Below are positions 1-64,000 of a DNA stretch of 64,000 nucleotides, one piece after another. Position numbers and translations under genes: made by a program. Source of the stretch: Chitinophagaceae bacterium (GTDB lineage Bacteria; Bacteroidota; Bacteroidia; Chitinophagales; Chitinophagaceae); NCBI GenBank assembly GCA_022843585.1, contig JALHNJ010000004.1, positions 165,869 to 229,868 on the forward strand, read 5' to 3'. How positions within the stretch are numbered: position 1 is the first letter of the stretch; each line of letters starts with the position of its first letter. The notes beneath the pieces were generated by a model. The model did not search any database. It was not told where the DNA came from and saw nothing but the letters and a program-made list of their open reading frames with translations.

Positions 1-1
1 T

Positions 2-697
2 GTGGTTACCTATCAATGGCAGCTATGGAGTGGAACTGCATGGCTAAATATTAATGGAGCCAATAGTTCTTCATACACCGTTAGCAATGTAAACAGTTCA
101 TTGAATGGGAACACTTTCAGAGTTGTGTTAAATGGATTGTGTACAGTAGTTAATTCTAGTGCTGCGACATTGTTTGTAAATCCACTACCGACAATTCTGG
201 TAAATACCACTGGAACTTCTCAGCTTCTGCCCGGACAGCGTACAGGTGTTACAGCAAATGTTTCTCCTACCGGTGGCAGCTTTGTGTGGACTTTAAACGG
301 AATAACTATTAACGGCACAAGTGGCCCAACTATAACTCCAATCACAGTTGATGGTGCAGGTACTTACCAGACTGTCTATATGGATTTAAATGGTTGTTCA
401 ATAACATCTACGCCTCTGGTAATTAGTGCACAGCAAAGTGATAGGCTATGGGTGTACCCAAATCCAAACAATGGTGTTTTCCAGATCAGGTATTATAACA
501 ACTTTGGAGAACCGGTAAAAGTAATGGTGTACAATGCTGCCGGACAATTAGTATATAGTAAACAACCGATATTAGGAGAGGCATATAGCCGAATAGATGT
601 TAATCTTAGCAATCAGGCTGCAGGAATATATATTGTAAAACTAATTAGTGGGAATGGAAAAGAATTAGCTGCTAAAAGAATAATAATCGCAAAATAA
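2..697 (+). CDS. C-terminal part of a T9SS-secreted surface protein (5' end outside window)
   Basis: The reading frame is open to the left edge, so this is only the C-terminal ~231 residues of a larger exported protein. It shows Ig/PKD-like beta-rich sequence (YQWQLWSGTAWLNI, about residues 4-18, then a second unit around 65-140). The last ~85 residues are a type A T9SS sorting domain: WVYPNPNNGVFQIRY, then VMVYNAAGQLVY and the terminal GIYIVKLISGNGKELAAKRI. Such domains direct proteins across the outer membrane by the type IX system and are removed or anchored at the surface. The biological role of the cargo part cannot be told from this fragment. A good terminator follows 20 bases after the stop. 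Confidence 0.85.
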   Translation: MVTYQWQLWSGTAWLNINGANSSSYTVSNVNSSLNGNTFRVVLNGLCTVVNSSAATLFVNPLPTILVNTTGTSQLLPGQRTGVTANVSPTGGSFVWTLNGITINGTSGPTITPITVDGAGTYQTVYMDLNGCSITSTPLVISAQQSDRLWVYPNPNNGVFQIRYYNNFGEPVKVMVYNAAGQLVYSKQPILGEAYSRIDVNLSNQAAGIYIVKLISGNGKELAAKRIIIAK

Positions 698-715
698 GAG
701 CAATTCTAAAAGTTA

Positions 716-749
716 AAAGACTTCACCTTAATTGGGTGAAGTCTTTTTT
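716..749 (+). terminator. Rho-independent terminator
   Basis: GACTTCACC (719-727) pairs with GGTGAAGTC (735-743), extended by AAA/TTT, and is followed by six T. It ends the T9SS cargo gene. The A run on the left also makes it usable from the other strand for the convergent response-regulator gene. Confidence 0.85.
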
Positions 750-797
750 ATTGTATAATTAATTGTAAAAAGAAAGATCGACGGCAATTTTGTAATG

Positions 798-1568
798 TCA
801 AATATTATTCTTGGCCAACGCTTCCATAACCAGTTCCTTTCTTCGTTGGCTGATAGGTATATTATGTCCACCTTCTAAAATCAATGCTCCTCCATCAGTT
901 TTATCATATAGCTTTATCTTATTGGGGTTGGCAATATAAGAATGGTGCGTTCGAACGAAACCATACGGGGTAAGTAGCTCCTCATATTCTTTCAGGTTTT
1001 TAGAAATGAGTATTGGGTTAGCTGCGGAAATATAAAATTTAGTATAGGGGCCTTCAGCTTCACAAAATATTATATCGCTAATTTTTATGTAGTAAGTAGA
1101 TTGCTTATCATTCAATACAATTTTTTTTTCGGTTTCCGCTTTCGGATAGAGCTGTTGCATCATTACAGCCAACTGGGCTGCCAGGTTTAACTTATTAATT
1201 TGACTAATTGCCCGATCCAATGTTAGTTTTAATTCTGCAGGATCAATAGGTTTTAATAAATAATCCAGTGCACTGAATTTAAATGCCTGTATGGCATACT
1301 TATTATGGGCTGTTGTAAAAATGAGCTGGAAGGTTGGGTTTGAAACTTGTTGCAACAAATCAAAGCCAGTACCATCTTCCATTTCTATATCTAGCAGCAC
1401 AATATCGGGAGAGAACTCTTCGATTTTTTTAAGTCCGGAAACAACGCCTTCTGCTTCCATAATAGTTGCTGTTTGCAGGAAAGATTTTACAATCATTTCT
1501 CTTACCGCTCTACGCAGTGCCACTTCATTATCTATTATAAGTATTTTCATAGACTGTTTTATATCCAT
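798..1568 (-). CDS. LytTR-family response regulator
   Basis: Two-domain regulator of 256 aa. The receiver domain (about residues 8-125) has the acidic pair in ILIIDNE, phospho-acceptor Asp in VLLDIEMEDG, the conserved Thr in IFTTAH and Lys in YLLKPID. The LytTR DNA-binding domain (about 150-250) has IIFCEAEGPYTKFY and FVRTHHSYIANPNKI. It is encoded 8 bases downstream of a LytS-type sensor kinase, so the two form one transcription unit and almost certainly a cognate pair. An internal Met (MKILIID, six codons in) is an alternative start that would give a more usual N terminus. The regulated genes are not identifiable here. Confidence 0.93.
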   Translation of the reverse strand: MDIKQSMKILIIDNEVALRRAVREMIVKSFLQTATIMEAEGVVSGLKKIEEFSPDIVLLDIEMEDGTGFDLLQQVSNPTFQLIFTTAHNKYAIQAFKFSALDYLLKPIDPAELKLTLDRAISQINKLNLAAQLAVMMQQLYPKAETEKKIVLNDKQSTYYIKISDIIFCEAEGPYTKFYISAANPILISKNLKEYEELLTPYGFVRTHHSYIANPNKIKLYDKTDGGALILEGGHNIPISQRRKELVMEALAKNNI

Positions 1569-1576
1569 AGTTTAAA

Positions 1577-3418
1577 CTAAGTAGTTTGTGCTTGCAAATA
1601 AATCAACGGAAGATTAATTTTTACAATGACACCTTTTCCGGTCTTATTATTATCAATAGAAAAACTAGCTTTACTCTTCAATTTAATGTTCAATAAATAG
1701 ATCCGGTCTTTAATTATCTGGCTGGCACGACTGATATGCTCGTTACTATCTTTAACGCCGCTAATCAATCCTTTCCCGTTATCAATAATTTGTATTTGCA
1801 AATCCTTCTCCGTTTTACTAAAATGAATACTTAGCTGACCTGTATAATCAATATTACTAAAGCCATGTTCTATACTATTCTCTGTAAATGGCTGTATGAT
1901 CATTGCCGGAAGCATTACTTCATCCACTTCTAAATTTTTATTACTGGTAATATGGTATTCAAATTTTCCAGGAAATCGCATTTTTTGCAAATCAAGGTAC
2001 TCATTCAAAAAGTCAATTTCCTGTTCCAATGTTACATACTCTTTATAGGTACTTTCCAATGTTTCCCGCATAATATGGCTAAACTTGGAAAGATTTGATG
2101 CCATTTCTTCCCCATTATTATCCTTCATAGCAAGGCTTTGCAAAGAAGCTAATGCATTAAAGAAAAAATGTGGGTTCATTCTTGCTCTATTTAACCGTTG
2201 TTCTGTTTCCAGAATACGTTTTTTGTGTTTTAGCGACTGTTGACGCAGAAAAAACCCGATAGCTATAAGGCCAAATAAACCTGCAATAGCGAGCAGCAAG
2301 TAAATTTTCTTTTGCTGTGCCAGTTCTCCAATCGTTTTTTCATTTTGGGATTGGTTATATTTTCTCTCTAATTCATTTACAGCTTTAATTCTGTCTGCGG
2401 AAGAAAGACTATCAGTTATTTGTTTTTCGTTAGCAAGAGCATACATTGCTTCTTTATAATTACCCGCCTTATTTTCAATTTCATAGATCAGGCTATAGGC
2501 ATTGGCAATGAGTGGCGCATATTGTTCCTGCTGGCAATAAAATAAACAAGAGTCTGCAAATCTTCTTGCTTCACTAAAACTGCCCATATTCATCAGTATA
2601 TGTCCTTTATCGCCATACAAAGTTGTTAACTGCCTTCCATTTTCACCCGGCACACACATCGCTAACGCCTCGTTTATATATTGTAACGCTTCGGGATATT
2701 TTTTTTTACTCTCATAAATAGCATTGAATCTGGTTAATGCAATTATTTGTTCATTTTTACTACCGACTTCTTTTGCCACCTTCAATGCTTGCTCTACAAA
2801 CATTTCTGCTGTATCTGCATAAGCAGCATCGTTATAATCCTGGAAATAAAAAAAGTATCGGGCAGTTATTTTATTTAACAACGACGCCTTTGTAATAGTA
2901 GAAGGAAGCTTAGCTACTACCGGTATTGATTGACGGGTGTATACCATTCCTTTATCCACCTGCTTCATTCTGTTAAACACCTGCGCAATATTTAAAAGTG
3001 CTCCTGCTTGTTCTATATCATTGTTTGATTTTTCTGCCAGTTGCAGCACTTTCAGGTTGTATTGCAAAGAGCTATCAAAATTTACTTTATTCTCATAAAA
3101 TTTTGCAAAAAGAGTATATAAAACCAGGAATTTAGTTTCAGTACAATTTGTTTTTTTATAGAATCGAAGTGAATTGTCAAGAGAAACAGATGCAGCATCC
3201 AATTCTTTATTTTTTAAAAACTCATCAGCCATCATTTCATAGCCAATTGCTTTACAAAAAAAACTATTGGATTGAATTAATTCATTTAGGTATTCTTTTT
3301 TTACTTCTATAGCTGAGTAAGAAGTACAATTACAATCAGATTGCGCTGTAATGTGTAAACAACTTAATACTGCAAATAAACCCGTTAAACACTTTTTATA
3401 TGTATTTATAATTAGCAT
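1577..3418 (-). CDS. LytS-type sensor histidine kinase with TPR-like sensor region
   Basis: About 613 aa from the chosen start (MLIINTYKK), which gives a signal peptide ending ITAQ. Upstream codons of the open frame run into the preceding gene, so the longer start is rejected. Residues ~30-365 are helical and TPR-like, presumably periplasmic. One membrane helix follows (~372-391, YLLLAIAGLFGLIAIGFFL). The C-terminal part is a His_kinase/HATPase_c module of the LytS class: phospho-acceptor His in MNPHFFFN (~417), N box in QPFTENSIEHG, G box in IIDNGKG. It is coupled to the LytTR regulator just downstream and follows a small gene of unknown function by 14 bases. The stimulus is unknown. Confidence 0.9.
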   Translation of the reverse strand: MLIINTYKKCLTGLFAVLSCLHITAQSDCNCTSYSAIEVKKEYLNELIQSNSFFCKAIGYEMMADEFLKNKELDAASVSLDNSLRFYKKTNCTETKFLVLYTLFAKFYENKVNFDSSLQYNLKVLQLAEKSNNDIEQAGALLNIAQVFNRMKQVDKGMVYTRQSIPVVAKLPSTITKASLLNKITARYFFYFQDYNDAAYADTAEMFVEQALKVAKEVGSKNEQIIALTRFNAIYESKKKYPEALQYINEALAMCVPGENGRQLTTLYGDKGHILMNMGSFSEARRFADSCLFYCQQEQYAPLIANAYSLIYEIENKAGNYKEAMYALANEKQITDSLSSADRIKAVNELERKYNQSQNEKTIGELAQQKKIYLLLAIAGLFGLIAIGFFLRQQSLKHKKRILETEQRLNRARMNPHFFFNALASLQSLAMKDNNGEEMASNLSKFSHIMRETLESTYKEYVTLEQEIDFLNEYLDLQKMRFPGKFEYHITSNKNLEVDEVMLPAMIIQPFTENSIEHGFSNIDYTGQLSIHFSKTEKDLQIQIIDNGKGLISGVKDSNEHISRASQIIKDRIYLLNIKLKSKASFSIDNNKTGKGVIVKINLPLIYLQAQTT

Positions 3419-3432
3419 ATTTGAGTAAAATA

Positions 3433-3930
3433 TTAAATATTTATCAAAGCCGGTAGCACCCCGTTTAACATGCCAAGGTAGCAGTTGGCGCAATGAATAG
3501 CATGTAAAATAAGCAAAGGACTGCACTCGCTATTAAACTCCTCATTAATCTGTATCACATATTCATGCCCCCTGCCCAACCAATTAATTGCAGGTAGTAA
3601 AGACAAAATTTCATCTTGTCTGCTATTACATAAAACAAAACGATTTTTGTATATACCGGTACACCTTAATTTATACTTCTTTTTCCCAGGACTATAATAA
3701 AGTACAATTAAGCCTCCGGGACGTATTCTAATTTCTGCTACTGTTTTCTTATGCCTTCCTTTGTTTATACAAGTATTCCAGCTACCAACTCCATTATGCT
3801 CAATGTTTAAAAGTTGTCCGGCTCGAATGGTACCCCTGGCAGGTGTTACTTCATAGCAAATTTCACCTGCTATAGTACCATCAAATAGCTTTAAGGCAAA
3901 GTGTTGGGCTGTGTGGCAAATAAATCGCAT
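3433..3930 (-). CDS. Conserved-looking hypothetical protein
   Basis: 165 aa; I do not recognise the family. No signal peptide or membrane helix is evident. The N-terminal half is rich in Gly/Ile and charged residues (GGLIVLYYSPGKKKYK). The C-terminal third has a Cys/His-containing stretch (LLILHAIHCANCYLGML). It lies 14 bases upstream of the LytS-type kinase gene on the same strand and may be co-transcribed with it. The tight spacing and normal codon use support a real gene, but function is unknown. Confidence 0.55.
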   Translation of the reverse strand: MRFICHTAQHFALKLFDGTIAGEICYEVTPARGTIRAGQLLNIEHNGVGSWNTCINKGRHKKTVAEIRIRPGGLIVLYYSPGKKKYKLRCTGIYKNRFVLCNSRQDEILSLLPAINWLGRGHEYVIQINEEFNSECSPLLILHAIHCANCYLGMLNGVLPALINI

Positions 3931-4058
3931 ACTTATATGATGTTTTAAAAATATTACAAAATGAGCTTTTTAAAAGCCTGTTTAATAATCTGTAGCTGCA
4001 GACATATAATATGTGCTTCTACATTAATAACTGATTTGTTTTAAAAAATGGATACAAT

Positions 4059-4250
4059 AAAAAAGCCGCCTGAAGGCGGCTTATAACGGATTGGGACTCC
4101 GTTAAACCTTTAACATACAAAAACGAGAGCTTTTGTAAAAACAAATGCCCGGCGCTTACGAGAGATTTTATACTATTAGCACTAATTTTATTTTTATTAA
4201 TCTCGCACAAATTAGCCTGCCAGATCTTGCGAACTTCACTATTTATACAG
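4059..4250 (-). ncRNA. Candidate small RNA or decayed gene ending in a strong terminator
   Basis: This lies in a 564-bp gap between divergent genes. On the minus strand the sequence ends in a textbook terminator (GCCGCC / TGAA / GGCGGC, 4065-4080, then six T). Just before it is a second hairpin (AACGGA/TCCGTT, 4085-4103) and a third (ACAAAA/TTTTGT, 4118-4136). The word CTCTCG occurs twice on the minus strand (complement of 4124-4129 and 4159-4164). No annotated gene precedes this terminator on that strand, so a short structured transcript starting around 4200-4250 is the simplest explanation. A 63-codon open frame covers it but runs through the terminator stem, so it is not credible as a protein. 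The rest of the gap (3931-4058, 4251-4494) holds nothing I recognise. Confidence 0.35.
4065..4080 (-). terminator. Rho-independent terminator, minus strand
   Basis: Six G-C-rich pairs with a 4-base loop and, reading leftwards, six T (complement of 4059-4064). On the plus strand only TTAT follows, so it works on the minus strand. Confidence 0.8.
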
Positions 4251-4494
4251 GCTGCATATCTTAATTAACAACTGCAATCAACTACTACTTCCAGATAGAT
4301 ATAACGGGTATTAATTGTTACAATTTTCATTTCTTCTCTTTTCGCTATCCGGATGGAATCTAAAAAAAGGTATTCTTTAATCTATCAGTTATTAAAGAAT
4401 ACAGTACATCTGTATGTTATGAACCCTATTTAATTCAACTTCTATAGGAAAAAAGCAACTGATCTATAATTTCAGGATTAAATAATGATACAGT

Positions 4495-5379
4495 ATGAAA
4501 ACAATAGTAACGGCCCTCTACATTCTTATGGTTAGCAATTTATACGCCCAGCCGCCCGGTTATACTACTGCCAGAGGTAATGCGGAGGCAACTTCCAAAA
4601 GCATGAAACTTCTTTTTACTGAATCATTTCTTTTTGCAAAAGGCACATTAAATGTAAAAGTATATAGTAAACCTGCTGTTTTGGAAGCAATAGCCGAAAG
4701 CGACAAGGTAATTGCAGAGTACGAACAAAAGGTTGATGAGTTTGTAAAATCAAAACCGGTAGCATCCGTTTTAAAAAGTCAATATCATCTAATTGTAAGT
4801 GAGGTGAATGCTTCATCAAACGCAATTGAAAAGGCAGCATCTGCTAAAAATGAGTACAGGGTAATGAGTGCTGTTTCTTTTTTGCAAGATTTATACTTGT
4901 ATAGAGCTTATATAAAAGCGGCAATGAAGGTATATCCCGAGGCTATTTCTATGGAAGAAAAATTAGAAGCTGTTGAGGAAGCGATAAAGCTACACGGAAG
5001 TAAAGAAGATTATATTGCTAAAATGGAGAAAAATCAACTGGACTATGTAAAAAGTTTGCGCATTAAAAAAGCTGAAATGAGTGACCCTGCCGTAGAAGGT
5101 ATTGCTAAGAAGGACTATGAGACCAGCTGGGCCGCTGATAAAGTTACTGTTGTTAAAGTGAATATAACAACAGGTTGGACAATTGAGAAAAATGTATTGG
5201 ATATTCCTGTAAGCAAAGAGTTAGAAGTAAACTTTGCCATCAAAAAAGCCGATGGCTCCTGTGCATTGGCCACCGGACGTATGTACAGTGTCTATGAGGG
5301 TGGCGGCAAATATGGCAAACCGTATCTGATAATGCCATCGTCACCAATTACTATTCCCTGCGAAAACATGCCTAAATAA
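4495..5379 (+). CDS. Exported protein of unknown function (tandem paralogue A)
   Basis: 294 aa with a signal peptide (MKTIVTALYILMVSNLYAQ). The body is mostly helical and charged, with a C-terminal beta-looking part containing KKADGSCALATGR and the end CENMPK. The next gene encodes a clear paralogue: the C-terminal pattern DG.C ... GG(K) ... CEN.K is shared at matching positions, as is a mid-region helix (AIKLHGSKEDYI versus GIAKYGNNKSML). Two conserved cysteines near the C terminus could form a periplasmic disulfide. The family was not recognised. Confidence 0.7.
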   Translation: MKTIVTALYILMVSNLYAQPPGYTTARGNAEATSKSMKLLFTESFLFAKGTLNVKVYSKPAVLEAIAESDKVIAEYEQKVDEFVKSKPVASVLKSQYHLIVSEVNASSNAIEKAASAKNEYRVMSAVSFLQDLYLYRAYIKAAMKVYPEAISMEEKLEAVEEAIKLHGSKEDYIAKMEKNQLDYVKSLRIKKAEMSDPAVEGIAKKDYETSWAADKVTVVKVNITTGWTIEKNVLDIPVSKELEVNFAIKKADGSCALATGRMYSVYEGGGKYGKPYLIMPSSPITIPCENMPK

Positions 5380-5396
5380 TTTTAACCCTTATATGT

Positions 5397-6341
5397 ATGA
5401 AAAAAATCAGTTTATCTTTCAGTATGCTTTTGCTTACCGTAACAGTAACTATCGCACAGCCAAGAGGTGAAAGCCCCAAATACAACCCTGACTTTAACCC
5501 GTATGAAAAAATATTAGATGATACCGCAAGGGGTAAAAGAACAGCAAAATTTTTAAAAAACTTTCTTCCTCCGGAATTTGCGAGAGACAAGTTTCAATCA
5601 TCACCTTGCAATGACTTCGTGGTATTGTCGGATACAAGGATAGAGCAGTTTAAAGCGTTTGTAAAACAGTTTAAGTCTATGCCATCAGATCCCAAGCAAA
5701 TGAAAATGGCAGAAGATAACTTCAAAAAAAATGGTGTTACTAAAATAAAAGATGAATTAATATATCAATGGGAATATTTAGAAAAGCAAGGCTCCTATAC
5801 CGGGGATGCAAATGAACCTATTGAAAATTTACTTTGCAAAACAAAAGGTAGTGTGCAATATTTCAAAAGCGCCTTAGCCTATTTAGAAGAACTGAATAAA
5901 TTATTTCCAGGCGCACCAGGGGCAGATGAAGGGATAAAAATTTCACAAGAAGGTATTGCTAAGTATGGCAATAATAAATCTATGCTGGCCTCTATAAAAG
6001 AAAATAAAAATGCAGAACTGGCGAATGTATATATGCCCAAAGCAGTAACGCAGAATGCAGAGTGGGAAGGCTGGTTTAAAAATTGGTTTTTGAAAGAATA
6101 TTCAGGCTATACGTTGGTAAGGCAGGCACTTTACAGCGCTAACTGGTATGTAAAGAAAAATGAAATATCCGGGTTACCGGAATACCGGCAAATAGGAACA
6201 GCTATTGGCATTAAAGGTCCTGATGGAAAATGCTGGGTTATAAAAGTAGATTTATTCCAGGATTACCTGGGAGGAAAATTTGATGTATCCAGATTCAAAT
6301 TGGCAGAAAAGAAAGAAACACTTTGTGAAAATCTAAAATAA
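5397..6341 (+). CDS. Exported protein of unknown function (tandem paralogue B)
   Basis: 314 aa with a signal peptide (MKKISLSFSMLLLTVTVTIAQ). It starts 17 bases after paralogue A and should be co-transcribed with it. It shares the C-terminal layout GPDGKC ... YLGGKF ... CENLK with A. It differs by an aromatic-rich segment (EWEGWFKNWFLKEYSGY). A strong terminator lies about 140 bases downstream. It looks like a tandem duplication followed by divergence. No function can be assigned. Confidence 0.7.
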   Translation: MKKISLSFSMLLLTVTVTIAQPRGESPKYNPDFNPYEKILDDTARGKRTAKFLKNFLPPEFARDKFQSSPCNDFVVLSDTRIEQFKAFVKQFKSMPSDPKQMKMAEDNFKKNGVTKIKDELIYQWEYLEKQGSYTGDANEPIENLLCKTKGSVQYFKSALAYLEELNKLFPGAPGADEGIKISQEGIAKYGNNKSMLASIKENKNAELANVYMPKAVTQNAEWEGWFKNWFLKEYSGYTLVRQALYSANWYVKKNEISGLPEYRQIGTAIGIKGPDGKCWVIKVDLFQDYLGGKFDVSRFKLAEKKETLCENLK

Positions 6342-6480
6342 GCAGTAACGATTTTAAAATTATCTTTCCTGATTGATAGCTTGTAAATACAGAACTATTA
6401 AGCGGTAAACTCGTCGAATTCCGCTTTAAAAATAAGATGTTGAAGAAATTTTTTATAGAAATAAAAAGTACCCTAAACAA

Positions 6481-6523
6481 AATAAGAGCCGCTTGTAAAA
6501 CTTACAAGCGGCTCTTATTTTTT
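6481..6523. terminator. Long perfect-stem terminator between convergent genes
   Basis: An 18-bp perfect stem (6481-6498 with 6502-6519) with loop AAC and a T run 6518-6523. It serves the plus-strand paralogue pair and, with its own A-rich left flank, probably the minus-strand lipoprotein gene as well. Confidence 0.85.
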
Positions 6524-6539
6524 AACCTTATTTAATACG

Positions 6540-6983
6540 TTATTTACCCAGTTTCTCTGCCTGCATACGCATTAACGTCACCATCATTTCACAACCAGCT
6601 TTTCCTTTTAACGCATTCGCCATTTTACGGTTCATCTCTCCTTCCTGGCCACCAACAGTTTTGTATTTTTTATCCATTTCTTCCAGACAATTTTTTACCG
6701 GAGATCCCGGTGTTGAGGTTGACATCAATGCCCGGTTCAATTTTTCCAATACGTCAGGACCTAATTTTCCAATTTCAGTAGTATAGCTATCACTTACTTT
6801 CTCTACTGTAGAAAGTTTTACAAAAACATTCATTGCTTCGGAAGGAATAGAATCATTAAGTTTTGTAAAACAGTTGCACATGGCTGAAGCCATTTCATCT
6901 GTTTTATTCTTTTCTGACTTACAAGCCACAACTGAACAAGCTGCTATCAAAAGCAGAGAGTACGCATTTACCAATTTTTTCAT
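6540..6983 (-). CDS. Small lipoprotein of unknown function
   Basis: 147 aa with a lipoprotein signal: hydrophobic SLLLIAACSVVAC, with the lipid-modified Cys expected at about residue 21. The mature part is charged and helical with three cysteines (MCNCF near residue 37, KNCLEEM, AGCEMM). It has no membrane helix. It is followed by the long shared terminator. Family not recognised; an envelope location is the only supported inference. Confidence 0.7.
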   Translation of the reverse strand: MKKLVNAYSLLLIAACSVVACKSEKNKTDEMASAMCNCFTKLNDSIPSEAMNVFVKLSTVEKVSDSYTTEIGKLGPDVLEKLNRALMSTSTPGSPVKNCLEEMDKKYKTVGGQEGEMNRKMANALKGKAGCEMMVTLMRMQAEKLGK

Positions 6984-7138
6984 TACACTTTTTTTTAAAT
7001 GATATAGATAACAGCATAAAGAAAAAGCAAACCCGCTATTTTTGCAGCTGGCTTTTGTAAATGCTTACAATAAACTAACGATTGAACCTTTGGGGCTAAT
7101 AACTGCTTTTTATTACTAATAGATAGAGAAAAAAATAC

Positions 7139-10063
7139 TTACATCTCCACTCCCAACGCCGTATAAATCGCATCCTGTATCTTTCCCCTGATCAACATCT
7201 GACCAAGTTTATTATTATTTCTTGTGGGGAAAACTCTGTTTGATAAAAAGATATACACTAAGTCCTGTTTCGGATCTACCCACACACAGGTGCCGGTAAA
7301 ACCAGTATGACCATAGGTTTCGGGAGATGCCAGGGAAGCAGGATAGGGCTCTTTGCGAAGTGTATTATCTTTTTCAGGTTTATCAAAACCTAAACCACGA
7401 CGGCTAATTTTACTATTATAAGAAGTGAAGAGTTTTATTGTTTCTGCTTTTAAATATCGTTCGCCATTTAGTACACCACCATTCAATAACATTTGATATA
7501 ACAATGACAAATCATACGCATTAGAAAATAATCCTGCATGGCCGGATACACCGCCAAACATGGAAGCTCCCTCATCATGCACATATCCCCTTGCTGTTTG
7601 CTGACGAAAATGTTTCTCCGTTTCAGTTGGCACTAAACATTCCATTGAAAAACGTTTAGTGGGATTGAAACCGGTTGACATCATTCCAATTTTATCATAA
7701 AAATTTCGCTTTGTATATTGATCCAGGGTAAGACCTGATACTTCCTGTATAATTCTTCCCAAGAATATAAAATCATTATCACTGTACACATATTTATTTT
7801 TGGCAGTTAGGGGGCTTTTCAAAATACGCTGCCACATCGTATCCTGCCAATCATTCCGCATATACATATTCTCTGCCACCTTTACGGTATAACCGGGCTT
7901 CGGTTTATCAGAATAAAAACCGGGTTTTGGAATACCAGTAGCTACATCAATTGTTTCTTTATAAAAAACAATAAATGGGTGAAGCCCTGCCTGGTGCAAT
8001 AAAATATCTTTAATAGTAAGCTTAGCTTTATCTGTTCCCTTCGTCCAGGGTAGATAATCACCAATGGTTTTATCCAGTTCAATCAGCCCTTCTTCATACA
8101 TCTTCATTATAGAAACGGTAGTGGCAGAAATTTTGGTTACAGACGCCAGGTCAAAAATACTTTCTGCACTCATCATCGGGGAAGATGCATCAAACTCATA
8201 ATTACCAAATGCTTTATGATAAATGATTTCTCCTTTATGTGCTGCTAATACTACACAGCCCGGAAAAGCTTTTTTGGCAATCCCATCCAATGCGATAGAG
8301 TCAATCGTCGTTAATTTTTTTTTTATTTCTTCTTTTGTTGGCTTTACCGGGCCATAAACAATACCGTCGCCAAATTTGTACTGGCAAACCGTAACGGGTA
8401 ATTTCCCCTTTGCTTTAATCTTACCTTGTAATAGATCAGCAGCAGCTTGTTGCGTAATTGCATCATCCTGATAGCAGGCTACTAGTGTGTATGCATCACA
8501 AAAGTTTTTTGTAGCTAATACATTTCCAAAAGTTAGAGTGATCGTTTTAATAAAATTCAGGTCTTTGTATAGTTTAAGTGCTGCAGCGGTAAGGCCAAAA
8601 TTATTAGCCGGGCGAAGTGAGTAATTATGAACTCCTATTACAATTGCATCATACTTGCCATCCTTCTGCACTTCTTTCACAATTTCATCTGCTTTCTCTT
8701 TTCCTTCATTGTAAGAAAAATAAAAAACATCAGCACCAAAATCACTCTTCATTCTTTTACCAAAATCGTTTAGCTCTTTAGTGCCAATAGCAATGTAGGC
8801 TACTTTCTTTTGTTTGTCGGTCAATGGTACTTGTGCATAATCAGTTCTTGAAGCCTTCATGCCTCCTTGCGAAAGAATAGTAATACTATGCTCCGCCACT
8901 TCCGCTCTAATTGCATCCGTATTGGCATTAATATCCACCAGTAGATTATTGGTATCAACCCACTGTGTTTTATTTAATCCTAAATCGAACTTGGCGATCA
9001 ACACTTTTTTTACTTTTTGATTTACATCTTCCCAGGTTAACCTATTTTCCGCAATAGCTTTTTTAATTGCTTCGATTGATGCTCCTACGTTTTCCGGAAG
9101 GCACAACATATCGTTCCCTGCTATCAAAGATTCAACTGAAATTGTACCACCGGGAAAATATTTGGTAACGCCTTTCATTTCTAATGCATCGGTAAAAGTC
9201 AACCCCTGGTAGCCCATATCATTTCTCAACAGATCAGTTACACTTTTTTTAGAGATAGATGTTGCTCTATTAGCGGTATTATCAATAGAAGGAATTGATA
9301 AATGTGCAATCATTACACTTCCCACACCTGCATCAAACAATGCACGGAATGGAACCAACTCCATGGAATCTAATTGCTTTCTTGTTTTACTAATTACAGG
9401 TAAATCATAATGCGAGTCTACATCCACATCACCATGACCGGGAAAATGTTTGGCGCAAGCCATAATGCCCGCATCCTGCATTCCTTTCATATACGCTACA
9501 CCAAAACGGGAAACTTTTTCTTTGTCTTCTCCAAAAGAACGATAACCAATCACCGGATTGTTAGGATTATTATTGATATCAACAACTGGTGCATAGTTAA
9601 CATGCACACCAATTCGTTTACATTGTTCACCCACAGCCAATCCCATTTTGTATACGATATGTTCATCAGTCAACGAACCTAACGTCAATTGAAATGGAAA
9701 TTTGATTGCACTATCCAACCGCATACCCAATCCCCATTCTCCATCAATTGTAACCATCAGCGGAGTTTTTGCAATGCGCTGGTAATAATTAGTAAGATTC
9801 GCTTGCCGTATCGGGCCACCCTGGAAAAAACACAAAGCACCGACATTGTATTTTTCAATTTCACTTACCACTTTGGCCACATGGTCCGCACCTAGGTTGG
9901 AATGTGCTCTTACCACCATCAATTGGGCAATGCGCTGGTCTTCTGTAAGACTATTGAATACACTATCTACCCATTGAGCTTTGGTCAAACTACTTTTATA
10001 CTGTGCAGTAGAAACAAGTGGAGTAAAAAAAGCAATCGCAAGAGCCAGTTTTAAAAACTTCAT
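7139..10063 (-). CDS. Exported glycoside hydrolase family 3 / serine beta-lactamase-fold fusion
   Basis: 974 aa, signal peptide to about residue 20 (STAQ). Residues ~30-370 are a NagZ-like GH3 domain: KHFPGHG (205-211) followed by DSH (216-218), which supplies the Asp-His general acid/base dyad of NagZ, and TDALEMKG with the nucleophile Asp at 292. Residues ~390-560 resemble the GH3 C-terminal domain. Residues ~590-970 are a class C beta-lactamase/esterase fold: SVTK with Ser641, YSDN (760-763) and HTG (919-921) in the place of KTG. Together these suggest cleavage of N-acetylglucosaminyl bonds in peptidoglycan fragments plus a peptide- or ester-hydrolysing activity, in the periplasm. All catalytic residues appear intact. 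The exact substrate is inference. Confidence 0.9.
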   Translation of the reverse strand: MKFLKLALAIAFFTPLVSTAQYKSSLTKAQWVDSVFNSLTEDQRIAQLMVVRAHSNLGADHVAKVVSEIEKYNVGALCFFQGGPIRQANLTNYYQRIAKTPLMVTIDGEWGLGMRLDSAIKFPFQLTLGSLTDEHIVYKMGLAVGEQCKRIGVHVNYAPVVDINNNPNNPVIGYRSFGEDKEKVSRFGVAYMKGMQDAGIMACAKHFPGHGDVDVDSHYDLPVISKTRKQLDSMELVPFRALFDAGVGSVMIAHLSIPSIDNTANRATSISKKSVTDLLRNDMGYQGLTFTDALEMKGVTKYFPGGTISVESLIAGNDMLCLPENVGASIEAIKKAIAENRLTWEDVNQKVKKVLIAKFDLGLNKTQWVDTNNLLVDINANTDAIRAEVAEHSITILSQGGMKASRTDYAQVPLTDKQKKVAYIAIGTKELNDFGKRMKSDFGADVFYFSYNEGKEKADEIVKEVQKDGKYDAIVIGVHNYSLRPANNFGLTAAALKLYKDLNFIKTITLTFGNVLATKNFCDAYTLVACYQDDAITQQAAADLLQGKIKAKGKLPVTVCQYKFGDGIVYGPVKPTKEEIKKKLTTIDSIALDGIAKKAFPGCVVLAAHKGEIIYHKAFGNYEFDASSPMMSAESIFDLASVTKISATTVSIMKMYEEGLIELDKTIGDYLPWTKGTDKAKLTIKDILLHQAGLHPFIVFYKETIDVATGIPKPGFYSDKPKPGYTVKVAENMYMRNDWQDTMWQRILKSPLTAKNKYVYSDNDFIFLGRIIQEVSGLTLDQYTKRNFYDKIGMMSTGFNPTKRFSMECLVPTETEKHFRQQTARGYVHDEGASMFGGVSGHAGLFSNAYDLSLLYQMLLNGGVLNGERYLKAETIKLFTSYNSKISRRGLGFDKPEKDNTLRKEPYPASLASPETYGHTGFTGTCVWVDPKQDLVYIFLSNRVFPTRNNNKLGQMLIRGKIQDAIYTALGVEM

Positions 10064-10153
10064 AATACGGCAAATTGTAATGTTAACTAAGAGGCTTAAA
10101 ATTAACCCTTTTGATGCAAAGGTTTTGCGAAGAGTTGCTTAAAAATCAAATCG

Positions 10154-10161
10154 TTATTTTT
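10154..10161 (+). promoter_or_regulatory. Putative -7 box of mutL
   Basis: TATTTTTG, matching the Bacteroidota -7 consensus TAnnTTTG, 18 bases upstream of the GTG start of mutL. Confidence 0.5.
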
Positions 10162-10179
10162 GGCGGCTAAAGTAGAAAA

Positions 10180-12012
10180 GTGCCAGATAAGATTACATTA
10201 TTACCAGATAACATCGCTAACCAGATCGCTGCGGGAGAAGTTATTCAACGACCAGCCAGTGCTATTAAAGAATTGCTGGAAAATGCGGTAGATGCCGGAG
10301 CAACAGAAATCAAACTCCTTATTAATGATGCAGGAAAAGCATTGATACAGGTTATTGATAATGGCAGTGGCATGAGTGAAACCGATGCCCGCATGAGTTT
10401 TGAACGACATGCTACTTCCAAAATAAAAAGTATTGAAGATTTATTTCATATAAGAACGATGGGCTTTAGAGGCGAAGCATTGGCTTCTATTGCAGCGGTG
10501 GCACAAGTAGAATTGAAAACGAAAAGGGCGGAAGACGAAACCGGTATTTATATAGAAGTAGAAAATAGTGCTGTAAAAAAGCAAGAACCTATTGCTGCAC
10601 CCGTTGGTACCAGTATTGCGATGAAGAATTTATTCTTCAATGTGCCGGCCCGCAGAAATTTCTTGAAAAGCAATGCTGCTGAAATGCGGCATATTGTAGA
10701 TGAGTTTACAAGAGTGGCGATGTCATTCCCGGAAATTCTGTTTACACTTACGGCTAACAACCAACAACTATTTCATTTAGAAGCCGGTAGTTTAAAGCAG
10801 CGTATCGTTCAATTACTCGGTAATAATTACAATGCAAAACTGGTAACGGTTAAAGAAGAAACCGATTACATGAACATCTATGGTTTTGTGGGCAAACCGG
10901 AAACAGCAAAGAAAACAAGAGGCGATCAATACTTCTTTGTAAACAACCGTTTTATTAAAAGCCCTTATCTCAATCATGCGGTGATGAGTGCTTACCAGGA
11001 AATGATCCCAACGGATAGTTTCCCGATGTATGTACTCTTCATCGATCTAGATCCGGCAGTGGTGGATGTAAATGTTCATCCTACCAAACAGGAAATAAAA
11101 TTTGAGGATGAAAAAATAATTTACGCCTTTGTGCAAGCTGCAGTGAAGCATGCATTGGCACAATTTAGCGTAACACCCACTTTGGATTTTGATCTGGATG
11201 CATCTATACAACAATTATCATCCATACAACAACCTTTTACAGAAGAAAGAAAATCAGCAGCTTCATCCGGTTCTATTTTTAAAGGATTTACACAAAAACA
11301 CCAGGCGCATTTTATTGAGAAGAGTGATAAGAATGAGTTGAAGCATTGGAGAGATTTCTATGAGAGTCAGGAGACAGGAGTCGGGAGACAGGAGTCAACA
11401 CTAAAGAGCGTAGATACACTCCCGACTCATGACTCAAGACTACAGACTGATGGGGAGTTAACCCAACTACTCAACACTTACATCACTCTTCCATCAGCCA
11501 ACGGCTTCCTTCTCATTCACCAGCAAGCGGCGCATGAAAGAGTATTGTATGAACTATTGAAGACAGCAAGTAAAGACAAACCAGTGGCTACGCAACGGAG
11601 TATGTTTCCATCTACGTTGGAGTTAACCCCATCTGATGCAGCGGTAATGCAAGAAATCATCGGCGATTTACAACAACTGGGTTATACGATTGAACCTTTT
11701 GGCAAAAACACATTTGTTATACAAGGCACACCGGCTGATGTGGAAGCTGGTAATGAAAAACACATCATTGATATTTTACTGGAGCAATACAAGCATTTCA
11801 GCAACGAAGTAAAATTTTCTAAAAGAGAAAAACTCATCCGTTCATTAGCAAGACAACAAGCTATTAAAACCGGTGTTCGATTAACAGAAAGAGAAATGCG
11901 CCAATTGGTGAATGATCTTTTTGCCTGCGAACAATCCAATGCCACAATGGATGGAAACCCAACTTACTTAGAATTCAAACAAGAACAGCTCGAAAAAATG
12001 TTTGGGAAATAA
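10180..12012 (+). CDS. mutL: DNA mismatch repair protein MutL
   Basis: 610 aa with a GTG start, placed because MutL begins right at PDKITLLPDNIANQIAAGE. The GHKL ATPase motifs are intact: ELLENAVDAGA (Asn at 35), DNGSGM (60-65), TMGFRGEAL (93-101). The transducer domain runs to ~340 with VNVHPTKQEIKF. The C-terminal dimerisation domain begins near 428. Two features are odd. Residues ~395-424 of the linker are the translation of a heptamer repeat tract. The motif that carries the endonuclease in many MutL proteins, DQHA(x)2E(x)4E, reads HQQAAHERVLYE (447-458), and no CPHGRP motif is present near the C terminus. ATPase and MutS-coupling functions should be normal; nicking activity is doubtful. 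Confidence 0.97.
   Translation: MPDKITLLPDNIANQIAAGEVIQRPASAIKELLENAVDAGATEIKLLINDAGKALIQVIDNGSGMSETDARMSFERHATSKIKSIEDLFHIRTMGFRGEALASIAAVAQVELKTKRAEDETGIYIEVENSAVKKQEPIAAPVGTSIAMKNLFFNVPARRNFLKSNAAEMRHIVDEFTRVAMSFPEILFTLTANNQQLFHLEAGSLKQRIVQLLGNNYNAKLVTVKEETDYMNIYGFVGKPETAKKTRGDQYFFVNNRFIKSPYLNHAVMSAYQEMIPTDSFPMYVLFIDLDPAVVDVNVHPTKQEIKFEDEKIIYAFVQAAVKHALAQFSVTPTLDFDLDASIQQLSSIQQPFTEERKSAASSGSIFKGFTQKHQAHFIEKSDKNELKHWRDFYESQETGVGRQESTLKSVDTLPTHDSRLQTDGELTQLLNTYITLPSANGFLLIHQQAAHERVLYELLKTASKDKPVATQRSMFPSTLELTPSDAAVMQEIIGDLQQLGYTIEPFGKNTFVIQGTPADVEAGNEKHIIDILLEQYKHFSNEVKFSKREKLIRSLARQQAIKTGVRLTEREMRQLVNDLFACEQSNATMDGNPTYLEFKQEQLEKMFGK
11364..11448 (+). repeat. Heptamer-periodic repeat inside mutL (two opposed arms)
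   Basis: The left arm is five consecutive 7-mers, 11364-11398: GAGTCAG, GAGACAG, GAGTCGG, GAGACAG, GAGTCAA. After a 22-base spacer the right arm has four 7-mers ending GACT, 11421-11448: CCCGACT, CATGACT, CAAGACT, ACAGACT. The arms are inverted with respect to each other (GAGTCGGGAG at 11378-11387 against CTCCCGACTC at 11419-11428). A 12-base exact direct repeat (GAGACAGGAGTC, 11371 and 11385) lies within the left arm. An 18-base word of the right arm recurs exactly at 14846-14863. Confidence 0.9.
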
Positions 12013-12025
12013 ATGAGCTTAGTGT

Positions 12026-12116
12026 TGTCTTGCCGAGGAACGAGGCATCTCAAAGTTTGGAAGTTAATAATTACAATAATCTCTGAGACTCCTCCTTCGT
12101 CGGAGTGACAAGACCC
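12026..12116. repeat. Imperfect inverted-repeat element between mutL and the PBP4 gene
   Basis: The left arm (about 12026-12052, GTCTTGCCGAGGAACGAGGC..TCTCA) and right arm (about 12083-12116, ending GGAGTGACAAGAC) are imperfect inverses with ends GTCTTG/CAAGAC. It looks like the small, non-coding, interspersed repeat type seen between genes in many Bacteroidota. It sits at the 3' ends of two convergent genes, where it may also act as a terminator. Confidence 0.6.
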
Positions 12117-12118
12117 CG

Positions 12119-13648
12119 TTAATAACGGTTTCTTACCCCCACTAAAAACTTCTCCACCGCTTTTCTTACATCTGTTGCAGATGCCTGGTGATTATTGACC
12201 AAAGTAGAAAAAATAAGCAGCTTACCTTTTTTAGTATATAAGAAACCGCTGAAGGCAACAACACCAGAGAGAGTTCCTGTTTTGCCGAAAATAAATCCGC
12301 TTTCAGTTTTATAGTAACTGCTGATCGTTCCTTCTCCGCCGGTTGGAAAAACAACTTTGATACGATCCATACCAAATTCATTCTTCATTTTGTTGAGGAT
12401 AGCGACAAAATCTTGTGGTGTAAATAAATTATAGCGGCTAAGCCCTGAACCATCCACCCATCTTGGTTTTTGTGGCAGGTCTTTAAAATCTGTTTTGAGA
12501 ATAGTATCGATAATTTTTGCATCATTCATTACTCCCAGTTTTTCATTACTTACCATTAATAAAGATTGCTCCGCAAAAAAATTATCGCTGCGGCGCATCA
12601 TGTGTTTTAGGAGGGAGTCGGTGGGTTGTGAGTGAATTTTATGCCACTGCTTTATTCGCAGCAGTTGAGTCCTACAATCAGGACATATAAAAGTAAATGA
12701 AGTGTCGTCCTTTCTTGGGCGAATCGAACCAAATCTATATTTAAACTTATCAGATATAATTTCCGCAGTTGCCAAATGGCTGTTCTTCCAAGGTCCTTTA
12801 GTATCGCTAGTAACAAAGGGAACAGAACTATTTACAAATTTTCTATTTGTTTCTTTAAGCCAAAAAGTATTTTCTGATAGGTTTCTTGTAATTTCTATCA
12901 TAGGCTGCTTATCTAATATTGCCTCTCTTGAAACCAAGTAAGTATTAGCATTAACTATTGCATCAAAATAACGACTCTGTGTTTTAAACATGTTTGGTCT
13001 ACTAGACTGAATGTCATTTGTATCCTTTATATTTCTTTCTGAAACTGTATTTAGTTTTATATCAATAACATTCCCATAAATTGGCATTGTGCTTCTTTCC
13101 GCCATATAAGATGCATCATAATCAGTCCATGACCAACCACTGCCCCAAGGATTTTCTTGCCAAATTGTATCAAGAATTCCAACTCGTTCGCTATAATTAT
13201 TTGCTTTTAATGATAAAAAGTCCCACACTGGTTGATTTTTAAAATCTTCATGCAATAATGTCGGATCTCCCGTTGGTTGGAGTACTAATACCATTTCAGA
13301 AGAATCTTTTGCTTCAGAAAATCCATACCTCAACCCCACCAAAATATCCCCCAAGTATTTCATCGCAGCATAGCAAGTAGGAATTTTAGTATTACTGGCA
13401 GGTACAAAATATTTATCGCCCTGGTAATTGTATAAATACTTGTTTGTTTCAGGATCAAAAATGCTGATGCCGACATGTGCTGTTTCCAATGCTTTTGCAT
13501 CCAGCACATCGGCTTTTGCAGATTTGGCGATTTGTTTTTCTATGGAACAAGAAGACAGAAGAATGATGAATGATAAATGATGAATGATGAATTGCTTAAT
13601 ACACCTAAATAATTTCGTCTTCCTTGTAATGCTGAATTCATACTTCAT
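12119..13648 (-). CDS. dacB: PBP4-type D-alanyl-D-alanine carboxypeptidase/endopeptidase (peptidase S13), lipoprotein
   Basis: About 509 aa. Penicillin-binding motifs are in order: SxxK in PASNTKIPT near the N terminus, SxN in MRRSDNFFAEQ, KTG in FGKTGTLSG near the C terminus. The long insertion between the first two motifs is typical of PBP4. The start at 13648 (MKYEF) is chosen because AGGA precedes it by six bases and it avoids overlapping the upstream gene. The N terminus ends in a lipobox (IILLSSC), so it should be membrane-anchored, trimming or opening peptidoglycan cross-links. The hydrophobic core of the signal (FIIHHLSFII) is encoded by a heptamer repeat. It follows the oxidoreductase gene by 10 bases. 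Confidence 0.92.
   Translation of the reverse strand: MKYEFSITRKTKLFRCIKQFIIHHLSFIILLSSCSIEKQIAKSAKADVLDAKALETAHVGISIFDPETNKYLYNYQGDKYFVPASNTKIPTCYAAMKYLGDILVGLRYGFSEAKDSSEMVLVLQPTGDPTLLHEDFKNQPVWDFLSLKANNYSERVGILDTIWQENPWGSGWSWTDYDASYMAERSTMPIYGNVIDIKLNTVSERNIKDTNDIQSSRPNMFKTQSRYFDAIVNANTYLVSREAILDKQPMIEITRNLSENTFWLKETNRKFVNSSVPFVTSDTKGPWKNSHLATAEIISDKFKYRFGSIRPRKDDTSFTFICPDCRTQLLRIKQWHKIHSQPTDSLLKHMMRRSDNFFAEQSLLMVSNEKLGVMNDAKIIDTILKTDFKDLPQKPRWVDGSGLSRYNLFTPQDFVAILNKMKNEFGMDRIKVVFPTGGEGTISSYYKTESGFIFGKTGTLSGVVAFSGFLYTKKGKLLIFSTLVNNHQASATDVRKAVEKFLVGVRNRY
13561..13588 (-). repeat. Heptamer repeat encoding the PBP4 signal-peptide core
   Basis: Plus-strand 7-mers GAATGAT, GAATGAT, AAATGAT, GAATGAT (13561-13588), then the diverged GAATTGC. 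Read on the minus strand (ATCATTC units) they encode most of the hydrophobic stretch before the lipobox of the PBP4-like protein. Confidence 0.85.
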
Positions 13649-13658
13649 AATTCCTAAA

Positions 13659-14708
13659 TTAAAATGTAACAATTTTGCCAGAAGCAGAACTCTCCAAAGC
13701 TGCTTCTATTATTCTTGTATTTTTTATTCCATCGGCAGCCGGAACAGGATTTGCACCTTGCCCTCTTAACGCTTTATATACATCATCATAATAGCCCATG
13801 TAGTTGCCGGGAGATGATGTTGTTTCTTTACGAACCACTTCGCCATTTATTTCTGTATGCAATAATCCATCAGGTGATGATGGACCGGGACACCAGGTTT
13901 CTAATGATGGTTTTACTCCGGCTAATAATTGTTGCTCCTGCATATCGGAACGTTGTTGTAAAAAACTTCCTTTCATTCCATGCAATACATATGCATAGGT
14001 TGATTCTCTTGCTATCACTGTTGCTTTCAATCGAACCCTTAGGCGATCATAATAAAAAAGCATTTCAAAATAATCCGGCACGGCTACATCATCCCGCATT
14101 TTTATCAGGTCAGCAAATAATGCATTGGGAAAACCAAACAATTGAATGGCCTGGTCAACCAGATGCGGAGACAGATCAAACAAATTTCCGGCACCGGGCA
14201 TGGCTCCTTCCTTATGTTGCTTGCCGCCAAATGCAGGCCGGTAGCGGTCATAACGAATTTCTACTTCTCGTATTTCGCCCAATAAATTTTGCTCCACTAC
14301 ATTTTTTACAGCACGGTAGTCACCATCATAACGGCGGTTTTGATACACACTTAAAAACAAATTATTTTTTTCTGCCAAAGCCGTTAATTCTTCTGCTTCT
14401 TTTACGGTAATAGCAAATGGTTTTTCAATAACCATATTTTTCCCCGACTGCAATACCAGCTTCGCTTGTTCAAAATGCAAATGTGTCGGGGTATTCACCA
14501 CTATCAACTCCAACTCTTTATCGGCGCACAACTCTTCTACCGAACGATACAATTTTGAATTCGGGTATCGTTCTCTCGAATCAGTATTGTTTCTTTCAAC
14601 AATCGCTGCTAACTCATATCCCGGATGTGCTTCGAGAAATGGTGCATGAAATAATTTACCGCTCATACCGAAGGAACAGATACCAGTTTTTATTTTTGAT
14701 TTCGACAT
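13659..14708 (-). CDS. Gfo/Idh/MocA-family NAD(P)-dependent oxidoreductase
   Basis: 349 aa. An N-terminal Rossmann domain begins IKTGICSFGMSGK (~5-17) and contains the family motif VIEKPF (~94-99). The C-terminal alpha/beta substrate domain includes GAGNLFDLSPHLVDQ, whose Asp and His match the usual catalytic positions, and YDRYRPAFGGK. The layout resembles the YdgJ/scyllo-inositol dehydrogenase branch, acting on a sugar or polyol, but the substrate cannot be named. It is cytosolic and lies 10 bases upstream of the PBP4 gene on the same strand. Confidence 0.88.
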   Translation of the reverse strand: MSKSKIKTGICSFGMSGKLFHAPFLEAHPGYELAAIVERNNTDSRERYPNSKLYRSVEELCADKELELIVVNTPTHLHFEQAKLVLQSGKNMVIEKPFAITVKEAEELTALAEKNNLFLSVYQNRRYDGDYRAVKNVVEQNLLGEIREVEIRYDRYRPAFGGKQHKEGAMPGAGNLFDLSPHLVDQAIQLFGFPNALFADLIKMRDDVAVPDYFEMLFYYDRLRVRLKATVIARESTYAYVLHGMKGSFLQQRSDMQEQQLLAGVKPSLETWCPGPSSPDGLLHTEINGEVVRKETTSSPGNYMGYYDDVYKALRGQGANPVPAADGIKNTRIIEAALESSASGKIVTF

Positions 14709-14722
14709 ATCGTATTTATGTT

Positions 14723-14884
14723 GAGTAATGAACAGAACGATGAAGAGTGATTAATTTATTCTCTTCCACCGGAAGAAAATAAATTAACAGACCTTTGGTC
14801 GCAACGAAGATGCCATGAAAAACTAAAGCCTGGTACATAACAATTGACTCAAGACTACAGACTATGAACTCTGAACTCCGAATT
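14723..14884 (+). repeat. Dispersed composite repeat, copy 1
   Basis: It begins GAGTAATGAACAGAACGATG (14723 on), then a near-perfect hairpin (14751-14767 with 14771-14787, loop ACC), a middle part with GGTCGCAACGAAGATG and TGGTACATAA, and a heptamer tract 14843-14884 (ATTGACT, CAAGACT, ACAGACT, ATGAACT, CTGAACT, CCGAATT). The order of parts matches copy 2 after pheS read in the opposite orientation. It fills the gap between two minus-strand genes. Confidence 0.75.
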
Positions 14885-14887
14885 GTC

Positions 14888-16021
14888 CTATCCTCTCTCC
14901 TGCGCCCTCAACCATCTCTCCGGTATTTCATTGCTACTGGCTAGTAAATAATCTTTGTAGCTGCAGGCAATAAATTTTTTATCCGGCAATTGCATCCACC
15001 AGCGACCAGTTTTCTTGCTTTGCAAAAAGATCGTATCCACTTCTGCAAAGGCCATATGATATTCGTTGAACGAATCTTTCTCATCCAACGTCGCTTCTCT
15101 CCTGCTTCGGCTGCGGCCATCCAACACATACCATAGCATATGACTGATCTGTTTCGCCGTCAGCTCATCTTTATCATGCTGCACATCGTAGCCATAAATA
15201 CCAATGCTGTTCACATTCGGACTCATACCAGCATATTGCATCAGCACACAAGCTTCTTCACCATTCAATCCATTTGGCGAAACGGTATTCGCCGGTGCAT
15301 AGGCATTGGCAATAGCCGTAATATCAAAGCTGAACATATTGCTGTTACGGATCACCGGTTCCATCTCATCTATATTCTCTTTTACACTGCCCACACGGTA
15401 GCAATCGAAACGTAGCTTATCCATTGTTTCCAACATTCGTGGATGCACATAGTAACTTTGAAAAGCAATATGATTATAATGACGAAGAAAATTCGGCTCT
15501 CCTGTCAGCATTTCCATTAAAAAATTTTCATGTTTGAATGGAGACTCCAAATTCAAATCAATTAATGCATCTACACAAGAGGCTTCAATTAATTTTTTAT
15601 TTTCTGCATACGCATTGTATTGCGTTAATGTCAGATCATGTGAGCCTCCCAAAATAATCACCGTCTTTCCATCGCCCATTAATTCCTGCACCACTGTTTT
15701 TAATGCGGCATACGAATCGGTATATAAAGAACCTACTTTAATATTACCTACATCAGCAATTTTTATATCCTGGTGCCAATAAAATAAGGAGTAAAAATGT
15801 CGGCGGATAATATCCGGTGCTTCGCTATGGCCATGTATCAATCCACTACCCCGCTGCTCTCCACATCCAACAATTACAATTTGTGCTTCATCCAGGTCAG
15901 GAAATTCTTCGCTGTACACATTGATTATTTTTCCCAATTGCCCATCTTTATATCCTTCGTCGTGGGATATTTCGTGGAGATTTACTGGAGAAAGGAAGTC
16001 CGAAATGTTTAGATGATCCAT
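14888..16021 (-). CDS. Arginase/formimidoylglutamase-fold protein with altered metal-site motifs
   Basis: 377 aa of the ureohydrolase fold. Recognisable segments are IVIVGCGEQRGSG, VIILGGSHDLTLTQY (motif 1, GGxH), FSFDITAIANAYAP (motif 3, normally SxDxDxxDP) and NSIGIYGYD. Classical enzymes bind two Mn ions with GGDH, DAHxD and SxDxDxxD. Here motif 2 reads DLNLE and motif 3 keeps only its first Asp, so most expected ligands are missing. Relatives in Bacteroidota are usually named formimidoylglutamase; whether this one is catalytic is open. It is transcribed divergently from pheS. Confidence 0.78.
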   Translation of the reverse strand: MDHLNISDFLSPVNLHEISHDEGYKDGQLGKIINVYSEEFPDLDEAQIVIVGCGEQRGSGLIHGHSEAPDIIRRHFYSLFYWHQDIKIADVGNIKVGSLYTDSYAALKTVVQELMGDGKTVIILGGSHDLTLTQYNAYAENKKLIEASCVDALIDLNLESPFKHENFLMEMLTGEPNFLRHYNHIAFQSYYVHPRMLETMDKLRFDCYRVGSVKENIDEMEPVIRNSNMFSFDITAIANAYAPANTVSPNGLNGEEACVLMQYAGMSPNVNSIGIYGYDVQHDKDELTAKQISHMLWYVLDGRSRSRREATLDEKDSFNEYHMAFAEVDTIFLQSKKTGRWWMQLPDKKFIACSYKDYLLASSNEIPERWLRAQERG

Positions 16022-16092
16022 ATCTACAAAGCTAAGGGTAAAGGAGAAAAAAGTGTGGTTTCACGCAGAGTTCGCCACTACTCTCCATTTCT

Positions 16093-16100
16093 TATCTTTG
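16093..16100 (+). promoter_or_regulatory. Putative -7 box of pheS, implying a near-leaderless mRNA
   Basis: TATCTTTG matches TAnnTTTG and ends five bases before the ATG at 16106. Transcription would therefore start at or within a few bases of the start codon. Confidence 0.5.
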
Positions 16101-16105
16101 CCGCC

Positions 16106-17137
16106 ATGGAAAATTTGCTGAATAATATTAACGAGTACAAGAATGAAATTGCCGAATTTGTAGCTACCGATGCAAATGCCGTAGAAGAATTCCGCATCAA
16201 ATACCTCGGCACCAAAGGGCTGGTGAAAACCATCATGGGCGAAATGAAAAATGTGGCCCCGGAAAACAAAAAAGAAGCCGGGCAGTTACTCAACGAGTTC
16301 AAAGTTTTTGTAGAAACAAAGTTTGAAGAACTTAAAGGGTCGACTGTTAATGGGCAAGAGTCAACTGCAAATACAATAGACCTTAGTTTACCCGGCGATA
16401 CATTACCAATCGGATCAAGACACCCGGTGGTATTAATGAGAAACAGGATCGTTTCTATTTTTCAACGTCTTGGTTTTGCTGTAGCAGACGGACCAGAGAT
16501 AGAAGATGACTGGCATAATTTCGGTGCATTGAATTTACCGGCGCATCACCCTGCAAGAGATATGCAGGATACATTTTACATACAACAAAATCCAGATTGG
16601 GTATTACGTACTCATACCAGCAATGTGCAGATACGGGAAATGGAAAAAGGAAAACTTCCTATCCGTGTGGTTATTCCGGGTCGTGTATATAGAAATGAAA
16701 CGGTAAGTGCAAGAAGCCATTGTTTCTTTCACCAGGTAGAAGGATTATACATTGATGAAAATGTTTCGTTCGCTGATTTGAAGCAAACGCTTTACTTTTT
16801 TGTAAAAGAAATGTATGGTAAAGATGTAAAAGTTCGTTTCCGCCCTTCTTATTTTCCTTTTACTGAACCCAGTGCAGAGATGGATGTAAGTTGTTTTATC
16901 TGTGGCGGCAGCGGTTGTAATATTTGCAAAAAAACTGGTTGGGTTGAAATTTTAGGTTGCGGTATGGTGCACCCGAATGTATTAACCAACTGCGGCATCG
17001 ATCCTAATAAATACACTGGCTTTGCGTTTGGTATGGGTATCGAACGTCCTGCCATGTTGAAATATGGTATCAATGATATTCGTCTATTCAGCGAAAATGA
17101 TGTGCGGTTCTTAAAACAGTTTACCTCAGCGATTTAG
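16106..17137 (+). CDS. pheS: Phenylalanine--tRNA ligase alpha subunit
   Basis: 343 aa from MENLLNNINEYK; the upstream part of the open frame overlaps the promoter and is not conserved in type. The N-terminal coiled coil binds tRNA. The class II catalytic domain has motif 1-like GSRHPVV, motif 2 in RVYRNETVSARSHCFFHQVEG, and motif 3 in GFAFGMGIERPAMLKYG. A Cys-rich segment FICGGSGCNICKKTGW (about residues 264-279) could bind zinc. The beta subunit gene pheT is not adjacent in this window, which is common in this phylum. Confidence 0.97.
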   Translation: MENLLNNINEYKNEIAEFVATDANAVEEFRIKYLGTKGLVKTIMGEMKNVAPENKKEAGQLLNEFKVFVETKFEELKGSTVNGQESTANTIDLSLPGDTLPIGSRHPVVLMRNRIVSIFQRLGFAVADGPEIEDDWHNFGALNLPAHHPARDMQDTFYIQQNPDWVLRTHTSNVQIREMEKGKLPIRVVIPGRVYRNETVSARSHCFFHQVEGLYIDENVSFADLKQTLYFFVKEMYGKDVKVRFRPSYFPFTEPSAEMDVSCFICGGSGCNICKKTGWVEILGCGMVHPNVLTNCGIDPNKYTGFAFGMGIERPAMLKYGINDIRLFSENDVRFLKQFTSAI

Positions 17138-17140
17138 AGA

Positions 17141-17260
17141 GAGTCAGGAGTCGTTAGTCAGGAGTCTTGAGTCGGGCCGTTGAAATTTTATGTACCCAGC
17201 TGCATTGCTACTATCAACCCGGTTGCGTCGCACTCTTCATCGTTCTGTTCGCTACTCGAT
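17141..17260 (-). repeat. Dispersed composite repeat, copy 2
   Basis: It starts four bases after the pheS stop. Five 7-mers, 17141-17175 (GAGTCAG, GAGTCGT, TAGTCAG, GAGTCTT, GAGTCGG), are followed by TTATGTACCCAGCTGC, ATTGCTACTATCAAC and CTTCATCGTTCTGTTCGC. Read on the minus strand this gives the same order of parts as copy 1. It lies between convergent genes. Confidence 0.8.
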
Positions 17261-17277
17261 ATTGTGCAACTCCCACA

Positions 17278-18000
17278 CTAATTAATATATACCTGCTCGG
17301 CCCATTCCAACCCATTTGGTAAACTATCTTTTGAAAACTCGACATGGATTACCCTTCGCTTTTTATTGTTAGTTGTTCTTGATGAACTGTGAAGCAATAA
17401 AGGTTTCATCAACATAATTCCACCTTTTGGAATGCTACAAACTTTTTCTTTTTCCTTAGTCCAATCAATAGTTTCAGGACGATAAACACCTTTTAAATGT
17501 GATGCTGGTATTACTTTTAAAGCTCCATTATTTTCGTCCGTATCATCAAGATGTATGCGAATGGTAAATATATTTTCCAAAATTTCCAACGGCTGCTTTA
17601 CGGCAAACTGACCTTGCTTAACTGTCCATGAATCGAAGCCTTCTATTTCTATTTTTTTATTTACAGAAATTGTCAAATCCTGGTGATAAGAGACATACCA
17701 GTTGGATGAATGAGGCTTATCAAAATAAATTGACTTTACAACAAAGTACCCGGCTCCGAGTACTTGTTGAATTACTTGCTTAAGATTATCATTAAAAATT
17801 AGGGAGGCCGAATCAGGCACTTCTTTTATAAACTGCCTGATTGCAAATAAATCCTTCGACTTTCTGAATGTATCATTTGAAGTGTTGGCTTTATCAATAA
17901 TTGCTGTTATTTCATCTACCTCAGTAGGAGAGTAAATGTTTGAAATAGAAGTAAACCCATTACTATTTAAATCATATCTATGTACCGAAAAGTCCATCAT
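17278..18000 (-). CDS. Phytanoyl-CoA dioxygenase (PhyH)-family Fe(II)/2-oxoglutarate oxygenase
   Basis: 240 aa with a jelly-roll oxygenase pattern. The iron ligands are the HQD in SYHQDLTISV and a distal His in MKPLLLHSSSR. The Arg in SSSRTTNNKKRRVIHVEF is placed to bind 2-oxoglutarate. GALKVIPASHLKG is a typical PhyH strand. It should hydroxylate a small molecule or lipid precursor in the cytosol; the substrate is unknown. Its start overlaps the stop of the preceding beta-barrel-like gene by four bases (ATGA), so the two are translationally coupled. Confidence 0.85.
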   Translation of the reverse strand: MMDFSVHRYDLNSNGFTSISNIYSPTEVDEITAIIDKANTSNDTFRKSKDLFAIRQFIKEVPDSASLIFNDNLKQVIQQVLGAGYFVVKSIYFDKPHSSNWYVSYHQDLTISVNKKIEIEGFDSWTVKQGQFAVKQPLEILENIFTIRIHLDDTDENNGALKVIPASHLKGVYRPETIDWTKEKEKVCSIPKGGIMLMKPLLLHSSSRTTNNKKRRVIHVEFSKDSLPNGLEWAEQVYIN

Positions 18001-18875
18001 TTAAAATAATATTTACCTCCCACTTCCACCGTACTATATTCAAAATCATTCAACCCCTGTTGAAAACGAACCAGCAAACCTGTTTTATTTATTCTTCGTT
18101 GTGCTTCAGCCCTAAATACAATCGGCTTATCACCGCTGTTTTCTATATACCCAAGATATCCGGCCACATAAGATTTTATCAACCAGTTCTTCGGACTCCA
18201 TTCTAAACCTGTACCAAATAAGAATGCATCATTCTGCCTAAAATCATCTTGTTCAATTTGCCATACATAAAAACCAGCCATAGCTATCCACTTCAATGGA
18301 ATGCTATTAAATGGCTTTCCCGCTGATATATCAATATGATAGCCCATGCCATCAATAAATCTAGCTGCACCAAAACCCGATGAAGAAGGCAGGCGGTAAC
18401 CAACTCTTAATACCAGTTGTATATCTTTTCTCCAGCGGTTAAATATCTGGATATTGGTATTTACCAGCACATCACCTCTTGCTTTCTTATCATTATAATA
18501 CTCGTAATATACATGCCGTTCTTTTTTCAGTGCATCACTCATCGTATAAAACTCATAAGGGATGTAGGATATATCAAAAGAAATAAGATCTTTTACCAAA
18601 CAAAGATTTCCATATAAGGCAATGCTCTGTGTTTTATCGCCTTCCCTAAAATGAAACTGGCCGGTAATACCGGCAGTGGTATTGCTATCAATACTGCCAT
18701 TAGAAATAAATGGAACAGCCAAAGCATTGGGCCCCATCCACGCAGCTCTTACTTTCATATATTTCGACCAATGAGAAACACCATCCCAGTTCACCGTCTG
18801 CGCCCATTCAGCTGGAGTTTGTGCACTGGCTTGAGAAATTAAAATAGAGAGTAAAGCAGTTAGTAAAAATTTCAT
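17997..18875 (-). CDS. Exported beta-rich (probable outer-membrane) protein
   Basis: 292 aa, signal peptide MKFLLTALLSILISQASAQ. The mature part has alternating aromatic/hydrophobic strands and ends VEVGGKYYFK, with a terminal aromatic-containing strand typical of outer-membrane barrels. Segments such as GITGQFHFREGD and AGYLGYIENSGDKP look like strand-turn units. No specific family recognised. It overlaps the PhyH gene by four bases. Confidence 0.65.
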   Translation of the reverse strand: MKFLLTALLSILISQASAQTPAEWAQTVNWDGVSHWSKYMKVRAAWMGPNALAVPFISNGSIDSNTTAGITGQFHFREGDKTQSIALYGNLCLVKDLISFDISYIPYEFYTMSDALKKERHVYYEYYNDKKARGDVLVNTNIQIFNRWRKDIQLVLRVGYRLPSSSGFGAARFIDGMGYHIDISAGKPFNSIPLKWIAMAGFYVWQIEQDDFRQNDAFLFGTGLEWSPKNWLIKSYVAGYLGYIENSGDKPIVFRAEAQRRINKTGLLVRFQQGLNDFEYSTVEVGGKYYFK

Positions 18876-18963
18876 TGCAGTAATTGAAAATCTAAAATAT
18901 CCTTATTTGCTGAATCAACAAAGGCTGCCCGCAGACAGCCTTTGAAAAAATATAGTTAACCAA

Positions 18964-19356
18964 TTATGATTTTGGATGATAAATAGCAAGAACAAGAGAT
19001 CCAACTAACATCATCCACATACCTACTCCAAATCCTTTTATCATATCCATAATATCAACGTTCCCATCCAGCATAGGACGAATTAACAGGTATAATACCG
19101 CTAGTAAAGGAAGAATGGCCCATAAGCCCCTGCCCAAAAAATAATTGCCGTTATTTAATGCCCCTATAAGAAGCATTACTCCCGATAAAGGAATCAGTAT
19201 CCATAAATATTTCATCAGCATATTTTCCACTCCTGTTCCATATGATGGTGCTTGTACAGCATCAAATGCACTGGTGCTGCTGATGGACCATACAGGAAGA
19301 AAAAAACTGGCTATTAATACCACCGCCAGTATGATGGTGAAAAGTTTTCGGTTCAT
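18964..19356 (-). CDS. Small four-helix membrane protein
   Basis: 130 aa with about four hydrophobic helices: IILAVVLIASFFLPVW, YLWILIPLSGVMLLIGAL, LWAILPLLAVLYLLI and GMWMMLVGSLVLAI. The first may double as a signal anchor. It follows another membrane-protein gene by 48 bases on the same strand, and both proteins begin with a similar helix-then-loop layout, so they may be related or act together. Function unknown. Confidence 0.65.
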   Translation of the reverse strand: MNRKLFTIILAVVLIASFFLPVWSISSTSAFDAVQAPSYGTGVENMLMKYLWILIPLSGVMLLIGALNNGNYFLGRGLWAILPLLAVLYLLIRPMLDGNVDIMDMIKGFGVGMWMMLVGSLVLAIYHPKS

Positions 19357-19404
19357 GTTGCTGTTGGTTTTATTGGTTAAAAATGTATTAAGAAATAAGC
19401 AATG

Positions 19405-20079
19405 TTAAGTTTTTGAGGCAGACATTCTTTTATAGCAGAAAAAAGCTGCTGCCAGAAATGCGATGACCGCTATGTAAAACCATGGGGTAAAGTCAACTGT
19501 TATATTCAGTTTATCATTCATTTCCTGTCCTATTTTGTCAAGCCCCTTTGAAATGCCAGTAGGATCATCATCTGTACTACTATTTCCTCCAGTGCCTGGA
19601 ATACTCGATTTTATATTTTTCTTTACATCCAGCATCATTCCTATTAACGCACCTGCTGCTGCAATACCTGTCACCATTGCACCACCTATTGCAGCTTTTG
19701 CATTCGTGAATGACAATAAGAGACCAAGCACACCAAGACCTAATCCAACCATTGCATACAAATTAGGATCTTTGTCGTCCGTCTTAGTTGTTGCCTTTGT
19801 TATGCCTTTATCTACTTCATCCGTTTTCACATCATCCAAAAACGAATTACTGTTACTGCTGTTCTTCATTTTAAAACCTGTGGCTAACTGAAAGCCGCTT
19901 ACAGTTTGCAATGAAGTGCCATTACATTTAATATCGATAAAGGGCATAAAGAATAAAAGAACGGCTACTACAAATGCAACAGTAGAAGGAATTTTGGTGC
20001 CGAACATACCGGGTGCGGCCGAAGCCGGTGCATAAACTGGTGAAGATGTTTGGGGTGTGGTTGGTTGGTTAAGGTCCAT
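19405..20079 (-). CDS. Membrane protein of unknown function
   Basis: 224 aa. A Pro/Ser/Ala-rich N terminus (QPTTPQTSSPVYAPASAAPG) precedes a membrane helix (VAFVVAVLLFFMPFI). A loop with Cys, then two helices around GLGLGVLGLLLSF and AAIGGAMVTGIAAAGALIGMM, and a last helix WFYIAVIAFLAAAFF complete the protein. The extramembrane loops are low-complexity and charged. It is likely co-transcribed with the four-helix protein downstream. I do not recognise a family. Confidence 0.65.
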   Translation of the reverse strand: MDLNQPTTPQTSSPVYAPASAAPGMFGTKIPSTVAFVVAVLLFFMPFIDIKCNGTSLQTVSGFQLATGFKMKNSSNSNSFLDDVKTDEVDKGITKATTKTDDKDPNLYAMVGLGLGVLGLLLSFTNAKAAIGGAMVTGIAAAGALIGMMLDVKKNIKSSIPGTGGNSSTDDDPTGISKGLDKIGQEMNDKLNITVDFTPWFYIAVIAFLAAAFFCYKRMSASKT

Positions 20080-20189
20080 ACAAGAAATTTTTCTTTAAGG
20101 TAAGAGAAACTTAGCAAAAATCAGTGTATCCGGTATTGAGAGTTCATAAAGCCTGCATAACTATCTTTACACCCGTAAATTTACCAGCA

Positions 20190-21035
20190 ATGATTATTAA
20201 TAGTATTTGCATTTGCGGAGCCGGCACCATGGGTTCTGGTATTGCACAGGCGGCAGCGAAGGCTGGTTTTCATACTATTTTGTATGAATTAAATAAAGCA
20301 GTACTGGAGAAAGCAAAAACCAGCATTGAAAAAAATCTTACCGCTTTAATTACAAAGGGGAAGATTACCACAGCAGAAGGAGAAAAAATTTTTCAACGAA
20401 TTCTTTTTACCTCCGATATTCAAGTTTGCCTGGCAGATGTTTTTATTGAAGCAATAGTAGAAAAGCTACCCATAAAGATTTCACTATTTAATCAATTGGC
20501 AGAATTAAACCATAGTGAATGCATTTTTTGCAGCAATACTTCTTCGCTACCTGTTACTGCAATTGCAGAACAAGTAAAAAATCCGGAACGGGTAATTGGA
20601 ATGCACTTTTTTAATCCAGCTACGATTATGAAGTTGGTAGAAGTAGTAAATACTGAATATACTTCGCCGAATGTAACCACCACAATAATTGAGTTGGCAA
20701 AACAAATGGGTAAAACACCTGTTATCTGCAAAGATTCACCGGGCTTTATTGTAAACCGTGTAGCAAGACCATATTATATAGAATCATTGAGGACAGCAGA
20801 AGAAGGAGAAGTTAGTTTTGAACAAACAGATCGTTTGTTAGAAGCAAGTGGATTTAAAATGGGGCCATTCAAACTAATGGATCTCATTGGCAATGATATT
20901 AACTATGCCGTTAGTTGTTCTGTATATGAGCAAATGAATAATCCGGAACGCCTAAAGCCTTCCTACATACAAGAGCAAAAAGTAAAAGAAGGGAAGCTGG
21001 GTAAAAAATCAGGAGAAGGATATTATAGCTATTAA
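20190..21035 (+). CDS. 3-hydroxyacyl-CoA (3-hydroxybutyryl-CoA) dehydrogenase
   Basis: 281 aa from MIINSICICGAG; the upstream in-frame GTG start is rejected because it lengthens the protein beyond the Rossmann strand and overlaps -7-like boxes (TATCTTTA, TAAATTTA). The NAD motif is GAGTMGSGIAQAAAK. The catalytic segment is FFNPATIMKLVEVV with the preceding His in VIGMHFFNP, and CKDSPGFIVNRV links to the C-terminal 3HCDH domain. It oxidises or forms acetoacetyl-CoA-type substrates in fatty-acid or butanoate metabolism. The following SDR gene is 11 bases away, suggesting one operon. Confidence 0.93.
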   Translation: MIINSICICGAGTMGSGIAQAAAKAGFHTILYELNKAVLEKAKTSIEKNLTALITKGKITTAEGEKIFQRILFTSDIQVCLADVFIEAIVEKLPIKISLFNQLAELNHSECIFCSNTSSLPVTAIAEQVKNPERVIGMHFFNPATIMKLVEVVNTEYTSPNVTTTIIELAKQMGKTPVICKDSPGFIVNRVARPYYIESLRTAEEGEVSFEQTDRLLEASGFKMGPFKLMDLIGNDINYAVSCSVYEQMNNPERLKPSYIQEQKVKEGKLGKKSGEGYYSY

Positions 21036-21046
21036 CTTAATTAATC

Positions 21047-22045
21047 ATGGTATTAGTAACTGGCGGTACTGGCTTTTTGGGTTCATACATCATTAAACTA
21101 TTGATAGAAAAAGGATATAAAGTACGAGCTATTCGTCGTGGCACTAAAACTCCTTTCTGGATCGCTAAAGAAATTAATGAGAAAGTAGAATGGGTGGAAG
21201 GTGATATACTTGATGTAGTATCATTAGAAGATGCTATGGAAGGAGTTGATACCGTTATTCATTCGGCAGCAACTGTTTCTTTTAGCAAGAAAGACAGAGC
21301 CTCCATGTATCATACAAATATTGAAGGCACGGCAAATGTGGTAAATATTGCGTTGGAAAAAGGCATTAAGCGGTTTGTACATATCAGTTCGGTTGCAGCA
21401 TTGGGCAGAACAACAACCGGCGGCCATGTAAATGAAGAAAAAAAATGGGAAGATAGTAAAGCCAACACTCATTATGGTATCAGTAAATTCAAATCGGAGT
21501 TGCAGGTATGGCGGGGAATGAGCGAAGGATTAAATGCAGTGATCCTTAACCCAAGTACTATTCTTGGCTATGGCGATTGGCATAGCAGCAGTGCCGGCCT
21601 TTTTAAAAATGTGCATAATGGTTTTAAATGGTACACTTCCGGTATCAATGGATTTGTAGATGTGGAAGATGTAGCTAAAGCGACTTTATTATTAATGGAG
21701 AGTGATATTTCAGAACATCGATTTGTTGTAAGTGGCGACACCTGGACCTTTAAAAAAATGCAGGATACTATTGCAGAAAATTTTAATAAGAAGAAACCCT
21801 CCAAACATGCCACTCCTTTTATATTGTCTGTAGCCTGGCGGGTGGAAAAATTAAAATCATTTTTCTCTGGCAAAAAACCATTGCTCACCAAGGAAAGTGC
21901 AAGGGTAGCACAAAGCAAAACCCGGTTTGATAATGATAAAATACTAAAGACATTTCCGGGATTTTCCTTTACTCCATTAGAAGAAACAATAAAAAAGGCC
22001 TGCAAAAACTACCTTGGCACTATTCCTGACGTGCAACCGAAGTAA
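21047..22045 (+). CDS. Extended-SDR NAD(P)-dependent epimerase/reductase
   Basis: 332 aa. The N-terminal nucleotide motif is VTGGTGFLGSY and the catalytic pair YxxxK is in THYGISKFKSE, with Ser in HISSVAALG. The protein resembles the dihydroflavonol-4-reductase-like / sterol dehydrogenase branch of atypical SDRs. The substrate is unknown. It is co-oriented and closely spaced after the hydroxyacyl-CoA dehydrogenase. Confidence 0.88.
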   Translation: MVLVTGGTGFLGSYIIKLLIEKGYKVRAIRRGTKTPFWIAKEINEKVEWVEGDILDVVSLEDAMEGVDTVIHSAATVSFSKKDRASMYHTNIEGTANVVNIALEKGIKRFVHISSVAALGRTTTGGHVNEEKKWEDSKANTHYGISKFKSELQVWRGMSEGLNAVILNPSTILGYGDWHSSSAGLFKNVHNGFKWYTSGINGFVDVEDVAKATLLLMESDISEHRFVVSGDTWTFKKMQDTIAENFNKKKPSKHATPFILSVAWRVEKLKSFFSGKKPLLTKESARVAQSKTRFDNDKILKTFPGFSFTPLEETIKKACKNYLGTIPDVQPK

Positions 22046-22084
22046 TAAGAACTGTATCTTTAAGCCATACAAGAAATATATTCT

Positions 22085-23152
22085 ATGAAATTTATTACCA
22101 CTCTTTTTATTTTCCTTTTTACCTCAGTAATTGCCCAGTCGCAGGTTGTTATTTCGGGAGTAGTATTAGATTCAGCTACCCGTGAGCCTTTGTTGGGAGC
22201 CAGCGTATTTGCTCAAAACACTACTTTAGGAACTACCAGTAACAAAGAGGGTGAATTTTCTATCTCCCTTAAGTCGGGCGGATATGAATTGATATTTAGT
22301 TTTACCGGTTATAAAAACCAGGAAGTACGTATTACCGAAAACAAAAATGAACGATTGGAAATCCTATTGGTGAAAGAAGATAAGTCCATGGGAGAAGTGG
22401 TGATACAAAGCAGCAATGAGGTAAAAGATGGTTGGGAGAAGTATGGCGATTTTTTTCTGGGTCATTTTATTGGCACTACCCCTTTCGCAACTGAGTGCAG
22501 TATTCAAAACAAAGAAGCCGTTCGTTTCTTTTATTACAAACGAACTGATAAATTAAAAGTATTAGTTACCGAACCCCTTGTTATTAGTAATGAAGCGTTG
22601 GGATATGATCTACGTTATCAATTAGACTCTTTCGTTTATTATTATAAAACTGATATTAGTTCTTACAGAGGTACTTGTTTCTTTTCCGAAAAATTGGGAA
22701 CTGTAAGTACTGCTATGAAATGGAAAGCCAATAGAGAAAAAGCTTATGCCGGTTCCCGTATGCATTTTATGCGTTCCTATTACGACAGTACATTAAAAGA
22801 ATCGGGTTTTACTATTTCTCTTATTAATGATGATAAAAAAACGTTTGGCTTATTGACCAAACCCTACCTGCCGAAATATTATACTGTTTCCGATACATTG
22901 GATGAAGTGGAGATACAGTTTCCGGATAAAATAAGTGTGGCCTATATAAAGGCAGTACCCGAAAATGCTTATCTAAAACAATTTAACCTGCCAATGGATG
23001 TAGGAGTGCAGGTTTCGTATGTGGATGTATTGCGACCAATCGCTATAAAAGAAAACGGATATTTCTATGAGCAGCGTAGTTGGATCAACCAGGGCTATTG
23101 GAGCTGGAAAAATGTTGCCGATTTGCTGCCGTATGATTACTGGCCGAATTAA
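22085..23152 (+). CDS. Exported protein with CarboxypepD_reg-like (TonB-receptor-type N-terminal) domain
   Basis: 355 aa, signal peptide ending AQSQ. Residues ~20-100 are a carboxypeptidase-regulatory-like beta sandwich: ISGVVLDSATREPLLGASV, GTTSNKEGEFSI, ISFTGYKNQEV-type strands. This is the N-terminal extension usual in SusC/TonB receptors, but no plug or barrel follows. The remaining ~250 residues (FYYKRTDKLKV, LPYDYWPN) are unfamiliar. The protein is probably anchored or free in the periplasm or at the outer membrane. Confidence 0.78.
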   Translation: MKFITTLFIFLFTSVIAQSQVVISGVVLDSATREPLLGASVFAQNTTLGTTSNKEGEFSISLKSGGYELIFSFTGYKNQEVRITENKNERLEILLVKEDKSMGEVVIQSSNEVKDGWEKYGDFFLGHFIGTTPFATECSIQNKEAVRFFYYKRTDKLKVLVTEPLVISNEALGYDLRYQLDSFVYYYKTDISSYRGTCFFSEKLGTVSTAMKWKANREKAYAGSRMHFMRSYYDSTLKESGFTISLINDDKKTFGLLTKPYLPKYYTVSDTLDEVEIQFPDKISVAYIKAVPENAYLKQFNLPMDVGVQVSYVDVLRPIAIKENGYFYEQRSWINQGYWSWKNVADLLPYDYWPN

Positions 23153-23221
23153 ATAATACATTACTAAATGGATAAATTTAGTACCAGTCAGTAAGTAAGC
23201 CTGCAAAAAATAACGATTGAT

Positions 23222-24166
23222 TTACTTTCCCATCACCTTCTCCCACAACTGCGGAATTCGTTTTATCCAAACAAATTCTTTCATTTTTTCTCTGGCATCT
23301 TCTACCGGTGAGCCAAAATAAACTTTACCGCCGACAATAGAATCTTTTACACCACTTTGTGCATATACTATAGCATCTTTTCCGATGGTTAGTGTTTTAC
23401 TAACTCCTACTTGCCCCCAAAGTATTACATTGTCTTCAATAGTAGTTGCCCCTGCAATACCTACCTGAGCTGCAAAAAGACAATTTTTACCAATCACCGT
23501 ATCGTGGCCAATATGCACCAGGTTGTCCAGTTTTGTACCGGCTCCAATAATCGTATCATGACTTACACCCCGGTCAATGGTGCAATTAGCTCCTATCTCT
23601 ACGCCGTTTTCAATCAATACCCGGCCACTACTGTTCATTTTTTTATAATGAATTTCCCTGTTGGTCTTCTTATTATAATAAAAGGCATCGCTTCCGATAA
23701 CTGTACCCGCCTGTATCACCACAGTATCGCCGATAATGCAATGATCGAGAATTGTAACATTGGGATATATAATGCAATCTTTTCCAATTTGCACATGATT
23801 GCCTACATAAGCACCCGGCATGATCACTGTTCCTTCGCCAACAGATGAAGAATCACTCAGCATTTTCATAGATGGCGCAAAAGGACGATAGAAGTTTACA
23901 ATCTTTAAATAAGCCTCAAATGGATCATCAACTACTAACAATGCTTTACCGTCGGGATAATCTGTTTGTTTATTTATAATGATGAATGTTGCTTCAGAGT
24001 TAATGCATTTATCATAATATTTAGGGTGGTCTACAAAAACCAAATCACCATTTTCCACTTTATGTATTTCATTAATACCGGTTGCAATTCCATTTACATT
24101 GCCAAAAATTTCTGCACCGATAAGTTGTGCAATAGTAGCAACTGGAACAGGTTTATCAAAACGCAT
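23222..24166 (-). CDS. lpxD: UDP-3-O-acylglucosamine N-acyltransferase
   Basis: 314 aa. The N-terminal uridine-binding domain (~1-95) is followed by a left-handed beta helix of hexapeptide repeats (VGEGTVIMPGAYVGN through IVGGKVYFGSP). The catalytic His is in LDNLVHIGHDTVIG. It adds the amide-linked acyl chain in lipid A synthesis. At 314 aa it is slightly shorter than enterobacterial LpxD, which is usual for the phylum. A -7-like box (TACCTTTG) lies 14 bases upstream of the start. Confidence 0.93.
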   Translation of the reverse strand: MRFDKPVPVATIAQLIGAEIFGNVNGIATGINEIHKVENGDLVFVDHPKYYDKCINSEATFIIINKQTDYPDGKALLVVDDPFEAYLKIVNFYRPFAPSMKMLSDSSSVGEGTVIMPGAYVGNHVQIGKDCIIYPNVTILDHCIIGDTVVIQAGTVIGSDAFYYNKKTNREIHYKKMNSSGRVLIENGVEIGANCTIDRGVSHDTIIGAGTKLDNLVHIGHDTVIGKNCLFAAQVGIAGATTIEDNVILWGQVGVSKTLTIGKDAIVYAQSGVKDSIVGGKVYFGSPVEDAREKMKEFVWIKRIPQLWEKVMGK

Positions 24167-24580
24167 AGAACAAATTTTGTCAAAGGTAGAGTAAGCTAAT
24201 GAATGACCGATAGCAGTTAAAATAAGTGATTTGGGTACTTTATCCCTGTTTGGGGCATCCTTTTTTTAATTAATATTTTTAGGTTTTTTTTTATGTTAAC
24301 TGTGCTACATCAATCCATAAAAAAATAGTTGGTTGCAAAAAAATTTGAACCAATTTATAAAAATTATAAAAATGCATATTGATACAATCCTTTGCTGTCA
24401 AGCATTTCAGCATGTTTAAAATTTCATATGATATAATATTTTCTAAAGAAATATTTTTTTTATCCCATCATCAATTCATAAACAAGTACTTTTTTTGTTG
24501 GCTTATCCACAGCTACTTTTAAAATGTTAATAAAATAATTACAAAATTTTTTTTGGTTAAAAGAAATAATTTATAATATT

Positions 24581-24657
24581 GTGGAGGGAAATTTATTTCC
24601 CGTACTTACTAACCCATCCATATATTATCCCTCCGCTTACTACGGAGGGATTTTTTT
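24581..24657 (+). ncRNA. Candidate small RNA or attenuator with alternative hairpins
   Basis: A -7-like TAATATTG precedes it. Hairpin 1 is GGGAAA/TTTCCC (24586-24601). The 3' end is a strong terminator, ATCCCTCCG/CGGAGGGAT (24627-24635 with 24643-24651), with seven T. The word GGAGGGA occurs at 24583-24589 and again in the terminator's right arm; both copies can pair with TCCCTCC at 24628-24634. An antiterminator and a terminator are therefore mutually exclusive. The next gene, yicC, starts 269 bases downstream. It may be a free ~75-nt RNA or a leader element. Confidence 0.5.
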
Positions 24658-24800
24658 GTACTTATCTCTCCATCCTCTCCCTTGCTTATGCCGGTATCAA
24701 TTTAATACTCTAAGACTACCTTTAAATATTTCAACTTGACATTTAATGGAACTTGAATAATAACGAGAGCCTGCAAAATGCTGATACTTCGACAAGTTAA

Positions 24801-24860
24801 GTAGCGAACAGAGCGATGAAGTGTGCGACGCAAGGGACGATGCTAGTAGCAATTAGTTGG
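24801..24860 (+). repeat. Dispersed repeat, copy 3
   Basis: GTAGCGAACAGAGCGATGAAG, then TGTGCGACGCAAG and AGTAGCAATTAG, match the minus strand of copy 2 (17200-17256) in the same order. This copy lacks the heptamer tract. Confidence 0.75.
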
Positions 24861-24925
24861 CTTAATAAAATTAATCCCTGCTTATGGTATTTAAAATACC
24901 TTTACAGTAATCTAAAAATTATTGC

Positions 24926-25801
24926 ATGCTGAAATCAATGACAGGATTTGGAAGAGCCGAAAAAAATGTGGGTGATAAAACTTTTCTGGTGGATATAAAA
25001 TCACTCAACGGAAAACAGTTTGAATTGCAATTAAGGATTCCTTCGCTTTTAAAACCTTTTGAATTTGACATCCGCCGCTTACTTTCTGAACGCCTGAGCC
25101 GCGGTAGTGTGGATTGTAATATCAGCCTGAAAGATACAGGTAATGCCCGCCCGGTTACTATCAATACAGACCTGGCAAAAGCCTATTATAAACCCCTTTC
25201 GGAATTAGCTGCCGCCTTGAATCTTGATACTTCTACTATTTTAAGCACCTTGGTAAAACTTCCGGAAGTGATTACCCCGAGTAGCGATACTCTTTCAGAT
25301 GCCGAATGGCAAGATTTTCAATTGGTAGTATTGGAAGCCATCGACAACCTGAATACCCACCGCCTGAATGAAGGCAGCATGATGGAAAAAGATTTGTTGC
25401 TTCGTATTGATAATATATCCAAACTCCAGGAGGAAGTTATAAAGCTAGAACCGCTTCGGCAGCAAAAGATCCGGGAAGGCATCACCCGGCTGCTGGAAGA
25501 AAATGTAGGTAAGGAAAACTACGACAGCAACCGGCTTGAACAGGAACTTATATATTATATAGAAAAGATAGATATTACCGAAGAACAGGTGCGGTTGAAA
25601 AACCATTGTCACTACTTCTCCACCCTATTAGCTGATGCGGATGATGCGAAGGGGAAAAAGCTGTCTTTTATTCTACAGGAAATAGGAAGAGAAATAAACA
25701 CAACCGGTTCCAAAGCTTATGACTCCACCATTCAAAAAGCAGTAGTAATGATGAAAGATGAATTGGAGAAAGCGAAGGAGCAGGTGTTGAATGTATTGTA
25801 G
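24926..25801 (+). CDS. YicC-family endoribonuclease
   Basis: 291 aa of the YicC/YloC family. The N terminus MLKSMTGFGRA is the family signature; the C-terminal DUF1732 part has SFILQEIGREINTTGSKA. The family cleaves RNA and promotes turnover of some small RNAs in other bacteria. It is often next to gmk in Bacteroidota; here gmk is about 38 kb away. The stop overlaps the longest possible start of the following gldH frame. Confidence 0.93.
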   Translation: MLKSMTGFGRAEKNVGDKTFLVDIKSLNGKQFELQLRIPSLLKPFEFDIRRLLSERLSRGSVDCNISLKDTGNARPVTINTDLAKAYYKPLSELAAALNLDTSTILSTLVKLPEVITPSSDTLSDAEWQDFQLVVLEAIDNLNTHRLNEGSMMEKDLLLRIDNISKLQEEVIKLEPLRQQKIREGITRLLEENVGKENYDSNRLEQELIYYIEKIDITEEQVRLKNHCHYFSTLLADADDAKGKKLSFILQEIGREINTTGSKAYDSTIQKAVVMMKDELEKAKEQVLNVL

Positions 25802-25806
25802 GAAAG

Positions 25807-25841
25807 TTTCAAGTTTTGAGTTCCTGGTTTCGGGTTCTCCA
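25807..25841 (+). repeat. Heptamer repeat between yicC and gldH
   Basis: TTTCAAG, TTTTGAG, TTCCTGG, TTTCGGG, TTCTCCA, five consecutive degenerate 7-mers directly after the yicC stop. Confidence 0.75.
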
Positions 25842-25880
25842 AATCATTTCTTCTTAATTACATTTGTAAAAAATTATTCC

Positions 25881-26375
25881 TTGAAAACTTTTAGGAAAAT
25901 CTGCCTGTATTTGCTTGCAGCTTGTGGCTTGTGGCTTGCAGTTCTCTCCTGCGCCACTATTGACCTGTACGAAAAATCAGTTGCTATTCCCGGCCACGAT
26001 TGGCAAAATAGTTATCAACCCACTTTTACATTTACTATAAAAGACACCGCATCAGCTTACCAGGTCTTTTTAGTGTTGCGGCATAATGATAAGTACAACT
26101 TCAATAATATCTATTTAAATCTGCATACCAAACAACCCGGGCAAGATTCCGCACAAACAGCGAGATACGATCTCAAACTTGCAACAAATGAAAGTGGATG
26201 GCTGGCCAGTGGAATGGATGATATATATGAACACCGCATTGCATTAACTCCAACCGGGCGGGAATTCTATTTTAAAAAAACCGGTGATTATACTTTTACC
26301 ATAGAACAAATTATGCGGGAAAACCCATTGAAGAATGTATTGAATGTAGGTCTCCGTCTTGAAAAGAAACAATAA
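25881..26375 (+). CDS. gldH: Gliding motility lipoprotein GldH
   Basis: About 164 aa from a TTG start at 25881, chosen because it gives a compact lipoprotein signal (KTFRKICLYLLAACGLWLAV then LSC). An upstream ATG at 25791 would overlap yicC and place a non-signal segment and a heptamer tract in front. The mature part is a beta sandwich typical of GldH: DLYEKSVAIPGHDW, then IYLNLHT and FTIEQIMRENPLKNVLNVG. GldH is needed for gliding and for T9SS function in Flavobacterium, where it interacts with GldJ/GldK-type lipoproteins. Odd: the hydrophobic signal core is encoded by a 7-base repeat. Confidence 0.88.
   Translation: MKTFRKICLYLLAACGLWLAVLSCATIDLYEKSVAIPGHDWQNSYQPTFTFTIKDTASAYQVFLVLRHNDKYNFNNIYLNLHTKQPGQDSAQTARYDLKLATNESGWLASGMDDIYEHRIALTPTGREFYFKKTGDYTFTIEQIMRENPLKNVLNVGLRLEKKQ
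25913..25940 (+). repeat. Heptamer repeat encoding the GldH signal-peptide core
   Basis: GCTTGCA, GCTTGTG, GCTTGTG, GCTTGCA in exact succession, read as L-A-A-C-G-L-W-L-A in gldH. Two adjacent units are identical, so slippage is possible. Confidence 0.88.
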
Positions 26376-26389
26376 CCTCCTCTTACACT

Positions 26390-27382
26390 ATGGCCGATAT
26401 AAGCCGTAAAAGATTTCGCCGTGCATCCTTTATTTATTGGATGCTCCTTATCTATATTATTGCAGCTTTAGTATGGTGGTTTATTTCGCTGAACAATCAT
26501 GTTGCCACCATGCGGAATTTTAAAATCAACCAAATCAACGCAACTATCAGCAAACAGCAACTACCCGGCCTGTACCAGGTAGAATTGGATAAAATCAATA
26601 AAGAACATAGCCGTGAAAAAACAAAATACATCAGCGAGGGAGCTATTTTTCTATTACTAATATTGGTGGGGGCGGTGTTTGTATATCGTTCTATGAGGCG
26701 GCAATTTAACCTACAACAACAGCAACAAAATTTTATGATGGCGGTGACGCATGAATTAAAAACACCTATTTCAGTGACCAGGCTAAATCTTGAAACTTTA
26801 CAGAAGTATAATCTTGACCCGGAAAAGCAGAAGAAAATTATCCGTACCACACTAGACGAAACAGCCCGGCTCAATTCGTTAACCAATAATATTCTTATTT
26901 CCGCACAACTGGAAGGAGACCGATATAAGTCTGCCAAAGAAGAACTTGACTTATCTACATTATTTAAAGATTGCATACAAGATTTTAAGAAACGATTTCC
27001 CGATAGAATATTTAAAGAAGATATTCAGGATGATGCGGATGTACAGGGCGACCCGTTATTATTACAAATGCTGATCAATAACCTACTGGAAAATGCTATA
27101 AAATATTCGCCTAAAGAAAGCACCATAACGGCGTTGCTAAAAAAATTAAATCCCGGAATTTGTTTACAAGTATCGGATGAGGGGCATGGAATTGAAGATG
27201 CTGAAAAGGATAAGATATTCAACAAATTTTACCGCATTGGAAACGAGGGAACCCGCAAAACCCAAGGCACTGGCCTTGGCTTGTATCTTTGTCGCAAAAT
27301 TGCAACGGCGCATAATGCCGACATTTCGGTGACAAACAATGAACCCAATGGCAGTAATTTTGTCGTCGTTTTTAAAAGCTAA
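26390..27382 (+). CDS. Membrane sensor histidine kinase (HisKA/HATPase_c)
   Basis: 330 aa. Two membrane helices (~16-33 YWMLLIYIIAALVWWFI and ~84-103 AIFLLLILVGAVFVY) enclose a short periplasmic loop. The H box is MMAVTHELKTPIS, the N box NNLLENAIKYS, the G boxes SDEGHGIED and GTGLGLYLC. All catalytic positions are intact. It is 14 bases after gldH and is followed by an OmpR-type regulator, its likely partner. The architecture resembles kinases linked to T9SS control in this phylum, but I cannot claim PorY identity from sequence alone. Confidence 0.92.
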   Translation: MADISRKRFRRASFIYWMLLIYIIAALVWWFISLNNHVATMRNFKINQINATISKQQLPGLYQVELDKINKEHSREKTKYISEGAIFLLLILVGAVFVYRSMRRQFNLQQQQQNFMMAVTHELKTPISVTRLNLETLQKYNLDPEKQKKIIRTTLDETARLNSLTNNILISAQLEGDRYKSAKEELDLSTLFKDCIQDFKKRFPDRIFKEDIQDDADVQGDPLLLQMLINNLLENAIKYSPKESTITALLKKLNPGICLQVSDEGHGIEDAEKDKIFNKFYRIGNEGTRKTQGTGLGLYLCRKIATAHNADISVTNNEPNGSNFVVVFKS

Positions 27383-27479
27383 GAGTTAAAAGGAGGAAAC
27401 GAGAATAGGAGAAGATATCTTATTGAAAATTGCTTCTATCGTTTTGAGTCACTTCTTCGTTAGTTTCAAGAATACAACC

Positions 27480-28187
27480 ATGACCACAGAAAAAAAATCA
27501 TCGATATTACTGGTAGAAGATGAAGAGAATCTTCATGAGGCCTTAAAACTAAATTTGGAACTGGAAGGTTATGAGGTAACCTCTGCCTACGATGGTGCTG
27601 CAGCACTCAATGCGGTGCAAGGTGAATACTTCGACCTAATTATACTGGATGTGATGTTGCCGGAGATGGATGGCATTAATGTTACCGAAACGGTTCGTAT
27701 CAGCAACAACGAAGTGCCGATTCTGATTCTTAGCGCAAAAAACAGCAGTGCTGACAGGGTATTAGGCTTAAAGAAAGGTGCAGATGATTATCTAACTAAG
27801 CCTTTTAACCTGGAAGAACTTTTATTAAGAGTTTATAAGCTGATTAATAAGAACAAAAAACTTCAGGATAAATCATCAATTGATGACACCTACAGCTTTG
27901 GCAACAACAGCATCGATTTTAAAGCGCAGGAAGCCACTAAAAGCACAGGTGAAAAAATTCAGTTGAGCAAGAAGGAAACAATGCTATTGAAGCTACTGAT
28001 TGAAAACAAAAACGAAGTAGTACCCAGAGAAAAGATTTTACAATCCGTTTGGGGTTATAATGTTTACCCAACTACCAGAACCATCGATAATTTTATTCTT
28101 AGCTTTCGTAAATATTTTGAAGAAGACAGCCGCAACCCAAAATACTTCCACTCGGTTAGGGGCGTTGGTTATAAGTACTCAGAGTAA
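27480..28187 (+). CDS. OmpR-family response regulator
   Basis: 235 aa from MTTEKKSSILLVEDEE; the open frame extends 19 codons upstream but lacks family sequence there. Receiver: Asp in LIILDVMLPEMDG, Thr/Ser in ILILSAKN, Lys in DDYLTKPF. The C-terminal winged helix has REKILQSVWGY and RTIDNFILSFRKYF. It is the cognate regulator of the preceding kinase. It lacks the PglZ domain of PorX. Its 3' end overlaps the convergent batD gene by nine bases. Confidence 0.93.
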   Translation: MTTEKKSSILLVEDEENLHEALKLNLELEGYEVTSAYDGAAALNAVQGEYFDLIILDVMLPEMDGINVTETVRISNNEVPILILSAKNSSADRVLGLKKGADDYLTKPFNLEELLLRVYKLINKNKKLQDKSSIDDTYSFGNNSIDFKAQEATKSTGEKIQLSKKETMLLKLLIENKNEVVPREKILQSVWGYNVYPTTRTIDNFILSFRKYFEEDSRNPKYFHSVRGVGYKYSE

Positions 28188-29951
28188 AGCTTTCTCAATT
28201 TCTCCTAACAGTCTTTTTGTATTATTGAAGATCAATTGCCTGTCTTCTGTAATTGAAACATTGGTGAACATTCCTGTTTCGCATTGTTGCAATAAAGTTG
28301 CTGTTTCATCTACCAATGATCTATCAAGCCCACTTTCCTTCATCCGGGCAAATAAATTCTCCTTATTTATTTCCGTGCCTGCCAGTTTATAATAATTGCC
28401 GAAGAAACTCCAAACTGATTGATGAAGCGATGCATAGAAATCTTTATTGGTTTCATTTATTTGTACAGATTCAAGCAATTCATCCGTAGTTATTGTTTTG
28501 GTTTTCTCCGCTGTACGAATTGCCTGTTCAGTTGTCGAAACTTTTCTTCTTTTTATCATCCAAAAAACTATACCTGCTAAAACAACAAGTAGTCCGGTTC
28601 CTGCCAGCCAATATTTTCTCTTTCCACTTGTTTCTTTCCTATCAACAACTGAAATTGGTTGTTGTTTCTTTTCACTAATCGCAATCTGTTGTGGCTTTGT
28701 AACAACGGTTTTGTAAACACCTGTATCAATATTAAAAAAGGTAAAACTGATAGGTGGAATAATATAAGTGCCGGGTGCAGCTGCTACAAAAGCATAGCGA
28801 AATTTCCGTTTGCCTTTTAGCGGTGTGCCATACACGTCCAGTGAATCCTTTATTTCCGGATCAAATCCCTCTACTCCATCAGGCCAATTAATTACCGGGG
28901 CATTCAATTGTATAAAGTTTCCTTTTCCTGAAATAGCAAGTTCCAGGACACCCTCTTCGTTAGCAGAAATCTTCTTATCGATAATAGCAGCGGAAATAGA
29001 AAAATTTCCTACAGCTCCGTTAAAACCTGTTGTTTTTCCTTTTTCAGGTATCGGCTTCACCACAATGTTGATTGGCGCTGTGCTAATGTCATTCTCAAAA
29101 ACTTCCGCATTGGCTGGTGCTACTTCCGGTTCATTGTTTAAAATACCTTCCACAATTTCCTGCTCGGTTCTTTTTTTTACTTTGCTTCGGGAAAATTCAA
29201 CTTTATTTTTTACTTCCATTGCATCAATTGTAAATAAACCTGCCTGCAAAGGATATAGTTGCACTTTTCGAATGGTGTGAACATCAAATGTCTTTCCATT
29301 TATTTCTTCGGTTGTAACAAAACGATCAGAAAGATTTATTACATCCAATACCGAAAAACCATAAAAGCCCGGATTTTTTACAATATCAGATTTTGATTCC
29401 AGCCTTGAATATAATTTGAAGGTTGCTACCACCGGCTCTCCGACAAAACTGGTTTTCTTATCTACCTGCACTTTCATAAAAAGGTTCTGTCGTATTTTTT
29501 CTTGCACATCTTCGCCGGGTCGCAAATAATAATCAGAACTGGTAGTTACCTCTTTTTCAAAACGCTTCATTGCCACTTCTTTCGAAATAACTTCAATATA
29601 ATTGTCATTGCTCCTTACCTGCTTGCCATCTACCAAAATAAAAGTGCCGGAAATGATTTGTTTGCCAGGATTCAAAGCAACCAATGTAAATACATAGTTC
29701 TTCGATATCCTGTCGTTATTAGCAAGCCTGGTTTTACCAGAATAGATATAAGGGCCAGCCACTGTTTTAAACCCCTTGAATAAAGGTGTAACAAAACCAG
29801 AAGCTGCCGCACCATCATCTATTACATATTGGACCTGGAAGGCCTCTCCCACCACAATTGGTGTTACTGGCACAATGGTTTTGAATGAAACCTGAGCTAT
29901 TGCAAAAGCAGTAAGCAAAGTGAAGAATATAATGGCAGTGATTTTTTTCAT
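28179..29951 (-). CDS. batD: BatD-like protein
   Basis: 590 aa. The signal peptide (to AIAQ) is followed by BatD Ig-like domains (VGEAFQVQYVIDD, NYVFTLVALNPGKQIISG, VEGFDPEIKDSLDVYG). One membrane helix near residue 455 (YWLAGTGLLVVLAGIVFWMI) separates these from a ~120-residue cytosolic tail. BatD normally belongs to a batA-batE operon tied to stress resistance and MoxR ATPases. Here it stands alone, so its partners must be encoded elsewhere. Confidence 0.87.
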   Translation of the reverse strand: MKKITAIIFFTLLTAFAIAQVSFKTIVPVTPIVVGEAFQVQYVIDDGAAASGFVTPLFKGFKTVAGPYIYSGKTRLANNDRISKNYVFTLVALNPGKQIISGTFILVDGKQVRSNDNYIEVISKEVAMKRFEKEVTTSSDYYLRPGEDVQEKIRQNLFMKVQVDKKTSFVGEPVVATFKLYSRLESKSDIVKNPGFYGFSVLDVINLSDRFVTTEEINGKTFDVHTIRKVQLYPLQAGLFTIDAMEVKNKVEFSRSKVKKRTEQEIVEGILNNEPEVAPANAEVFENDISTAPINIVVKPIPEKGKTTGFNGAVGNFSISAAIIDKKISANEEGVLELAISGKGNFIQLNAPVINWPDGVEGFDPEIKDSLDVYGTPLKGKRKFRYAFVAAAPGTYIIPPISFTFFNIDTGVYKTVVTKPQQIAISEKKQQPISVVDRKETSGKRKYWLAGTGLLVVLAGIVFWMIKRRKVSTTEQAIRTAEKTKTITTDELLESVQINETNKDFYASLHQSVWSFFGNYYKLAGTEINKENLFARMKESGLDRSLVDETATLLQQCETGMFTNVSITEDRQLIFNNTKRLLGEIEKALL

Positions 29952-30038
29952 ACCGTATTCAACACTAAAAATAGTGTTGCTTTCTTAAAAACTAATTTAA
30001 AATGTGTTAAAGGGTAATCCGGCCTTTTAGCGAATAGA

Positions 30039-30737
30039 TTAAAGGTCTCCCAACTGCGGACGAATAACAATATCTTCCACACAAGCCTGTATCGATAATT
30101 GAGAGGCTGCAAAAATCATTTTTGCTATATCCTCCACTTCCATAATACGTTTGGCAGAGTTATCATAATTACCCCATGAATCACTCAGCACTGCACCGGG
30201 ATGTACTGATGTTACTTTTATTCCATGCGGTTTCATTTCTTCCCGCAGATTTTTGCTAAACCCATGCATCGCAAATTTGCTGATACTATAGGCACCACCA
30301 TTGACATAAGCATCTAGTGAAGCTATGGAACACATATTAAAAATATGGCCGGAGCGTCGCTCCATCATTGCTGGAAGAACAGTTCTTGTAAGATGATAAG
30401 CACTCATTAAATTCGTTGCTAACTGACTTTCCAATGTGCCATCCGGTTCATTATACACACTACCCGGCTCAAACAAACCTGCATTATTAACGAGTATATC
30501 AGGCTCAACAAAAGACAAACACCAATTACCAAATGCAATGGCTTCTTCTTTTTTACTTAAATCAAATGGTTTGGCCTTGATTGTAACGGCAGGAAATCTT
30601 GTCATTAATTCCTCTACTGTTTTATACAACGCTACTTCTCCCCTGGAGCATAAAAATAAATTATGTCCATTGGCAGCAAAAATTTCCGCAACGGCTTTGC
30701 CAATTCCTTTTGAGGCACCGGTGATGATAACATTCAT
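30039..30737 (-). CDS. Short-chain dehydrogenase/reductase
   Basis: 232 aa classical SDR. The cofactor motif is ITGASKGIGKA, NNAG is in ILVNNAGLF, Ser is in MCSIASLDA, and YxxxK is in GGAYSISKFAMHG. The substrate cannot be inferred. Nearby are unrelated genes; the divergent HAD gene shares a 134-bp promoter region made largely of heptamer words. Confidence 0.9.
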   Translation of the reverse strand: MNVIITGASKGIGKAVAEIFAANGHNLFLCSRGEVALYKTVEELMTRFPAVTIKAKPFDLSKKEEAIAFGNWCLSFVEPDILVNNAGLFEPGSVYNEPDGTLESQLATNLMSAYHLTRTVLPAMMERRSGHIFNMCSIASLDAYVNGGAYSISKFAMHGFSKNLREEMKPHGIKVTSVHPGAVLSDSWGNYDNSAKRIMEVEDIAKMIFAASQLSIQACVEDIVIRPQLGDL

Positions 30738-30762
30738 GAGGTAAAGTTAGATATCTTATTAA

Positions 30763-30864
30763 AATACGAAGTTAGAACTACGAAGTCTGCAATCCTAAAA
30801 GGTATTATCGCTTTGGGAGATCTCGTAATTCCTACCTAATACTTCTATTTCCAATTTCGTATTT
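30763..30864. repeat. Heptamer-periodic tracts in a divergent promoter region
   Basis: Left tract 30763-30790: AATACGA, AGTTAGA, ACTACGA, AGTCTGC. Right tract 30823-30864: TCGTAAT, TCCTACC, TAATACT, TCTATTT, CCAATTT, CGTATTT. The outer ends are inverted (AAAATACGAAGTT at 30761 against AATTTCGTATTTT at 30853). The right end carries the -7-like box TATTTTGC (30860-30867) four bases before the HAD start codon. Confidence 0.7.
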
Positions 30865-30871
30865 TGCAGAA

Positions 30872-31579
30872 ATGCAGTACAAACATCTTTTTTTCGACCT
30901 TGACCATACTATTTGGGATTTTGAAGCTAATAGCCGGCTAACACTAAGTGAACTCTACGAATCCATGAAATTGCAGGAAAGAGGTGTTCATGATTTTGAT
31001 CTGTTTCATAAAAATTACCTGCTGCATAATGATAAACTTTGGGAACGCTACCGCAAAGGCTATATTAAAGTAGATGAACTTCGGTGGAAAAGAATGTGGC
31101 TGACTTTACTGGACTTTAAAATTGCCGATGAACTATTGTCGCATAAAATGGGTACTACTTTTCTTGATTTGTTACCCACCAGAAATTTGCTATTTCCCGG
31201 CACCATTGAAACATTGGATTACCTGGTGGAAAAGAACTATCAGTTACATTTAATTACCAACGGCTTTGAAAAAACTCAGCATAGCAAACTAAAAAACTCA
31301 GGTCTCGATAAATATTTTATTGAAGTAATTACGTCAGAAGGCAGCAACAGCCTGAAACCGCATAAAGAAATTTTTGACTACGCATTTAAAAAAACGAATG
31401 CAAAGCCTGAGCAAAGTATAATGTTGGGCGATAGTATTGATGTAGATATTTTAGGCGGGATGAATGCAGGAATAGACCAGGTGCATGTAAATCACTTAAC
31501 CAACAAAGCTGAAATGGTGAATGGAAAGCTACCCACTTATACTGTTTATTCGCTAAAAGAATTGGAAGGAATATTTTAA
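30872..31579 (+). CDS. YjjG-type HAD hydrolase (noncanonical pyrimidine nucleotidase)
   Basis: 235 aa HAD subfamily IA. Motif I is FFDLDHTIWDF (nucleophile Asp then +2 Asp), motif II Thr/Asn in LHLITNGFEKTQ, motif III Lys in SNSLKPHKEIF, motif IV in MLGDSIDVDILGG. The cap region and the ITNGFEKTQ/KPHKEIF wording match the YjjG branch, which dephosphorylates noncanonical pyrimidine nucleotides. Cytosolic. Confidence 0.88.
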   Translation: MQYKHLFFDLDHTIWDFEANSRLTLSELYESMKLQERGVHDFDLFHKNYLLHNDKLWERYRKGYIKVDELRWKRMWLTLLDFKIADELLSHKMGTTFLDLLPTRNLLFPGTIETLDYLVEKNYQLHLITNGFEKTQHSKLKNSGLDKYFIEVITSEGSNSLKPHKEIFDYAFKKTNAKPEQSIMLGDSIDVDILGGMNAGIDQVHVNHLTNKAEMVNGKLPTYTVYSLKELEGIF

Positions 31580-31631
31580 AACAGCTGCGAGTTATTAGTG
31601 ACGATTAGAGAGCCGCTAAAAGCGAAAAGTC

Positions 31632-32288
31632 TTACCAAGTCGCTATAACCGTCACACCACCCTTTGGCTTATCACCAATGTTCACCAAAATTTTTGCATC
31701 CAATGGCAATAGCAAATCAACCCTTGAGCCTAATTTAATAAAACCCATTTCATCGGTTTGATTTACTTGCTGACCGGGTTTGAGATAATTGCAAATACGT
31801 TTCGCCAATGCACCGGCAATTTGTTTTACCAATATTTCTTTTCCGTCTTTACGGTATACAACAGAATGACGTTCATTTTCTGTTGATGATTTTGGATGCC
31901 AGGCTACCAAATATTTTCCTTTGTGATACTGGCTATAGGCCACTTCACCGCTTACCGGATTACGGTTTACATGCACATTCAGCGGACTCATAAAAATGGA
32001 AACCTGCATGCGGCGGTCGGTAAAATATTCATCGGCTTGAACCTCTTCTATCACTACTACTTTGCCATCGGCAGGGGCAACGATTGCATTTTCCTGGATA
32101 GTTAATTGTCTTTTTGGTATGCGGAAGAAGGAAATAAGAAATAACAACAGGCCTAATGTGCCTATAAAGATCAACAGGCTTAAAATTGGAATAGAAGAAC
32201 TAAGAAAATAAAAAGAAAGCACATTGATGATACCGAAAAGTATGGTGGCAATTGCTATGCTGGTATATCCTTCTTTATGTATGGTCAT
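31632..32288 (-). CDS. psd: Phosphatidylserine decarboxylase-family proenzyme
   Basis: 218 aa from MTIHKEGY; a start seven codons upstream is possible, but TATATTTGCC, a good -7 box, lies just before it. Two N-terminal membrane helices (~10-50). The catalytic core has NAIVAPADGKV, VNRNPVSGEV and the self-cleavage site in FIKLGSRVDLLLP, where Gly-Ser replaces the LGST of proteobacterial enzymes; the Ser becomes the pyruvoyl group. It makes phosphatidylethanolamine. It follows cdsA on the same strand, giving a phospholipid operon. Confidence 0.92.
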   Translation of the reverse strand: MTIHKEGYTSIAIATILFGIINVLSFYFLSSSIPILSLLIFIGTLGLLLFLISFFRIPKRQLTIQENAIVAPADGKVVVIEEVQADEYFTDRRMQVSIFMSPLNVHVNRNPVSGEVAYSQYHKGKYLVAWHPKSSTENERHSVVYRKDGKEILVKQIAGALAKRICNYLKPGQQVNQTDEMGFIKLGSRVDLLLPLDAKILVNIGDKPKGGVTVIATW

Positions 32289-32326
32289 TGAGCCGTGGTT
32301 GAAGGGCAAATATAGGAAAATGGGGC

Positions 32327-32354
32327 TGGTGAATAGTCAATGGTGAATGGTGAA
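32327..32354 (-). repeat. Heptamer repeat between cdsA and psd
   Basis: TGGTGAA, TAGTCAA, TGGTGAA, TGGTGAA on the plus strand, in the 70-bp gap between the two genes. Confidence 0.75.
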
Positions 32355-32358
32355 TATC

Positions 32359-33255
32359 TTAACGCATAAATAGCTGAACATATAGCCAAACAAATGGAAC
32401 TGCTAAAAGCAATGAATCAAACCGGTCTAAAAAACCACCGTGACCGGGCATTAAGGAGCCGCTGTCTTTTACACCTGCTAATCGTTTCAGTTTTGATTCG
32501 AGTAAATCTCCTAGTGTACCGAAGATGGCAGCAATAGCAGCTATTGGAGCAAAAAGAATGAAAAAATTAGAATCAAAAGATTTCGTAAAAACAAAAGGAA
32601 ATAAAAAGCCAACTACAGTAACTGAAAGGATAATCCCACCAATTGTTCCTTCCCATGTCTTTTTGGGTGAAATTTTTGATAGTGGTGTTTTGCCAATAAA
32701 TGACCCAACGATATATGCCATAGTATCATTAATCCAGATACTGATAATAATAACCAATGATAGATATTTCCCGGCTATTACATACATAGTATCATGTAGA
32801 TGTATATCTAAAAAAATTGAATACAAATCCATCATCAACCCCCAACTCAATGAAATATAAATAAGGCCGAAAATTGAATGCCCGATATTTTTTAATTGAA
32901 TGTTTTTGGTGAAAAGCAATTCCGTTATCGGTAAAATAAATGCAATGATCAATCCGAGCCACCAGCCAATTTCATGCAGGCGCATTCCAAAAATCGTATA
33001 GGCATCGTTGCTGAACCAGAGCATCAAACACCAGCCGGCTATCATAACTCCATACTTATGAAAAGGGGTGATTTCTTTATAGCCGGGGTCAATTAGGGCA
33101 ACCAATTTCTGGTATTCGATCCAGCAACCAAAATGTATGATGGAAAATAAAATGAAAAAGCTCCAATGGTTCCATAATAAACCTACTAACATTACTGATG
33201 CAAAGATGATTGCAGTTAGTGATCTTGTTTTGAAGGTTTGAATATTGAAAGCCAT
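32359..33255 (-). CDS. cdsA: Phosphatidate cytidylyltransferase
   Basis: 298 aa integral membrane enzyme with about eight helices. The CdsA signature is complete: SKISPKKTWEGTIGG, then GDLLESKLKRLAGVKDSG and MPGHGGFLDRFDSLL. It makes CDP-diacylglycerol from phosphatidate and CTP. It is 12 bases after the CPBP protease gene and upstream of psd. Confidence 0.95.
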   Translation of the reverse strand: MAFNIQTFKTRSLTAIIFASVMLVGLLWNHWSFFILFSIIHFGCWIEYQKLVALIDPGYKEITPFHKYGVMIAGWCLMLWFSNDAYTIFGMRLHEIGWWLGLIIAFILPITELLFTKNIQLKNIGHSIFGLIYISLSWGLMMDLYSIFLDIHLHDTMYVIAGKYLSLVIIISIWINDTMAYIVGSFIGKTPLSKISPKKTWEGTIGGIILSVTVVGFLFPFVFTKSFDSNFFILFAPIAAIAAIFGTLGDLLESKLKRLAGVKDSGSLMPGHGGFLDRFDSLLLAVPFVWLYVQLFMR

Positions 33256-33267
33256 GAATAAAATATT

Positions 33268-34218
33268 TTAAAACGGGTGATCTTTTAGAGGTCCATCATC
33301 CTCTGCATATATTTCGCTATACGTAATTGTTGACTTTCTTCTTACCCATTCAAATAATAAGACCACCAATACAAAGCTAACAGAACCTGCTAAGGCAAGA
33401 TTATTGGTTTGTACTACATTTTCATCATTGAGCATTTCAGGATTAAAATAAGTGGCCACTATCAACACCGCATCATAAATAAAATGTGCTGCAATGGCTA
33501 CCCACAAACTTCCGCTGTACCAATATAATGCTCCTAATAATATGCCTAATAAAAAACGTGGCAGAAAACCATAGAACTGCATATGCATGGCAGAGAATAA
33601 AAACGCTGCTACAATAATTCCGGCCCAATGATTTTTAAAGATTTTAATTAGTAGTCGCTGCGCAGCTCCACGAAATAATAATTCTTCGCCTACCGCTGCC
33701 AAACCCGCAATACAAATAATATTCAGAATCAAATCCTGCACTGTACGTTTGGAGAGTAATGCTTTCACCGTTCTGGCGGCTTCTTCTTCACCACCTTTCA
33801 TCCACTCTTCCCAGCTAGCTGGAAAAGAAAAATTCCTGTTTAATTCTCCTAACCAACTTACGAGTGGTAATGCAACAATCATTATTGCTATCCCCGCCAA
33901 ATAATAAAATCCATTAGCAGGTTTTTTAAGGCCTAAATACTTTTTGGAATCGGTGCTGAAAAGTCTTGCACAAATAAAAGTGGGTACCAAAAACAAACTA
34001 ACAAACTGTATTACCTGCATACCCCGAATAAAAGTTATCATACCGGGTTTGGAATAATCCCACTTGGATGAATCGCCCATCTCTGTTATGTTGATACCTG
34101 TAATGGCTGAAAGTATAACGGTACCCAAAAGCCCCAGCAGGAAAAAACTAACTAATGCAATGCTGATTAATAGAAGAAATTGATTGCCCGCAGATTTTGC
34201 TTTTAATAATCCTCGCAT
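33268..34218 (-). CDS. CPBP-family intramembrane metalloprotease
   Basis: 316 aa with about eight hydrophobic helices. The CPBP/Abi motifs are GEELLFRGAAQRLL (EExxxR) and FLFSAMHMQF, then AIAAHFIYDAVL, which provide Glu/His metal ligands. The family cleaves within membranes or processes prenylated/bacteriocin-type substrates. First gene of the CPBP-cdsA-psd unit; divergent from dusB. Confidence 0.88.
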   Translation of the reverse strand: MRGLLKAKSAGNQFLLLISIALVSFFLLGLLGTVILSAITGINITEMGDSSKWDYSKPGMITFIRGMQVIQFVSLFLVPTFICARLFSTDSKKYLGLKKPANGFYYLAGIAIMIVALPLVSWLGELNRNFSFPASWEEWMKGGEEEAARTVKALLSKRTVQDLILNIICIAGLAAVGEELLFRGAAQRLLIKIFKNHWAGIIVAAFLFSAMHMQFYGFLPRFLLGILLGALYWYSGSLWVAIAAHFIYDAVLIVATYFNPEMLNDENVVQTNNLALAGSVSFVLVVLLFEWVRRKSTITYSEIYAEDDGPLKDHPF

Positions 34219-34241
34219 TACTAACTCTGGTTTTTAGATTG

Positions 34242-34250
34242 TAAATTTGC
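34242..34250 (+). promoter_or_regulatory. Putative -7 box of dusB transcript
   Basis: TAAATTTGC fits TAnnTTTG and ends three bases before an ATG (34254) that opens a 14-codon leader frame. Confidence 0.5.
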
Positions 34251-34253
34251 CGC

Positions 34254-34298
34254 ATGTACCCCTCCGCAAAAGCGTTGGTGTACGCTGTAAAATGGTAA
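34254..34298 (+). CDS. Possible leader peptide overlapping the dusB start
   Basis: The first ATG after the putative promoter opens MYPSAKALVYAVKW (14 codons) and stops at TAA 34296-34298, overlapping the dusB ATG at 34292. The arrangement would couple or regulate dusB translation. No other support; it may be chance. Confidence 0.25.
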   Translation: MYPSAKALVYAVKW

Positions 34299-35332
34299 AG
34301 ATAGGTAACATACAACTTCCTGATTTTCCGCTGCTACTGGCACCTATGGAAGACGTAAGCGATCCGCCGTTCCGGGCTGTGTGTAAGGATAACGGGGCCG
34401 ACCTTATGTACACGGAATTTATTTCATCCGAAGGACTCATCCGGGATGCGATCAAAAGCCGGAAAAAACTGGACATTTTCGAATATGAACGTCCTGTTGG
34501 CATCCAGATATTTGGTGGCGATGAAGACAGCCTGGCTATGGCAGCAAAAATTGTAGAAGTTACCAATCCAGATCTATTAGACATCAATTTCGGTTGCCCC
34601 GTTAAAAAAGTTGCGTTGAAAGGTGCCGGTGCAGGTGTATTAAAAGATATTGATCTGATGGTGCGGCTTACATCGGCTGTTGTAAAAGCCACTTCATTAC
34701 CTGTTACAGTAAAAACAAGATTGGGTTGGGATGATAAGACAAGAAATATTGAAGAAGTAGCCGAACGTTTGCAAGATGTAGGCATACAGGCTCTCGCTAT
34801 ACATGGCAGAACAAGAACGCAGATGTATAAAGGCGAAGCTGATTGGACATTGATCGGTAAAGTGAAAAATAATCCCCGTATTAAAATTCCCATTTTTGGA
34901 AATGGCGATATTGACTCTCCTGAAAAAGCGGTGGAATATAAAAATCGCTACGGTGTAGATGGAATTATGATTGGCCGTGCTGCCATCGGTTATCCCTGGA
35001 TCTTTAACGAGATAAAACATTTTGTAAAAACAGGTGAGCATTTATCTCCGCCAACAATTGAAGACCGTTTATTTGTTTGCCGCAAGCATTTGAACAAATC
35101 GATTGAATGGAAAAATCCGGTAGTAGGTATTAATGAAATGCGCCGCCACTATGCTAATTACTTAAAAGGATTACCCAACATAAAAGAGTTTCGCAATAAA
35201 CTGGTAACGCTAACTACCGAAGAAGAAATTAATGCGGTGTTTGACGAAATTGCTAAAACATACGGTGGATATGAGTTTGAGAAAACGCCGATCGAATTAG
35301 TGAACTACCACGAGAAATGCCCGGTGGAATAA
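34292..35332 (+). CDS. dusB: tRNA-dihydrouridine synthase (DusB-type)
   Basis: 346 aa from MVKIGNIQLPDFPLLLAPM. FMN-binding TIM barrel: LAPMEDVSDPPFR, INFGCPVKKVALKGAGAG with the catalytic Cys, VKTRLGWDD, ALAIHGRTRTQMYKGEADW, IFGNGDI and GIMIGRAAIGYPWIF. It reduces uridines in tRNA. Length and motifs are complete. A SugE-type transporter gene follows nine bases later. Confidence 0.95.
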   Translation: MVKIGNIQLPDFPLLLAPMEDVSDPPFRAVCKDNGADLMYTEFISSEGLIRDAIKSRKKLDIFEYERPVGIQIFGGDEDSLAMAAKIVEVTNPDLLDINFGCPVKKVALKGAGAGVLKDIDLMVRLTSAVVKATSLPVTVKTRLGWDDKTRNIEEVAERLQDVGIQALAIHGRTRTQMYKGEADWTLIGKVKNNPRIKIPIFGNGDIDSPEKAVEYKNRYGVDGIMIGRAAIGYPWIFNEIKHFVKTGEHLSPPTIEDRLFVCRKHLNKSIEWKNPVVGINEMRRHYANYLKGLPNIKEFRNKLVTLTTEEEINAVFDEIAKTYGGYEFEKTPIELVNYHEKCPVE

Positions 35333-35341
35333 TAATTAACG

Positions 35342-35668
35342 ATGAGCTGGTTTCTATTAGTTATAGCTGGATTATTTGAAGTAGGCTTTGCTTCCTGTTT
35401 GGGAAAAGCAAAAGAAACTTCGGGTGCAACATCAACCTGGTGGATGGCGGGATTTTTTGTATGCCTTACCATTAGCATGGCCCTTCTTTATAAAGCCACA
35501 CAAAATTTACCAATAGGCACTGCCTATGCTGTATGGACAGGTATTGGTGCTGTGGGAACTGTGCTAGTAGGAATTTTTGTATTTAAAGAACCTGCAGATT
35601 TCTGGAGACTGTTCTTTATCACCACATTGATTGCATCAATTGTGGGGTTGAAAGTTGTTTCTCATTAA
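35342..35668 (+). CDS. SMR-family transporter, SugE/Gdx type
   Basis: 108 aa, four helices. The family Glu is in IAGLFEVGFASCLGKA (Glu14), and PIGTAYAVWTGIGAVGTV is the SMR signature. The G-K-A after Cys and the LYKATQNLP wording fit the SugE/guanidinium exporter branch more than EmrE. It acts as a dimer in the inner membrane. Cotranscribed with dusB. Confidence 0.9.
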   Translation: MSWFLLVIAGLFEVGFASCLGKAKETSGATSTWWMAGFFVCLTISMALLYKATQNLPIGTAYAVWTGIGAVGTVLVGIFVFKEPADFWRLFFITTLIASIVGLKVVSH

Positions 35669-35679
35669 TTACTATTCTT

Positions 35680-36363
35680 TCATTTTCTTATGGCTGTTCT
35701 TATTTCAGTATTTGCCGGTGAAACTCCCGGATCAAAATAATTCGTCAGCACTCCTTCTTCATTAACGAGATACTTCGAAAAATTCCAGGTGGGAAATTGA
35801 TTGCACCAGCCATTCTTTGTGCTATCCGTTAACCATTGAAAAACCGGGTTCTGCTCTGCTGATTGTACGACGACTGATTTTTGTGCCAGCGGAAAGCTTA
35901 TACCGTAATTCTTTTTACAAAACGCAGCTATATCAGCATCCGTTCCTTTTTCTTGTTCTTTAAAATCATTAGCCGGAAAAGCAATTACCACCAGTTTACT
36001 ACTGTTGTCGTTGTATAATCTTTGCAGGTCATCATATTGATTAGTATAGCCGCAATCGCTGGCGGTATTTACCAGTAACACTTTTTTACCCTTTAATGTT
36101 GAAAAAGATAGTTCGCTCCCATCACTAAGTTTAGCTTTCAGATCGTAAAAAGAGGTTACAGGAGGCTTTACTTGTGTGTTTTCCATTTTTTTTGATTTAC
36201 TGCCGGTTAATTTATTAAGCCACATAATAGCAGGATACGCCGCTTTCAATATTTTTTGCCGATACGTCATGTTTTTTGAATTACGATTAACAATTTCTAC
36301 ATACACAGCAAATGCTGCAAGCAGTACCAGTAGAACAATTATAAACCGTTTTAGTTTTTTCAT
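35680..36363 (-). CDS. Glutathione peroxidase-family thiol peroxidase, membrane-anchored
   Basis: 227 aa from MKKLKRFIIVLLVLLAAFAVY; upstream codons of the frame are excluded because they precede the anchor helix. The peroxidase domain starts near residue 65. The catalytic Cys is in VNTASDCGYTNQY, Gln in FPANDFKEQE and Trp in FPTWNFSKYL. Cys rather than selenocysteine is encoded. The N-terminal helix should tether it to the inner membrane with the enzyme outside. Confidence 0.9.
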   Translation of the reverse strand: MKKLKRFIIVLLVLLAAFAVYVEIVNRNSKNMTYRQKILKAAYPAIMWLNKLTGSKSKKMENTQVKPPVTSFYDLKAKLSDGSELSFSTLKGKKVLLVNTASDCGYTNQYDDLQRLYNDNSSKLVVIAFPANDFKEQEKGTDADIAAFCKKNYGISFPLAQKSVVVQSAEQNPVFQWLTDSTKNGWCNQFPTWNFSKYLVNEEGVLTNYFDPGVSPANTEIRTAIRK

Positions 36364-36494
36364 TGTATCAATACTAAAGTAAAATAATTCTACTTCGACA
36401 GTTGTCAAAGCTATTCTTTTATTATTGCAGCAGAAGATTAAATATCTGATTGAGGTGCTGACTTCTGAATAAAAAGTAACCGCTTAAAAGAAAC

Positions 36495-36956
36495 TTACTT
36501 TCGTATAGCCTGTGTTCCCTGGTTGCCGGGAATATTTACAGCATTATTAAACCTAAAATTTATGATTTCTGTAATTGTGCCGCAACATTTTGTTTTATAC
36601 GAGTCGTATGAAAAATTGATGGTGTCCACATCAATATTATTCAGCCGCATATAAGCTATATCTGGTTGGGGAAAAAAATGAACGTATAATATACTATCAT
36701 AACCAGCACCGGGAAAATTGGCAGGCTCATAGTCAAAGAAAACCGTATCTGTTCCATTTAAAGAATAGAATTTGATTTCATTTTTATCATAGATCTTGTT
36801 CGGACCAAATACCAGGTCTTTGCCATCCGCCCCACTAATTACTCTAAATTGTCCGGAGTAGTTGCTTGTAACACAATCAAGCCACTTACAGGAATTGCAT
36901 GAGTTGAATAAAAGGCCAATAAAAATTATACTGGCAAAAAGGAATAAACGTTTCAT
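36495..36956 (-). CDS. Small lipoprotein of unknown function
   Basis: 153 aa from MKRLFLFASIIFIGLLF, giving a lipobox ending NSC. The mature part is beta-rich with four further Cys (CKWLDC near the N terminus, KCCGTI later). No family recognised. It lies between the peroxidase and aldehyde dehydrogenase genes on the same strand but at distances over 45 bases. Confidence 0.65.
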   Translation of the reverse strand: MKRLFLFASIIFIGLLFNSCNSCKWLDCVTSNYSGQFRVISGADGKDLVFGPNKIYDKNEIKFYSLNGTDTVFFDYEPANFPGAGYDSILYVHFFPQPDIAYMRLNNIDVDTINFSYDSYKTKCCGTITEIINFRFNNAVNIPGNQGTQAIRK

Positions 36957-37002
36957 GAAATATGGAGACAATTTAAAATCTATCTATGTTGCTTCTTTCG
37001 TT

Positions 37003-38397
37003 CTATTTTATTACCCACTTAAATAATTTCAGCTTCCCTTTAAAAGGAGGATATTTAATATTGGGATCGAACCAAGTGGGAGTTTTCATCACCGCTTTTT
37101 TATGACTGAAGGTGTCGAAAGAATATTTGCCATGACAAACACCCATACCACTAAAACCTCTGCCGCCAAATGGCAGATGATGATTGGTGAAATGCCAGCT
37201 TGAATTATTGATACAGGCTCCGCCGGCAGGCACTGCTGTTATCCAGCTATTGGCTTTTTTGTTGCTGGCTGTATACACATAAAATGATAAGGGGTTAGGA
37301 TTACGATTAATTATTTCAATCGCTTCTTCCATGGTGGTAAAAGAAAGTATGGGTAATACAGGGCCAAAAATTTCTTCCTGCATTATTTTATTTCCGGGTA
37401 TTAGATCCGTTATGATGGTAGGCTCTATGTATAAACTCTCCTTATCTGTTTTTCCGCCGTATAACACTGTGCCTTCTTGCAGATAGGTACTTATCCGGTC
37501 AAACTGTTTTGTATTGATGATCTTACAATAGTTATAGCTCTCTGCGGGGTTGGTTGTAAAAAATTGTTGTATTGCATTTTTTAATGCTTCAATAAGAGCT
37601 AATTTTTGTGACTCATGTACCAAAATATAATCCGGCGCAATACACATTTGTCCGGCGTTAGAATACTTAGCTACGGCAATTCTTCTTGCAGCTACTTTAA
37701 TGTTTGCATCGCTTTCAACAATACAGGGGCTTTTACCGCCTAATTCCAATGTTACAGGCACTAAGTTTTCCGCCGCCATTTTATAAATAATTTTGCCAAC
37801 TGCTGTACTGCCTGTAAAAAACACATGGTCAAAAACAAAATTGTTCATCATTTGCGGAATTACCCCACTGCCTTCTCCTTCTACATATAAAATATATTCC
37901 GGTGAAAAAGTTTCTTCAATAATTTTCTTTATTACTGCTGCCGTGGCCGGTGCAAATTCGCTGGGTTTTAATACAACACAATTGCCTGCTGCTATCGCTC
38001 CCACCATCGGGTTTATTAGTAGCTGAAAAGGATAGTTCCAGGGACCAATTATTAAAACCACACCCAACGGTTCATTAATAATTTTACTGCCTGAAGGCAT
38101 ATTAAGCAGGTTAGTAGAAACAGGTTCGGCTTCCATCCATTGAGCTAGTTTTTTAATTGCCAGGTTAAGTTCTGTAACAACAATCCCAATTTCAGTAACC
38201 CATGTTTCCTCGGGTGCCTTTTTCAAGTCGGTATATAAAGCACCATACAAATCCTCTTCATGTTTAAGGATGGCTGCTTTCAATTTTTTTAACTGCTCTA
38301 AGCGGAACTTATATGATTGAGTAGCATTACTTTTAAAGTATTGACGCAGATTTTGCAACTCACTGGTAATAGATAACATCAGGGAAATTTTCTTCAA
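37003..38397 (-). CDS. Aldehyde dehydrogenase (ALDH3-like)
   Basis: 464 aa. The NAD site is in LIIGPWNYPFQLL and FFTGSTAVGK; the general-base Glu is in TLELGGKSPCIV, the nucleophile Cys in NAGQMCIAPDY, and the C-terminal HLPFGGRGFSGMG is typical. The short N terminus and lack of an oligomerisation tail match the ALDH3/fatty-aldehyde group. A Met six codons in (MLSITSEL) is an alternative start. Likely detoxifies medium- or long-chain aldehydes. Confidence 0.93.
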   Translation of the reverse strand: MKKISLMLSITSELQNLRQYFKSNATQSYKFRLEQLKKLKAAILKHEEDLYGALYTDLKKAPEETWVTEIGIVVTELNLAIKKLAQWMEAEPVSTNLLNMPSGSKIINEPLGVVLIIGPWNYPFQLLINPMVGAIAAGNCVVLKPSEFAPATAAVIKKIIEETFSPEYILYVEGEGSGVIPQMMNNFVFDHVFFTGSTAVGKIIYKMAAENLVPVTLELGGKSPCIVESDANIKVAARRIAVAKYSNAGQMCIAPDYILVHESQKLALIEALKNAIQQFFTTNPAESYNYCKIINTKQFDRISTYLQEGTVLYGGKTDKESLYIEPTIITDLIPGNKIMQEEIFGPVLPILSFTTMEEAIEIINRNPNPLSFYVYTASNKKANSWITAVPAGGACINNSSWHFTNHHLPFGGRGFSGMGVCHGKYSFDTFSHKKAVMKTPTWFDPNIKYPPFKGKLKLFKWVIK

Positions 38398-38515
38398 GTT
38401 ACTATTAAATCAAGAAACACTATAAGCAAGCCCGATGATGGCTTTTGTGATTTCTTATCTTATGTTAACGTTCAGCCGCTCCTTACAGAAGTAGCTTTGT
38501 TTAAAATAAGCAACA

Positions 38516-38878
38516 ATGAAAACAACACTGAAATTGGAAGAAGCAGCAATGGCTGCCGCCGGAATTTATTTTCTTAGTTTATTCAATCTAAACTTGCCTG
38601 TCTGGGTTTGGATAATTCTCTTTTTTACTCCTGATATTGGAATGTTGGGGTACCTCATCAATAACAAAGTGGGTGCTGTTAGTTACAATATTTTTCATCA
38701 TAAAGGAATTGCCATTGGAGTAGCCGCAATAGGTTATTATTTACAAAATGATGTGTTAACAGCTAGCGGTATCCTCCTTTTTGCACATGCCTCATTCGAC
38801 AGAATAGCTGGCTATGGTTTGAAATATCAAGACGGTTTTAAAAACACACATCTGGGCAATTTGGAAAAAAAGAAATAA
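38516..38878 (+). CDS. DUF4260-type membrane protein
   Basis: 120 aa with about three hydrophobic helices. Conserved-looking wording includes FFTPDIGMLGYLINNKVGA, YNIFHHKG and FAHASFDRIAGYGLKY, which fits the DUF4260 family. The His and Asp residues beside helices could bind a metal. Its stop directly abuts the stop of the convergent Crp gene. Function unknown. Confidence 0.78.
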   Translation: MKTTLKLEEAAMAAAGIYFLSLFNLNLPVWVWIILFFTPDIGMLGYLINNKVGAVSYNIFHHKGIAIGVAAIGYYLQNDVLTASGILLFAHASFDRIAGYGLKYQDGFKNTHLGNLEKKK

Positions 38879-39481
38879 CTACTTGTTCTTCAAGAGCCTG
38901 TTGCGGATACGGCTCATACTTACCGGTGTAATACCGAGGTAGTTGGCGATATAATGCTGAGGTATCCTTTCCAGGATTTTTGTCTTGTTACTGTTTAACA
39001 ACTCAGTATAACGTTCCTCCGGGCTTTGTAGTAGCAGACTTACCATTCTTTCTTCCAATCCTATTCCGAGATATTCGGCAATAAGCCGACCAAATTTTTG
39101 CCACACCATGCTCTTTTCATACAACTCAAGTAACACTTTATAAGGGAAAGAAATATATGTGGACTGACTTAATGCTTCAATTGTAATAAGGGAAGGTTTA
39201 CCGGTAATACAACTGATGTAGGAACTTATAAAATGATTTTCAAAAAAGAAATAGGTGGTTTTCTCCTCTCCATCTTTTGTATAATACTGGCGAAACATGC
39301 CTTCCAGCACAAAGCCAATTTCGTTTGCTTTTTTACCTTCCTGAATAAATAGCCTGTTCTTTTTGAGTATTCTTTTACTAAGATGTAAGGCTAATAATTC
39401 CCAATCTACATCAGACAGAGGTACAAATGAAGCTATATGATTCCGTAAAAGGAGGTACTCATCCTGATGCTCTGTGGTCAT
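38879..39481 (-). CDS. Crp/Fnr-family transcriptional regulator (1)
   Basis: 200 aa. The N-terminal cyclic-nucleotide-binding beta roll (FIQEGKKANEIGFVLEGMFRQYY) is followed by a C-terminal winged HTH (YIANYLGITPVSMSRIRNRL). The glycine/arginine pattern of a cAMP phosphate-binding cassette is not clear, so the ligand is uncertain. It is divergent from the SnoaL-like gene, whose promoter it may control. Confidence 0.85.
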   Translation of the reverse strand: MTTEHQDEYLLLRNHIASFVPLSDVDWELLALHLSKRILKKNRLFIQEGKKANEIGFVLEGMFRQYYTKDGEEKTTYFFFENHFISSYISCITGKPSLITIEALSQSTYISFPYKVLLELYEKSMVWQKFGRLIAEYLGIGLEERMVSLLLQSPEERYTELLNSNKTKILERIPQHYIANYLGITPVSMSRIRNRLLKNK

Positions 39482-39578
39482 GTTAACCGAAAATTAATGG
39501 TAGAAGTGAAATGTTTGTAAACAAATTTAAAAAAAGTTTGTTGAATCATTTTTCTTCTAACCTCTAAAACATAAAACT

Positions 39579-40043
39579 ATGGCACTTTCTTCCAACGACA
39601 TTCTGGAAATTCAAAACCTGGTGGCTTCCTATTGCATTACCACAGATAATGCAGATGTAAATGGTTTTATGAATTGTTGGGTAGAACCCGACGCATTCGA
39701 AGGATATGATAGCGGCGCATTCGGCCACAGTAAAACCTGGGAGGAATTAAAGAGTTTTGAAACGCATCATGTAGGCCCGGGAGGTATGGCCAATGGTAAA
39801 CGTCACCAGTCAACCAATGTACATATTACCCCGGTAAGTGATACAGAAGTATTGGTAACAAATGATATGCTAGTACTGGAAGTAGCAGATATTCCACAAC
39901 TAATTGCTACCGGCAGATATAACAACAGCAAAGTGGTAAAAACAGATAAGGGATGGAAGTTTAAATACCGCCACCTTCATGTAGATACCGGTTTCTTTAA
40001 GTTAGCAGAACAATGGAAGCAGGTTGCAGAAAAAAACAAATAA
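39579..40043 (+). CDS. SnoaL-like (NTF2-fold) protein
   Basis: 154 aa alpha+beta barrel. Typical wording is [21 protein letters not shown] at the start, RHQSTNVHI in the middle, and [13 protein letters not shown] at the end. No signal peptide. Members are small hydrolases, isomerases or binding proteins; the substrate is not inferable. It is first in a run of small stress-type genes. Confidence 0.8.
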
Positions 40044-40076
40044 CTCTTTTAACGGACGGTTGTATTTTACAAGAGT

Positions 40077-40646
40077 ATGTATTCTCTTATCGAAAACGAC
40101 ATCAAGAAATTAGTAAATGCTGATGAAGAATCGCTACAGTTTGTATTGTCGCATTTTAAAGAATTAAAAACAAAGCGAAACCATTTGCTATTAAAAGAAG
40201 GTGATGTATGCCGCACTTGTTATTTTATTAATAAAGGCTGTGTCCAGGTATATTATTTAGATAAGAACGGAGATGAAGCAACCCGGGATTTGTATTTCGA
40301 GGGTCAGTGGATTACGAATATTGATAGCTTTAGCAAACAAGAACCTTCCAAAGAGTTTTACCGAACCATTGAACCTACATCGTTTCTAGCTATAGGCCGG
40401 GATAATTTTTTTCAACTGATAGGTAAAGTGCCCCAGTTTATGGAGGCCTATCGCCAGATATTAGAAGCTTCTTACTCCCATTCTATCAATCGTATCAATT
40501 CCTTTACTGCAATGGATGCTCTTGACAGATTAAAATGGGTTCGAGAAAATCAAGCACATATCCTCACAAGGCTTTCTTCAAAAATTATTGCTTCTTACAT
40601 CGGTGTTTCGCCCGAAACATTGAGCCGGTTAAAAAACAAACTTTAA
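40077..40646 (+). CDS. Crp/Fnr-family transcriptional regulator (2)
   Basis: 189 aa. The beta roll carries LLLKEGDVCRTCYFINKGCVQVYYLDKNG; the C-terminal HTH is SKIIASYIGVSPETLSRLKN. It is 33 bases after the SnoaL-like gene. Together with the divergent Crp/Fnr gene 600 bases away it makes a two-regulator cluster. The two proteins are only distantly similar. Confidence 0.87.
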   Translation: MYSLIENDIKKLVNADEESLQFVLSHFKELKTKRNHLLLKEGDVCRTCYFINKGCVQVYYLDKNGDEATRDLYFEGQWITNIDSFSKQEPSKEFYRTIEPTSFLAIGRDNFFQLIGKVPQFMEAYRQILEASYSHSINRINSFTAMDALDRLKWVRENQAHILTRLSSKIIASYIGVSPETLSRLKNKL

Positions 40647-40730
40647 AATCCTTGACATTTATCAAGACTTGCTAACAAGTAATGTTGAATTTTTACAGTG
40701 AACAAAAATGATCACTAAAATTTCATCATT

Positions 40731-41135
40731 ATGCTAACAACAATTACCGACCACTTGGTATTTGAAAATGTGGAACCCGCCGTATTATTCGAAATGTACA
40801 CTAATGCAGAAAAGCACCAGCAATTTTCCGGTGCTCCGGCCACTATCTCTGCCAAAGTGGGGGACTCCTTTACTGCCTATGGTGGTTATTGCTTTGGCAA
40901 AAATCTACACATTGAAACCAATAAGCTAATTATTCAAAGCTGGAAAGCACAGGGTTGGAATGAAGCCCTTGACGAATCATTAGTTTCCCTTCGCCTGGTA
41001 AAAGAAAAGAATGACACTCATATTTTCCTTACTCATGCTGACATTCCCGCAGATAAAGCTGATACGATGCTGAAAGGCTGGGAAGAATGGTATTGGAATC
41101 CTATGCGAAAATATTTAGCCACGCATAAAAACTAA
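40731..41135 (+). CDS. SRPBCC/AHSA1-family protein
   Basis: 134 aa START-like fold. Characteristic pieces are VFENVEPAVLFEMYTNAEKH, FTAYGGYCFGKN and the C-terminal WEEWYWNPMRKYL helix. Members bind hydrophobic ligands or activate Hsp90. Cytosolic. Same strand as the neighbouring small genes. Confidence 0.83.
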   Translation: MLTTITDHLVFENVEPAVLFEMYTNAEKHQQFSGAPATISAKVGDSFTAYGGYCFGKNLHIETNKLIIQSWKAQGWNEALDESLVSLRLVKEKNDTHIFLTHADIPADKADTMLKGWEEWYWNPMRKYLATHKN

Positions 41136-41161
41136 TTGAACAACCAACTAAAAATTAAATA

Positions 41162-41593
41162 ATGAAAAATCTATTCCTCATCACATTAATTACAATAGCC
41201 ATGTCACAAAAAAATATAGCACAAACAACAGGTAATACTGTTAGTTCCGAGTATCTTTTATTATTCCGCAATATTAGTGGAGATGGTAAATATTTAGTTT
41301 CTCCGGATGATATGCAAAAGGCGATGCCTAAGTGGCAAGCCTGGATTGGCGGCATTGCCCAAAAGGGAAAACTAGTTGCTACCAATCCTATTGATTACAA
41401 TGGGAAAATAGTGACATCAAAAGAAGTAAAAGATCAGCCTTATTTGGTAAAAAAAGAGTTGGCTGTTGGCTATCTTATTTTAAAAGCTGCTACCTTGGAA
41501 GAAGCGATTGAAATAAGCAAAACCTGCCCCATCATTACCGAATATAATGGTAGTGTAGAAGTAAGAGCACTTACTCCTTTTCCAGCTCAATAA
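41162..41593 (+). CDS. Exported YCII-related protein
   Basis: 143 aa, signal peptide MKNLFLITLITIAMSQKNIA. The mature part is a YCII (dimeric alpha-beta barrel) domain: EYLLLFRNISGDG, LVSPDDMQKAMPKWQAW, ELAVGYLILKAATLEEAIEIS. Most YCII proteins are cytosolic, so export is unusual. A terminator follows at once. Confidence 0.8.
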   Translation: MKNLFLITLITIAMSQKNIAQTTGNTVSSEYLLLFRNISGDGKYLVSPDDMQKAMPKWQAWIGGIAQKGKLVATNPIDYNGKIVTSKEVKDQPYLVKKELAVGYLILKAATLEEAIEISKTCPIITEYNGSVEVRALTPFPAQ

Positions 41594-41603
41594 ATTTCTT
41601 AAT

Positions 41604-41640
41604 TAAAGCATCCTTCTATTTCAGCTAGTAGGATGCTTTA
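41604..41640 (+). terminator. Terminator after the stress-gene cluster
   Basis: TAAAGCATCCT (41604-41614) pairs with AGGATGCTTTA (41630-41640); the following ATTATTTTG is a moderate U tract. Confidence 0.7.
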
Positions 41641-41670
41641 ATTATTTTGTACCTTAGAAGTCATATTATT

Positions 41671-42108
41671 ATGACAGACGAATATTACATGATGCAGGCA
41701 CTAAAAGAAGCTAAAAGAGCTTTTGAAGATGATGAAATACCCATCGGTGCTGTTGTGGTTATCAATGAAAAAATAATTGCACGGGGTCATAACATGACAG
41801 AACGATTGAATGATCCCACTGCACATGCAGAAATGATTGCCCTAACATCAGCCTTTAATAATTTAGGGGCAAAATATTTACCAGAAGCTACCTTGTATGT
41901 AACAGTAGAACCTTGCTTTATGTGTGCCGGTGCTATCTATTGGAGCAAGCTGGGCAAGATTGTATATGGTGCGGATGATGAAAAAAATGGATACAAAAAA
42001 ACTGCAGGCGCCAATTGGCCCTTTCACCCAAAAACAGAATTGATACGTGGTGTATTAAAAGAAGATTGCGCCAAGCTGATGAAAGATTTTTTTAAGAATA
42101 AGCGGTAA
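41671..42108 (+). CDS. tadA: Cytidine/adenosine deaminase-like protein, probably tRNA adenosine deaminase TadA
   Basis: 145 aa from MTDEYYMMQALKEAK. Zinc motifs are THAEM-type TAHAEMIA and EPCFMCAGAI, the active-site set of the CDA fold. DEIPIGAVVV and the length fit TadA, which makes inosine at the wobble base of tRNA. A guanine deaminase-like member cannot be wholly excluded. Confidence 0.87.
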   Translation: MTDEYYMMQALKEAKRAFEDDEIPIGAVVVINEKIIARGHNMTERLNDPTAHAEMIALTSAFNNLGAKYLPEATLYVTVEPCFMCAGAIYWSKLGKIVYGADDEKNGYKKTAGANWPFHPKTELIRGVLKEDCAKLMKDFFKNKR

Positions 42109-42335
42109 ATAGAGACAAAATCAATAAAACCAAAAGATAGTAATTACACACCCTTTTAGCTCGACCTCAAATGAATGATTTGTAGAAACTTTTACCGAAA
42201 AAGGGGAAAGCCGAAACTGTTTTAAATATTGGTTTCCGAGATTAGGAACAATTCATCCACCTTCACTTAAATTAAACATCATCTCCCTAATTTTGTTATT
42301 ACTACCAGTGATAATAACTAACTAAATTTAAAATT

Positions 42336-42935
42336 ATGGCATTTACATTAGCTCCTCTTCCTTATGCACACGATGCGCTGGAACCACATATTGATACACA
42401 GACCATGCAAATACATCATGGCAAACACCACCAGGCTTATGTTGACAATCTTAATAAAGCTATTGCAGGTACTCCTAATGAGGAAAAATTATTAGAAGAA
42501 TTAGTAGCAGCCGCTGGTTCTATTTCGCCTGCTGTTCGTAATAATGGTGGCGGCCATTGGAATCATACTTTTTTCTGGGAAAGTCTTTCAGCAGATGGTG
42601 GCGGAACGCCTTCAGGAAAATTAGCAAATGCAATTACTGAAGCGTTTGGTTCTTTTGATGCATTTAAAGAAAAATTTGCAGCGGCTGGTATGACAAGATT
42701 TGGCAGTGGCTGGGCTTGGTTAATTATAAAAGATGATAAGCTTGAAGTATCATCCACGCCTAATCAGGATAATCCATTAATGGATGTTGCTGAAGTAAAA
42801 GGAACACCAATATTAGGTTGTGATGTATGGGAACATGCCTATTATTTAAAATATCAGAATAAAAGAGCAGACTACCTGGCTGCATTTTGGAATGTGGTAA
42901 ACTGGGATGAAGTGGCAAAAAGATTTGCAAAATAA
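42336..42935 (+). CDS. sodB: Fe/Mn superoxide dismutase
   Basis: 199 aa. Metal ligands: His in [15 protein letters not shown] (first ligand), His in [12 protein letters not shown], and Asp/His in [26 protein letters not shown] precedes the third ligand. Iron or manganese use cannot be told. No signal peptide; cytosolic. The 228-bp region upstream holds only an AT-rich promoter (TAATTTTG at 42289). Confidence 0.95.
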
Positions 42936-42961
42936 TTTTTATCAACGGAAAATAATTAAAG

Positions 42962-42985
42962 AGACTGCTTAATGGCGGTCTTTTT
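42962..42985 (+). terminator. Terminator of sod
   Basis: AGACTGC (42962-42968) pairs with GCGGTCT (42975-42981), followed by five T; it overlaps the end of the convergent response-regulator gene. Confidence 0.75.
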
Positions 42986-43613
42986 AATTTACACCAGGGT
43001 TGTTTAATTTATTAACCGCTTCCATTTTATTGTTTACATGCAGCTTTGCGTAGATGTTTTTTAGATGCTTCTTTACCGTATGCTTACTTAAAATTAATTT
43101 GTCGGCCACTTCCTGAAAACCGATTCCTGTAGCTACCAATTGCAATACTTCATTTTCTCTTTCTGTTAATTCAGATAAGCTGGTTCTACTTTGATTTTGA
43201 TGAAAGGCCTGAATTACTTTTCGGGCAATGTAACGGCTCATTGGCGAACCACCACTGTGTAATTCTTTTAGTGATTCAATAATTTCCAGCGGCATTGTAT
43301 CTTTTAAAATATACCCCGATGCTCCGTTTTTTAATGCGTTAAACACAAATTCATTATCATCATAAAAAGAACAAACCATACATAACACTTCTGGGGTTTG
43401 TTGCTTGATAACAGAAATTATATCAACACCACTTTTACCTGGTAATTTAATATCGATAATTGCAATATCTGGTGGATGATGAATGATATGAGGAATTGCT
43501 TCGGCTCCCGATGCATAAGCATTAAGAATTGTAAAGTAATCTGAATTGTTTATCAGCGTTACCAATCCCTCCCGATAATACTTATCGTCTTCAATAATAG
43601 AAACCTTAACCAA
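42984..43613 (-). CDS. NarL/LuxR-type response regulator, orphan
   Basis: 209 aa. Receiver Asp in DIAIIDIKLPGKSG, Thr/Ser in CSFYDDNEF, Lys in YILKDTMP. The LuxR HTH is LTERENEVLQLVATGIGFQEVADKL followed by SKHTVKKHLKNIYAKL. No kinase gene is adjacent; the partner must be elsewhere. Confidence 0.92.
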   Translation of the reverse strand: MVKVSIIEDDKYYREGLVTLINNSDYFTILNAYASGAEAIPHIIHHPPDIAIIDIKLPGKSGVDIISVIKQQTPEVLCMVCSFYDDNEFVFNALKNGASGYILKDTMPLEIIESLKELHSGGSPMSRYIARKVIQAFHQNQSRTSLSELTERENEVLQLVATGIGFQEVADKLILSKHTVKKHLKNIYAKLHVNNKMEAVNKLNNPGVN

Positions 43614-43690
43614 AGCCTTTAATTTAAAAACTAATATACAGAATAAAAGCCTCCCTAAATGTAGTTAGATCTAATGAAGTTTTGATTATA

Positions 43691-43921
43691 CTATGGTACA
43701 GGATCATAGCCGCTTCCTCCCCAGGGGTGACAGCGGGAAATTCTTTTTATGGCCAGCCACATTCCTTTAAATACGCCATGCTTTTTTAATGCTTCTGCTG
43801 CATAGTGAGAACAGGTAGGTGTGTAACGACACTTAGGTCCGAGGATAGGCGAAATAACCCATTGATAAATTTTTATCAATACGATAAAAGGGAGACTCAA
43901 TAATTGCAGGAATTTTTTCAC
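43691..43921 (-). CDS. yidD: Membrane protein insertion efficiency factor YidD
   Basis: 76 aa. Signature [20 protein letters not shown] and [17 protein letters not shown], with conserved Cys. It helps YidC-mediated insertion. Overlaps rnpA by four bases, the standard gene order rpmH-rnpA-yidD. Confidence 0.95.
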
Positions 43922-44289
43922 TGACTGGTTGATGATAGTTTGTTGAGTTTGTCTATAGCTTTACCTACTGCATCAAACACTTGATTGTATTCAGGCAATT
44001 CTTTGCCGGTATAAATAAAGAAGATGATCAACTTTGATTGTAACAATTGTTTTTGCAAACGCCAGGCTTCTCTCACTAATCGTTTTGCCCTGTTTCGATC
44101 CGTTGCTCTTTTAAATATTTTACTGCTTACTCCCACTCCAAACTGATGCGAGGTGCTTTCTGTGGTATTTGTAATAAAAAAAATACGAAATGGTGTTAAT
44201 GAAAACTTCTTCCCTTCGCTGAACAACTGGTCAGTTTGCTTTTTGCTTTTCAGCCGCTCATTCTTTCCTAATGTAAATTTTTTTGCCAT
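43918..44289 (-). CDS. rnpA: Ribonuclease P protein component
   Basis: 123 aa. The RNR motif is in [15 protein letters not shown]. Basic, with the typical [12 protein letters not shown] start and [13 protein letters not shown]. Required for tRNA 5' processing. A terminator-like hairpin lies right before its start, separating it from rpmH. Confidence 0.93.
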
Positions 44290-44296
44290 GCTGGAA

Positions 44297-44325
44297 ATAA
44301 AAAAGCTCCAGCAAAAACTGGAGCT
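44297..44325 (-). terminator. Terminator/attenuator between rpmH and rnpA
   Basis: AGCTCCAG (44304-44311) pairs with CTGGAGCT (44318-44325), loop CAAAAA; on the minus strand it is followed by six T. It ends about 7 bases before the rnpA ATG. Confidence 0.8.
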
Positions 44326-44379
44326 ATAAAATTATCGAATCCTCCCTTACCACCCCTCTGGGGATTTGGGGAATGCTTC

Positions 44380-44535
44380 TTATTTCAGTTTACTCTCATC
44401 AGAAACAGTCAGCTTCTTACGGCCTTTAGCACGGCGACTAGCCAATACTTTACGACCATTGGCAGTTGCCATACGCTTACGAAAACCATGAACAGTTTTA
44501 CGACGCTTACGATGAGGTTGGAATGTACGTTTCAT
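44380..44535 (-). CDS. rpmH: 50S ribosomal protein L34
   Basis: 51 aa. It starts [18 protein letters not shown] and continues [20 protein letters not shown], the invariant L34 sequence, then [12 protein letters not shown]. Its short length makes it easy to miss. A degenerate CCACCCCTCTGGGG word lies just downstream, and a stem CTGCCGCTAGGCAG (about 44600) lies in the 250-bp region upstream. Confidence 0.97.
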
Positions 44536-44784
44536 TGTTTTATACTTTTTTCACTTTTATGAAATACGAACCGGGAGAACAGTTCAGGTTTCAAACCTTG
44601 TCTGCCGCTAGGCAGGTTCACCAGCAAATCACCACATCCGCTGTTTGTGAAAGGACGGCAAAGGTAAGGGAAGCAAGCCAGAAGTAGAGGTTAAGAGGGA
44701 TGAAATTTATACCAAAGTAGAATTATTGATTTTTCAATTCTCTATAAGAACAACGATTTTCAAACAGGCTGATAATCAATGGAT

Positions 44785-45615
44785 TTATACTCCTAAATCA
44801 GCATGTTTGGAACTTACTGCTTCTCCATAAAAAGTAGCGGCATGATTGTCGAAATCTTCTGTTGAATCAGTTGTGTAAAATTGCCGATCGCCATTTTTAC
44901 TGCATTGACCCTCCATTTCAGGATGTCGTTTCAAATAATCAACAAGACCTTCGGCTACTATCTCACCCTGCGAAATCAGTTTTACTCCAACCGGGAGATA
45001 CTCAATTATTTTTTCTTTTAGCAATGGATAATGTGTGCAGGCCAATAATATTACATCTATTGTGGGGCCTTTCTCAAAAATAGCATGCAAATGCTTTTTT
45101 ACAAAGTAGTCGGCACCATTACTAGTATGCTCATTACTTTCTATCAAGGGCACCCACATCGGACAAGCTTCCTGGTAAACTTTTAATCCGGGATAAAATT
45201 TTGCAATTTCCATCGGGTATGATTCAGAAACCACCGTACCATTTGTTGCCAGCACTCCAACATTCATTGTTTCAGAAAAAGTACCAATTACTTCTGCTGT
45301 AGGCCGTATAACTCCCAACACTCTTTTACCGGGAGCCATTTTTGGCAAATCGTTTTGCTGAATTGTACGTAATGCTTTTGCCGAAGCTGTATTACAGGCA
45401 AGAATTACCAATGAACAACCCTGATCAAAAAACCATTGCACACATTGCAACGTATAATGATAAACTGTATCAAAAGAACGGTTGCCGTAGGGAGCTCTCG
45501 CATTATCACCCAAATACAGGTAATCATATTGCGGTAGCTGACTTACTATTTCTTTTAAAACAGTAAGACCGCCATAACCTGAATCAAAAACACCAATTGG
45601 GCTTTGCTTTTGCAT
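44785..45615 (-). CDS. murI: Glutamate racemase
   Basis: 276 aa from MQKQSPIGVFDSGYGGLTVL; the frame extends upstream through a terminator and is rejected there. Both catalytic Cys are present, in ILACNTASAKALR and LLACTHYPLL. It supplies D-glutamate for peptidoglycan. A -7-like box TATTTTTGC (45627-45619) ends three bases before the ATG, so the mRNA is probably leaderless. Confidence 0.95.
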   Translation of the reverse strand: MQKQSPIGVFDSGYGGLTVLKEIVSQLPQYDYLYLGDNARAPYGNRSFDTVYHYTLQCVQWFFDQGCSLVILACNTASAKALRTIQQNDLPKMAPGKRVLGVIRPTAEVIGTFSETMNVGVLATNGTVVSESYPMEIAKFYPGLKVYQEACPMWVPLIESNEHTSNGADYFVKKHLHAIFEKGPTIDVILLACTHYPLLKEKIIEYLPVGVKLISQGEIVAEGLVDYLKRHPEMEGQCSKNGDRQFYTTDSTEDFDNHAATFYGEAVSSKHADLGV

Positions 45616-45653
45616 ATTGCAAAAATAGGGTTGATAACAAAGTATAACAGGAA

Positions 45654-45694
45654 AAAAGAACCCCATCTTACTTGGAGCAAGATGGGGTTCTTTT
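45654..45694. terminator. Bidirectional terminator after the second skp gene
   Basis: A perfect 14-bp stem, AAGAACCCCATCTT (45656-45669) with AAGATGGGGTTCTT (45679-45692), has T runs on both sides. It separates the bam/skp operon from murI. Confidence 0.88.
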
Positions 45695-45710
45695 AATGTG
45701 TTTAAATTAT

Positions 45711-46235
45711 TTACTTTCCTGCTGGTTTAGGCACATTTATTTTGAGTTTTGCCGCTACCAGTAAAATTATATCATCAGCTTCTGGAGCTACTAAAAGAGA
45801 TTCCTTGCTAAGAATATGCGTATAGCCTTTTTCTTTGGCTACTAGTTTAATAGCATCATACACTTTTCTATAGATAGGGGCTAAAAGTTCATTTTGCTTG
45901 GCTTCAATTGCCTGGTTAACTATTTGCTGCCAGTTTTGAATCTGGTAGATCAATGTCGGTAATTCCTGTTCAATTTGTTTACGAACAGCCGGTGGGGTTT
46001 TTACTGAATCTCTGTAAACGCTGTCTTTGTATTGGTATAAGGAAACAATTTGTGCATACTGAGGGTTGATAGAATCTGCCTGGTAGCGTTCGAGTAATGA
46101 ATCTAGCTTACCGGTTTCAGGCATTAGACCAACTACGTTATCAACGCTTATATAACCAAATTTAGATTGTGCATTAGCACTGTCTGCTAATAACAGGCCA
46201 GCGGCCAATGTTAGTACTGTAAAAATTTTTTTCAT
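45711..46235 (-). CDS. OmpH/Skp-family periplasmic chaperone (2)
   Basis: 174 aa, signal peptide ending ANAQ. Mature part is SKFGYISVDNVVGLMPE, then a long charged coiled coil and the C-terminal LVAKEKGYTHILSKES wording of Skp. It carries unfolded outer-membrane proteins to BamA. Spacing of 145 bases from the first skp gene is larger than usual, with a possible internal promoter. Confidence 0.88.
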   Translation of the reverse strand: MKKIFTVLTLAAGLLLADSANAQSKFGYISVDNVVGLMPETGKLDSLLERYQADSINPQYAQIVSLYQYKDSVYRDSVKTPPAVRKQIEQELPTLIYQIQNWQQIVNQAIEAKQNELLAPIYRKVYDAIKLVAKEKGYTHILSKESLLVAPEADDIILLVAAKLKINVPKPAGK

Positions 46236-46380
46236 CTGTTTTGTTTTGTTTTTCGCCTCACCTATTTAATGAGGCCGTTTTATTGCTTTACTATGATTAT
46301 GCAAAATAGAATTTAGTTGTCTGTACAGAGCCGTATAAATATCCTTTTGACTTTTTTAACAAACTCTTCCTTCTTCAAGG

Positions 46381-46893
46381 TTAGTTTCTTACTCCCAGAT
46401 CTTTCAGTACATCCTCACTCTTGTCTAATTTTGGGTCGGCAAATATAATGGTAATTCCCTCACTTTTATCGAGTACAAAATCGTAGCCCCTTGTCACCGC
46501 CATCTTCTGAACGGCGTTGTAAACCTTATCCTGTATGGGTTTTACCAGTTCTTGCCTTTTTTTGAATAAATCTCCTTCAAAACCAAAGCGTTTGCGCTGC
46601 AAATCTCGTAGCTCCTTTTCCTTATTAAAAAGTTGATCTTCCCTTTTTTTCTTCAAATCATCACTCAGCATTACCTGTTCGGCCTCAAAATCCTTGTACA
46701 TTTTATCCAACTCGGTTTGCTTTCCATCAATTTCTCTTTGCCATCCTGCGGCAATATCATCGATTTGAGTTTGAGCCTGTTTATAATCAGGCATTTTATC
46801 CAAGATGTACCTTGTATCAATGATGGCATATTTTTGAGAAAATCCCAAAACGCCAAATCCCAGCAAACAAACTAATAGGAAAGTCTTTTTCAT
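46381..46893 (-). CDS. OmpH/Skp-family periplasmic chaperone (1)
   Basis: 170 aa, signal peptide ending GFSQ. KYAIIDTRYILDKMPDY, a long coiled coil rich in K/E/Q (about 45-120), then AVTRGYDFVLDKSEG. It lies 41 bases after bamA on the same strand. A 12-base word AATTTGTGATTT occurs twice in the gap. Confidence 0.92.
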   Translation of the reverse strand: MKKTFLLVCLLGFGVLGFSQKYAIIDTRYILDKMPDYKQAQTQIDDIAAGWQREIDGKQTELDKMYKDFEAEQVMLSDDLKKKREDQLFNKEKELRDLQRKRFGFEGDLFKKRQELVKPIQDKVYNAVQKMAVTRGYDFVLDKSEGITIIFADPKLDKSEDVLKDLGVRN

Positions 46894-46934
46894 ACAATGG
46901 AATTTGTGATTTAATAATTTGTGATTTCTACTTT

Positions 46935-49667
46935 TTATTCCGGTTCAAATCCAAGCATAAAGGTAAATCTTGTTGCACCTTTTAATCCTTGTTGGCCAGG
47001 TGTGATGCGATCCAATCCAACGCCATAATCAAATCCAAGTAAACCAAACATCGGCAGGAAAAAACGCATACCTACACCAACACTGCGGCGTAAACGGAAC
47101 GGGTTATAATCCTTATAATCATGCCAACCGTTTGCAGCTTCAAAAAATGTAAGTGCATAGATTGTGCTGCTTGGGTTAGTTACCAATGGGAAACGCATTT
47201 CCAATGTGTACTTATTAAAGATGGTAAAGAACCTGCTCGCATTTTGCTGGTCAGGATTTAATGAAGGATCTGATGTTTCGTAAACCGGGTAACCTCTATG
47301 TGCTATGATATCATAGCCCAATAAACCAAAGTTGTTTGTCAGACCCGCATCACCCACCTGAAAACGTTCAAATGGTGAGTAGTCAAGCTTGTTGTTATAG
47401 CGACCCATAAAACCATACTTAGCAGCTATCTTCATTACAAACTGGCGATTTTTTTCTGCTCCCATAGCTTTACCAATTGGCACATACCATTCTGCATTAA
47501 ATCTCCACTTGTGATACTCCGGTGTTTTGTAAGGATTTTTTGAAGTTGCTATATTCTTATTAAATAAAGAGTAAGGCGGTGTAAACTGAACAGTAGCTAA
47601 AAAGTTAGATCCGCTGGTTGGGAAAATAGGATTAAAAACAGAAGACCGTTGTAATCCAATTTTAAGGCTGATGTTACTGGATGTACCATCACTTAAACCT
47701 TGAAATATTGGATAGTTCCGAAGTTTATACTGCGTAACATTTAAGGTGTACACCAAACTAAAATAGTCATCCGGCCATTTTAATTGTTTACCCAGCGAAA
47801 CGGAGAATCCATTTGTTTTTAAATAATTCGAATCAGACCTTGAACGATCTATCTGACCAAATTGATTAAAGGCATTAGAGAACTTACTACTATTTATACC
47901 GAAAGTAAGTGAGTTTCTTTTCTTACCGCCTAACCAGGGCTCTGTAAAGGAGAAACTATATGAACGATAAGCCCGGCCATTCGACTGTACTCGGACACTT
48001 AGTTTTTGACCATCCCCAGTAGGCAATGGATCCCATGCCTGTTTCTTCCAAATATTTTTTATAGAGAAGTTGTTGAAAGTAACACCCAGTGTTCCTGTAA
48101 GTCCAACACCACCACCCCAACCGGCAGAAAGCTCCAACTGATCGGATGATTTTTCTTCTAGCTTCCAGTTAATATCCACCGTTCCATCACTGGCATCAGG
48201 CACTACACCGGGGTTAATTGTTTCCTGGTTAAAATATTGAAGGTTACCCAACTCTCTTTGTGAACGAATCAATTCCGAACGGCTAAATAATTCTCCCGGA
48301 ATAGTTCTTAGCTCCCGGCGAATTACATGGTCTTTTGTTTTATCGTTTCCGGAAATCGTTACATTCTTAATCCTTGCCTGTGGGCCTTCGGTAATTCTAA
48401 TTTCATGGTCAATTGTATCATTGTATACAGCAGTCTCCACCGGTTCTATCCGGAAAAAAAGATAGCCATCATCCATATACAAACCGCTGATATCGCCACC
48501 TTCTTGCGAAAGTTCTTTTCCTATTCTTTTATTCAACAAAGCAATATTGTACACATCACCCTTATTGATGCCCAGCAACAGATTTAAAACAGAGTCGGTA
48601 TATTTTGAATTTCCTTTCCACACAATATTGCCGAAATAATATCTTCTTCCTTCGTCAACTTTGAGATCAAGATTTAGATTGCCTGTTTTCTTTAATGTTA
48701 TTGCTGTATCTGCGACAATTACTGCATCTCTATAACCCTGGGAGTTATAATAGTCTAATACTTTTTCTTTGTCTTCTTCGTATTTCGTTTGATCAAACTT
48801 AGCTCCACTAAATAGTTTGAAACGGAAATATGGATCTAATAATCTTTTTGTTTTACTGAGTGAAAGAGGCCCCCACTCACTGAGGTATTCTTTGAAGGAA
48901 AAAGGTTTGGTTTCTCCATAAGGACTGGGCTCATTATCTGCCTTAAGGGTAAATTTGCTCATTTCCTTGGTACCCTTCATCTGTTTTTTTAATCGTCCAT
49001 CTTCTATACTTTCATTACTATAAAAGCGAACATTATCAACCTTTACTTTGTTGCCTTTATCAACATAAATGTTCATTGAATTAGAGTTGACAAAAGCCGG
49101 ATCAGGTTGCTCTTCAATACGAACAGTTACATTACGATAACCTTTCTCCGCATAAAATTTAGTGATCTTCTCTTTTACATCCCGTCTTGTATTTTCAGTA
49201 ATGATCGTTTGCTTGGCCAGATTTATTTTACCCTGTATCTCTTCTTGTTCTGTTTTCTTAATGCCGATGAACTTAAAATTGCCTAAGCGGGGACGTTCCT
49301 GTACATTAATTTCAATCCAAACTTTATCATCATCCACTTTTGTAACATACATCTGTATATTGGCAAAAAGTTTTTGACGCCATAAGTTGGCAATTGATTT
49401 TGAAAAAATATCCGCACCCGGATGCATAAATTTATCGCCCGGTTGAATGTTGGCGATAGAATAAACAATTGCTGTATCCAGATATTTGATACCGCTAATA
49501 GTAACGTTCGCCACAATATATTCCCTGGGGATACGGGCATTTTCCCATTCCAATAATTTCGGATCTACAGAAGTAGGTCGGGTAGTATCTTCTTGTGCAT
49601 TCACACTGATTGCAAGCATCACAGCAGTAATCAAAGTGATACCAAGTCTTAGTAAAAATCGTTGCAT
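46935..49667 (-). CDS. bamA: Outer-membrane assembly factor BamA
   Basis: 910 aa, signal peptide ending VNAQ. The N-terminal ~430 residues contain POTRA domains (VANVTISGIKYLDTAIVYS, LGNFKFIGIKKTEQEEIQGK, IKNVTISGNDKTKDHVIRREL). The C-terminal 16-strand barrel includes PLVTNPSSTIYALTFFE and ends FTFMLGFEPE; the typical aromatic final residue is followed by extra residues. It inserts barrel proteins into the outer membrane. It sits in uppS-bamA-skp-skp order. Confidence 0.95.
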   Translation of the reverse strand: MQRFLLRLGITLITAVMLAISVNAQEDTTRPTSVDPKLLEWENARIPREYIVANVTISGIKYLDTAIVYSIANIQPGDKFMHPGADIFSKSIANLWRQKLFANIQMYVTKVDDDKVWIEINVQERPRLGNFKFIGIKKTEQEEIQGKINLAKQTIITENTRRDVKEKITKFYAEKGYRNVTVRIEEQPDPAFVNSNSMNIYVDKGNKVKVDNVRFYSNESIEDGRLKKQMKGTKEMSKFTLKADNEPSPYGETKPFSFKEYLSEWGPLSLSKTKRLLDPYFRFKLFSGAKFDQTKYEEDKEKVLDYYNSQGYRDAVIVADTAITLKKTGNLNLDLKVDEGRRYYFGNIVWKGNSKYTDSVLNLLLGINKGDVYNIALLNKRIGKELSQEGGDISGLYMDDGYLFFRIEPVETAVYNDTIDHEIRITEGPQARIKNVTISGNDKTKDHVIRRELRTIPGELFSRSELIRSQRELGNLQYFNQETINPGVVPDASDGTVDINWKLEEKSSDQLELSAGWGGGVGLTGTLGVTFNNFSIKNIWKKQAWDPLPTGDGQKLSVRVQSNGRAYRSYSFSFTEPWLGGKKRNSLTFGINSSKFSNAFNQFGQIDRSRSDSNYLKTNGFSVSLGKQLKWPDDYFSLVYTLNVTQYKLRNYPIFQGLSDGTSSNISLKIGLQRSSVFNPIFPTSGSNFLATVQFTPPYSLFNKNIATSKNPYKTPEYHKWRFNAEWYVPIGKAMGAEKNRQFVMKIAAKYGFMGRYNNKLDYSPFERFQVGDAGLTNNFGLLGYDIIAHRGYPVYETSDPSLNPDQQNASRFFTIFNKYTLEMRFPLVTNPSSTIYALTFFEAANGWHDYKDYNPFRLRRSVGVGMRFFLPMFGLLGFDYGVGLDRITPGQQGLKGATRFTFMLGFEPE

Positions 49668-49850
49668 GATGAATTGTTCTGGTAGTCTTCCCTACTTTCG
49701 GGACTTAATTAATTTGTTATCTGCGATTTATAAATAAGCCGCCATTTGGATCAGGCGGCAAAATAACGGTAAATAATTGAAGTCTTTGTTAAAGAAAATG
49801 GCAAATAGGCCAAAAAAAGCAATTGCGTCAAAATTCCCTGCAACTACTTT

Positions 49851-50612
49851 TTAGGAAACGACCTGATTCTCTTGTAATTGGTCGCCGGTTTTGCCAAATC
49901 TCCGCTCTCTTCCCTGGTAATCTAAAATAGCTTCGTACAGGTTTTCCTTTCTAAAATCCGGCCAGCGAACATTAGTAAAATAAAGCTCGGCATAAGCTAA
50001 CTGGTACAATAAGAAGTTACTGATTCGGTATTCTCCACTGGTTCTTATCATTAACTCCGGGTCGGGAAAACCACTGGTACACAAAAATCGCTGTAAAGTG
50101 TCCTGATCAATTGCTTCTACGGCTAATTTTCCCTGTTTTACTTCGTAAGCAATGTTTTTAACAGCATTTAGCAATTCCCAACGGCCACTATAACTCAAGG
50201 CCATTACAAGATTTAGGCCTGTATTATTTTTTGTAATAGTCAATGCCTCATCCAATTCATTTTTGGCGTAGGCGGGCAGCATACTCATATCGCCAATTAC
50301 ATGAAGACGAATATTATTTTTATTTAGGCTCTCTACCTCTTTCCGTATAGTGCTGACCAATAATTCCATCAATCCAACTACTTCATACTCAGGCCTATCC
50401 CAATTTTCGGTAGAAAAAGCATAGAGTGTAAGGTATTCAATGCCAAGCTCTGCAGAACCTTCTACAATATTTCGTACACTTTCCACCCCATGAAAATGGC
50501 CAAAAAGGCGGTCTTCGCCTTTTTCTTTAGCCCAGCGGCCATTCCCATCCATTATAATAGCGATATGCCGGGGAAGATGTTCTTTATTTATTTTATCTAA
50601 AAGTTCTTGCAT
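49851..50612 (-). CDS. uppS: Isoprenyl (undecaprenyl diphosphate) synthase
   Basis: 253 aa cis-prenyltransferase. Motifs HIAIIMDGNGRWAKEKG (catalytic Asp), YAFSTENWDRP, and DPELMIRTSGEYRISNFL with the usual RTSGE. It makes the C55 lipid carrier for peptidoglycan and LPS. 184 bases separate it from bamA. Confidence 0.96.
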   Translation of the reverse strand: MQELLDKINKEHLPRHIAIIMDGNGRWAKEKGEDRLFGHFHGVESVRNIVEGSAELGIEYLTLYAFSTENWDRPEYEVVGLMELLVSTIRKEVESLNKNNIRLHVIGDMSMLPAYAKNELDEALTITKNNTGLNLVMALSYSGRWELLNAVKNIAYEVKQGKLAVEAIDQDTLQRFLCTSGFPDPELMIRTSGEYRISNFLLYQLAYAELYFTNVRWPDFRKENLYEAILDYQGRERRFGKTGDQLQENQVVS

Positions 50613-50645
50613 ATTGATGCCGCTGTATTGAGGGGCACAAAGGTA

Positions 50646-50693
50646 TAAAAAACAAACCCCGAAGCAATGGTTTCTCCAACCATATGCTCCGGG
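50646..50693 (-). terminator. Terminator after the DUF2541-like gene
   Basis: CCCCGAAGCAATGGTT (50657-50672) pairs imperfectly with AACCATATGCTCCGGG (50678-50693); the minus-strand continuation is T-rich (complement of ATAAAAAACAAA). Confidence 0.7.
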
Positions 50694-50716
50694 ATAATTA
50701 TGTTATGTTAGGTGAG

Positions 50717-51127
50717 TTAGAATCTTCCCCAAACTGCCACTCTCGATTTTCCTCTCACAAAACCTTTTGTTTCGTACCAGAATTCAATTTTACTAAGATG
50801 GCGCAAGCCACCAGTAAGGTCTATAACCCGGCTTTCGCTCCTTTGAGCAAACCGGTTTCGAAGTTCAACATCCTGAACACCCCCATTATCAAAATGTATT
50901 TTCATCGAATACATTTTTAGTGGGCCGTCTGTTACTTTCAATTTTATCTGACGAACATCATCTTTCCAGTTTCCAAAATGAATAACATCGTGGTCAACCC
51001 CAAAGCCAACATTTTTGTCGCCCAGAAAAAACCAATCCCCGGCTGTTTTATTAGTTGCGGTAAAAGCAGTAGTAAGGCTGAATACAGTTATAATAAAAGC
51101 ACTGTATAAAACTGTTGTAAGGCGCAT
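50717..51127 (-). CDS. Small exported protein (DUF2541-like)
   Basis: 136 aa with an N-terminal signal helix (TVLYSAFIITVFSLTTAFTA). The mature beta-rich domain begins WFFLGDKNVGFGVDHDVIHF and has MKIHFDNGGVQDVELRNR, SRVIDLTGGLRHLSKIEFWY and RVAVWGRF at the end. This resembles DUF2541; function unknown. It interrupts the usual porG-uppS adjacency and has its own terminator. Confidence 0.68.
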   Translation of the reverse strand: MRLTTVLYSAFIITVFSLTTAFTATNKTAGDWFFLGDKNVGFGVDHDVIHFGNWKDDVRQIKLKVTDGPLKMYSMKIHFDNGGVQDVELRNRFAQRSESRVIDLTGGLRHLSKIEFWYETKGFVRGKSRVAVWGRF

Positions 51128-51236
51128 AGCGATAAGTGTTTGGTGAATGAATATATTACAGTCAGGTAGACTTATACTTCATTATAGTAGTTTAATGCAC
51201 TACTAAATTTACTACTTACCGGTATTATTAGAAAGA

Positions 51237-52097
51237 TTACTTAGCAGTTGGGCATCTGTACGACTGCAGGTTGAAAGTAAGATGAAACATAGCAGTGATA
51301 AACTGGTCTTTCTGTTTACTGTTGCCTCTTTGTCTGTCTGTAATTCCAATTGGCTCTCCCAATTCATAGGACCGGTCGTACAACAAAAATGCATCTGATG
51401 GGCTACCATCGGGGTTGGTAGGAAAAGTAAGCGGACTTACATAGGTTTTACTTACATCATCCAGATAGTCTGTATTGGTAAAGCGGTGTAATAATTCAAA
51501 GCCAATATTAATTCTTTCGTTCAAGGCATATTTAATGCCGCCGCCAAATGGAATACAAATAGCCATGGAACTGTATTGCTTACGGTCAGGATATAAATCG
51601 CTTCCTTGTCCTTCTGTTCCTAACGGACGAAGCAACACTTTTCTTCCACCCAAATAAGCGTATGGATCGTAGCTAAAAATACCAGCTCCAAATGTTATAT
51701 AGGGAGTAAAACTATACTCCGGTTCGCCGGGCATAAAGCGGAAAAAATTAAAATCCCCTTGCAATGTCAACTCCCAAACCCGGCTGTTAAAGCTGAGGTT
51801 GCGGGTATTCATATATTCATTATGCGTATTATATTGATCAGAATAGCCTAATTGAGCAAAAGAAGCTCCCACTCGTAAAGCGATATAATTGCCGAAGTTT
51901 TTACGGAAGAAAAGACTGCCAGCCAGCTTAGTCCTGTTTATACGGCCACGGGTGTTCAAATCGCCAAAATAATGACCACCGCCAATGCCAATGCCAAACT
52001 CACCTTCCTGTACTACAGCATTTTGTGCTTTGAGGCTATTGCCTGAAAGGATGGCAATAAAGCAAAATGTAATAGCGGCTGTAAACTTTCTTATCAT
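51237..52097 (-). CDS. PorG-like outer-membrane protein (DUF6089)
   Basis: 286 aa, signal peptide ending LKAQ. GEFGIGIGGGHYFGDLNTRG is the family opening, followed by alternating barrel strands (YIALRVGASFAQLGYSD, YSFTPYITFGAGIFSYDPYA, INIGFELLHRFTNTDYLDD). In Porphyromonas the orthologue PorG is a T9SS component encoded directly before uppS-bamA-skp-skp. The same order here, apart from one inserted gene, supports the assignment. Confidence 0.85.
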   Translation of the reverse strand: MIRKFTAAITFCFIAILSGNSLKAQNAVVQEGEFGIGIGGGHYFGDLNTRGRINRTKLAGSLFFRKNFGNYIALRVGASFAQLGYSDQYNTHNEYMNTRNLSFNSRVWELTLQGDFNFFRFMPGEPEYSFTPYITFGAGIFSYDPYAYLGGRKVLLRPLGTEGQGSDLYPDRKQYSSMAICIPFGGGIKYALNERINIGFELLHRFTNTDYLDDVSKTYVSPLTFPTNPDGSPSDAFLLYDRSYELGEPIGITDRQRGNSKQKDQFITAMFHLTFNLQSYRCPTAK

Positions 52098-52167
52098 AAC
52101 TAATTAAATATGGTCCGGGATTACTTAGAACGATAAAAATAGGATTTTCTTGTAAGGAACCTACCAT

Positions 52168-53046
52168 TTAGTTGCGTTTATCGAGCCCCCAGGTGAGTTT
52201 ATTACGGAGTGTTTGCAAAAAATTATTTTCGCTGAGCCTTACCAGGTTTAAATCAAATCTTTCCTTTTTAACAGCCAATTGCACATTTTTACTGATAATT
52301 TCCCTTCTGGAATCTAATGCACAAATAATTTGCTCAGATCGGCTTTCTATCTCAAATGAAATAATATTATCATCGGGAACAATAATTGGCCGCACATTTA
52401 AATTATGCGGAGCCACAGGCGTTATTACAAAACTGCCAGAATCGGGAAACACTACCGGCCCGTTACAACTCAGCGAATAACCGGTGGAACCTGTTGGAGT
52501 TGCTACAATCAGCCCATCAGCCCAATATGTATTTAAAAACTCGCCATTTACATAGGTATGAATTTTAATCATAGAAGCAACATCTCTTTTATGAATAGAG
52601 AATTCATTCAACGCATAGGGTACTTTACCAAATAAAGGAGCATCCGCATCTACATGTATCATTGTTCGTTTATCGATCACATAAGTTCGTTGTGCAATAG
52701 CCTTTACTGCCGTTTTCACTTCTTCCCGCCCTATACTGGCTAAAAACCCCAACCGCCCAAAGTTGATACCCATGACGGAGATATTTTTTTCTCTAACCAA
52801 TGTAACGGTATCGAGCAAGGTTCCATCTCCACCCAGACTTATAATAAATTCAACATCATCAGTGATATCTTCTGAAAGTGAAAATGTTTTTGTATCGGCA
52901 GGAAGGTTGATGCTATCCTTTATCTGATCAAAATAATGCTGAAAGATGACCGGCTCAATTTTTTGGTGTGAAAGTTCATCAAAAAAAATTTGTACATCTT
53001 TTAGCTGGTCTTCTTCTATTATCCTGCTATATATGGCTGCCTTCAT
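52168..53046 (-). CDS. nadK: NAD kinase
   Basis: 292 aa. GGDGT in IISLGGDGTLLDTV, NEFSIHKRD, and TPTGSTGYSLSCNGP. It makes NADP. Part of the conserved CBS - nadK - porG - uppS - bamA block. It starts six bases downstream of the POTRA/barrel protein gene. Confidence 0.95.
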   Translation of the reverse strand: MKAAIYSRIIEEDQLKDVQIFFDELSHQKIEPVIFQHYFDQIKDSINLPADTKTFSLSEDITDDVEFIISLGGDGTLLDTVTLVREKNISVMGINFGRLGFLASIGREEVKTAVKAIAQRTYVIDKRTMIHVDADAPLFGKVPYALNEFSIHKRDVASMIKIHTYVNGEFLNTYWADGLIVATPTGSTGYSLSCNGPVVFPDSGSFVITPVAPHNLNVRPIIVPDDNIISFEIESRSEQIICALDSRREIISKNVQLAVKKERFDLNLVRLSENNFLQTLRNKLTWGLDKRN

Positions 53047-53052
53047 AATTGA

Positions 53053-54492
53053 TTAAAAGATTGTTTTCCGGTGTATAAATATACCGTTTTGTCCTAACTG
53101 GTTAAATGTCCATTCCAGTTTGAATGTAACATCATAAAAGGAAAGTATATCAATTCCAAAACCGCCGGAATAAAGCATTTGGTTTGATAAAGTATTTTCG
53201 CCGGGCTCCGGATTATGAACATATCCAGCATTGCCAAACACTTTTGCGAAAATGCGGAACGGAATTCGTTGTGCTTCCTTACCTTTTTTAATGGGTGGTA
53301 TCCTCACATTAAAATTAAATAGCTCCCGGGTAAGTGTAGTTTTTAAATAACCACCAGCCACCCCATCTACCACATAATATTCATACCCCTGCATAAAAAC
53401 ATCGCCATAACCTAGAAACCGCTGGTTAAAATAAGGTTGTTTAAATGGTAATTTAATTCCTCCGTATGCATTAAGGTTTAAAAAAGTCTTTTTCAATAAT
53501 GGCCAGTAAGCAGACCCTTTTGCGGAAAGCTGCCATAGGTTGATTGTTTTGTCGAAACCACTTTTGCCAACAAATACTTGGGCTGCATATCCTTTAGTAG
53601 GATATGGAATATAATCAAGATCGAAAAAGGTCATGTTATAATAAAGCCATGGAAACCGGACACTGTTTCTGCCATCCTTAAAATAAGTTGGATTTAATGA
53701 TACAATAGTATCATTGATCTTCTCCGAATTATAGCCAACTCCAAAACTATGTCTTGTATTAATTGCCTTTCTATAAGTAAGACCAAGACTGGTGGTTACA
53801 AAACTGCGTAAATACACATCGCTGTTCTTAATGAAAACTTGCTTGTCACCAATAGTATTGTAATTTATTTCCCTGTTTTTACCATAAGCAAAAACAGCAT
53901 TTAAGCCCCATTTCATCTTCTTATCAAAATACAGCCTGTCGTAACTGAATGAGATTTGTTTGGTATAACCTGCACCAAGTGTAAGTCTAAGTTTATCATT
54001 ATTACCCGTTGCATTGTTATATAAGACCTTGACGCCATAGTTTACCCGGCTAAGACTTGCTTTTTGTTGTATCAACCATTGATTAAGATTTCTATCAACT
54101 GGTTTTAAGTAGGGCAATGGAAAAATATACCATCGTTCTTTTACATCAACAAGAATGTTTATTTTATTGCCTTCAAAATTCCTGGCTGCTACCACCACTG
54201 TATGAAAAAGGGTAGTGTTCATCAACTGGCGGCGGGCATCTTCAAATTTTGTTACCAGGTCCTGTAACAAATATTCCTCACCAGACTTAAATGAAATTTC
54301 CCGCAGAATGATTGCCGGCCTTGTTTTTTTGTTCCCCGTTATTGTAATGTTACCAACAACATATGACTGGACTATGGATTTAGCAGAGGTGTCGGCCAAT
54401 GGCAAATCAACAACAGGTTCCTGTGCTATTAACACTGAACAATTTGCTAATAATAACAGCACCCAAAGTCGATATTTTTTTTTCTGCAACAT
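53053..54492 (-). CDS. POTRA-barrel outer-membrane protein (BamA/TamA superfamily)
   Basis: 479 aa from MLQKKKYRLWVLLLLANCSV, with a signal peptide ending LIAQ; an upstream Met is rejected since it precedes no signal-like sequence. One POTRA (VGNITITGNKKTRPAIILREI, then VDVKERWYIFPLPYLK) precedes a short barrel ending QNGIFIHRKTIF with terminal Phe. Shorter than BamA (910 aa), so it has fewer POTRA units. A role in outer-membrane insertion or transport is inferred. Encoded directly before nadK. Confidence 0.85.
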   Translation of the reverse strand: MLQKKKYRLWVLLLLANCSVLIAQEPVVDLPLADTSAKSIVQSYVVGNITITGNKKTRPAIILREISFKSGEEYLLQDLVTKFEDARRQLMNTTLFHTVVVAARNFEGNKINILVDVKERWYIFPLPYLKPVDRNLNQWLIQQKASLSRVNYGVKVLYNNATGNNDKLRLTLGAGYTKQISFSYDRLYFDKKMKWGLNAVFAYGKNREINYNTIGDKQVFIKNSDVYLRSFVTTSLGLTYRKAINTRHSFGVGYNSEKINDTIVSLNPTYFKDGRNSVRFPWLYYNMTFFDLDYIPYPTKGYAAQVFVGKSGFDKTINLWQLSAKGSAYWPLLKKTFLNLNAYGGIKLPFKQPYFNQRFLGYGDVFMQGYEYYVVDGVAGGYLKTTLTRELFNFNVRIPPIKKGKEAQRIPFRIFAKVFGNAGYVHNPEPGENTLSNQMLYSGGFGIDILSFYDVTFKLEWTFNQLGQNGIFIHRKTIF

Positions 54493-54561
54493 TTCTGCCT
54501 TCAGAAGAATATCTAAATTAACCTGATTTTTTGATTGCACCGGTAAAACAAAGGAAAGGCA

Positions 54562-55224
54562 TCAGATCTTGAGGTAATTCATCAGGTTATCGTAATTCGT
54601 ACGTAGTTCGTTGGTGTATAATTCTTCACCGAAGAAGTATTTTACATTATACTCGTATCGTTGAAAAGTAGCCACAATATCAGAAACCTGTGGCTTATTG
54701 ATCCGGATGGTAACCTGCATCATCCCGGTTTCAGCATCATTAGAAGTATTTAATTGAGTAATCTGCGCATCATTTGCTTCAACCAGCTTACTTATTTCAT
54801 TAAAAGAATACTGGTTGCTTTCCATTTCTACTACAATTAATCCACCCGGCTCATTTAAACTCATAAATTCAGAAGCCTGCCGGAGTAAATTATTATAGGT
54901 TACTGTTCCTGCCAATTCGTTATCCTCCGAAATAACAGGTACTACACTCAATCCGTTTTCTGCTGCAACCTGTACCGCAGTTAAAAAGTGTTCGTCTTCT
55001 TTTACAGAAATAGTGGAAAATGATTGCTCTAATTGATCTAAGTTAAAATGGTCGTTATCTGTTTGCAGTAAATCATCTTCGCTTATTAATCCAACATATT
55101 TATCTCCATCTACAATTGGCAAATGAGTAACCTGGTTATCATTCATCAGTTGTAATGCCTGGTACACTTTATCATGAAAGTGCAGGTATGGTAATGTTTG
55201 AGAAAGTAGTTCCCGGATTAACAT
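54562..55224 (-). CDS. CBS-domain protein
   Basis: 220 aa. Tandem CBS domains in the first ~120 residues (MNDNQVTHLPIVDGDKYVGLI, ENGLSVVPVISEDNELAGTV). The C-terminal ~90 residues look like an ACT-type fold (GLIVVEMESNQYSFNEIS). It may sense adenine nucleotides. It precedes the POTRA-barrel gene by 69 bases in the envelope block. Confidence 0.88.
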   Translation of the reverse strand: MLIRELLSQTLPYLHFHDKVYQALQLMNDNQVTHLPIVDGDKYVGLISEDDLLQTDNDHFNLDQLEQSFSTISVKEDEHFLTAVQVAAENGLSVVPVISEDNELAGTVTYNNLLRQASEFMSLNEPGGLIVVEMESNQYSFNEISKLVEANDAQITQLNTSNDAETGMMQVTIRINKPQVSDIVATFQRYEYNVKYFFGEELYTNELRTNYDNLMNYLKI

Positions 55225-55258
55225 GGATAGCGGCTTGTTTTCAATGAGACATCAACGA

Positions 55259-56035
55259 CTAGCTAACTGTTGCAGGCTCATTCTGTTTTTTCAAAAATTT
55301 ATGCAGGATGGCATTGAATTCATCCGGCACTTCCATCATTGGTGCATGGCCACATTTATCAATAAAATGTAACTCACTATTTGGAATCAACTTATTAAAT
55401 TCTGTGGCTACAAATGGTGGAGTAATTGTATCATTATTGCCCCAAACTAATAACGTTGGTTGTTTAATCTGGTTCAACTCTTCGCCCAAATTATTACGAA
55501 TAGCACTTTTCGCTAATGCAATAATTTTTATAACTTTTAGTCGGTTATTGGTAATACTGTACACTTCATCTACCAGTTCTTCGGTAGCCATTGCAGGATT
55601 ATAAAAAGTCAATTCTGTTTTTTTCCTGATATATTCTCTATCACCTCTTTTCGGATAACTATCGCCCATTCCATTTTCAAAAAGACCAGAACTACCAGTA
55701 AGAGTTATTGTTCTTATTCTTTCCGGGTGTTTAAGTACATGCACTAGCCCTACATGTCCACCCAATGAGTTACCTAGCAAATGAACCGCTTCTAAATCCC
55801 TTGTTTCTAAGAAACGATTTACAAATTTTGCTAACCCGCCAACAGAAGTGTGCAGTATATCCATTTCAAGCAATGGTAACATAGGTACCACCACTTTGTA
55901 ATGATGTCTGAAATATTCAATAAGAGGTGCAAAGTTGCTTAGTGCACCAAAAAGGCCATGCAGCAGAACCAACGGTTCGCCGTTGCCTTCTTCTATAAAC
56001 TTAAACTTATCGTGTTGTTTGATTTCGTATGCCAT
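55259..56035 (-). CDS. Alpha/beta-fold hydrolase
   Basis: 258 aa from MAYEIKQHDKFKF (ATG); the alternative TTG three codons upstream is weaker. Oxyanion/HG motif in VLLHGLFGALSN, nucleophile Ser in LLGNSLGGHVGL, Asp in WGNNDTITPP, and His in DKCGHAPMMEVPDE. Ester or lactone substrate unknown. Same strand as the CBS gene. Confidence 0.88.
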   Translation of the reverse strand: MAYEIKQHDKFKFIEEGNGEPLVLLHGLFGALSNFAPLIEYFRHHYKVVVPMLPLLEMDILHTSVGGLAKFVNRFLETRDLEAVHLLGNSLGGHVGLVHVLKHPERIRTITLTGSSGLFENGMGDSYPKRGDREYIRKKTELTFYNPAMATEELVDEVYSITNNRLKVIKIIALAKSAIRNNLGEELNQIKQPTLLVWGNNDTITPPFVATEFNKLIPNSELHFIDKCGHAPMMEVPDEFNAILHKFLKKQNEPATVS

Positions 56036-56254
56036 GGCAGTCAATTCTGAATCATGCCGTCAATGACAGCTTTTCTACGTTGCTAAAGTAGTCGTTTTGC
56101 CCCAAAAAATGACCGGTTTACTGTATAAAAGATGGCGAATCAGCTAAATAGAGGTATAAATGATTGATTTAAAAAATTGTGATCCCCACATAACAGGGTT
56201 CTTCATTGAGTTATTACGCAAAAACTCAATATAATGGTATCTGCAAAAGAGAGG

Positions 56255-56797
56255 TTAGCGAAGTGATATTTGTTTTGCAACGCCATCAAAAAATTGCTCT
56301 AACTCGGCAAACATATCCTTGAAGAGGGGAATAATAGTGGCAAAACCGTTAATAGCTTTCGGCCCCCAAGGTTGAACATATGAATAGGTAACAGATTTTT
56401 CAATCGTTTCTGGTTCAATTAAACTCATTTGCTCTGCATAGAAAAGCAGAACGCTAAATACAATTGTATAAATGATTGCGTACAAAAGGATACCGCCCAA
56501 CCTATTCAGCCAACCAAGCATTACCACTTCAATCGTACGTTCAATAGCATTGGCACCCAAGCGAATCAATAAAACGATAACTATAAAAACTACGGCAAAG
56601 GAAATAACCGGCAACCATTCTTCTGAAACTTTTACTGCTTCTCCAATATATTTTGCCACTACCGCTGAAAGTTTCATGGCTGCTGCTAAACCGATGATAA
56701 CAGCCACCAACGAGAACAATCCCACTATCAGCCCCCGCTGGTACCCTTTTAATAGGGCTAATACAATAACAACAGCAAAAATAAGATCAATAATCAT
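56255..56797 (-). CDS. CvpA-family membrane protein
   Basis: 180 aa. Four hydrophobic helices, beginning MIIDLIFAVVIVLALLKGYQRG, the CvpA signature, with GLFSLVAVIIGLAAAMKL next. Members are linked to colicin V export and envelope stress. No partners adjacent. Confidence 0.88.
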   Translation of the reverse strand: MIIDLIFAVVIVLALLKGYQRGLIVGLFSLVAVIIGLAAAMKLSAVVAKYIGEAVKVSEEWLPVISFAVVFIVIVLLIRLGANAIERTIEVVMLGWLNRLGGILLYAIIYTIVFSVLLFYAEQMSLIEPETIEKSVTYSYVQPWGPKAINGFATIIPLFKDMFAELEQFFDGVAKQISLR

Positions 56798-56900
56798 TGA
56801 CTACTTTAAAGTTTAAACGCCCCGGCTTTGTGTTTCGGATTTTGGAAATGCTAAAATCATCTTATTGTTTTAAACCCATTCTGAGATACTAAAACCGGAG

Positions 56901-57353
56901 TTACTTCGCCAGTAATTCTTTTACTAAACCGGAAATCATTTTCCCATCTGCTTTTCCGGCTAATTGCTTGGTAGCAGCGCCCATTACTTTTCCCATATCT
57001 GCAGGAGATGATGCCCCTGTTTCCGCAATGATTTTTGTAAGTACATCTTTTACTTCGTCAGCAGACATTTGCTTTGGCAAAAATTTTTCTATCACTGCAA
57101 TTTCTTCTTCTTCTTTTTTGGCTAACTCAGGTCTGTTTTGTTGTTGAAATATTTCGAGTGAATCTTTTCTGCTCTTCACTAATTTCTGCAACAATTTAAT
57201 TTCATCATCTTCAGAAATTTCCCCTTTAGCTCCTTCTGAAGTTTTTGAAATTATGATGGCGGCTTTAATGGCACGAAGGCTTCTAAGACCAGCTTCATCT
57301 TTTGCTAACATAGCTGTCTTTAATTCAGCCATTATTTTTTGTTCCAAAGACAT
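56901..57353 (-). CDS. GatB/YqeY-domain protein
   Basis: 150 aa. MSLEQKIMAELKTAMLAKDEAGLRSL, then FLPKQMSADEVKDVLTKII and GKVMGAATKQLAGKADGKMI, the YqeY motifs. Similar to the tail domain of the amidotransferase GatB. The role of free YqeY proteins is unclear. Confidence 0.92.
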   Translation of the reverse strand: MSLEQKIMAELKTAMLAKDEAGLRSLRAIKAAIIISKTSEGAKGEISEDDEIKLLQKLVKSRKDSLEIFQQQNRPELAKKEEEEIAVIEKFLPKQMSADEVKDVLTKIIAETGASSPADMGKVMGAATKQLAGKADGKMISGLVKELLAK

Positions 57354-57360
57354 ATGAAAT

Positions 57361-57395
57361 AGTTTATAGTTAGTAGTTTGTTGTTTATAGTTTTT
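57361..57395 (-). repeat. Heptamer repeat upstream of yqeY
   Basis: AGTTTAT, AGTTAGT, AGTTTGT, TGTTTAT, AGTTTTT on the plus strand, in the gap between gldC and the YqeY gene, starting seven bases before the latter's start codon. Confidence 0.8.
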
Positions 57396-57424
57396 CCAGA
57401 AAGTACAAAGAACTTTGCGAATTG

Positions 57425-57459
57425 GAACACTCCTGTCTCAAGACTAACGACTCCTAACT
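57425..57459 (-). repeat. Heptamer repeat at the gldC stop
   Basis: GAACACT, CCTGTCT, CAAGACT, AACGACT, CCTAACT, the same NNNGACT family as in mutL and the two composite repeats. It runs up to the gldC stop codon. Confidence 0.82.
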
Positions 57460-57809
57460 CAATCCGCTTTATTCTCTTTTAAATTCTTTGCTTTGAATTT
57501 TTCATAAAAGTCGTGGGCAAATTTCTTCATTTCTTCTACCTGCTCAGTGTATTTAGTGGCACGGCCATAGGTATCAGCCATTGTCATCATTGTTTGGAAA
57601 AAGAAGTCGGCCATTTCATCTACCATCATATCTTTTGTCCACAGGTCAATGCGCAGAGCTGCTTTATCTGCACTGTCCCAAAAAGAGATCATCATTGCCT
57701 TTGCCTTTTGTGCATGTTCCGCACTGGTATCCGAGGCACTCCAGGAAATAGAATCCGGAACCCGGTTTTCATCTGTTACTACATCGATCGTAATTGTTGA
57801 TTTATTCAT
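57459..57809 (-). CDS. gldC: Gliding motility protein GldC
   Basis: 116 aa, no signal peptide. Strand-rich start TITIDVVTDENRVPDSISW followed by LRIDLWTKDMMVDEMADFFFQTM, the conserved GldC core. Needed for full gliding in Flavobacterium, cytoplasmic. Its partner gldB is not in the window. Confidence 0.9.
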   Translation of the reverse strand: MNKSTITIDVVTDENRVPDSISWSASDTSAEHAQKAKAMMISFWDSADKAALRIDLWTKDMMVDEMADFFFQTMMTMADTYGRATKYTEQVEEMKKFAHDFYEKFKAKNLKENKAD

Positions 57810-57890
57810 AATCTATCTTCCTGCCGGAAGTGTTTTTAATTTAAAGGATGCAAAGATAGGAACACAGATGACACTGATTGGAGCAGATTA

Positions 57891-59024
57891 CTACCGACTA
57901 TTTTCTATCGCTTTTACAATTGATTGCCAGAGCAATGCCGCTGTTTTATCCCAATTATATTCTTCAGCGGTACTTCTTCCTTTTTCTATTAATTGGTTCC
58001 TCAAATTTTCATCTTTATACAACAACATCATTTTATCTGCAATATCGATGTGACTATGCGGATTAATATATAAAGCAGCATCTTTTGCTATTTCCTGCAT
58101 AGCAGAATTGGCAGAAGTAATAACGGGTACATTACATTTCATCGCTTCCAATACAGGCACACCAAAACCTTCAAAGAAAGACGGATATATAAGCCCATAT
58201 GCAGCTCCGGTAATTTTTACGAGTTCTACTTCATCAACATAACCTGTCATCACTACATCATCTCTATATTTATAAGACTTTAAACTTTCGGTAAATGATT
58301 CGTATTTCCAGGCAAGTCTTCCTGCCAATACCAACTTCATATTTGTCTTTTGCCTTTTTTTGAAAACAGAAAATGCTTTCAGCAAATTCATTAAATTTTT
58401 TCGGGGGTGAATTGCTCCAGTATATAGAAAATATTCCTTTCCATCCGTGTATTTATTTTTGATGAAACTTTTTTCTTCATCGCCGCATGGCTTAAAAAGG
58501 TCTTTGGCTGCACTAAATACTAGATCAATCTTATCCGGATCGATTTTGTACTGACTAATAATATCATTTTTTGAAAATGAAGAAACAGTGGCGATTGCTG
58601 CCGTCTTTTCCAAAAACTTAGGCGTATATTTTTTATAAAAGGATAAATGAGATTTTTTATGAAAAGAAGGATGATGTAGAAAAGCCAGGTCATGTATTAC
58701 CAAACATTGTGGCAATTTTGTTCTGAGGGAGCAAATTCCATCGCAGGATACAAATACATCAGCCTTATATTTTCGTAACAATGCCGGTATTTTTATATCG
58801 TACCAGTATTTCCAAAGCAAAGGTTGTTTTGATGCAGGTCCTGCTATTACCGCTTTTACATTTTTTTCAAATAAAAAAAGTTCTTCATACAGTCTGTCAA
58901 AAATAAAAACAAAAGAATGTTCCGGGTGGTTTCGCACAATTCTGCTGAAAGTCTCCTGTATAAAATACCCATATCCTTCCAGGTAATTTTTCAGTAAAAA
59001 TCTTGTGTTAACGGCAATTGTCAT
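57891..59024 (-). CDS. GT4-family glycosyltransferase
   Basis: 377 aa from MTIAVNTRFLLKNYLEGYG, chosen because a -7-like box TACCTTTGC lies 8 bases upstream; a start four codons upstream is also open. The donor site includes YTGAIHPRKNLMNLLKAF, VLAGRLAWKYE, GYVDEVELVKI and YPSFFEGFGVPVLEAM with the EX7E-type pattern. Probably adds a sugar to a surface glycan; acceptor unknown. Confidence 0.9.
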   Translation of the reverse strand: MTIAVNTRFLLKNYLEGYGYFIQETFSRIVRNHPEHSFVFIFDRLYEELFLFEKNVKAVIAGPASKQPLLWKYWYDIKIPALLRKYKADVFVSCDGICSLRTKLPQCLVIHDLAFLHHPSFHKKSHLSFYKKYTPKFLEKTAAIATVSSFSKNDIISQYKIDPDKIDLVFSAAKDLFKPCGDEEKSFIKNKYTDGKEYFLYTGAIHPRKNLMNLLKAFSVFKKRQKTNMKLVLAGRLAWKYESFTESLKSYKYRDDVVMTGYVDEVELVKITGAAYGLIYPSFFEGFGVPVLEAMKCNVPVITSANSAMQEIAKDAALYINPHSHIDIADKMMLLYKDENLRNQLIEKGRSTAEEYNWDKTAALLWQSIVKAIENSR

Positions 59025-59302
59025 CTGTATCTGCAAAGGTATTGGTTGCTATCGTTATTTTCTTAGTAAAACCACACAAGTATTCCTGTAAATAAAATAA
59101 ATATGCTTTGACATTTACCAATTTGTTTTACTAACCAGCCGCATCTTGTTTTGCATATCACTGCTGCAACTTATGCAAGAAGATTTGCTGTGGATATTCG
59201 TTTAATACGGTTTACAATATCGGGCAGTTGTACAATTGATTACGGCTGCTTCTTCATTTAATTTTATGATACCAATCTAGGTGAAAACCAAAACAGCATC
59301 CT

Positions 59303-60499
59303 ATGAAATATACTTATACAAAAGCTTTCTCATTTATTTTTTTTCTTTTAAGTTTTAATGCAAAGAGTTCTGCACAGTGTCCGATGGGCTATCCACCCGG
59401 CTCTACAGCGTTTGATACCACCATTGCTTTTCCTACCGGTACTACTTCCATTCCGGTAAAATTTCCGCAGTTTGATCCGGTTAATGGAATGGTAACTTGT
59501 GTTCGTTTATGTGTAACTATTACGGGCATTATTGACACACTGGCTATGCAGAACTATGCAGCCTCTTCGCAAACCGCCACATTTGTATATACAAGAAATG
59601 ATCAAATTACGGGGCCAGGTATTGGAACACCGTTATCCAATAGTGCTAATCTTACGTATGGACCTCCGGGCAATATATTAACCGCGTACGATGGTATACC
59701 TGGTGCCGGCACCGATTTTTATTCGATGGCAAATGACACTATTTTGAATGAAGAACTTTGCAGAACCATTAGTGATTCAGCAACCATTGTTCAGTTTTAT
59801 GGGCATGATAGTGTTACCTATAATTATGATATCAACGTATCAACCAATGCTACTATTACCGGTGGAAGCAGCAGCACCCTCGTACTTACTTCTGCATTGG
59901 TAAACTTTCATTTTGAATATTGTACCTGCCCTATTGTTACACTTCCATTAAGTATTCGCAATTTCTTTGTCACAAAAATATCAGATAATACAGCGGAGTT
60001 AAAATGGAGCGCTTTTGATGATTTGGAAACTAATTATAGATATGAAGTGGAGTTAAGCAAAGATGGTCGTAATTTTTTCAATATTGGACAAATAGCAAAA
60101 AACATGTCGGAAAACAGTAATGTTTATAAATTTATTTATACCGCATCACCATCGTATACCGGTGTTCATTTTTTTAGAATCAGGCAGGTTTATACAAACG
60201 GTTATTCCCGTTTTAGTGATATAAGAACTATTGATTTAAAAAATTCTCTTTATACTGGTTTCCACGTATATCCTAATCCATCAACTGGCATTATTGGTAT
60301 CAAATTTGATAATAATGAGAGCGGAAAAAAATTAGTTGAAGTTTATAATACACAAGGACAAAAAGTGATGCAGAAAGAACTGGTGGTTACAGGTTTATCC
60401 TATCATCAACTAGGTACTTTACAGCAAGGAACTTATTGGTTAAGGCTTACAGATGTAACGAGCAAATTGTCCCGTGTCAATCAACTTTTCATTAAATGA
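59303..60499 (+). CDS. Secreted protein with T9SS sorting domain (choice-of-anchor E-like)
   Basis: 398 aa. Signal peptide to SSAQ. The N-terminal ~200 residues form a beta domain (PVKFPQFDPVNGMVTCVRLC) reminiscent of choice-of-anchor E. A fibronectin-type III-like part follows (VTKISDNTAELKWSAFDDLE). The C terminus is a T9SS type A sorting domain: FHVYPNPSTGIIGIKF, LVEVYNTQGQKVMQKEL, GTYWLRLTDV. Surface-exposed or released. The 278 bases upstream hold only AT-rich promoter-like sequence. Confidence 0.85.
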   Translation: MKYTYTKAFSFIFFLLSFNAKSSAQCPMGYPPGSTAFDTTIAFPTGTTSIPVKFPQFDPVNGMVTCVRLCVTITGIIDTLAMQNYAASSQTATFVYTRNDQITGPGIGTPLSNSANLTYGPPGNILTAYDGIPGAGTDFYSMANDTILNEELCRTISDSATIVQFYGHDSVTYNYDINVSTNATITGGSSSTLVLTSALVNFHFEYCTCPIVTLPLSIRNFFVTKISDNTAELKWSAFDDLETNYRYEVELSKDGRNFFNIGQIAKNMSENSNVYKFIYTASPSYTGVHFFRIRQVYTNGYSRFSDIRTIDLKNSLYTGFHVYPNPSTGIIGIKFDNNESGKKLVEVYNTQGQKVMQKELVVTGLSYHQLGTLQQGTYWLRLTDVTSKLSRVNQLFIK

Positions 60500-60530
60500 C
60501 CTCTTAGGTGGAAGAGGATGGTGGCTTGTA

Positions 60531-60562
60531 AAAGGGGCCTTGGTTCGGGGCCCCTTTCTTTT
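60531..60562 (+). terminator. Terminator 1 after the T9SS cargo gene
   Basis: AAAGGGGCC (60531-60539) pairs with GGCCCCTTT (60549-60557), followed by CTTTT. Confidence 0.85.
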
Positions 60563-60590
60563 CCCTTCCAAACACCTTTAAAATAGCATA

Positions 60591-60621
60591 AACGTGGCCT
60601 TAAATAAGGCTACGTTTTTTT
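60591..60621 (+). terminator. Terminator 2, in tandem
   Basis: AACGTGGCCTT (60591-60601) pairs with AAGGCTACGTT (60606-60616), one G-U pair, followed by seven T. A second strong terminator within 60 bases of the first. Confidence 0.87.
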
Positions 60622-60660
60622 CTTTAACCTGGCGAAGTTGCAAACTCAGCAACTCTTCCC

Positions 60661-60668
60661 TACATTTG
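60661..60668 (+). promoter_or_regulatory. Putative -7 box of the DUF4290 gene
   Basis: TACATTTG ends five bases before the ATG at 60674, another near-leaderless arrangement. Confidence 0.5.
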
Positions 60669-60673
60669 TTGCA

Positions 60674-61387
60674 ATGGATTTAGAAAACATGGAGTATAAT
60701 ACGACTAGAAACCATCTGACGATGCGGGAATACGGCCGCCATGTACAGAAGATGGTGGAGCATATTATGACTATAGAAGACCCGGAACGCCGGCAAAGAA
60801 ATGCCCAGGCTGTTATTGAATTGATGGGGTTTTTAAACCCCCATTTAAAAAATGTGGAAGATTTCCGTCATAAACTTTGGGATCATCTTTTTTTGATCTC
60901 CGATTTTACGTTGGATGTAAAATCGCCTTACCCGATTCCCACAAGAGAATCGTTAAAAGCAAGACCTGATCCGCTTCCTTACCCCAAAAGACATCCAAGA
61001 TTTTCTCATCTGGGAAAAAATTTAGAAGTAATTATTGATAAAGCACTGAAAGAAGAAAATCCTGAGAAGAAATTGGGTTTTGCAAACGCAGTGGCTTATT
61101 ATATGAAGTTGGCATACAATAACTGGCACAAAGAAATTGTGCATGATGATGCAATACAAAGCGAACTATCCGTTATTACCAACGGCCAGTTAACTTTTAC
61201 CAATACGCCGTATGTAAAAGCTTTCCGTCCACAACAGGAAGGAAGAGACAACAGAAGCGGTGGCGGACGCAGGGATAACAGAGGCGGTGGTGGCGGACGC
61301 AGAGATAACAGAGGTGGCGGTGGTGGCGGACACCGTGACAACAGAGGCGGCGGCGGTGGCGGCAACTTCAAGAAGAAAAGATATTAG
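60674..61387 (+). CDS. DUF4290 protein with an RGG-rich disordered tail
   Basis: 237 aa from MDLENMEYNTTRNHLTMREYG. The first ~180 residues are a helical DUF4290 domain (EYGRHVQKMVEHIMTIEDPER, YPIPTRESLKARPDPLPYPKR). The last ~50 residues are low complexity with repeated RDNRGGGGG units and a basic KKKRY end. RGG boxes bind RNA in other proteins. The DNA of the tail (61250-61370) is a minisatellite-like repeat of GGTGGCGGACGCAGAGATAA-type units, GC-richer than its surroundings. Confidence 0.87.
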   Translation: MDLENMEYNTTRNHLTMREYGRHVQKMVEHIMTIEDPERRQRNAQAVIELMGFLNPHLKNVEDFRHKLWDHLFLISDFTLDVKSPYPIPTRESLKARPDPLPYPKRHPRFSHLGKNLEVIIDKALKEENPEKKLGFANAVAYYMKLAYNNWHKEIVHDDAIQSELSVITNGQLTFTNTPYVKAFRPQQEGRDNRSGGGRRDNRGGGGGRRDNRGGGGGGHRDNRGGGGGGNFKKKRY

Positions 61388-61522
61388 AACAGTTTTTAAA
61401 AAATAGCTAAATGGTTGATTAGGTTTTCTAGTCAACCATTTTTTATTGCTACAAGCTTTTAGTTTTACTTTGTAAACAAGTTAATTAGTCAGCTAGTTTA
61501 GTTTTTACTTGGGATTACTGAT

Positions 61523-61578
61523 TAACCAATACCCAATTAACTAATTTCTTAATTACCCCCATTAACTAATCAACCAAT
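61523..61578 (+). repeat. Degenerate heptamer tract upstream of murA
   Basis: TAACCAA, TACCCAA, TTAACTA, ATTTCTT, then TTAACTA, ATCAACC after a short break. It occupies the region immediately before the murA ATG (61582). Weaker periodicity than the other loci. Confidence 0.5.
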
Positions 61579-61581
61579 ATC

Positions 61582-62892
61582 ATGCATTCATTTGAAGTAA
61601 GAGGAGGAAAAAAATTAAGTGGCGAAATTATTCCGCAAGGTGCTAAGAACGAAGCGTTGCAAATTATTAGTGCCGTACTGTTAACTCCCGAAAAAGTTAC
61701 TATTACAAATATCCCCGACATTATTGATGTAAACCTGCTGATAGAATTGTTAGGTGAAATGAATGTAACAATTGATCGCAGTAGTCGTGACACTTGTATT
61801 TTCAAAGCCGATAATGTAAATATTGATTACCTGCATAGCGAGGCATACAGAAAAAAAAGTGGCAAACTAAGAGGTTCCGTGATGTTTGCCGGACCCATGT
61901 TATCAAGATTTAAAAAAGCATTTATACCAAAACCCGGTGGTGATAAAATTGGGAGACGACGTTTAGATACACATATCATCGGGTTTGAAAAACTAGGTGC
62001 ATCATTCACTTATCATGATGAAGATGGATTCTTTCATTTGGAAGCACCCAATCTTCATGGAACTAATTTATTACTGGATGAACCATCTGTAACCGGCACA
62101 GCTAATATTGTAATGGCCGCTACCATGGCCAAAGGAGTTACAACTATTTACAATGCTGCATGCGAACCTTACTTACAACAACTCTGTAAAATGTTGAACC
62201 GCATGGGAGCCAACATCTCCGGCATTGGCAGTAATATGCTAACGATTGAAGGAGTAGATTATCTCGGCGGAACAGAACATCGGATGCTGCCCGATATGAT
62301 CGAAGTAGGATCTTTTATTGGTCTTGCTGCCATGACGCAAAGTGATATTACCATTAAAGGTGCCGGTATAGAACATCTCGGCATTATTCCGGAGAAATTT
62401 CAGCAGTTAGGCATACAACTAAATTTTAATGGAGATGATATTCATATACCAGCACAAGAGAGTTATGAGATACAAACTTTCTTAGATGGTTCGGTGATGA
62501 CGATCTACGATCATCCATGGCCGGGTTTTACTCCTGATCTTTTAAGTATTGTTTTAGTAACAGCCATACAGGCAAAAGGATCGGTATTAATTCATCAAAA
62601 AATGTTTGAGAGCCGTTTATTTTTTGTTGACAAGCTGATTGATATGGGAGCAAGAATTGTGCTGTGCGATCCACACCGGGCTGTAGTAATTGGTTTGGAA
62701 AGAGAACAGGCACTGCGTGGCATTACAATGAGCAGTCCAGACATCCGTGCAGGAGTAGCCTTATTAATTGCAGCACTCAGTGCCGATGGAAAAAGTATTA
62801 TCCAAAACATTGAACAGATAGACAGAGGCTACCAGGATATTGATGGACGATTGAGAAAGTTGGGAGCAGAGATAAAGAGGATTGAAGGATAA
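61582..62892 (+). CDS. murA: UDP-N-acetylglucosamine 1-carboxyvinyltransferase (Asp active-site type)
   Basis: 436 aa. Opening GGKKLSGEIIPQGAKNEAL with the catalytic Lys/Asn, DPSVTGTANIVMAAT-type EPSVTGTANIVMA, and YDHPWPGFTPDLLSI. It starts peptidoglycan synthesis by adding enolpyruvate to UDP-GlcNAc. The active-site loop reads KPGGDKIGRRRLDTH, with Asp121 in place of the Cys of E. coli MurA (GGCTIG). This substitution abolishes alkylation by fosfomycin in known Asp-type enzymes. Confidence 0.96.
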   Translation: MHSFEVRGGKKLSGEIIPQGAKNEALQIISAVLLTPEKVTITNIPDIIDVNLLIELLGEMNVTIDRSSRDTCIFKADNVNIDYLHSEAYRKKSGKLRGSVMFAGPMLSRFKKAFIPKPGGDKIGRRRLDTHIIGFEKLGASFTYHDEDGFFHLEAPNLHGTNLLLDEPSVTGTANIVMAATMAKGVTTIYNAACEPYLQQLCKMLNRMGANISGIGSNMLTIEGVDYLGGTEHRMLPDMIEVGSFIGLAAMTQSDITIKGAGIEHLGIIPEKFQQLGIQLNFNGDDIHIPAQESYEIQTFLDGSVMTIYDHPWPGFTPDLLSIVLVTAIQAKGSVLIHQKMFESRLFFVDKLIDMGARIVLCDPHRAVVIGLEREQALRGITMSSPDIRAGVALLIAALSADGKSIIQNIEQIDRGYQDIDGRLRKLGAEIKRIEG

Positions 62893-62906
62893 ATGATAAG
62901 TCGAAA

Positions 62907-63143
62907 TTAAAACGGTAATGGCACTAGCTGAATAATAATTTGCTTCTTTATTAATCCTTCTTTTATTCGTTGATAACTGATACGTTGAGATGTGCCGGGT
63001 ACCCGAAACACCAATTTGCCTTTATATACTTCTGTAGTTAATTGTATGGCGGGATTTACTGATAATAGCCAGGCCTGCCGCCAATTTACCAACCCAATTT
63101 GCAGTTTCGTATTTACGTATTGTATCCTTACAATTTGTTCCAT
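62907..63143 (-). CDS. Small hypothetical protein
   Basis: 78 aa from MEQIVRIQYVNTKLQIG; a start 15 codons upstream is possible. Compact alpha+beta appearance: VNWRQAWLLSVNPAIQL, YKGKLVFRVPGTSQRISYQ, then a basic helix. No signal peptide. I do not recognise a family, but the composition is protein-like and it sits neatly between murA and the next unit, convergent with murA. Confidence 0.5.
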   Translation of the reverse strand: MEQIVRIQYVNTKLQIGLVNWRQAWLLSVNPAIQLTTEVYKGKLVFRVPGTSQRISYQRIKEGLIKKQIIIQLVPLPF

Positions 63144-63195
63144 TTGGCATTGAAAATTAATTAAATTTGGAACAAGAACATGCGGCAATACAAAT

Positions 63196-63748
63196 GTTAG
63201 GCGTAATTAAGCTCAATGCGAATAACCCTCATAGTATTTTTATTCTTTGCCTTTTGTACAAAGGTTGCTGGACAAGCTTCGACAGATACTGCCAGCGGCG
63301 ATGTCCCTATTATTTATGGTGACAGACTGAAGGTATTCTTAGACAGTTTAAAAACAAAAGTGCTTGCTGACACAGCGAAATTTAGTGTCGCAGACTTGAT
63401 ATTTACCGCAAACGGGCGACGTAATACAAAAGCTTATTCACAACTGTTTATTGTCAATGGTAGCTATATTTATAAACTTGACATTATAAAAGGCTTAGAA
63501 GTTGCAGAGTTTGTAAATGAAATTTTGGATGATAAAAAGGTGAAATCAATAACCTACATAGACAGTTCTAAAGCCTCAGAGCATTTTGGTGAAAATGCTT
63601 GGCAAGGAATAATGCTAATCACAATGTTCGACAAAGCTAGATTTAAACCAACAGTTGCAGGACTAGTTCTACGTAAAAACAAATCGGGCGACAACTTTAC
63701 TGCGAGAAAAAAAGGTGAGTTGCTAATTCATGATTAACTACGCCTAAC
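63196..63748 (+). mobile_element. Candidate cassette-like unit bounded by inverted repeats
   Basis: GTTAGGCGTAATTAA (63196-63210) and TTAACTACGCCTAAC (63734-63748) are inverted repeats matching at 14 of 15 positions (16 of 17 with flanking AT). They enclose exactly one gene, whose stop TAA lies inside the right repeat. The ends GTTAGGC and GCCTAAC match the integron attC core consensus (GTTRRRY / RYYYAAC). No integrase and no complete attC fold were found in the flanks. Confidence 0.4.
63216..63737 (+). CDS. Exported protein, TonB-plug-like C-terminal half
   Basis: 173 aa, signal peptide ending VAGQ. The middle and C-terminal part (LDIIKGLEVAEFVNEI, VKSITYIDSSKASEHFGENA, WQGIMLITMF) resembles a TonB receptor plug, where the pattern is ...YG..A.NGVI.ITT. 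No barrel follows. It lies entirely inside the inverted-repeat unit with its ATG six bases after the left repeat, so it may lack its own promoter. Confidence 0.65.
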   Translation: MRITLIVFLFFAFCTKVAGQASTDTASGDVPIIYGDRLKVFLDSLKTKVLADTAKFSVADLIFTANGRRNTKAYSQLFIVNGSYIYKLDIIKGLEVAEFVNEILDDKKVKSITYIDSSKASEHFGENAWQGIMLITMFDKARFKPTVAGLVLRKNKSGDNFTARKKGELLIHD

Positions 63749-63848
63749 ATGAACTGTGTAAAAAATCACTTAATTCAACCCCAAAAAAAAGGTTGTACAG
63801 GCTCGTTGTGCAAGTTTCATTTTTCTCTCATTTTCCCTTTCTTTGCAC

Positions 63849-64000
63849 ATGGCTGTTTACCAAAACAAACTCATCATCATTGCAGCACCATCAGGCGCCG
63901 GTAAAACATCGGTTACACGTCATTTACTGCAAACACTGCCGGAGCAACTGGGTTTTTCTATTTCCGCCGCTACCCGCCAGCCCCGCCATCATGAAATAGA
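63849..64000 (+). CDS. gmk: Guanylate kinase, N-terminal part (cut by window end)
   Basis: 50 codons visible. [20 protein letters not shown] contains the P loop; ISAATRQPR follows, equivalent to the GMP-binding S-x-(T/A)-T-R-x-P-R. Converts GMP to GDP. TTTCTTTGC (63838-63846) is a -7-like box ending two bases before the ATG. Often beside yicC in this phylum; here it is not. Confidence 0.92.

Follow-up and report, generated by a model that had tools for sequence, protein, structure and literature searches.

Do the short heptamer repeats scattered through this stretch of Chitinophagaceae DNA obey a genuine seven-base period and, if so, how do such degenerate tracts arise and keep their register? 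An initial annotation of the whole stretch of 64,000 nucleotides (the window) had named 13 sites, presented as a genome-wide family with a strict period of 7 and likened to cyanobacterial heptamer repeats, which are named short tandemly repeated repetitive sequences (STRRs). We scored self-match segments at lag 7 (match +1, mismatch -1), using order-3 Markov shuffles and codon-shuffled sequence as controls; input assemblies include drafts and MAGs, and one genome per species was compared. In the window, seven lag-7 segments score at least 13 (0.1-0.2 expected from the Markov shuffles), lag 14 gives three, and each of the remaining lags within 4-21 gives none. At a score of at least 10, there are 14 lag-7 segments, with 1.65 expected per 64 kb.

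The same holds in a sample of 649,868 of the 4,485,540 bases of the genome, which contains 29 lag-7 segments vs 1.0 expected, bearing out the genome-wide claim. Counts at lags 5, 8, 10, 11, and 14 are 1, 1, 0, 1, and 9, respectively; multiples of three are elevated but remain below lag 7 (six at lag 6, seven at lag 9), lags 3, 6, and 9 carrying the usual coding signal. GAGTC matches were the reason for selecting four of the first 20 sampled stretches. When these four and the window are excluded, the 505,868 bases not selected for tracts still yield 14 lag-7 segments vs 1.0 expected (lag 6, 5; lag 9, 7; lag 8, 1), and it is by this figure that the window is denser in tracts than the rest of the genome. 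The seven-base period is real. Lag 7 exceeds lags 5, 6, and 8 in this genome, but hardly exceeds shuffles in 374 kb of a close relative, G003 (5 vs 1.2), and does not exceed lag 6 there (6); nor does it stand out in 50 kb of E. coli K-12. The word strict fits the genome itself only, as its relatives also carry period-8 tracts (36 at lag 8, against 124 at the dominant lag 7).

By lag-7 score, seven of the 13 named sites are strong and two are moderate, while at the other four (30763, no lag-7 segment; 30823, score 7; 57425, score 6; 61523, score 8) period 7 is no better than chance. The features of the window are as follows (strand given where one was assigned).

11364..11397, + strand: left arm in mutL, GAGTCAG-type heptamers, 4.9 units (lag-7 score 15)
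11418..11448, + strand: right arm in mutL, GACTC-type heptamers, the reverse complement of the left-arm word (lag-7 score 14)
13550..13592: GAATGAT heptamers in a DacB-like gene (lag-7 score 26)
13628..13657: AATTCAT, weaker inverted partner of 13550..13592 (score 11; 18 nt, 83% complementary)
14846..14882: GACTC/AACTC heptamers between genes 13659-14708 (-) and 14888-16021 (-) (lag-7 score 16)
17141..17176: GAGTC heptamers starting 4 bases past the pheS stop codon (ORF end 17137) (moderate; lag-7 score 10, lag-14 score 15)
25804..25836: GTTTCAA-type heptamers just past the stop of a yicC-like gene (24926-25801) (moderate; lag-7 score 10)
25913..25938, + strand: GCTTGTG heptamers in the signal-like N-terminal region, resembling that of a lipoprotein, of a GldH-like ORF (25791-26375; family by Pfam) (lag-7 score 15)
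30761..30865: imperfect inverted repeat with divergent genes on either side, arms 30761-30780 and 30846-30865 (20-nt arms, 85% complementary)
32327..32355: TGGTGAA heptamers between genes 31632-32309 (-) and 32359-33255 (-) (lag-7 score 14)
57359..57393: ATAGTTT heptamers that immediately precede the start of a yqeY-like gene (56901-57353, -; family by Pfam) (lag-7 score 16)

The tract at 13628-13657, the inverted pairing of many tracts, and the location of the first pair in mutL had been overlooked initially. Among tracts of this genome (own tracts) scoring at least 12, 20 of 32 fall between genes or on a gene edge and 12 fall in coding sequence, despite 91% of the sequence being called coding by simple ORF calling; tracts do lie mostly between genes, as first thought. 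Locus-specific words, as first proposed, are borne out insofar as many words occur, but ACT/AGT is present in nine of the 26 own tracts having a fixed 4-nt core.

Three protein sites carry tracts repeatedly. The first inverted pair (11364..11397 and 11418..11448; left arm 83% complementary to 11419-11441) lies within the coding sequence of mutL (10180-12012, +), where a linker joins the Pfam domains DNA_mis_repair (residues 210-326) and MutL_C (427-568). Lag-7 segments scoring at least 11 occur in 25 of 80 MutL linkers (codon-shuffled expectation 0.06), with 20 at lag 14 and none at lags 4-6, 8-13, and 15; outside the linker, mutL has no lag-7 segment. Inverted partners are found for 11 of 30 at a score of at least 10 (0.75 expected). 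Median linker length is 71 aa with a tract vs 73 aa without (p = 0.88), and internal stops are absent from 80 of 81 mutL frames, those in L061 arising from a duplicated 3' end beyond a complete frame. A second site is the N-terminus of the DacB-like (Peptidase_S13) D-Ala-D-Ala carboxypeptidase (gene 12119-13672, -; family by Pfam), where 13550..13592, read on the - strand, encodes what looks by eye like the hydrophobic part of a lipoprotein signal peptide. Lag-7 tracts are present at 17 of 56 such N-termini (other lags 0-3, except 16 at lag 14). The third site, the PheS linker, carries lag-7 tracts in eight of 49 cases (other lags at most 1, except five at lag 14). Among the 35 PheS linkers fitting the pattern, a length of 13-15 aa is seen in 10/10 with a tract (score at least 9) and 24/25 without. 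That the same protein sites acquire tracts again and again, in different words and without a longer protein, is new, and words are indeed not conserved across genera, as shown by the MutL, DacB-like, and PheS sites. As tract-bearing linkers are not longer, this pattern is not predicted by plain unit-by-unit expansion.

Tract turnover is fast. G003 is about 85% identical to the genome studied, but only two of the 12 own tracts (score at least 12) with an orthologous interval keep a score of at least 11. In tract 14846..14882, G003 lacks one 7-nt unit (TGAACTC, at 14865) and G001 carries a 21-nt palindrome; at 17141..17176, both have GAGTT-type words and G003 has an inserted 21-nt palindrome. 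The words at site 25807 are GTTTCAA in the genome itself, GTTGCGA in G001, which has a 7-nt gap, and GCTATTC in G003, in one register as judged by eye (scores of 10 for the own tract and 8 for G003). Tract 25913..25938 is conserved in G001.

What could generate such tracts? In our view, these degenerate heptanucleotide repeats of the STRR/long-SSR type probably arise and are kept periodic by replication strand misalignment of one seven-base unit where sequence may vary freely. Misalignment by one unit would cause unit gain and loss, giving birth to tracts and maintaining the period, and point mutation between such events would make them degenerate. Permissive places would include intergenic DNA, gene ends, protein linkers, and signal-peptide cores. 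In coding sequence, misalignment may often be transient, a neighbouring unit being copied before the strand realigns with no unit added. Template switching could account for the inverted arms, as could hairpin-assisted copying, and the tracts would need no cellular function. A simulation of unit duplication or loss plus point mutation reproduces the spread of variation in relatives, where the best three columns hold 127 of 663 mismatches (0.19; simulated 0.14-0.24). In the genome itself, they hold six of 112 (0.05 vs 0.14-0.17 in five-unit simulations), and this more concentrated variation hints at something beyond slippage.

One rival explanation is a distinct in-register copying process with a step of seven bases, by which tracts, including those in protein genes, would arise and change word with no change in length. 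Supporting this are the PheS and MutL linker tracts without extra length and the equal codon number, despite differing words, in 11 of the 18 PheS linkers shown, which start with K-x-F at the compared place (the other seven have one codon fewer). Site 13561 points the same way: GAATGAT in the genome itself and G003 is replaced by GAGTTAA-type words in G001, without gaps in the tract and with an identical T-to-A change in four units, and G013, too, differs from the genome itself in its heptamer word. Inside tracts, parallel same-column substitutions show a modest excess (10 vs 4.4 expected), six of the ten coming from one tract. However, genome-wide substitutions show no bias toward the base 7 nt away and parallel substitutions no excess at distance 7; in-frame 21-nt unit changes, offset by deletions and combined with selection on linker length, would give an identical picture; and the indel at 14865 is a genuine 7-nt one. 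We therefore regard this rewriting as unlikely to be the main explanation, although the best placed of the alternatives. Slightly more doubtful still is the full proposition that, in Chitinophagaceae, in-register copying in seven-base steps rewrites permissive DNA (including the pheS and mutL linkers) into tracts and swaps their words with bases neither added nor removed. Length-neutral copying between units perhaps contributes and, given the negative genome-wide tests, would be limited to tracts. The initial suggestion of active editing agrees with words being replaced in register at fixed sites, but no editing machinery was seen and the substitution bias is lacking.

Alternatively, by analogy with the Nostoc P6b stem, the arms could form RNA (or DNA) stems acting in termination, mRNA stability, or structure, selection holding period and pairing while the word drifts. 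More than a third of the tracts have inverted partners (local score at least 11): 9/24 own tracts, counting both arms of a pair (0-0.05 in controls), 39/99 in 79 relatives (0.053 shuffled, 0.038 swapped), and 7/20 in other genomes of the genus (0.01 and 0.10). Reversed-flank controls are also raised (0.21 in relatives, 0.10 in other genomes of the genus), so the signal is partly one of composition or simple sequence. Strong RNA folds are predicted at 11360-11452 (z -3.96), at 30757-30868 (z -3.13), and downstream of pheS in G010 (z -5.21), but five of nine folds (eight stretches) are no better than shuffles and one is intermediate (z -2.12). Likewise, 20 of 51 non-coding tracts in the 79 relatives lie between convergent genes, which account for 17% of intergenic length (the region adjoining mutL being left out), but only one of 21 does in the genome itself. 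Moreover, GACTC words are gone from the right mutL arm of G003, no partner is detected for most tracts, and no part of the window attains the gathering score of any Rfam family. Selected hairpins thus appear improbable as a general explanation.

Even less credible is the view of each tract as a row of putative sites at which a protein would recognize a core of 3-5 nt in each seven-base unit. Own tracts do have a contiguous fixed core, and an AGTC-type core with free NNN between is common to distant genomes (23 vs 0 in the control for the genome itself, 58 vs 0 for G378), but cores vary among tracts of one genome and among species at one site, tracts occur inside coding linkers, and the reversed control is often equally high across the phylum. 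As the AGTC search itself fixes the core, it cannot serve as evidence that conservation resides in the core. Finally, it is hardly conceivable that composition, codon usage, or assembly produced the signal artefactually, for although drafts and MAGs were used and lags 3, 6, and 9 show a coding signal, Markov and codon-shuffled controls are near 0 and the pattern is repeated in many independent assemblies.

The tracts show what characterizes STRRs and long SSRs: tandem seven-base units well above chance, intergenic over-representation (the 20/32 own tracts, by simple ORF calling), and whole-unit copy-number differences between close relatives, in two cases only (14865 and 25807). A single dominant near-exact word per genome, which is usual in described cases and not defining, is replaced here by many words. 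To our knowledge, Chitinophagaceae are represented by none of the five Bacteroidetes with TAACTGA arrays. Heptanucleotide tandem repeats are documented in cyanobacteria, Xanthomonas, Beggiatoaceae, and these five Bacteroidetes (PMC4679880, PMC4692102, PMC4476775), and a published guess ascribes the preference for seven among the longer bacterial tandem repeat units to the DNA length touching the polymerase (PMC4679880, PMC4692102). In these accounts, as here, units of seven bases prefer intergenic DNA and lie near gene starts and stops, and the initial likening to cyanobacterial repeats holds; close Cyanothece strains differ by indels in 7-nt steps; Xanthomonas SSRs sit at shared sites while differing in length and sequence; and inverted copies have been noted (PMC4679880, PMC4692102). 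However, the best-detailed cases have one dominant word (Microcystis mixes heptamers) and arrays of up to 26 to 43 units (PMC4679880, PMC4692102), whereas the Chitinophagaceae tracts have 4-6 degenerate units, many words, and recurrent locations inside coding linkers.

Contrary to the initial belief that the phylum lacked any description, TAACTGA arrays have been reported in five Bacteroidetes, some of them combining that word with other heptamers (MacGregor 2015, PMC4679880). They resemble our tracts in their mixed heptamers and in that a close relative sometimes has none in the corresponding intergenic region, but that survey, as described, sought one word only (PMC4679880). The heptanucleotide stems known from the P6b loop of the Nostoc trnL intron, of Class I (TDNGATT) and Class II (NNTGAGT), likewise place degenerate heptamers in two complementary arms (a trait detected here in only part of the tracts), with repeated replacement of whole words at a fixed site, and the Class II core GAGT resembles our GAGTC (PMC4476775). 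That, however, is a single site in RNA whose role is structural (PMC4476775), whereas here many unrelated sites are involved, most without a detected partner arm and some in proteins. A group I intron stem location was rejected for our tracts, which are intergenic or in protein genes, without any Rfam family at gathering score in the window.

Fixed protein sites with a changing word and a constant length offer a means of distinguishing two routes by which seven-base periodicity could spread, unit gain and loss and length-neutral copying. The mutL site also recalls mismatch-repair switches in which a copy-number change of tandem repeats within mutL could turn repair on or off (PMC2955026). The Salmonella switch is a 6-bp change (PMC2955026), whereas the Chitinophagaceae mutL unit is seven bases long and degenerate, and no switching was observed. 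With a seven-base unit, loss of one copy would be a frameshift in a mismatch-repair gene and possibly a mutator switch.

Self-match was scored at each lag as segments (+1 per match, -1 per mismatch). When lags 4 to 21 were scanned at a score of at least 13, the window yielded seven segments at lag 7 (0.2 expected), three at lag 14 and none at any other lag. Among the 13 sites at which the initial annotation had read a seven-base period, seven score strongly and two moderately, the remaining four being no better than chance. The window belongs to contig 4 (165869-229868) of a 4.49 Mb genome, of which a sample of 649,868 bases (14.5%) contains 29 lag-7 segments (1.0 expected) versus 1, 6 and 1 at lags 5, 6 and 8, an excess that bears out the earlier claim; lags 9, 10 and 11 gave 7, 0 and 1. 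Four of the sampled stretches had been picked for holding a GAGTC hit; without these and the window, the other 505,868 bases contain 14 lag-7 segments (1.0 expected), 7 at lag 9 and 5 at lag 6. No lag-7 segment was found in 50 kb of E. coli K-12.

Tracts mostly comprise four to six units, whose words drift. Of 32 tracts in this genome, 16 are intergenic, 4 lie at gene edges and 12 are coding, so that most do lie between genes or at their edges, as initially proposed (mutL, pheS and the DacB-like (Peptidase_S13), yicC-like, yqeY-like and GldH-like genes were named by Pfam). An inverted arm, defined as a reverse complement at most 130 nt away with a local score of at least 11, accompanies 9 of 24 tracts (two pairs enter this count with each of their arms), versus 0.03 with shuffled, 0.05 with swapped and 0 with reversed flanks. 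The corresponding figures are 39/99 in relatives (0.05, 0.04 and 0.21) and 7/20 elsewhere in the genus (0.01, 0.10 and 0.10); nearby direct copies reach 0.05-0.13 in the same comparison. Of nine RNA folds, three are good: the paired arms in mutL (z -3.96), the stretch 30757-30868 (z -3.13) and a pair after pheS in another genome (z -5.21). One is intermediate (z -2.12) and five are no better than shuffles. An Rfam search of the window returned no family match.

Words and units change between species, as shown by comparison with G003 (~85% nucleotide identity) and G001 (87-91%). At 14846, one whole unit is missing from G003 and the G001 tract contains a 21-nt palindrome. At 17141, the word is GAGTC here and GAGTT-like in both relatives, G003 also carrying a 21-nt palindrome. 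Three different words occupy 25804, apparently in one register, and at 13561 GAATGAT is common to this genome and G003, while G001 has a GAGTTAA-type word across a stretch of equal length. Only 2 of 12 tracts with an orthologous interval keep a score of at least 11 in G003. Window positions 14705-14850 (in G001 as well) and 13530-13690 are almost identical to G003, flanking genes being ~85% identical; this near-identity may reflect constraint or recent exchange.

Other repeats occur nearby. The palindrome CCTGCCTNNCGGNAGGCAGG (20-21 nt) has 28 places in this genome at up to two mismatches, and in several cases lies inside heptamer tracts, among them those of G001 at 14846 and of G003 at 17141 and the mutL linker of a relative (L032:11194), where it is translated as LPTGRQAG. 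A dispersed repeat, whose wider family has 12 copies in 650 kb, occurs three times in the window:

14723-14749, + strand, dispersed repeat around GAGTARYGAACAGAACGATGAAGAGTG
17231-17257, - strand, dispersed repeat around GAGTARYGAACAGAACGATGAAGAGTG
24799-24825, + strand, dispersed repeat around GAGTARYGAACAGAACGATGAAGAGTG

A 17-nt hairpin (14751-14787; 94% complementary, 3-nt loop) lies 3' of the first copy. A 75-nt stretch 3' of mutL (12044-12118), common to this genome and G001 and absent in G003, resembles a dispersed repeat, and an in-frame 33-bp tandem repeat (61259-61362) encodes a glycine/arginine-rich tail (RRDNRGGGG).

Tracts recur at fixed protein sites. Of 81 MutL linkers, 80 were retained after L061 was dropped (in this locus, the mutL 3' end is apparently repeated 3' of the complete gene, at ~11800-12645). 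Segments scoring at least 11 occur in 25 of the 80 at lag 7 and in 20 at lag 14, with none at lags 4-6, 8-13 and 15 and 0.06 after codon shuffling; words vary (e.g. GAGTCAG, CAATCGG, AGATGAC, AACTCCA). The DacB-like N-terminus likewise has such a lag-7 segment in 17 of 56 distinct regions (lag 14, 16; other lags, 0-3), and among 49 PheS linkers 8 have one (lag 14, 5; other lags, at most 1). Among 35 PheS linkers fitting a stricter pattern, a length of 13-15 residues is found in 10/10 with a tract (score of at least 9) and 24/25 without, and median MutL linker length is 71 residues with versus 73 without (p 0.88). These coding tracts therefore do not lengthen the protein in either linker.

The nearest named relative, Chitinophagaceae bacterium IBVUCB2, has a 96% identical MutL. 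Around mutL in 80 loci from relatives (1.58 Mb), 124 lag-7 segments were found versus 1 in a shuffle, 44 loci having at least one, together with 77 at lag 14 and 36 at lag 8. The family period is therefore not strictly 7. Some genomes have period 8 instead, and exact arrays are found among these cases; L046 (11952-13705) and L044 (11262-11505) carry long, almost exact period-8 arrays (CATCAGCA, ACATTAGC), and G378, a further genome, has 11 period-8 segments within 145 kb. Lag-7 density per 100 kb is 4.5 here, 7.8 in relatives, 31 in another two large genomes from the genus (80 kb, some of it selected at pheS), 5 in a 2-Mb genome from that genus and 2.0 in twenty genomes across the phylum (7 segments, 4/20 loci; 9 at lag 6). 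The close relative G003 is tract-poor (1.3), its five lag-7 segments (1.2 expected) not exceeding lag 6 (6) nor clearly lag 9 (4). GACTCNN x3 occurs in 32 of 244 family genomes (reversed pattern, 8), and AGTCNNN x4 in 66 of 296 phylum genomes, where the reversed control is often equal or higher. In one locus (L205, 7350-7850), AGTCNNN tracts with differing spacers lie within a larger tandem repeat of ~146-nt units.

Heptanucleotide repeats are already known as a kind from MacGregor 2015 (PMC4679880) and Rehm 2015 (PMC4692102), both of which report the polymerase idea of Mrazek 2007. In Nostoc, two complementary arms are built of degenerate heptamers, and the entire word has been replaced (PMC4476775). 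As far as our literature searches reach, what is new is the breadth of heptamer tracts across Chitinophagaceae, their recurrence at identical protein sites and their presence there with no gain in length.
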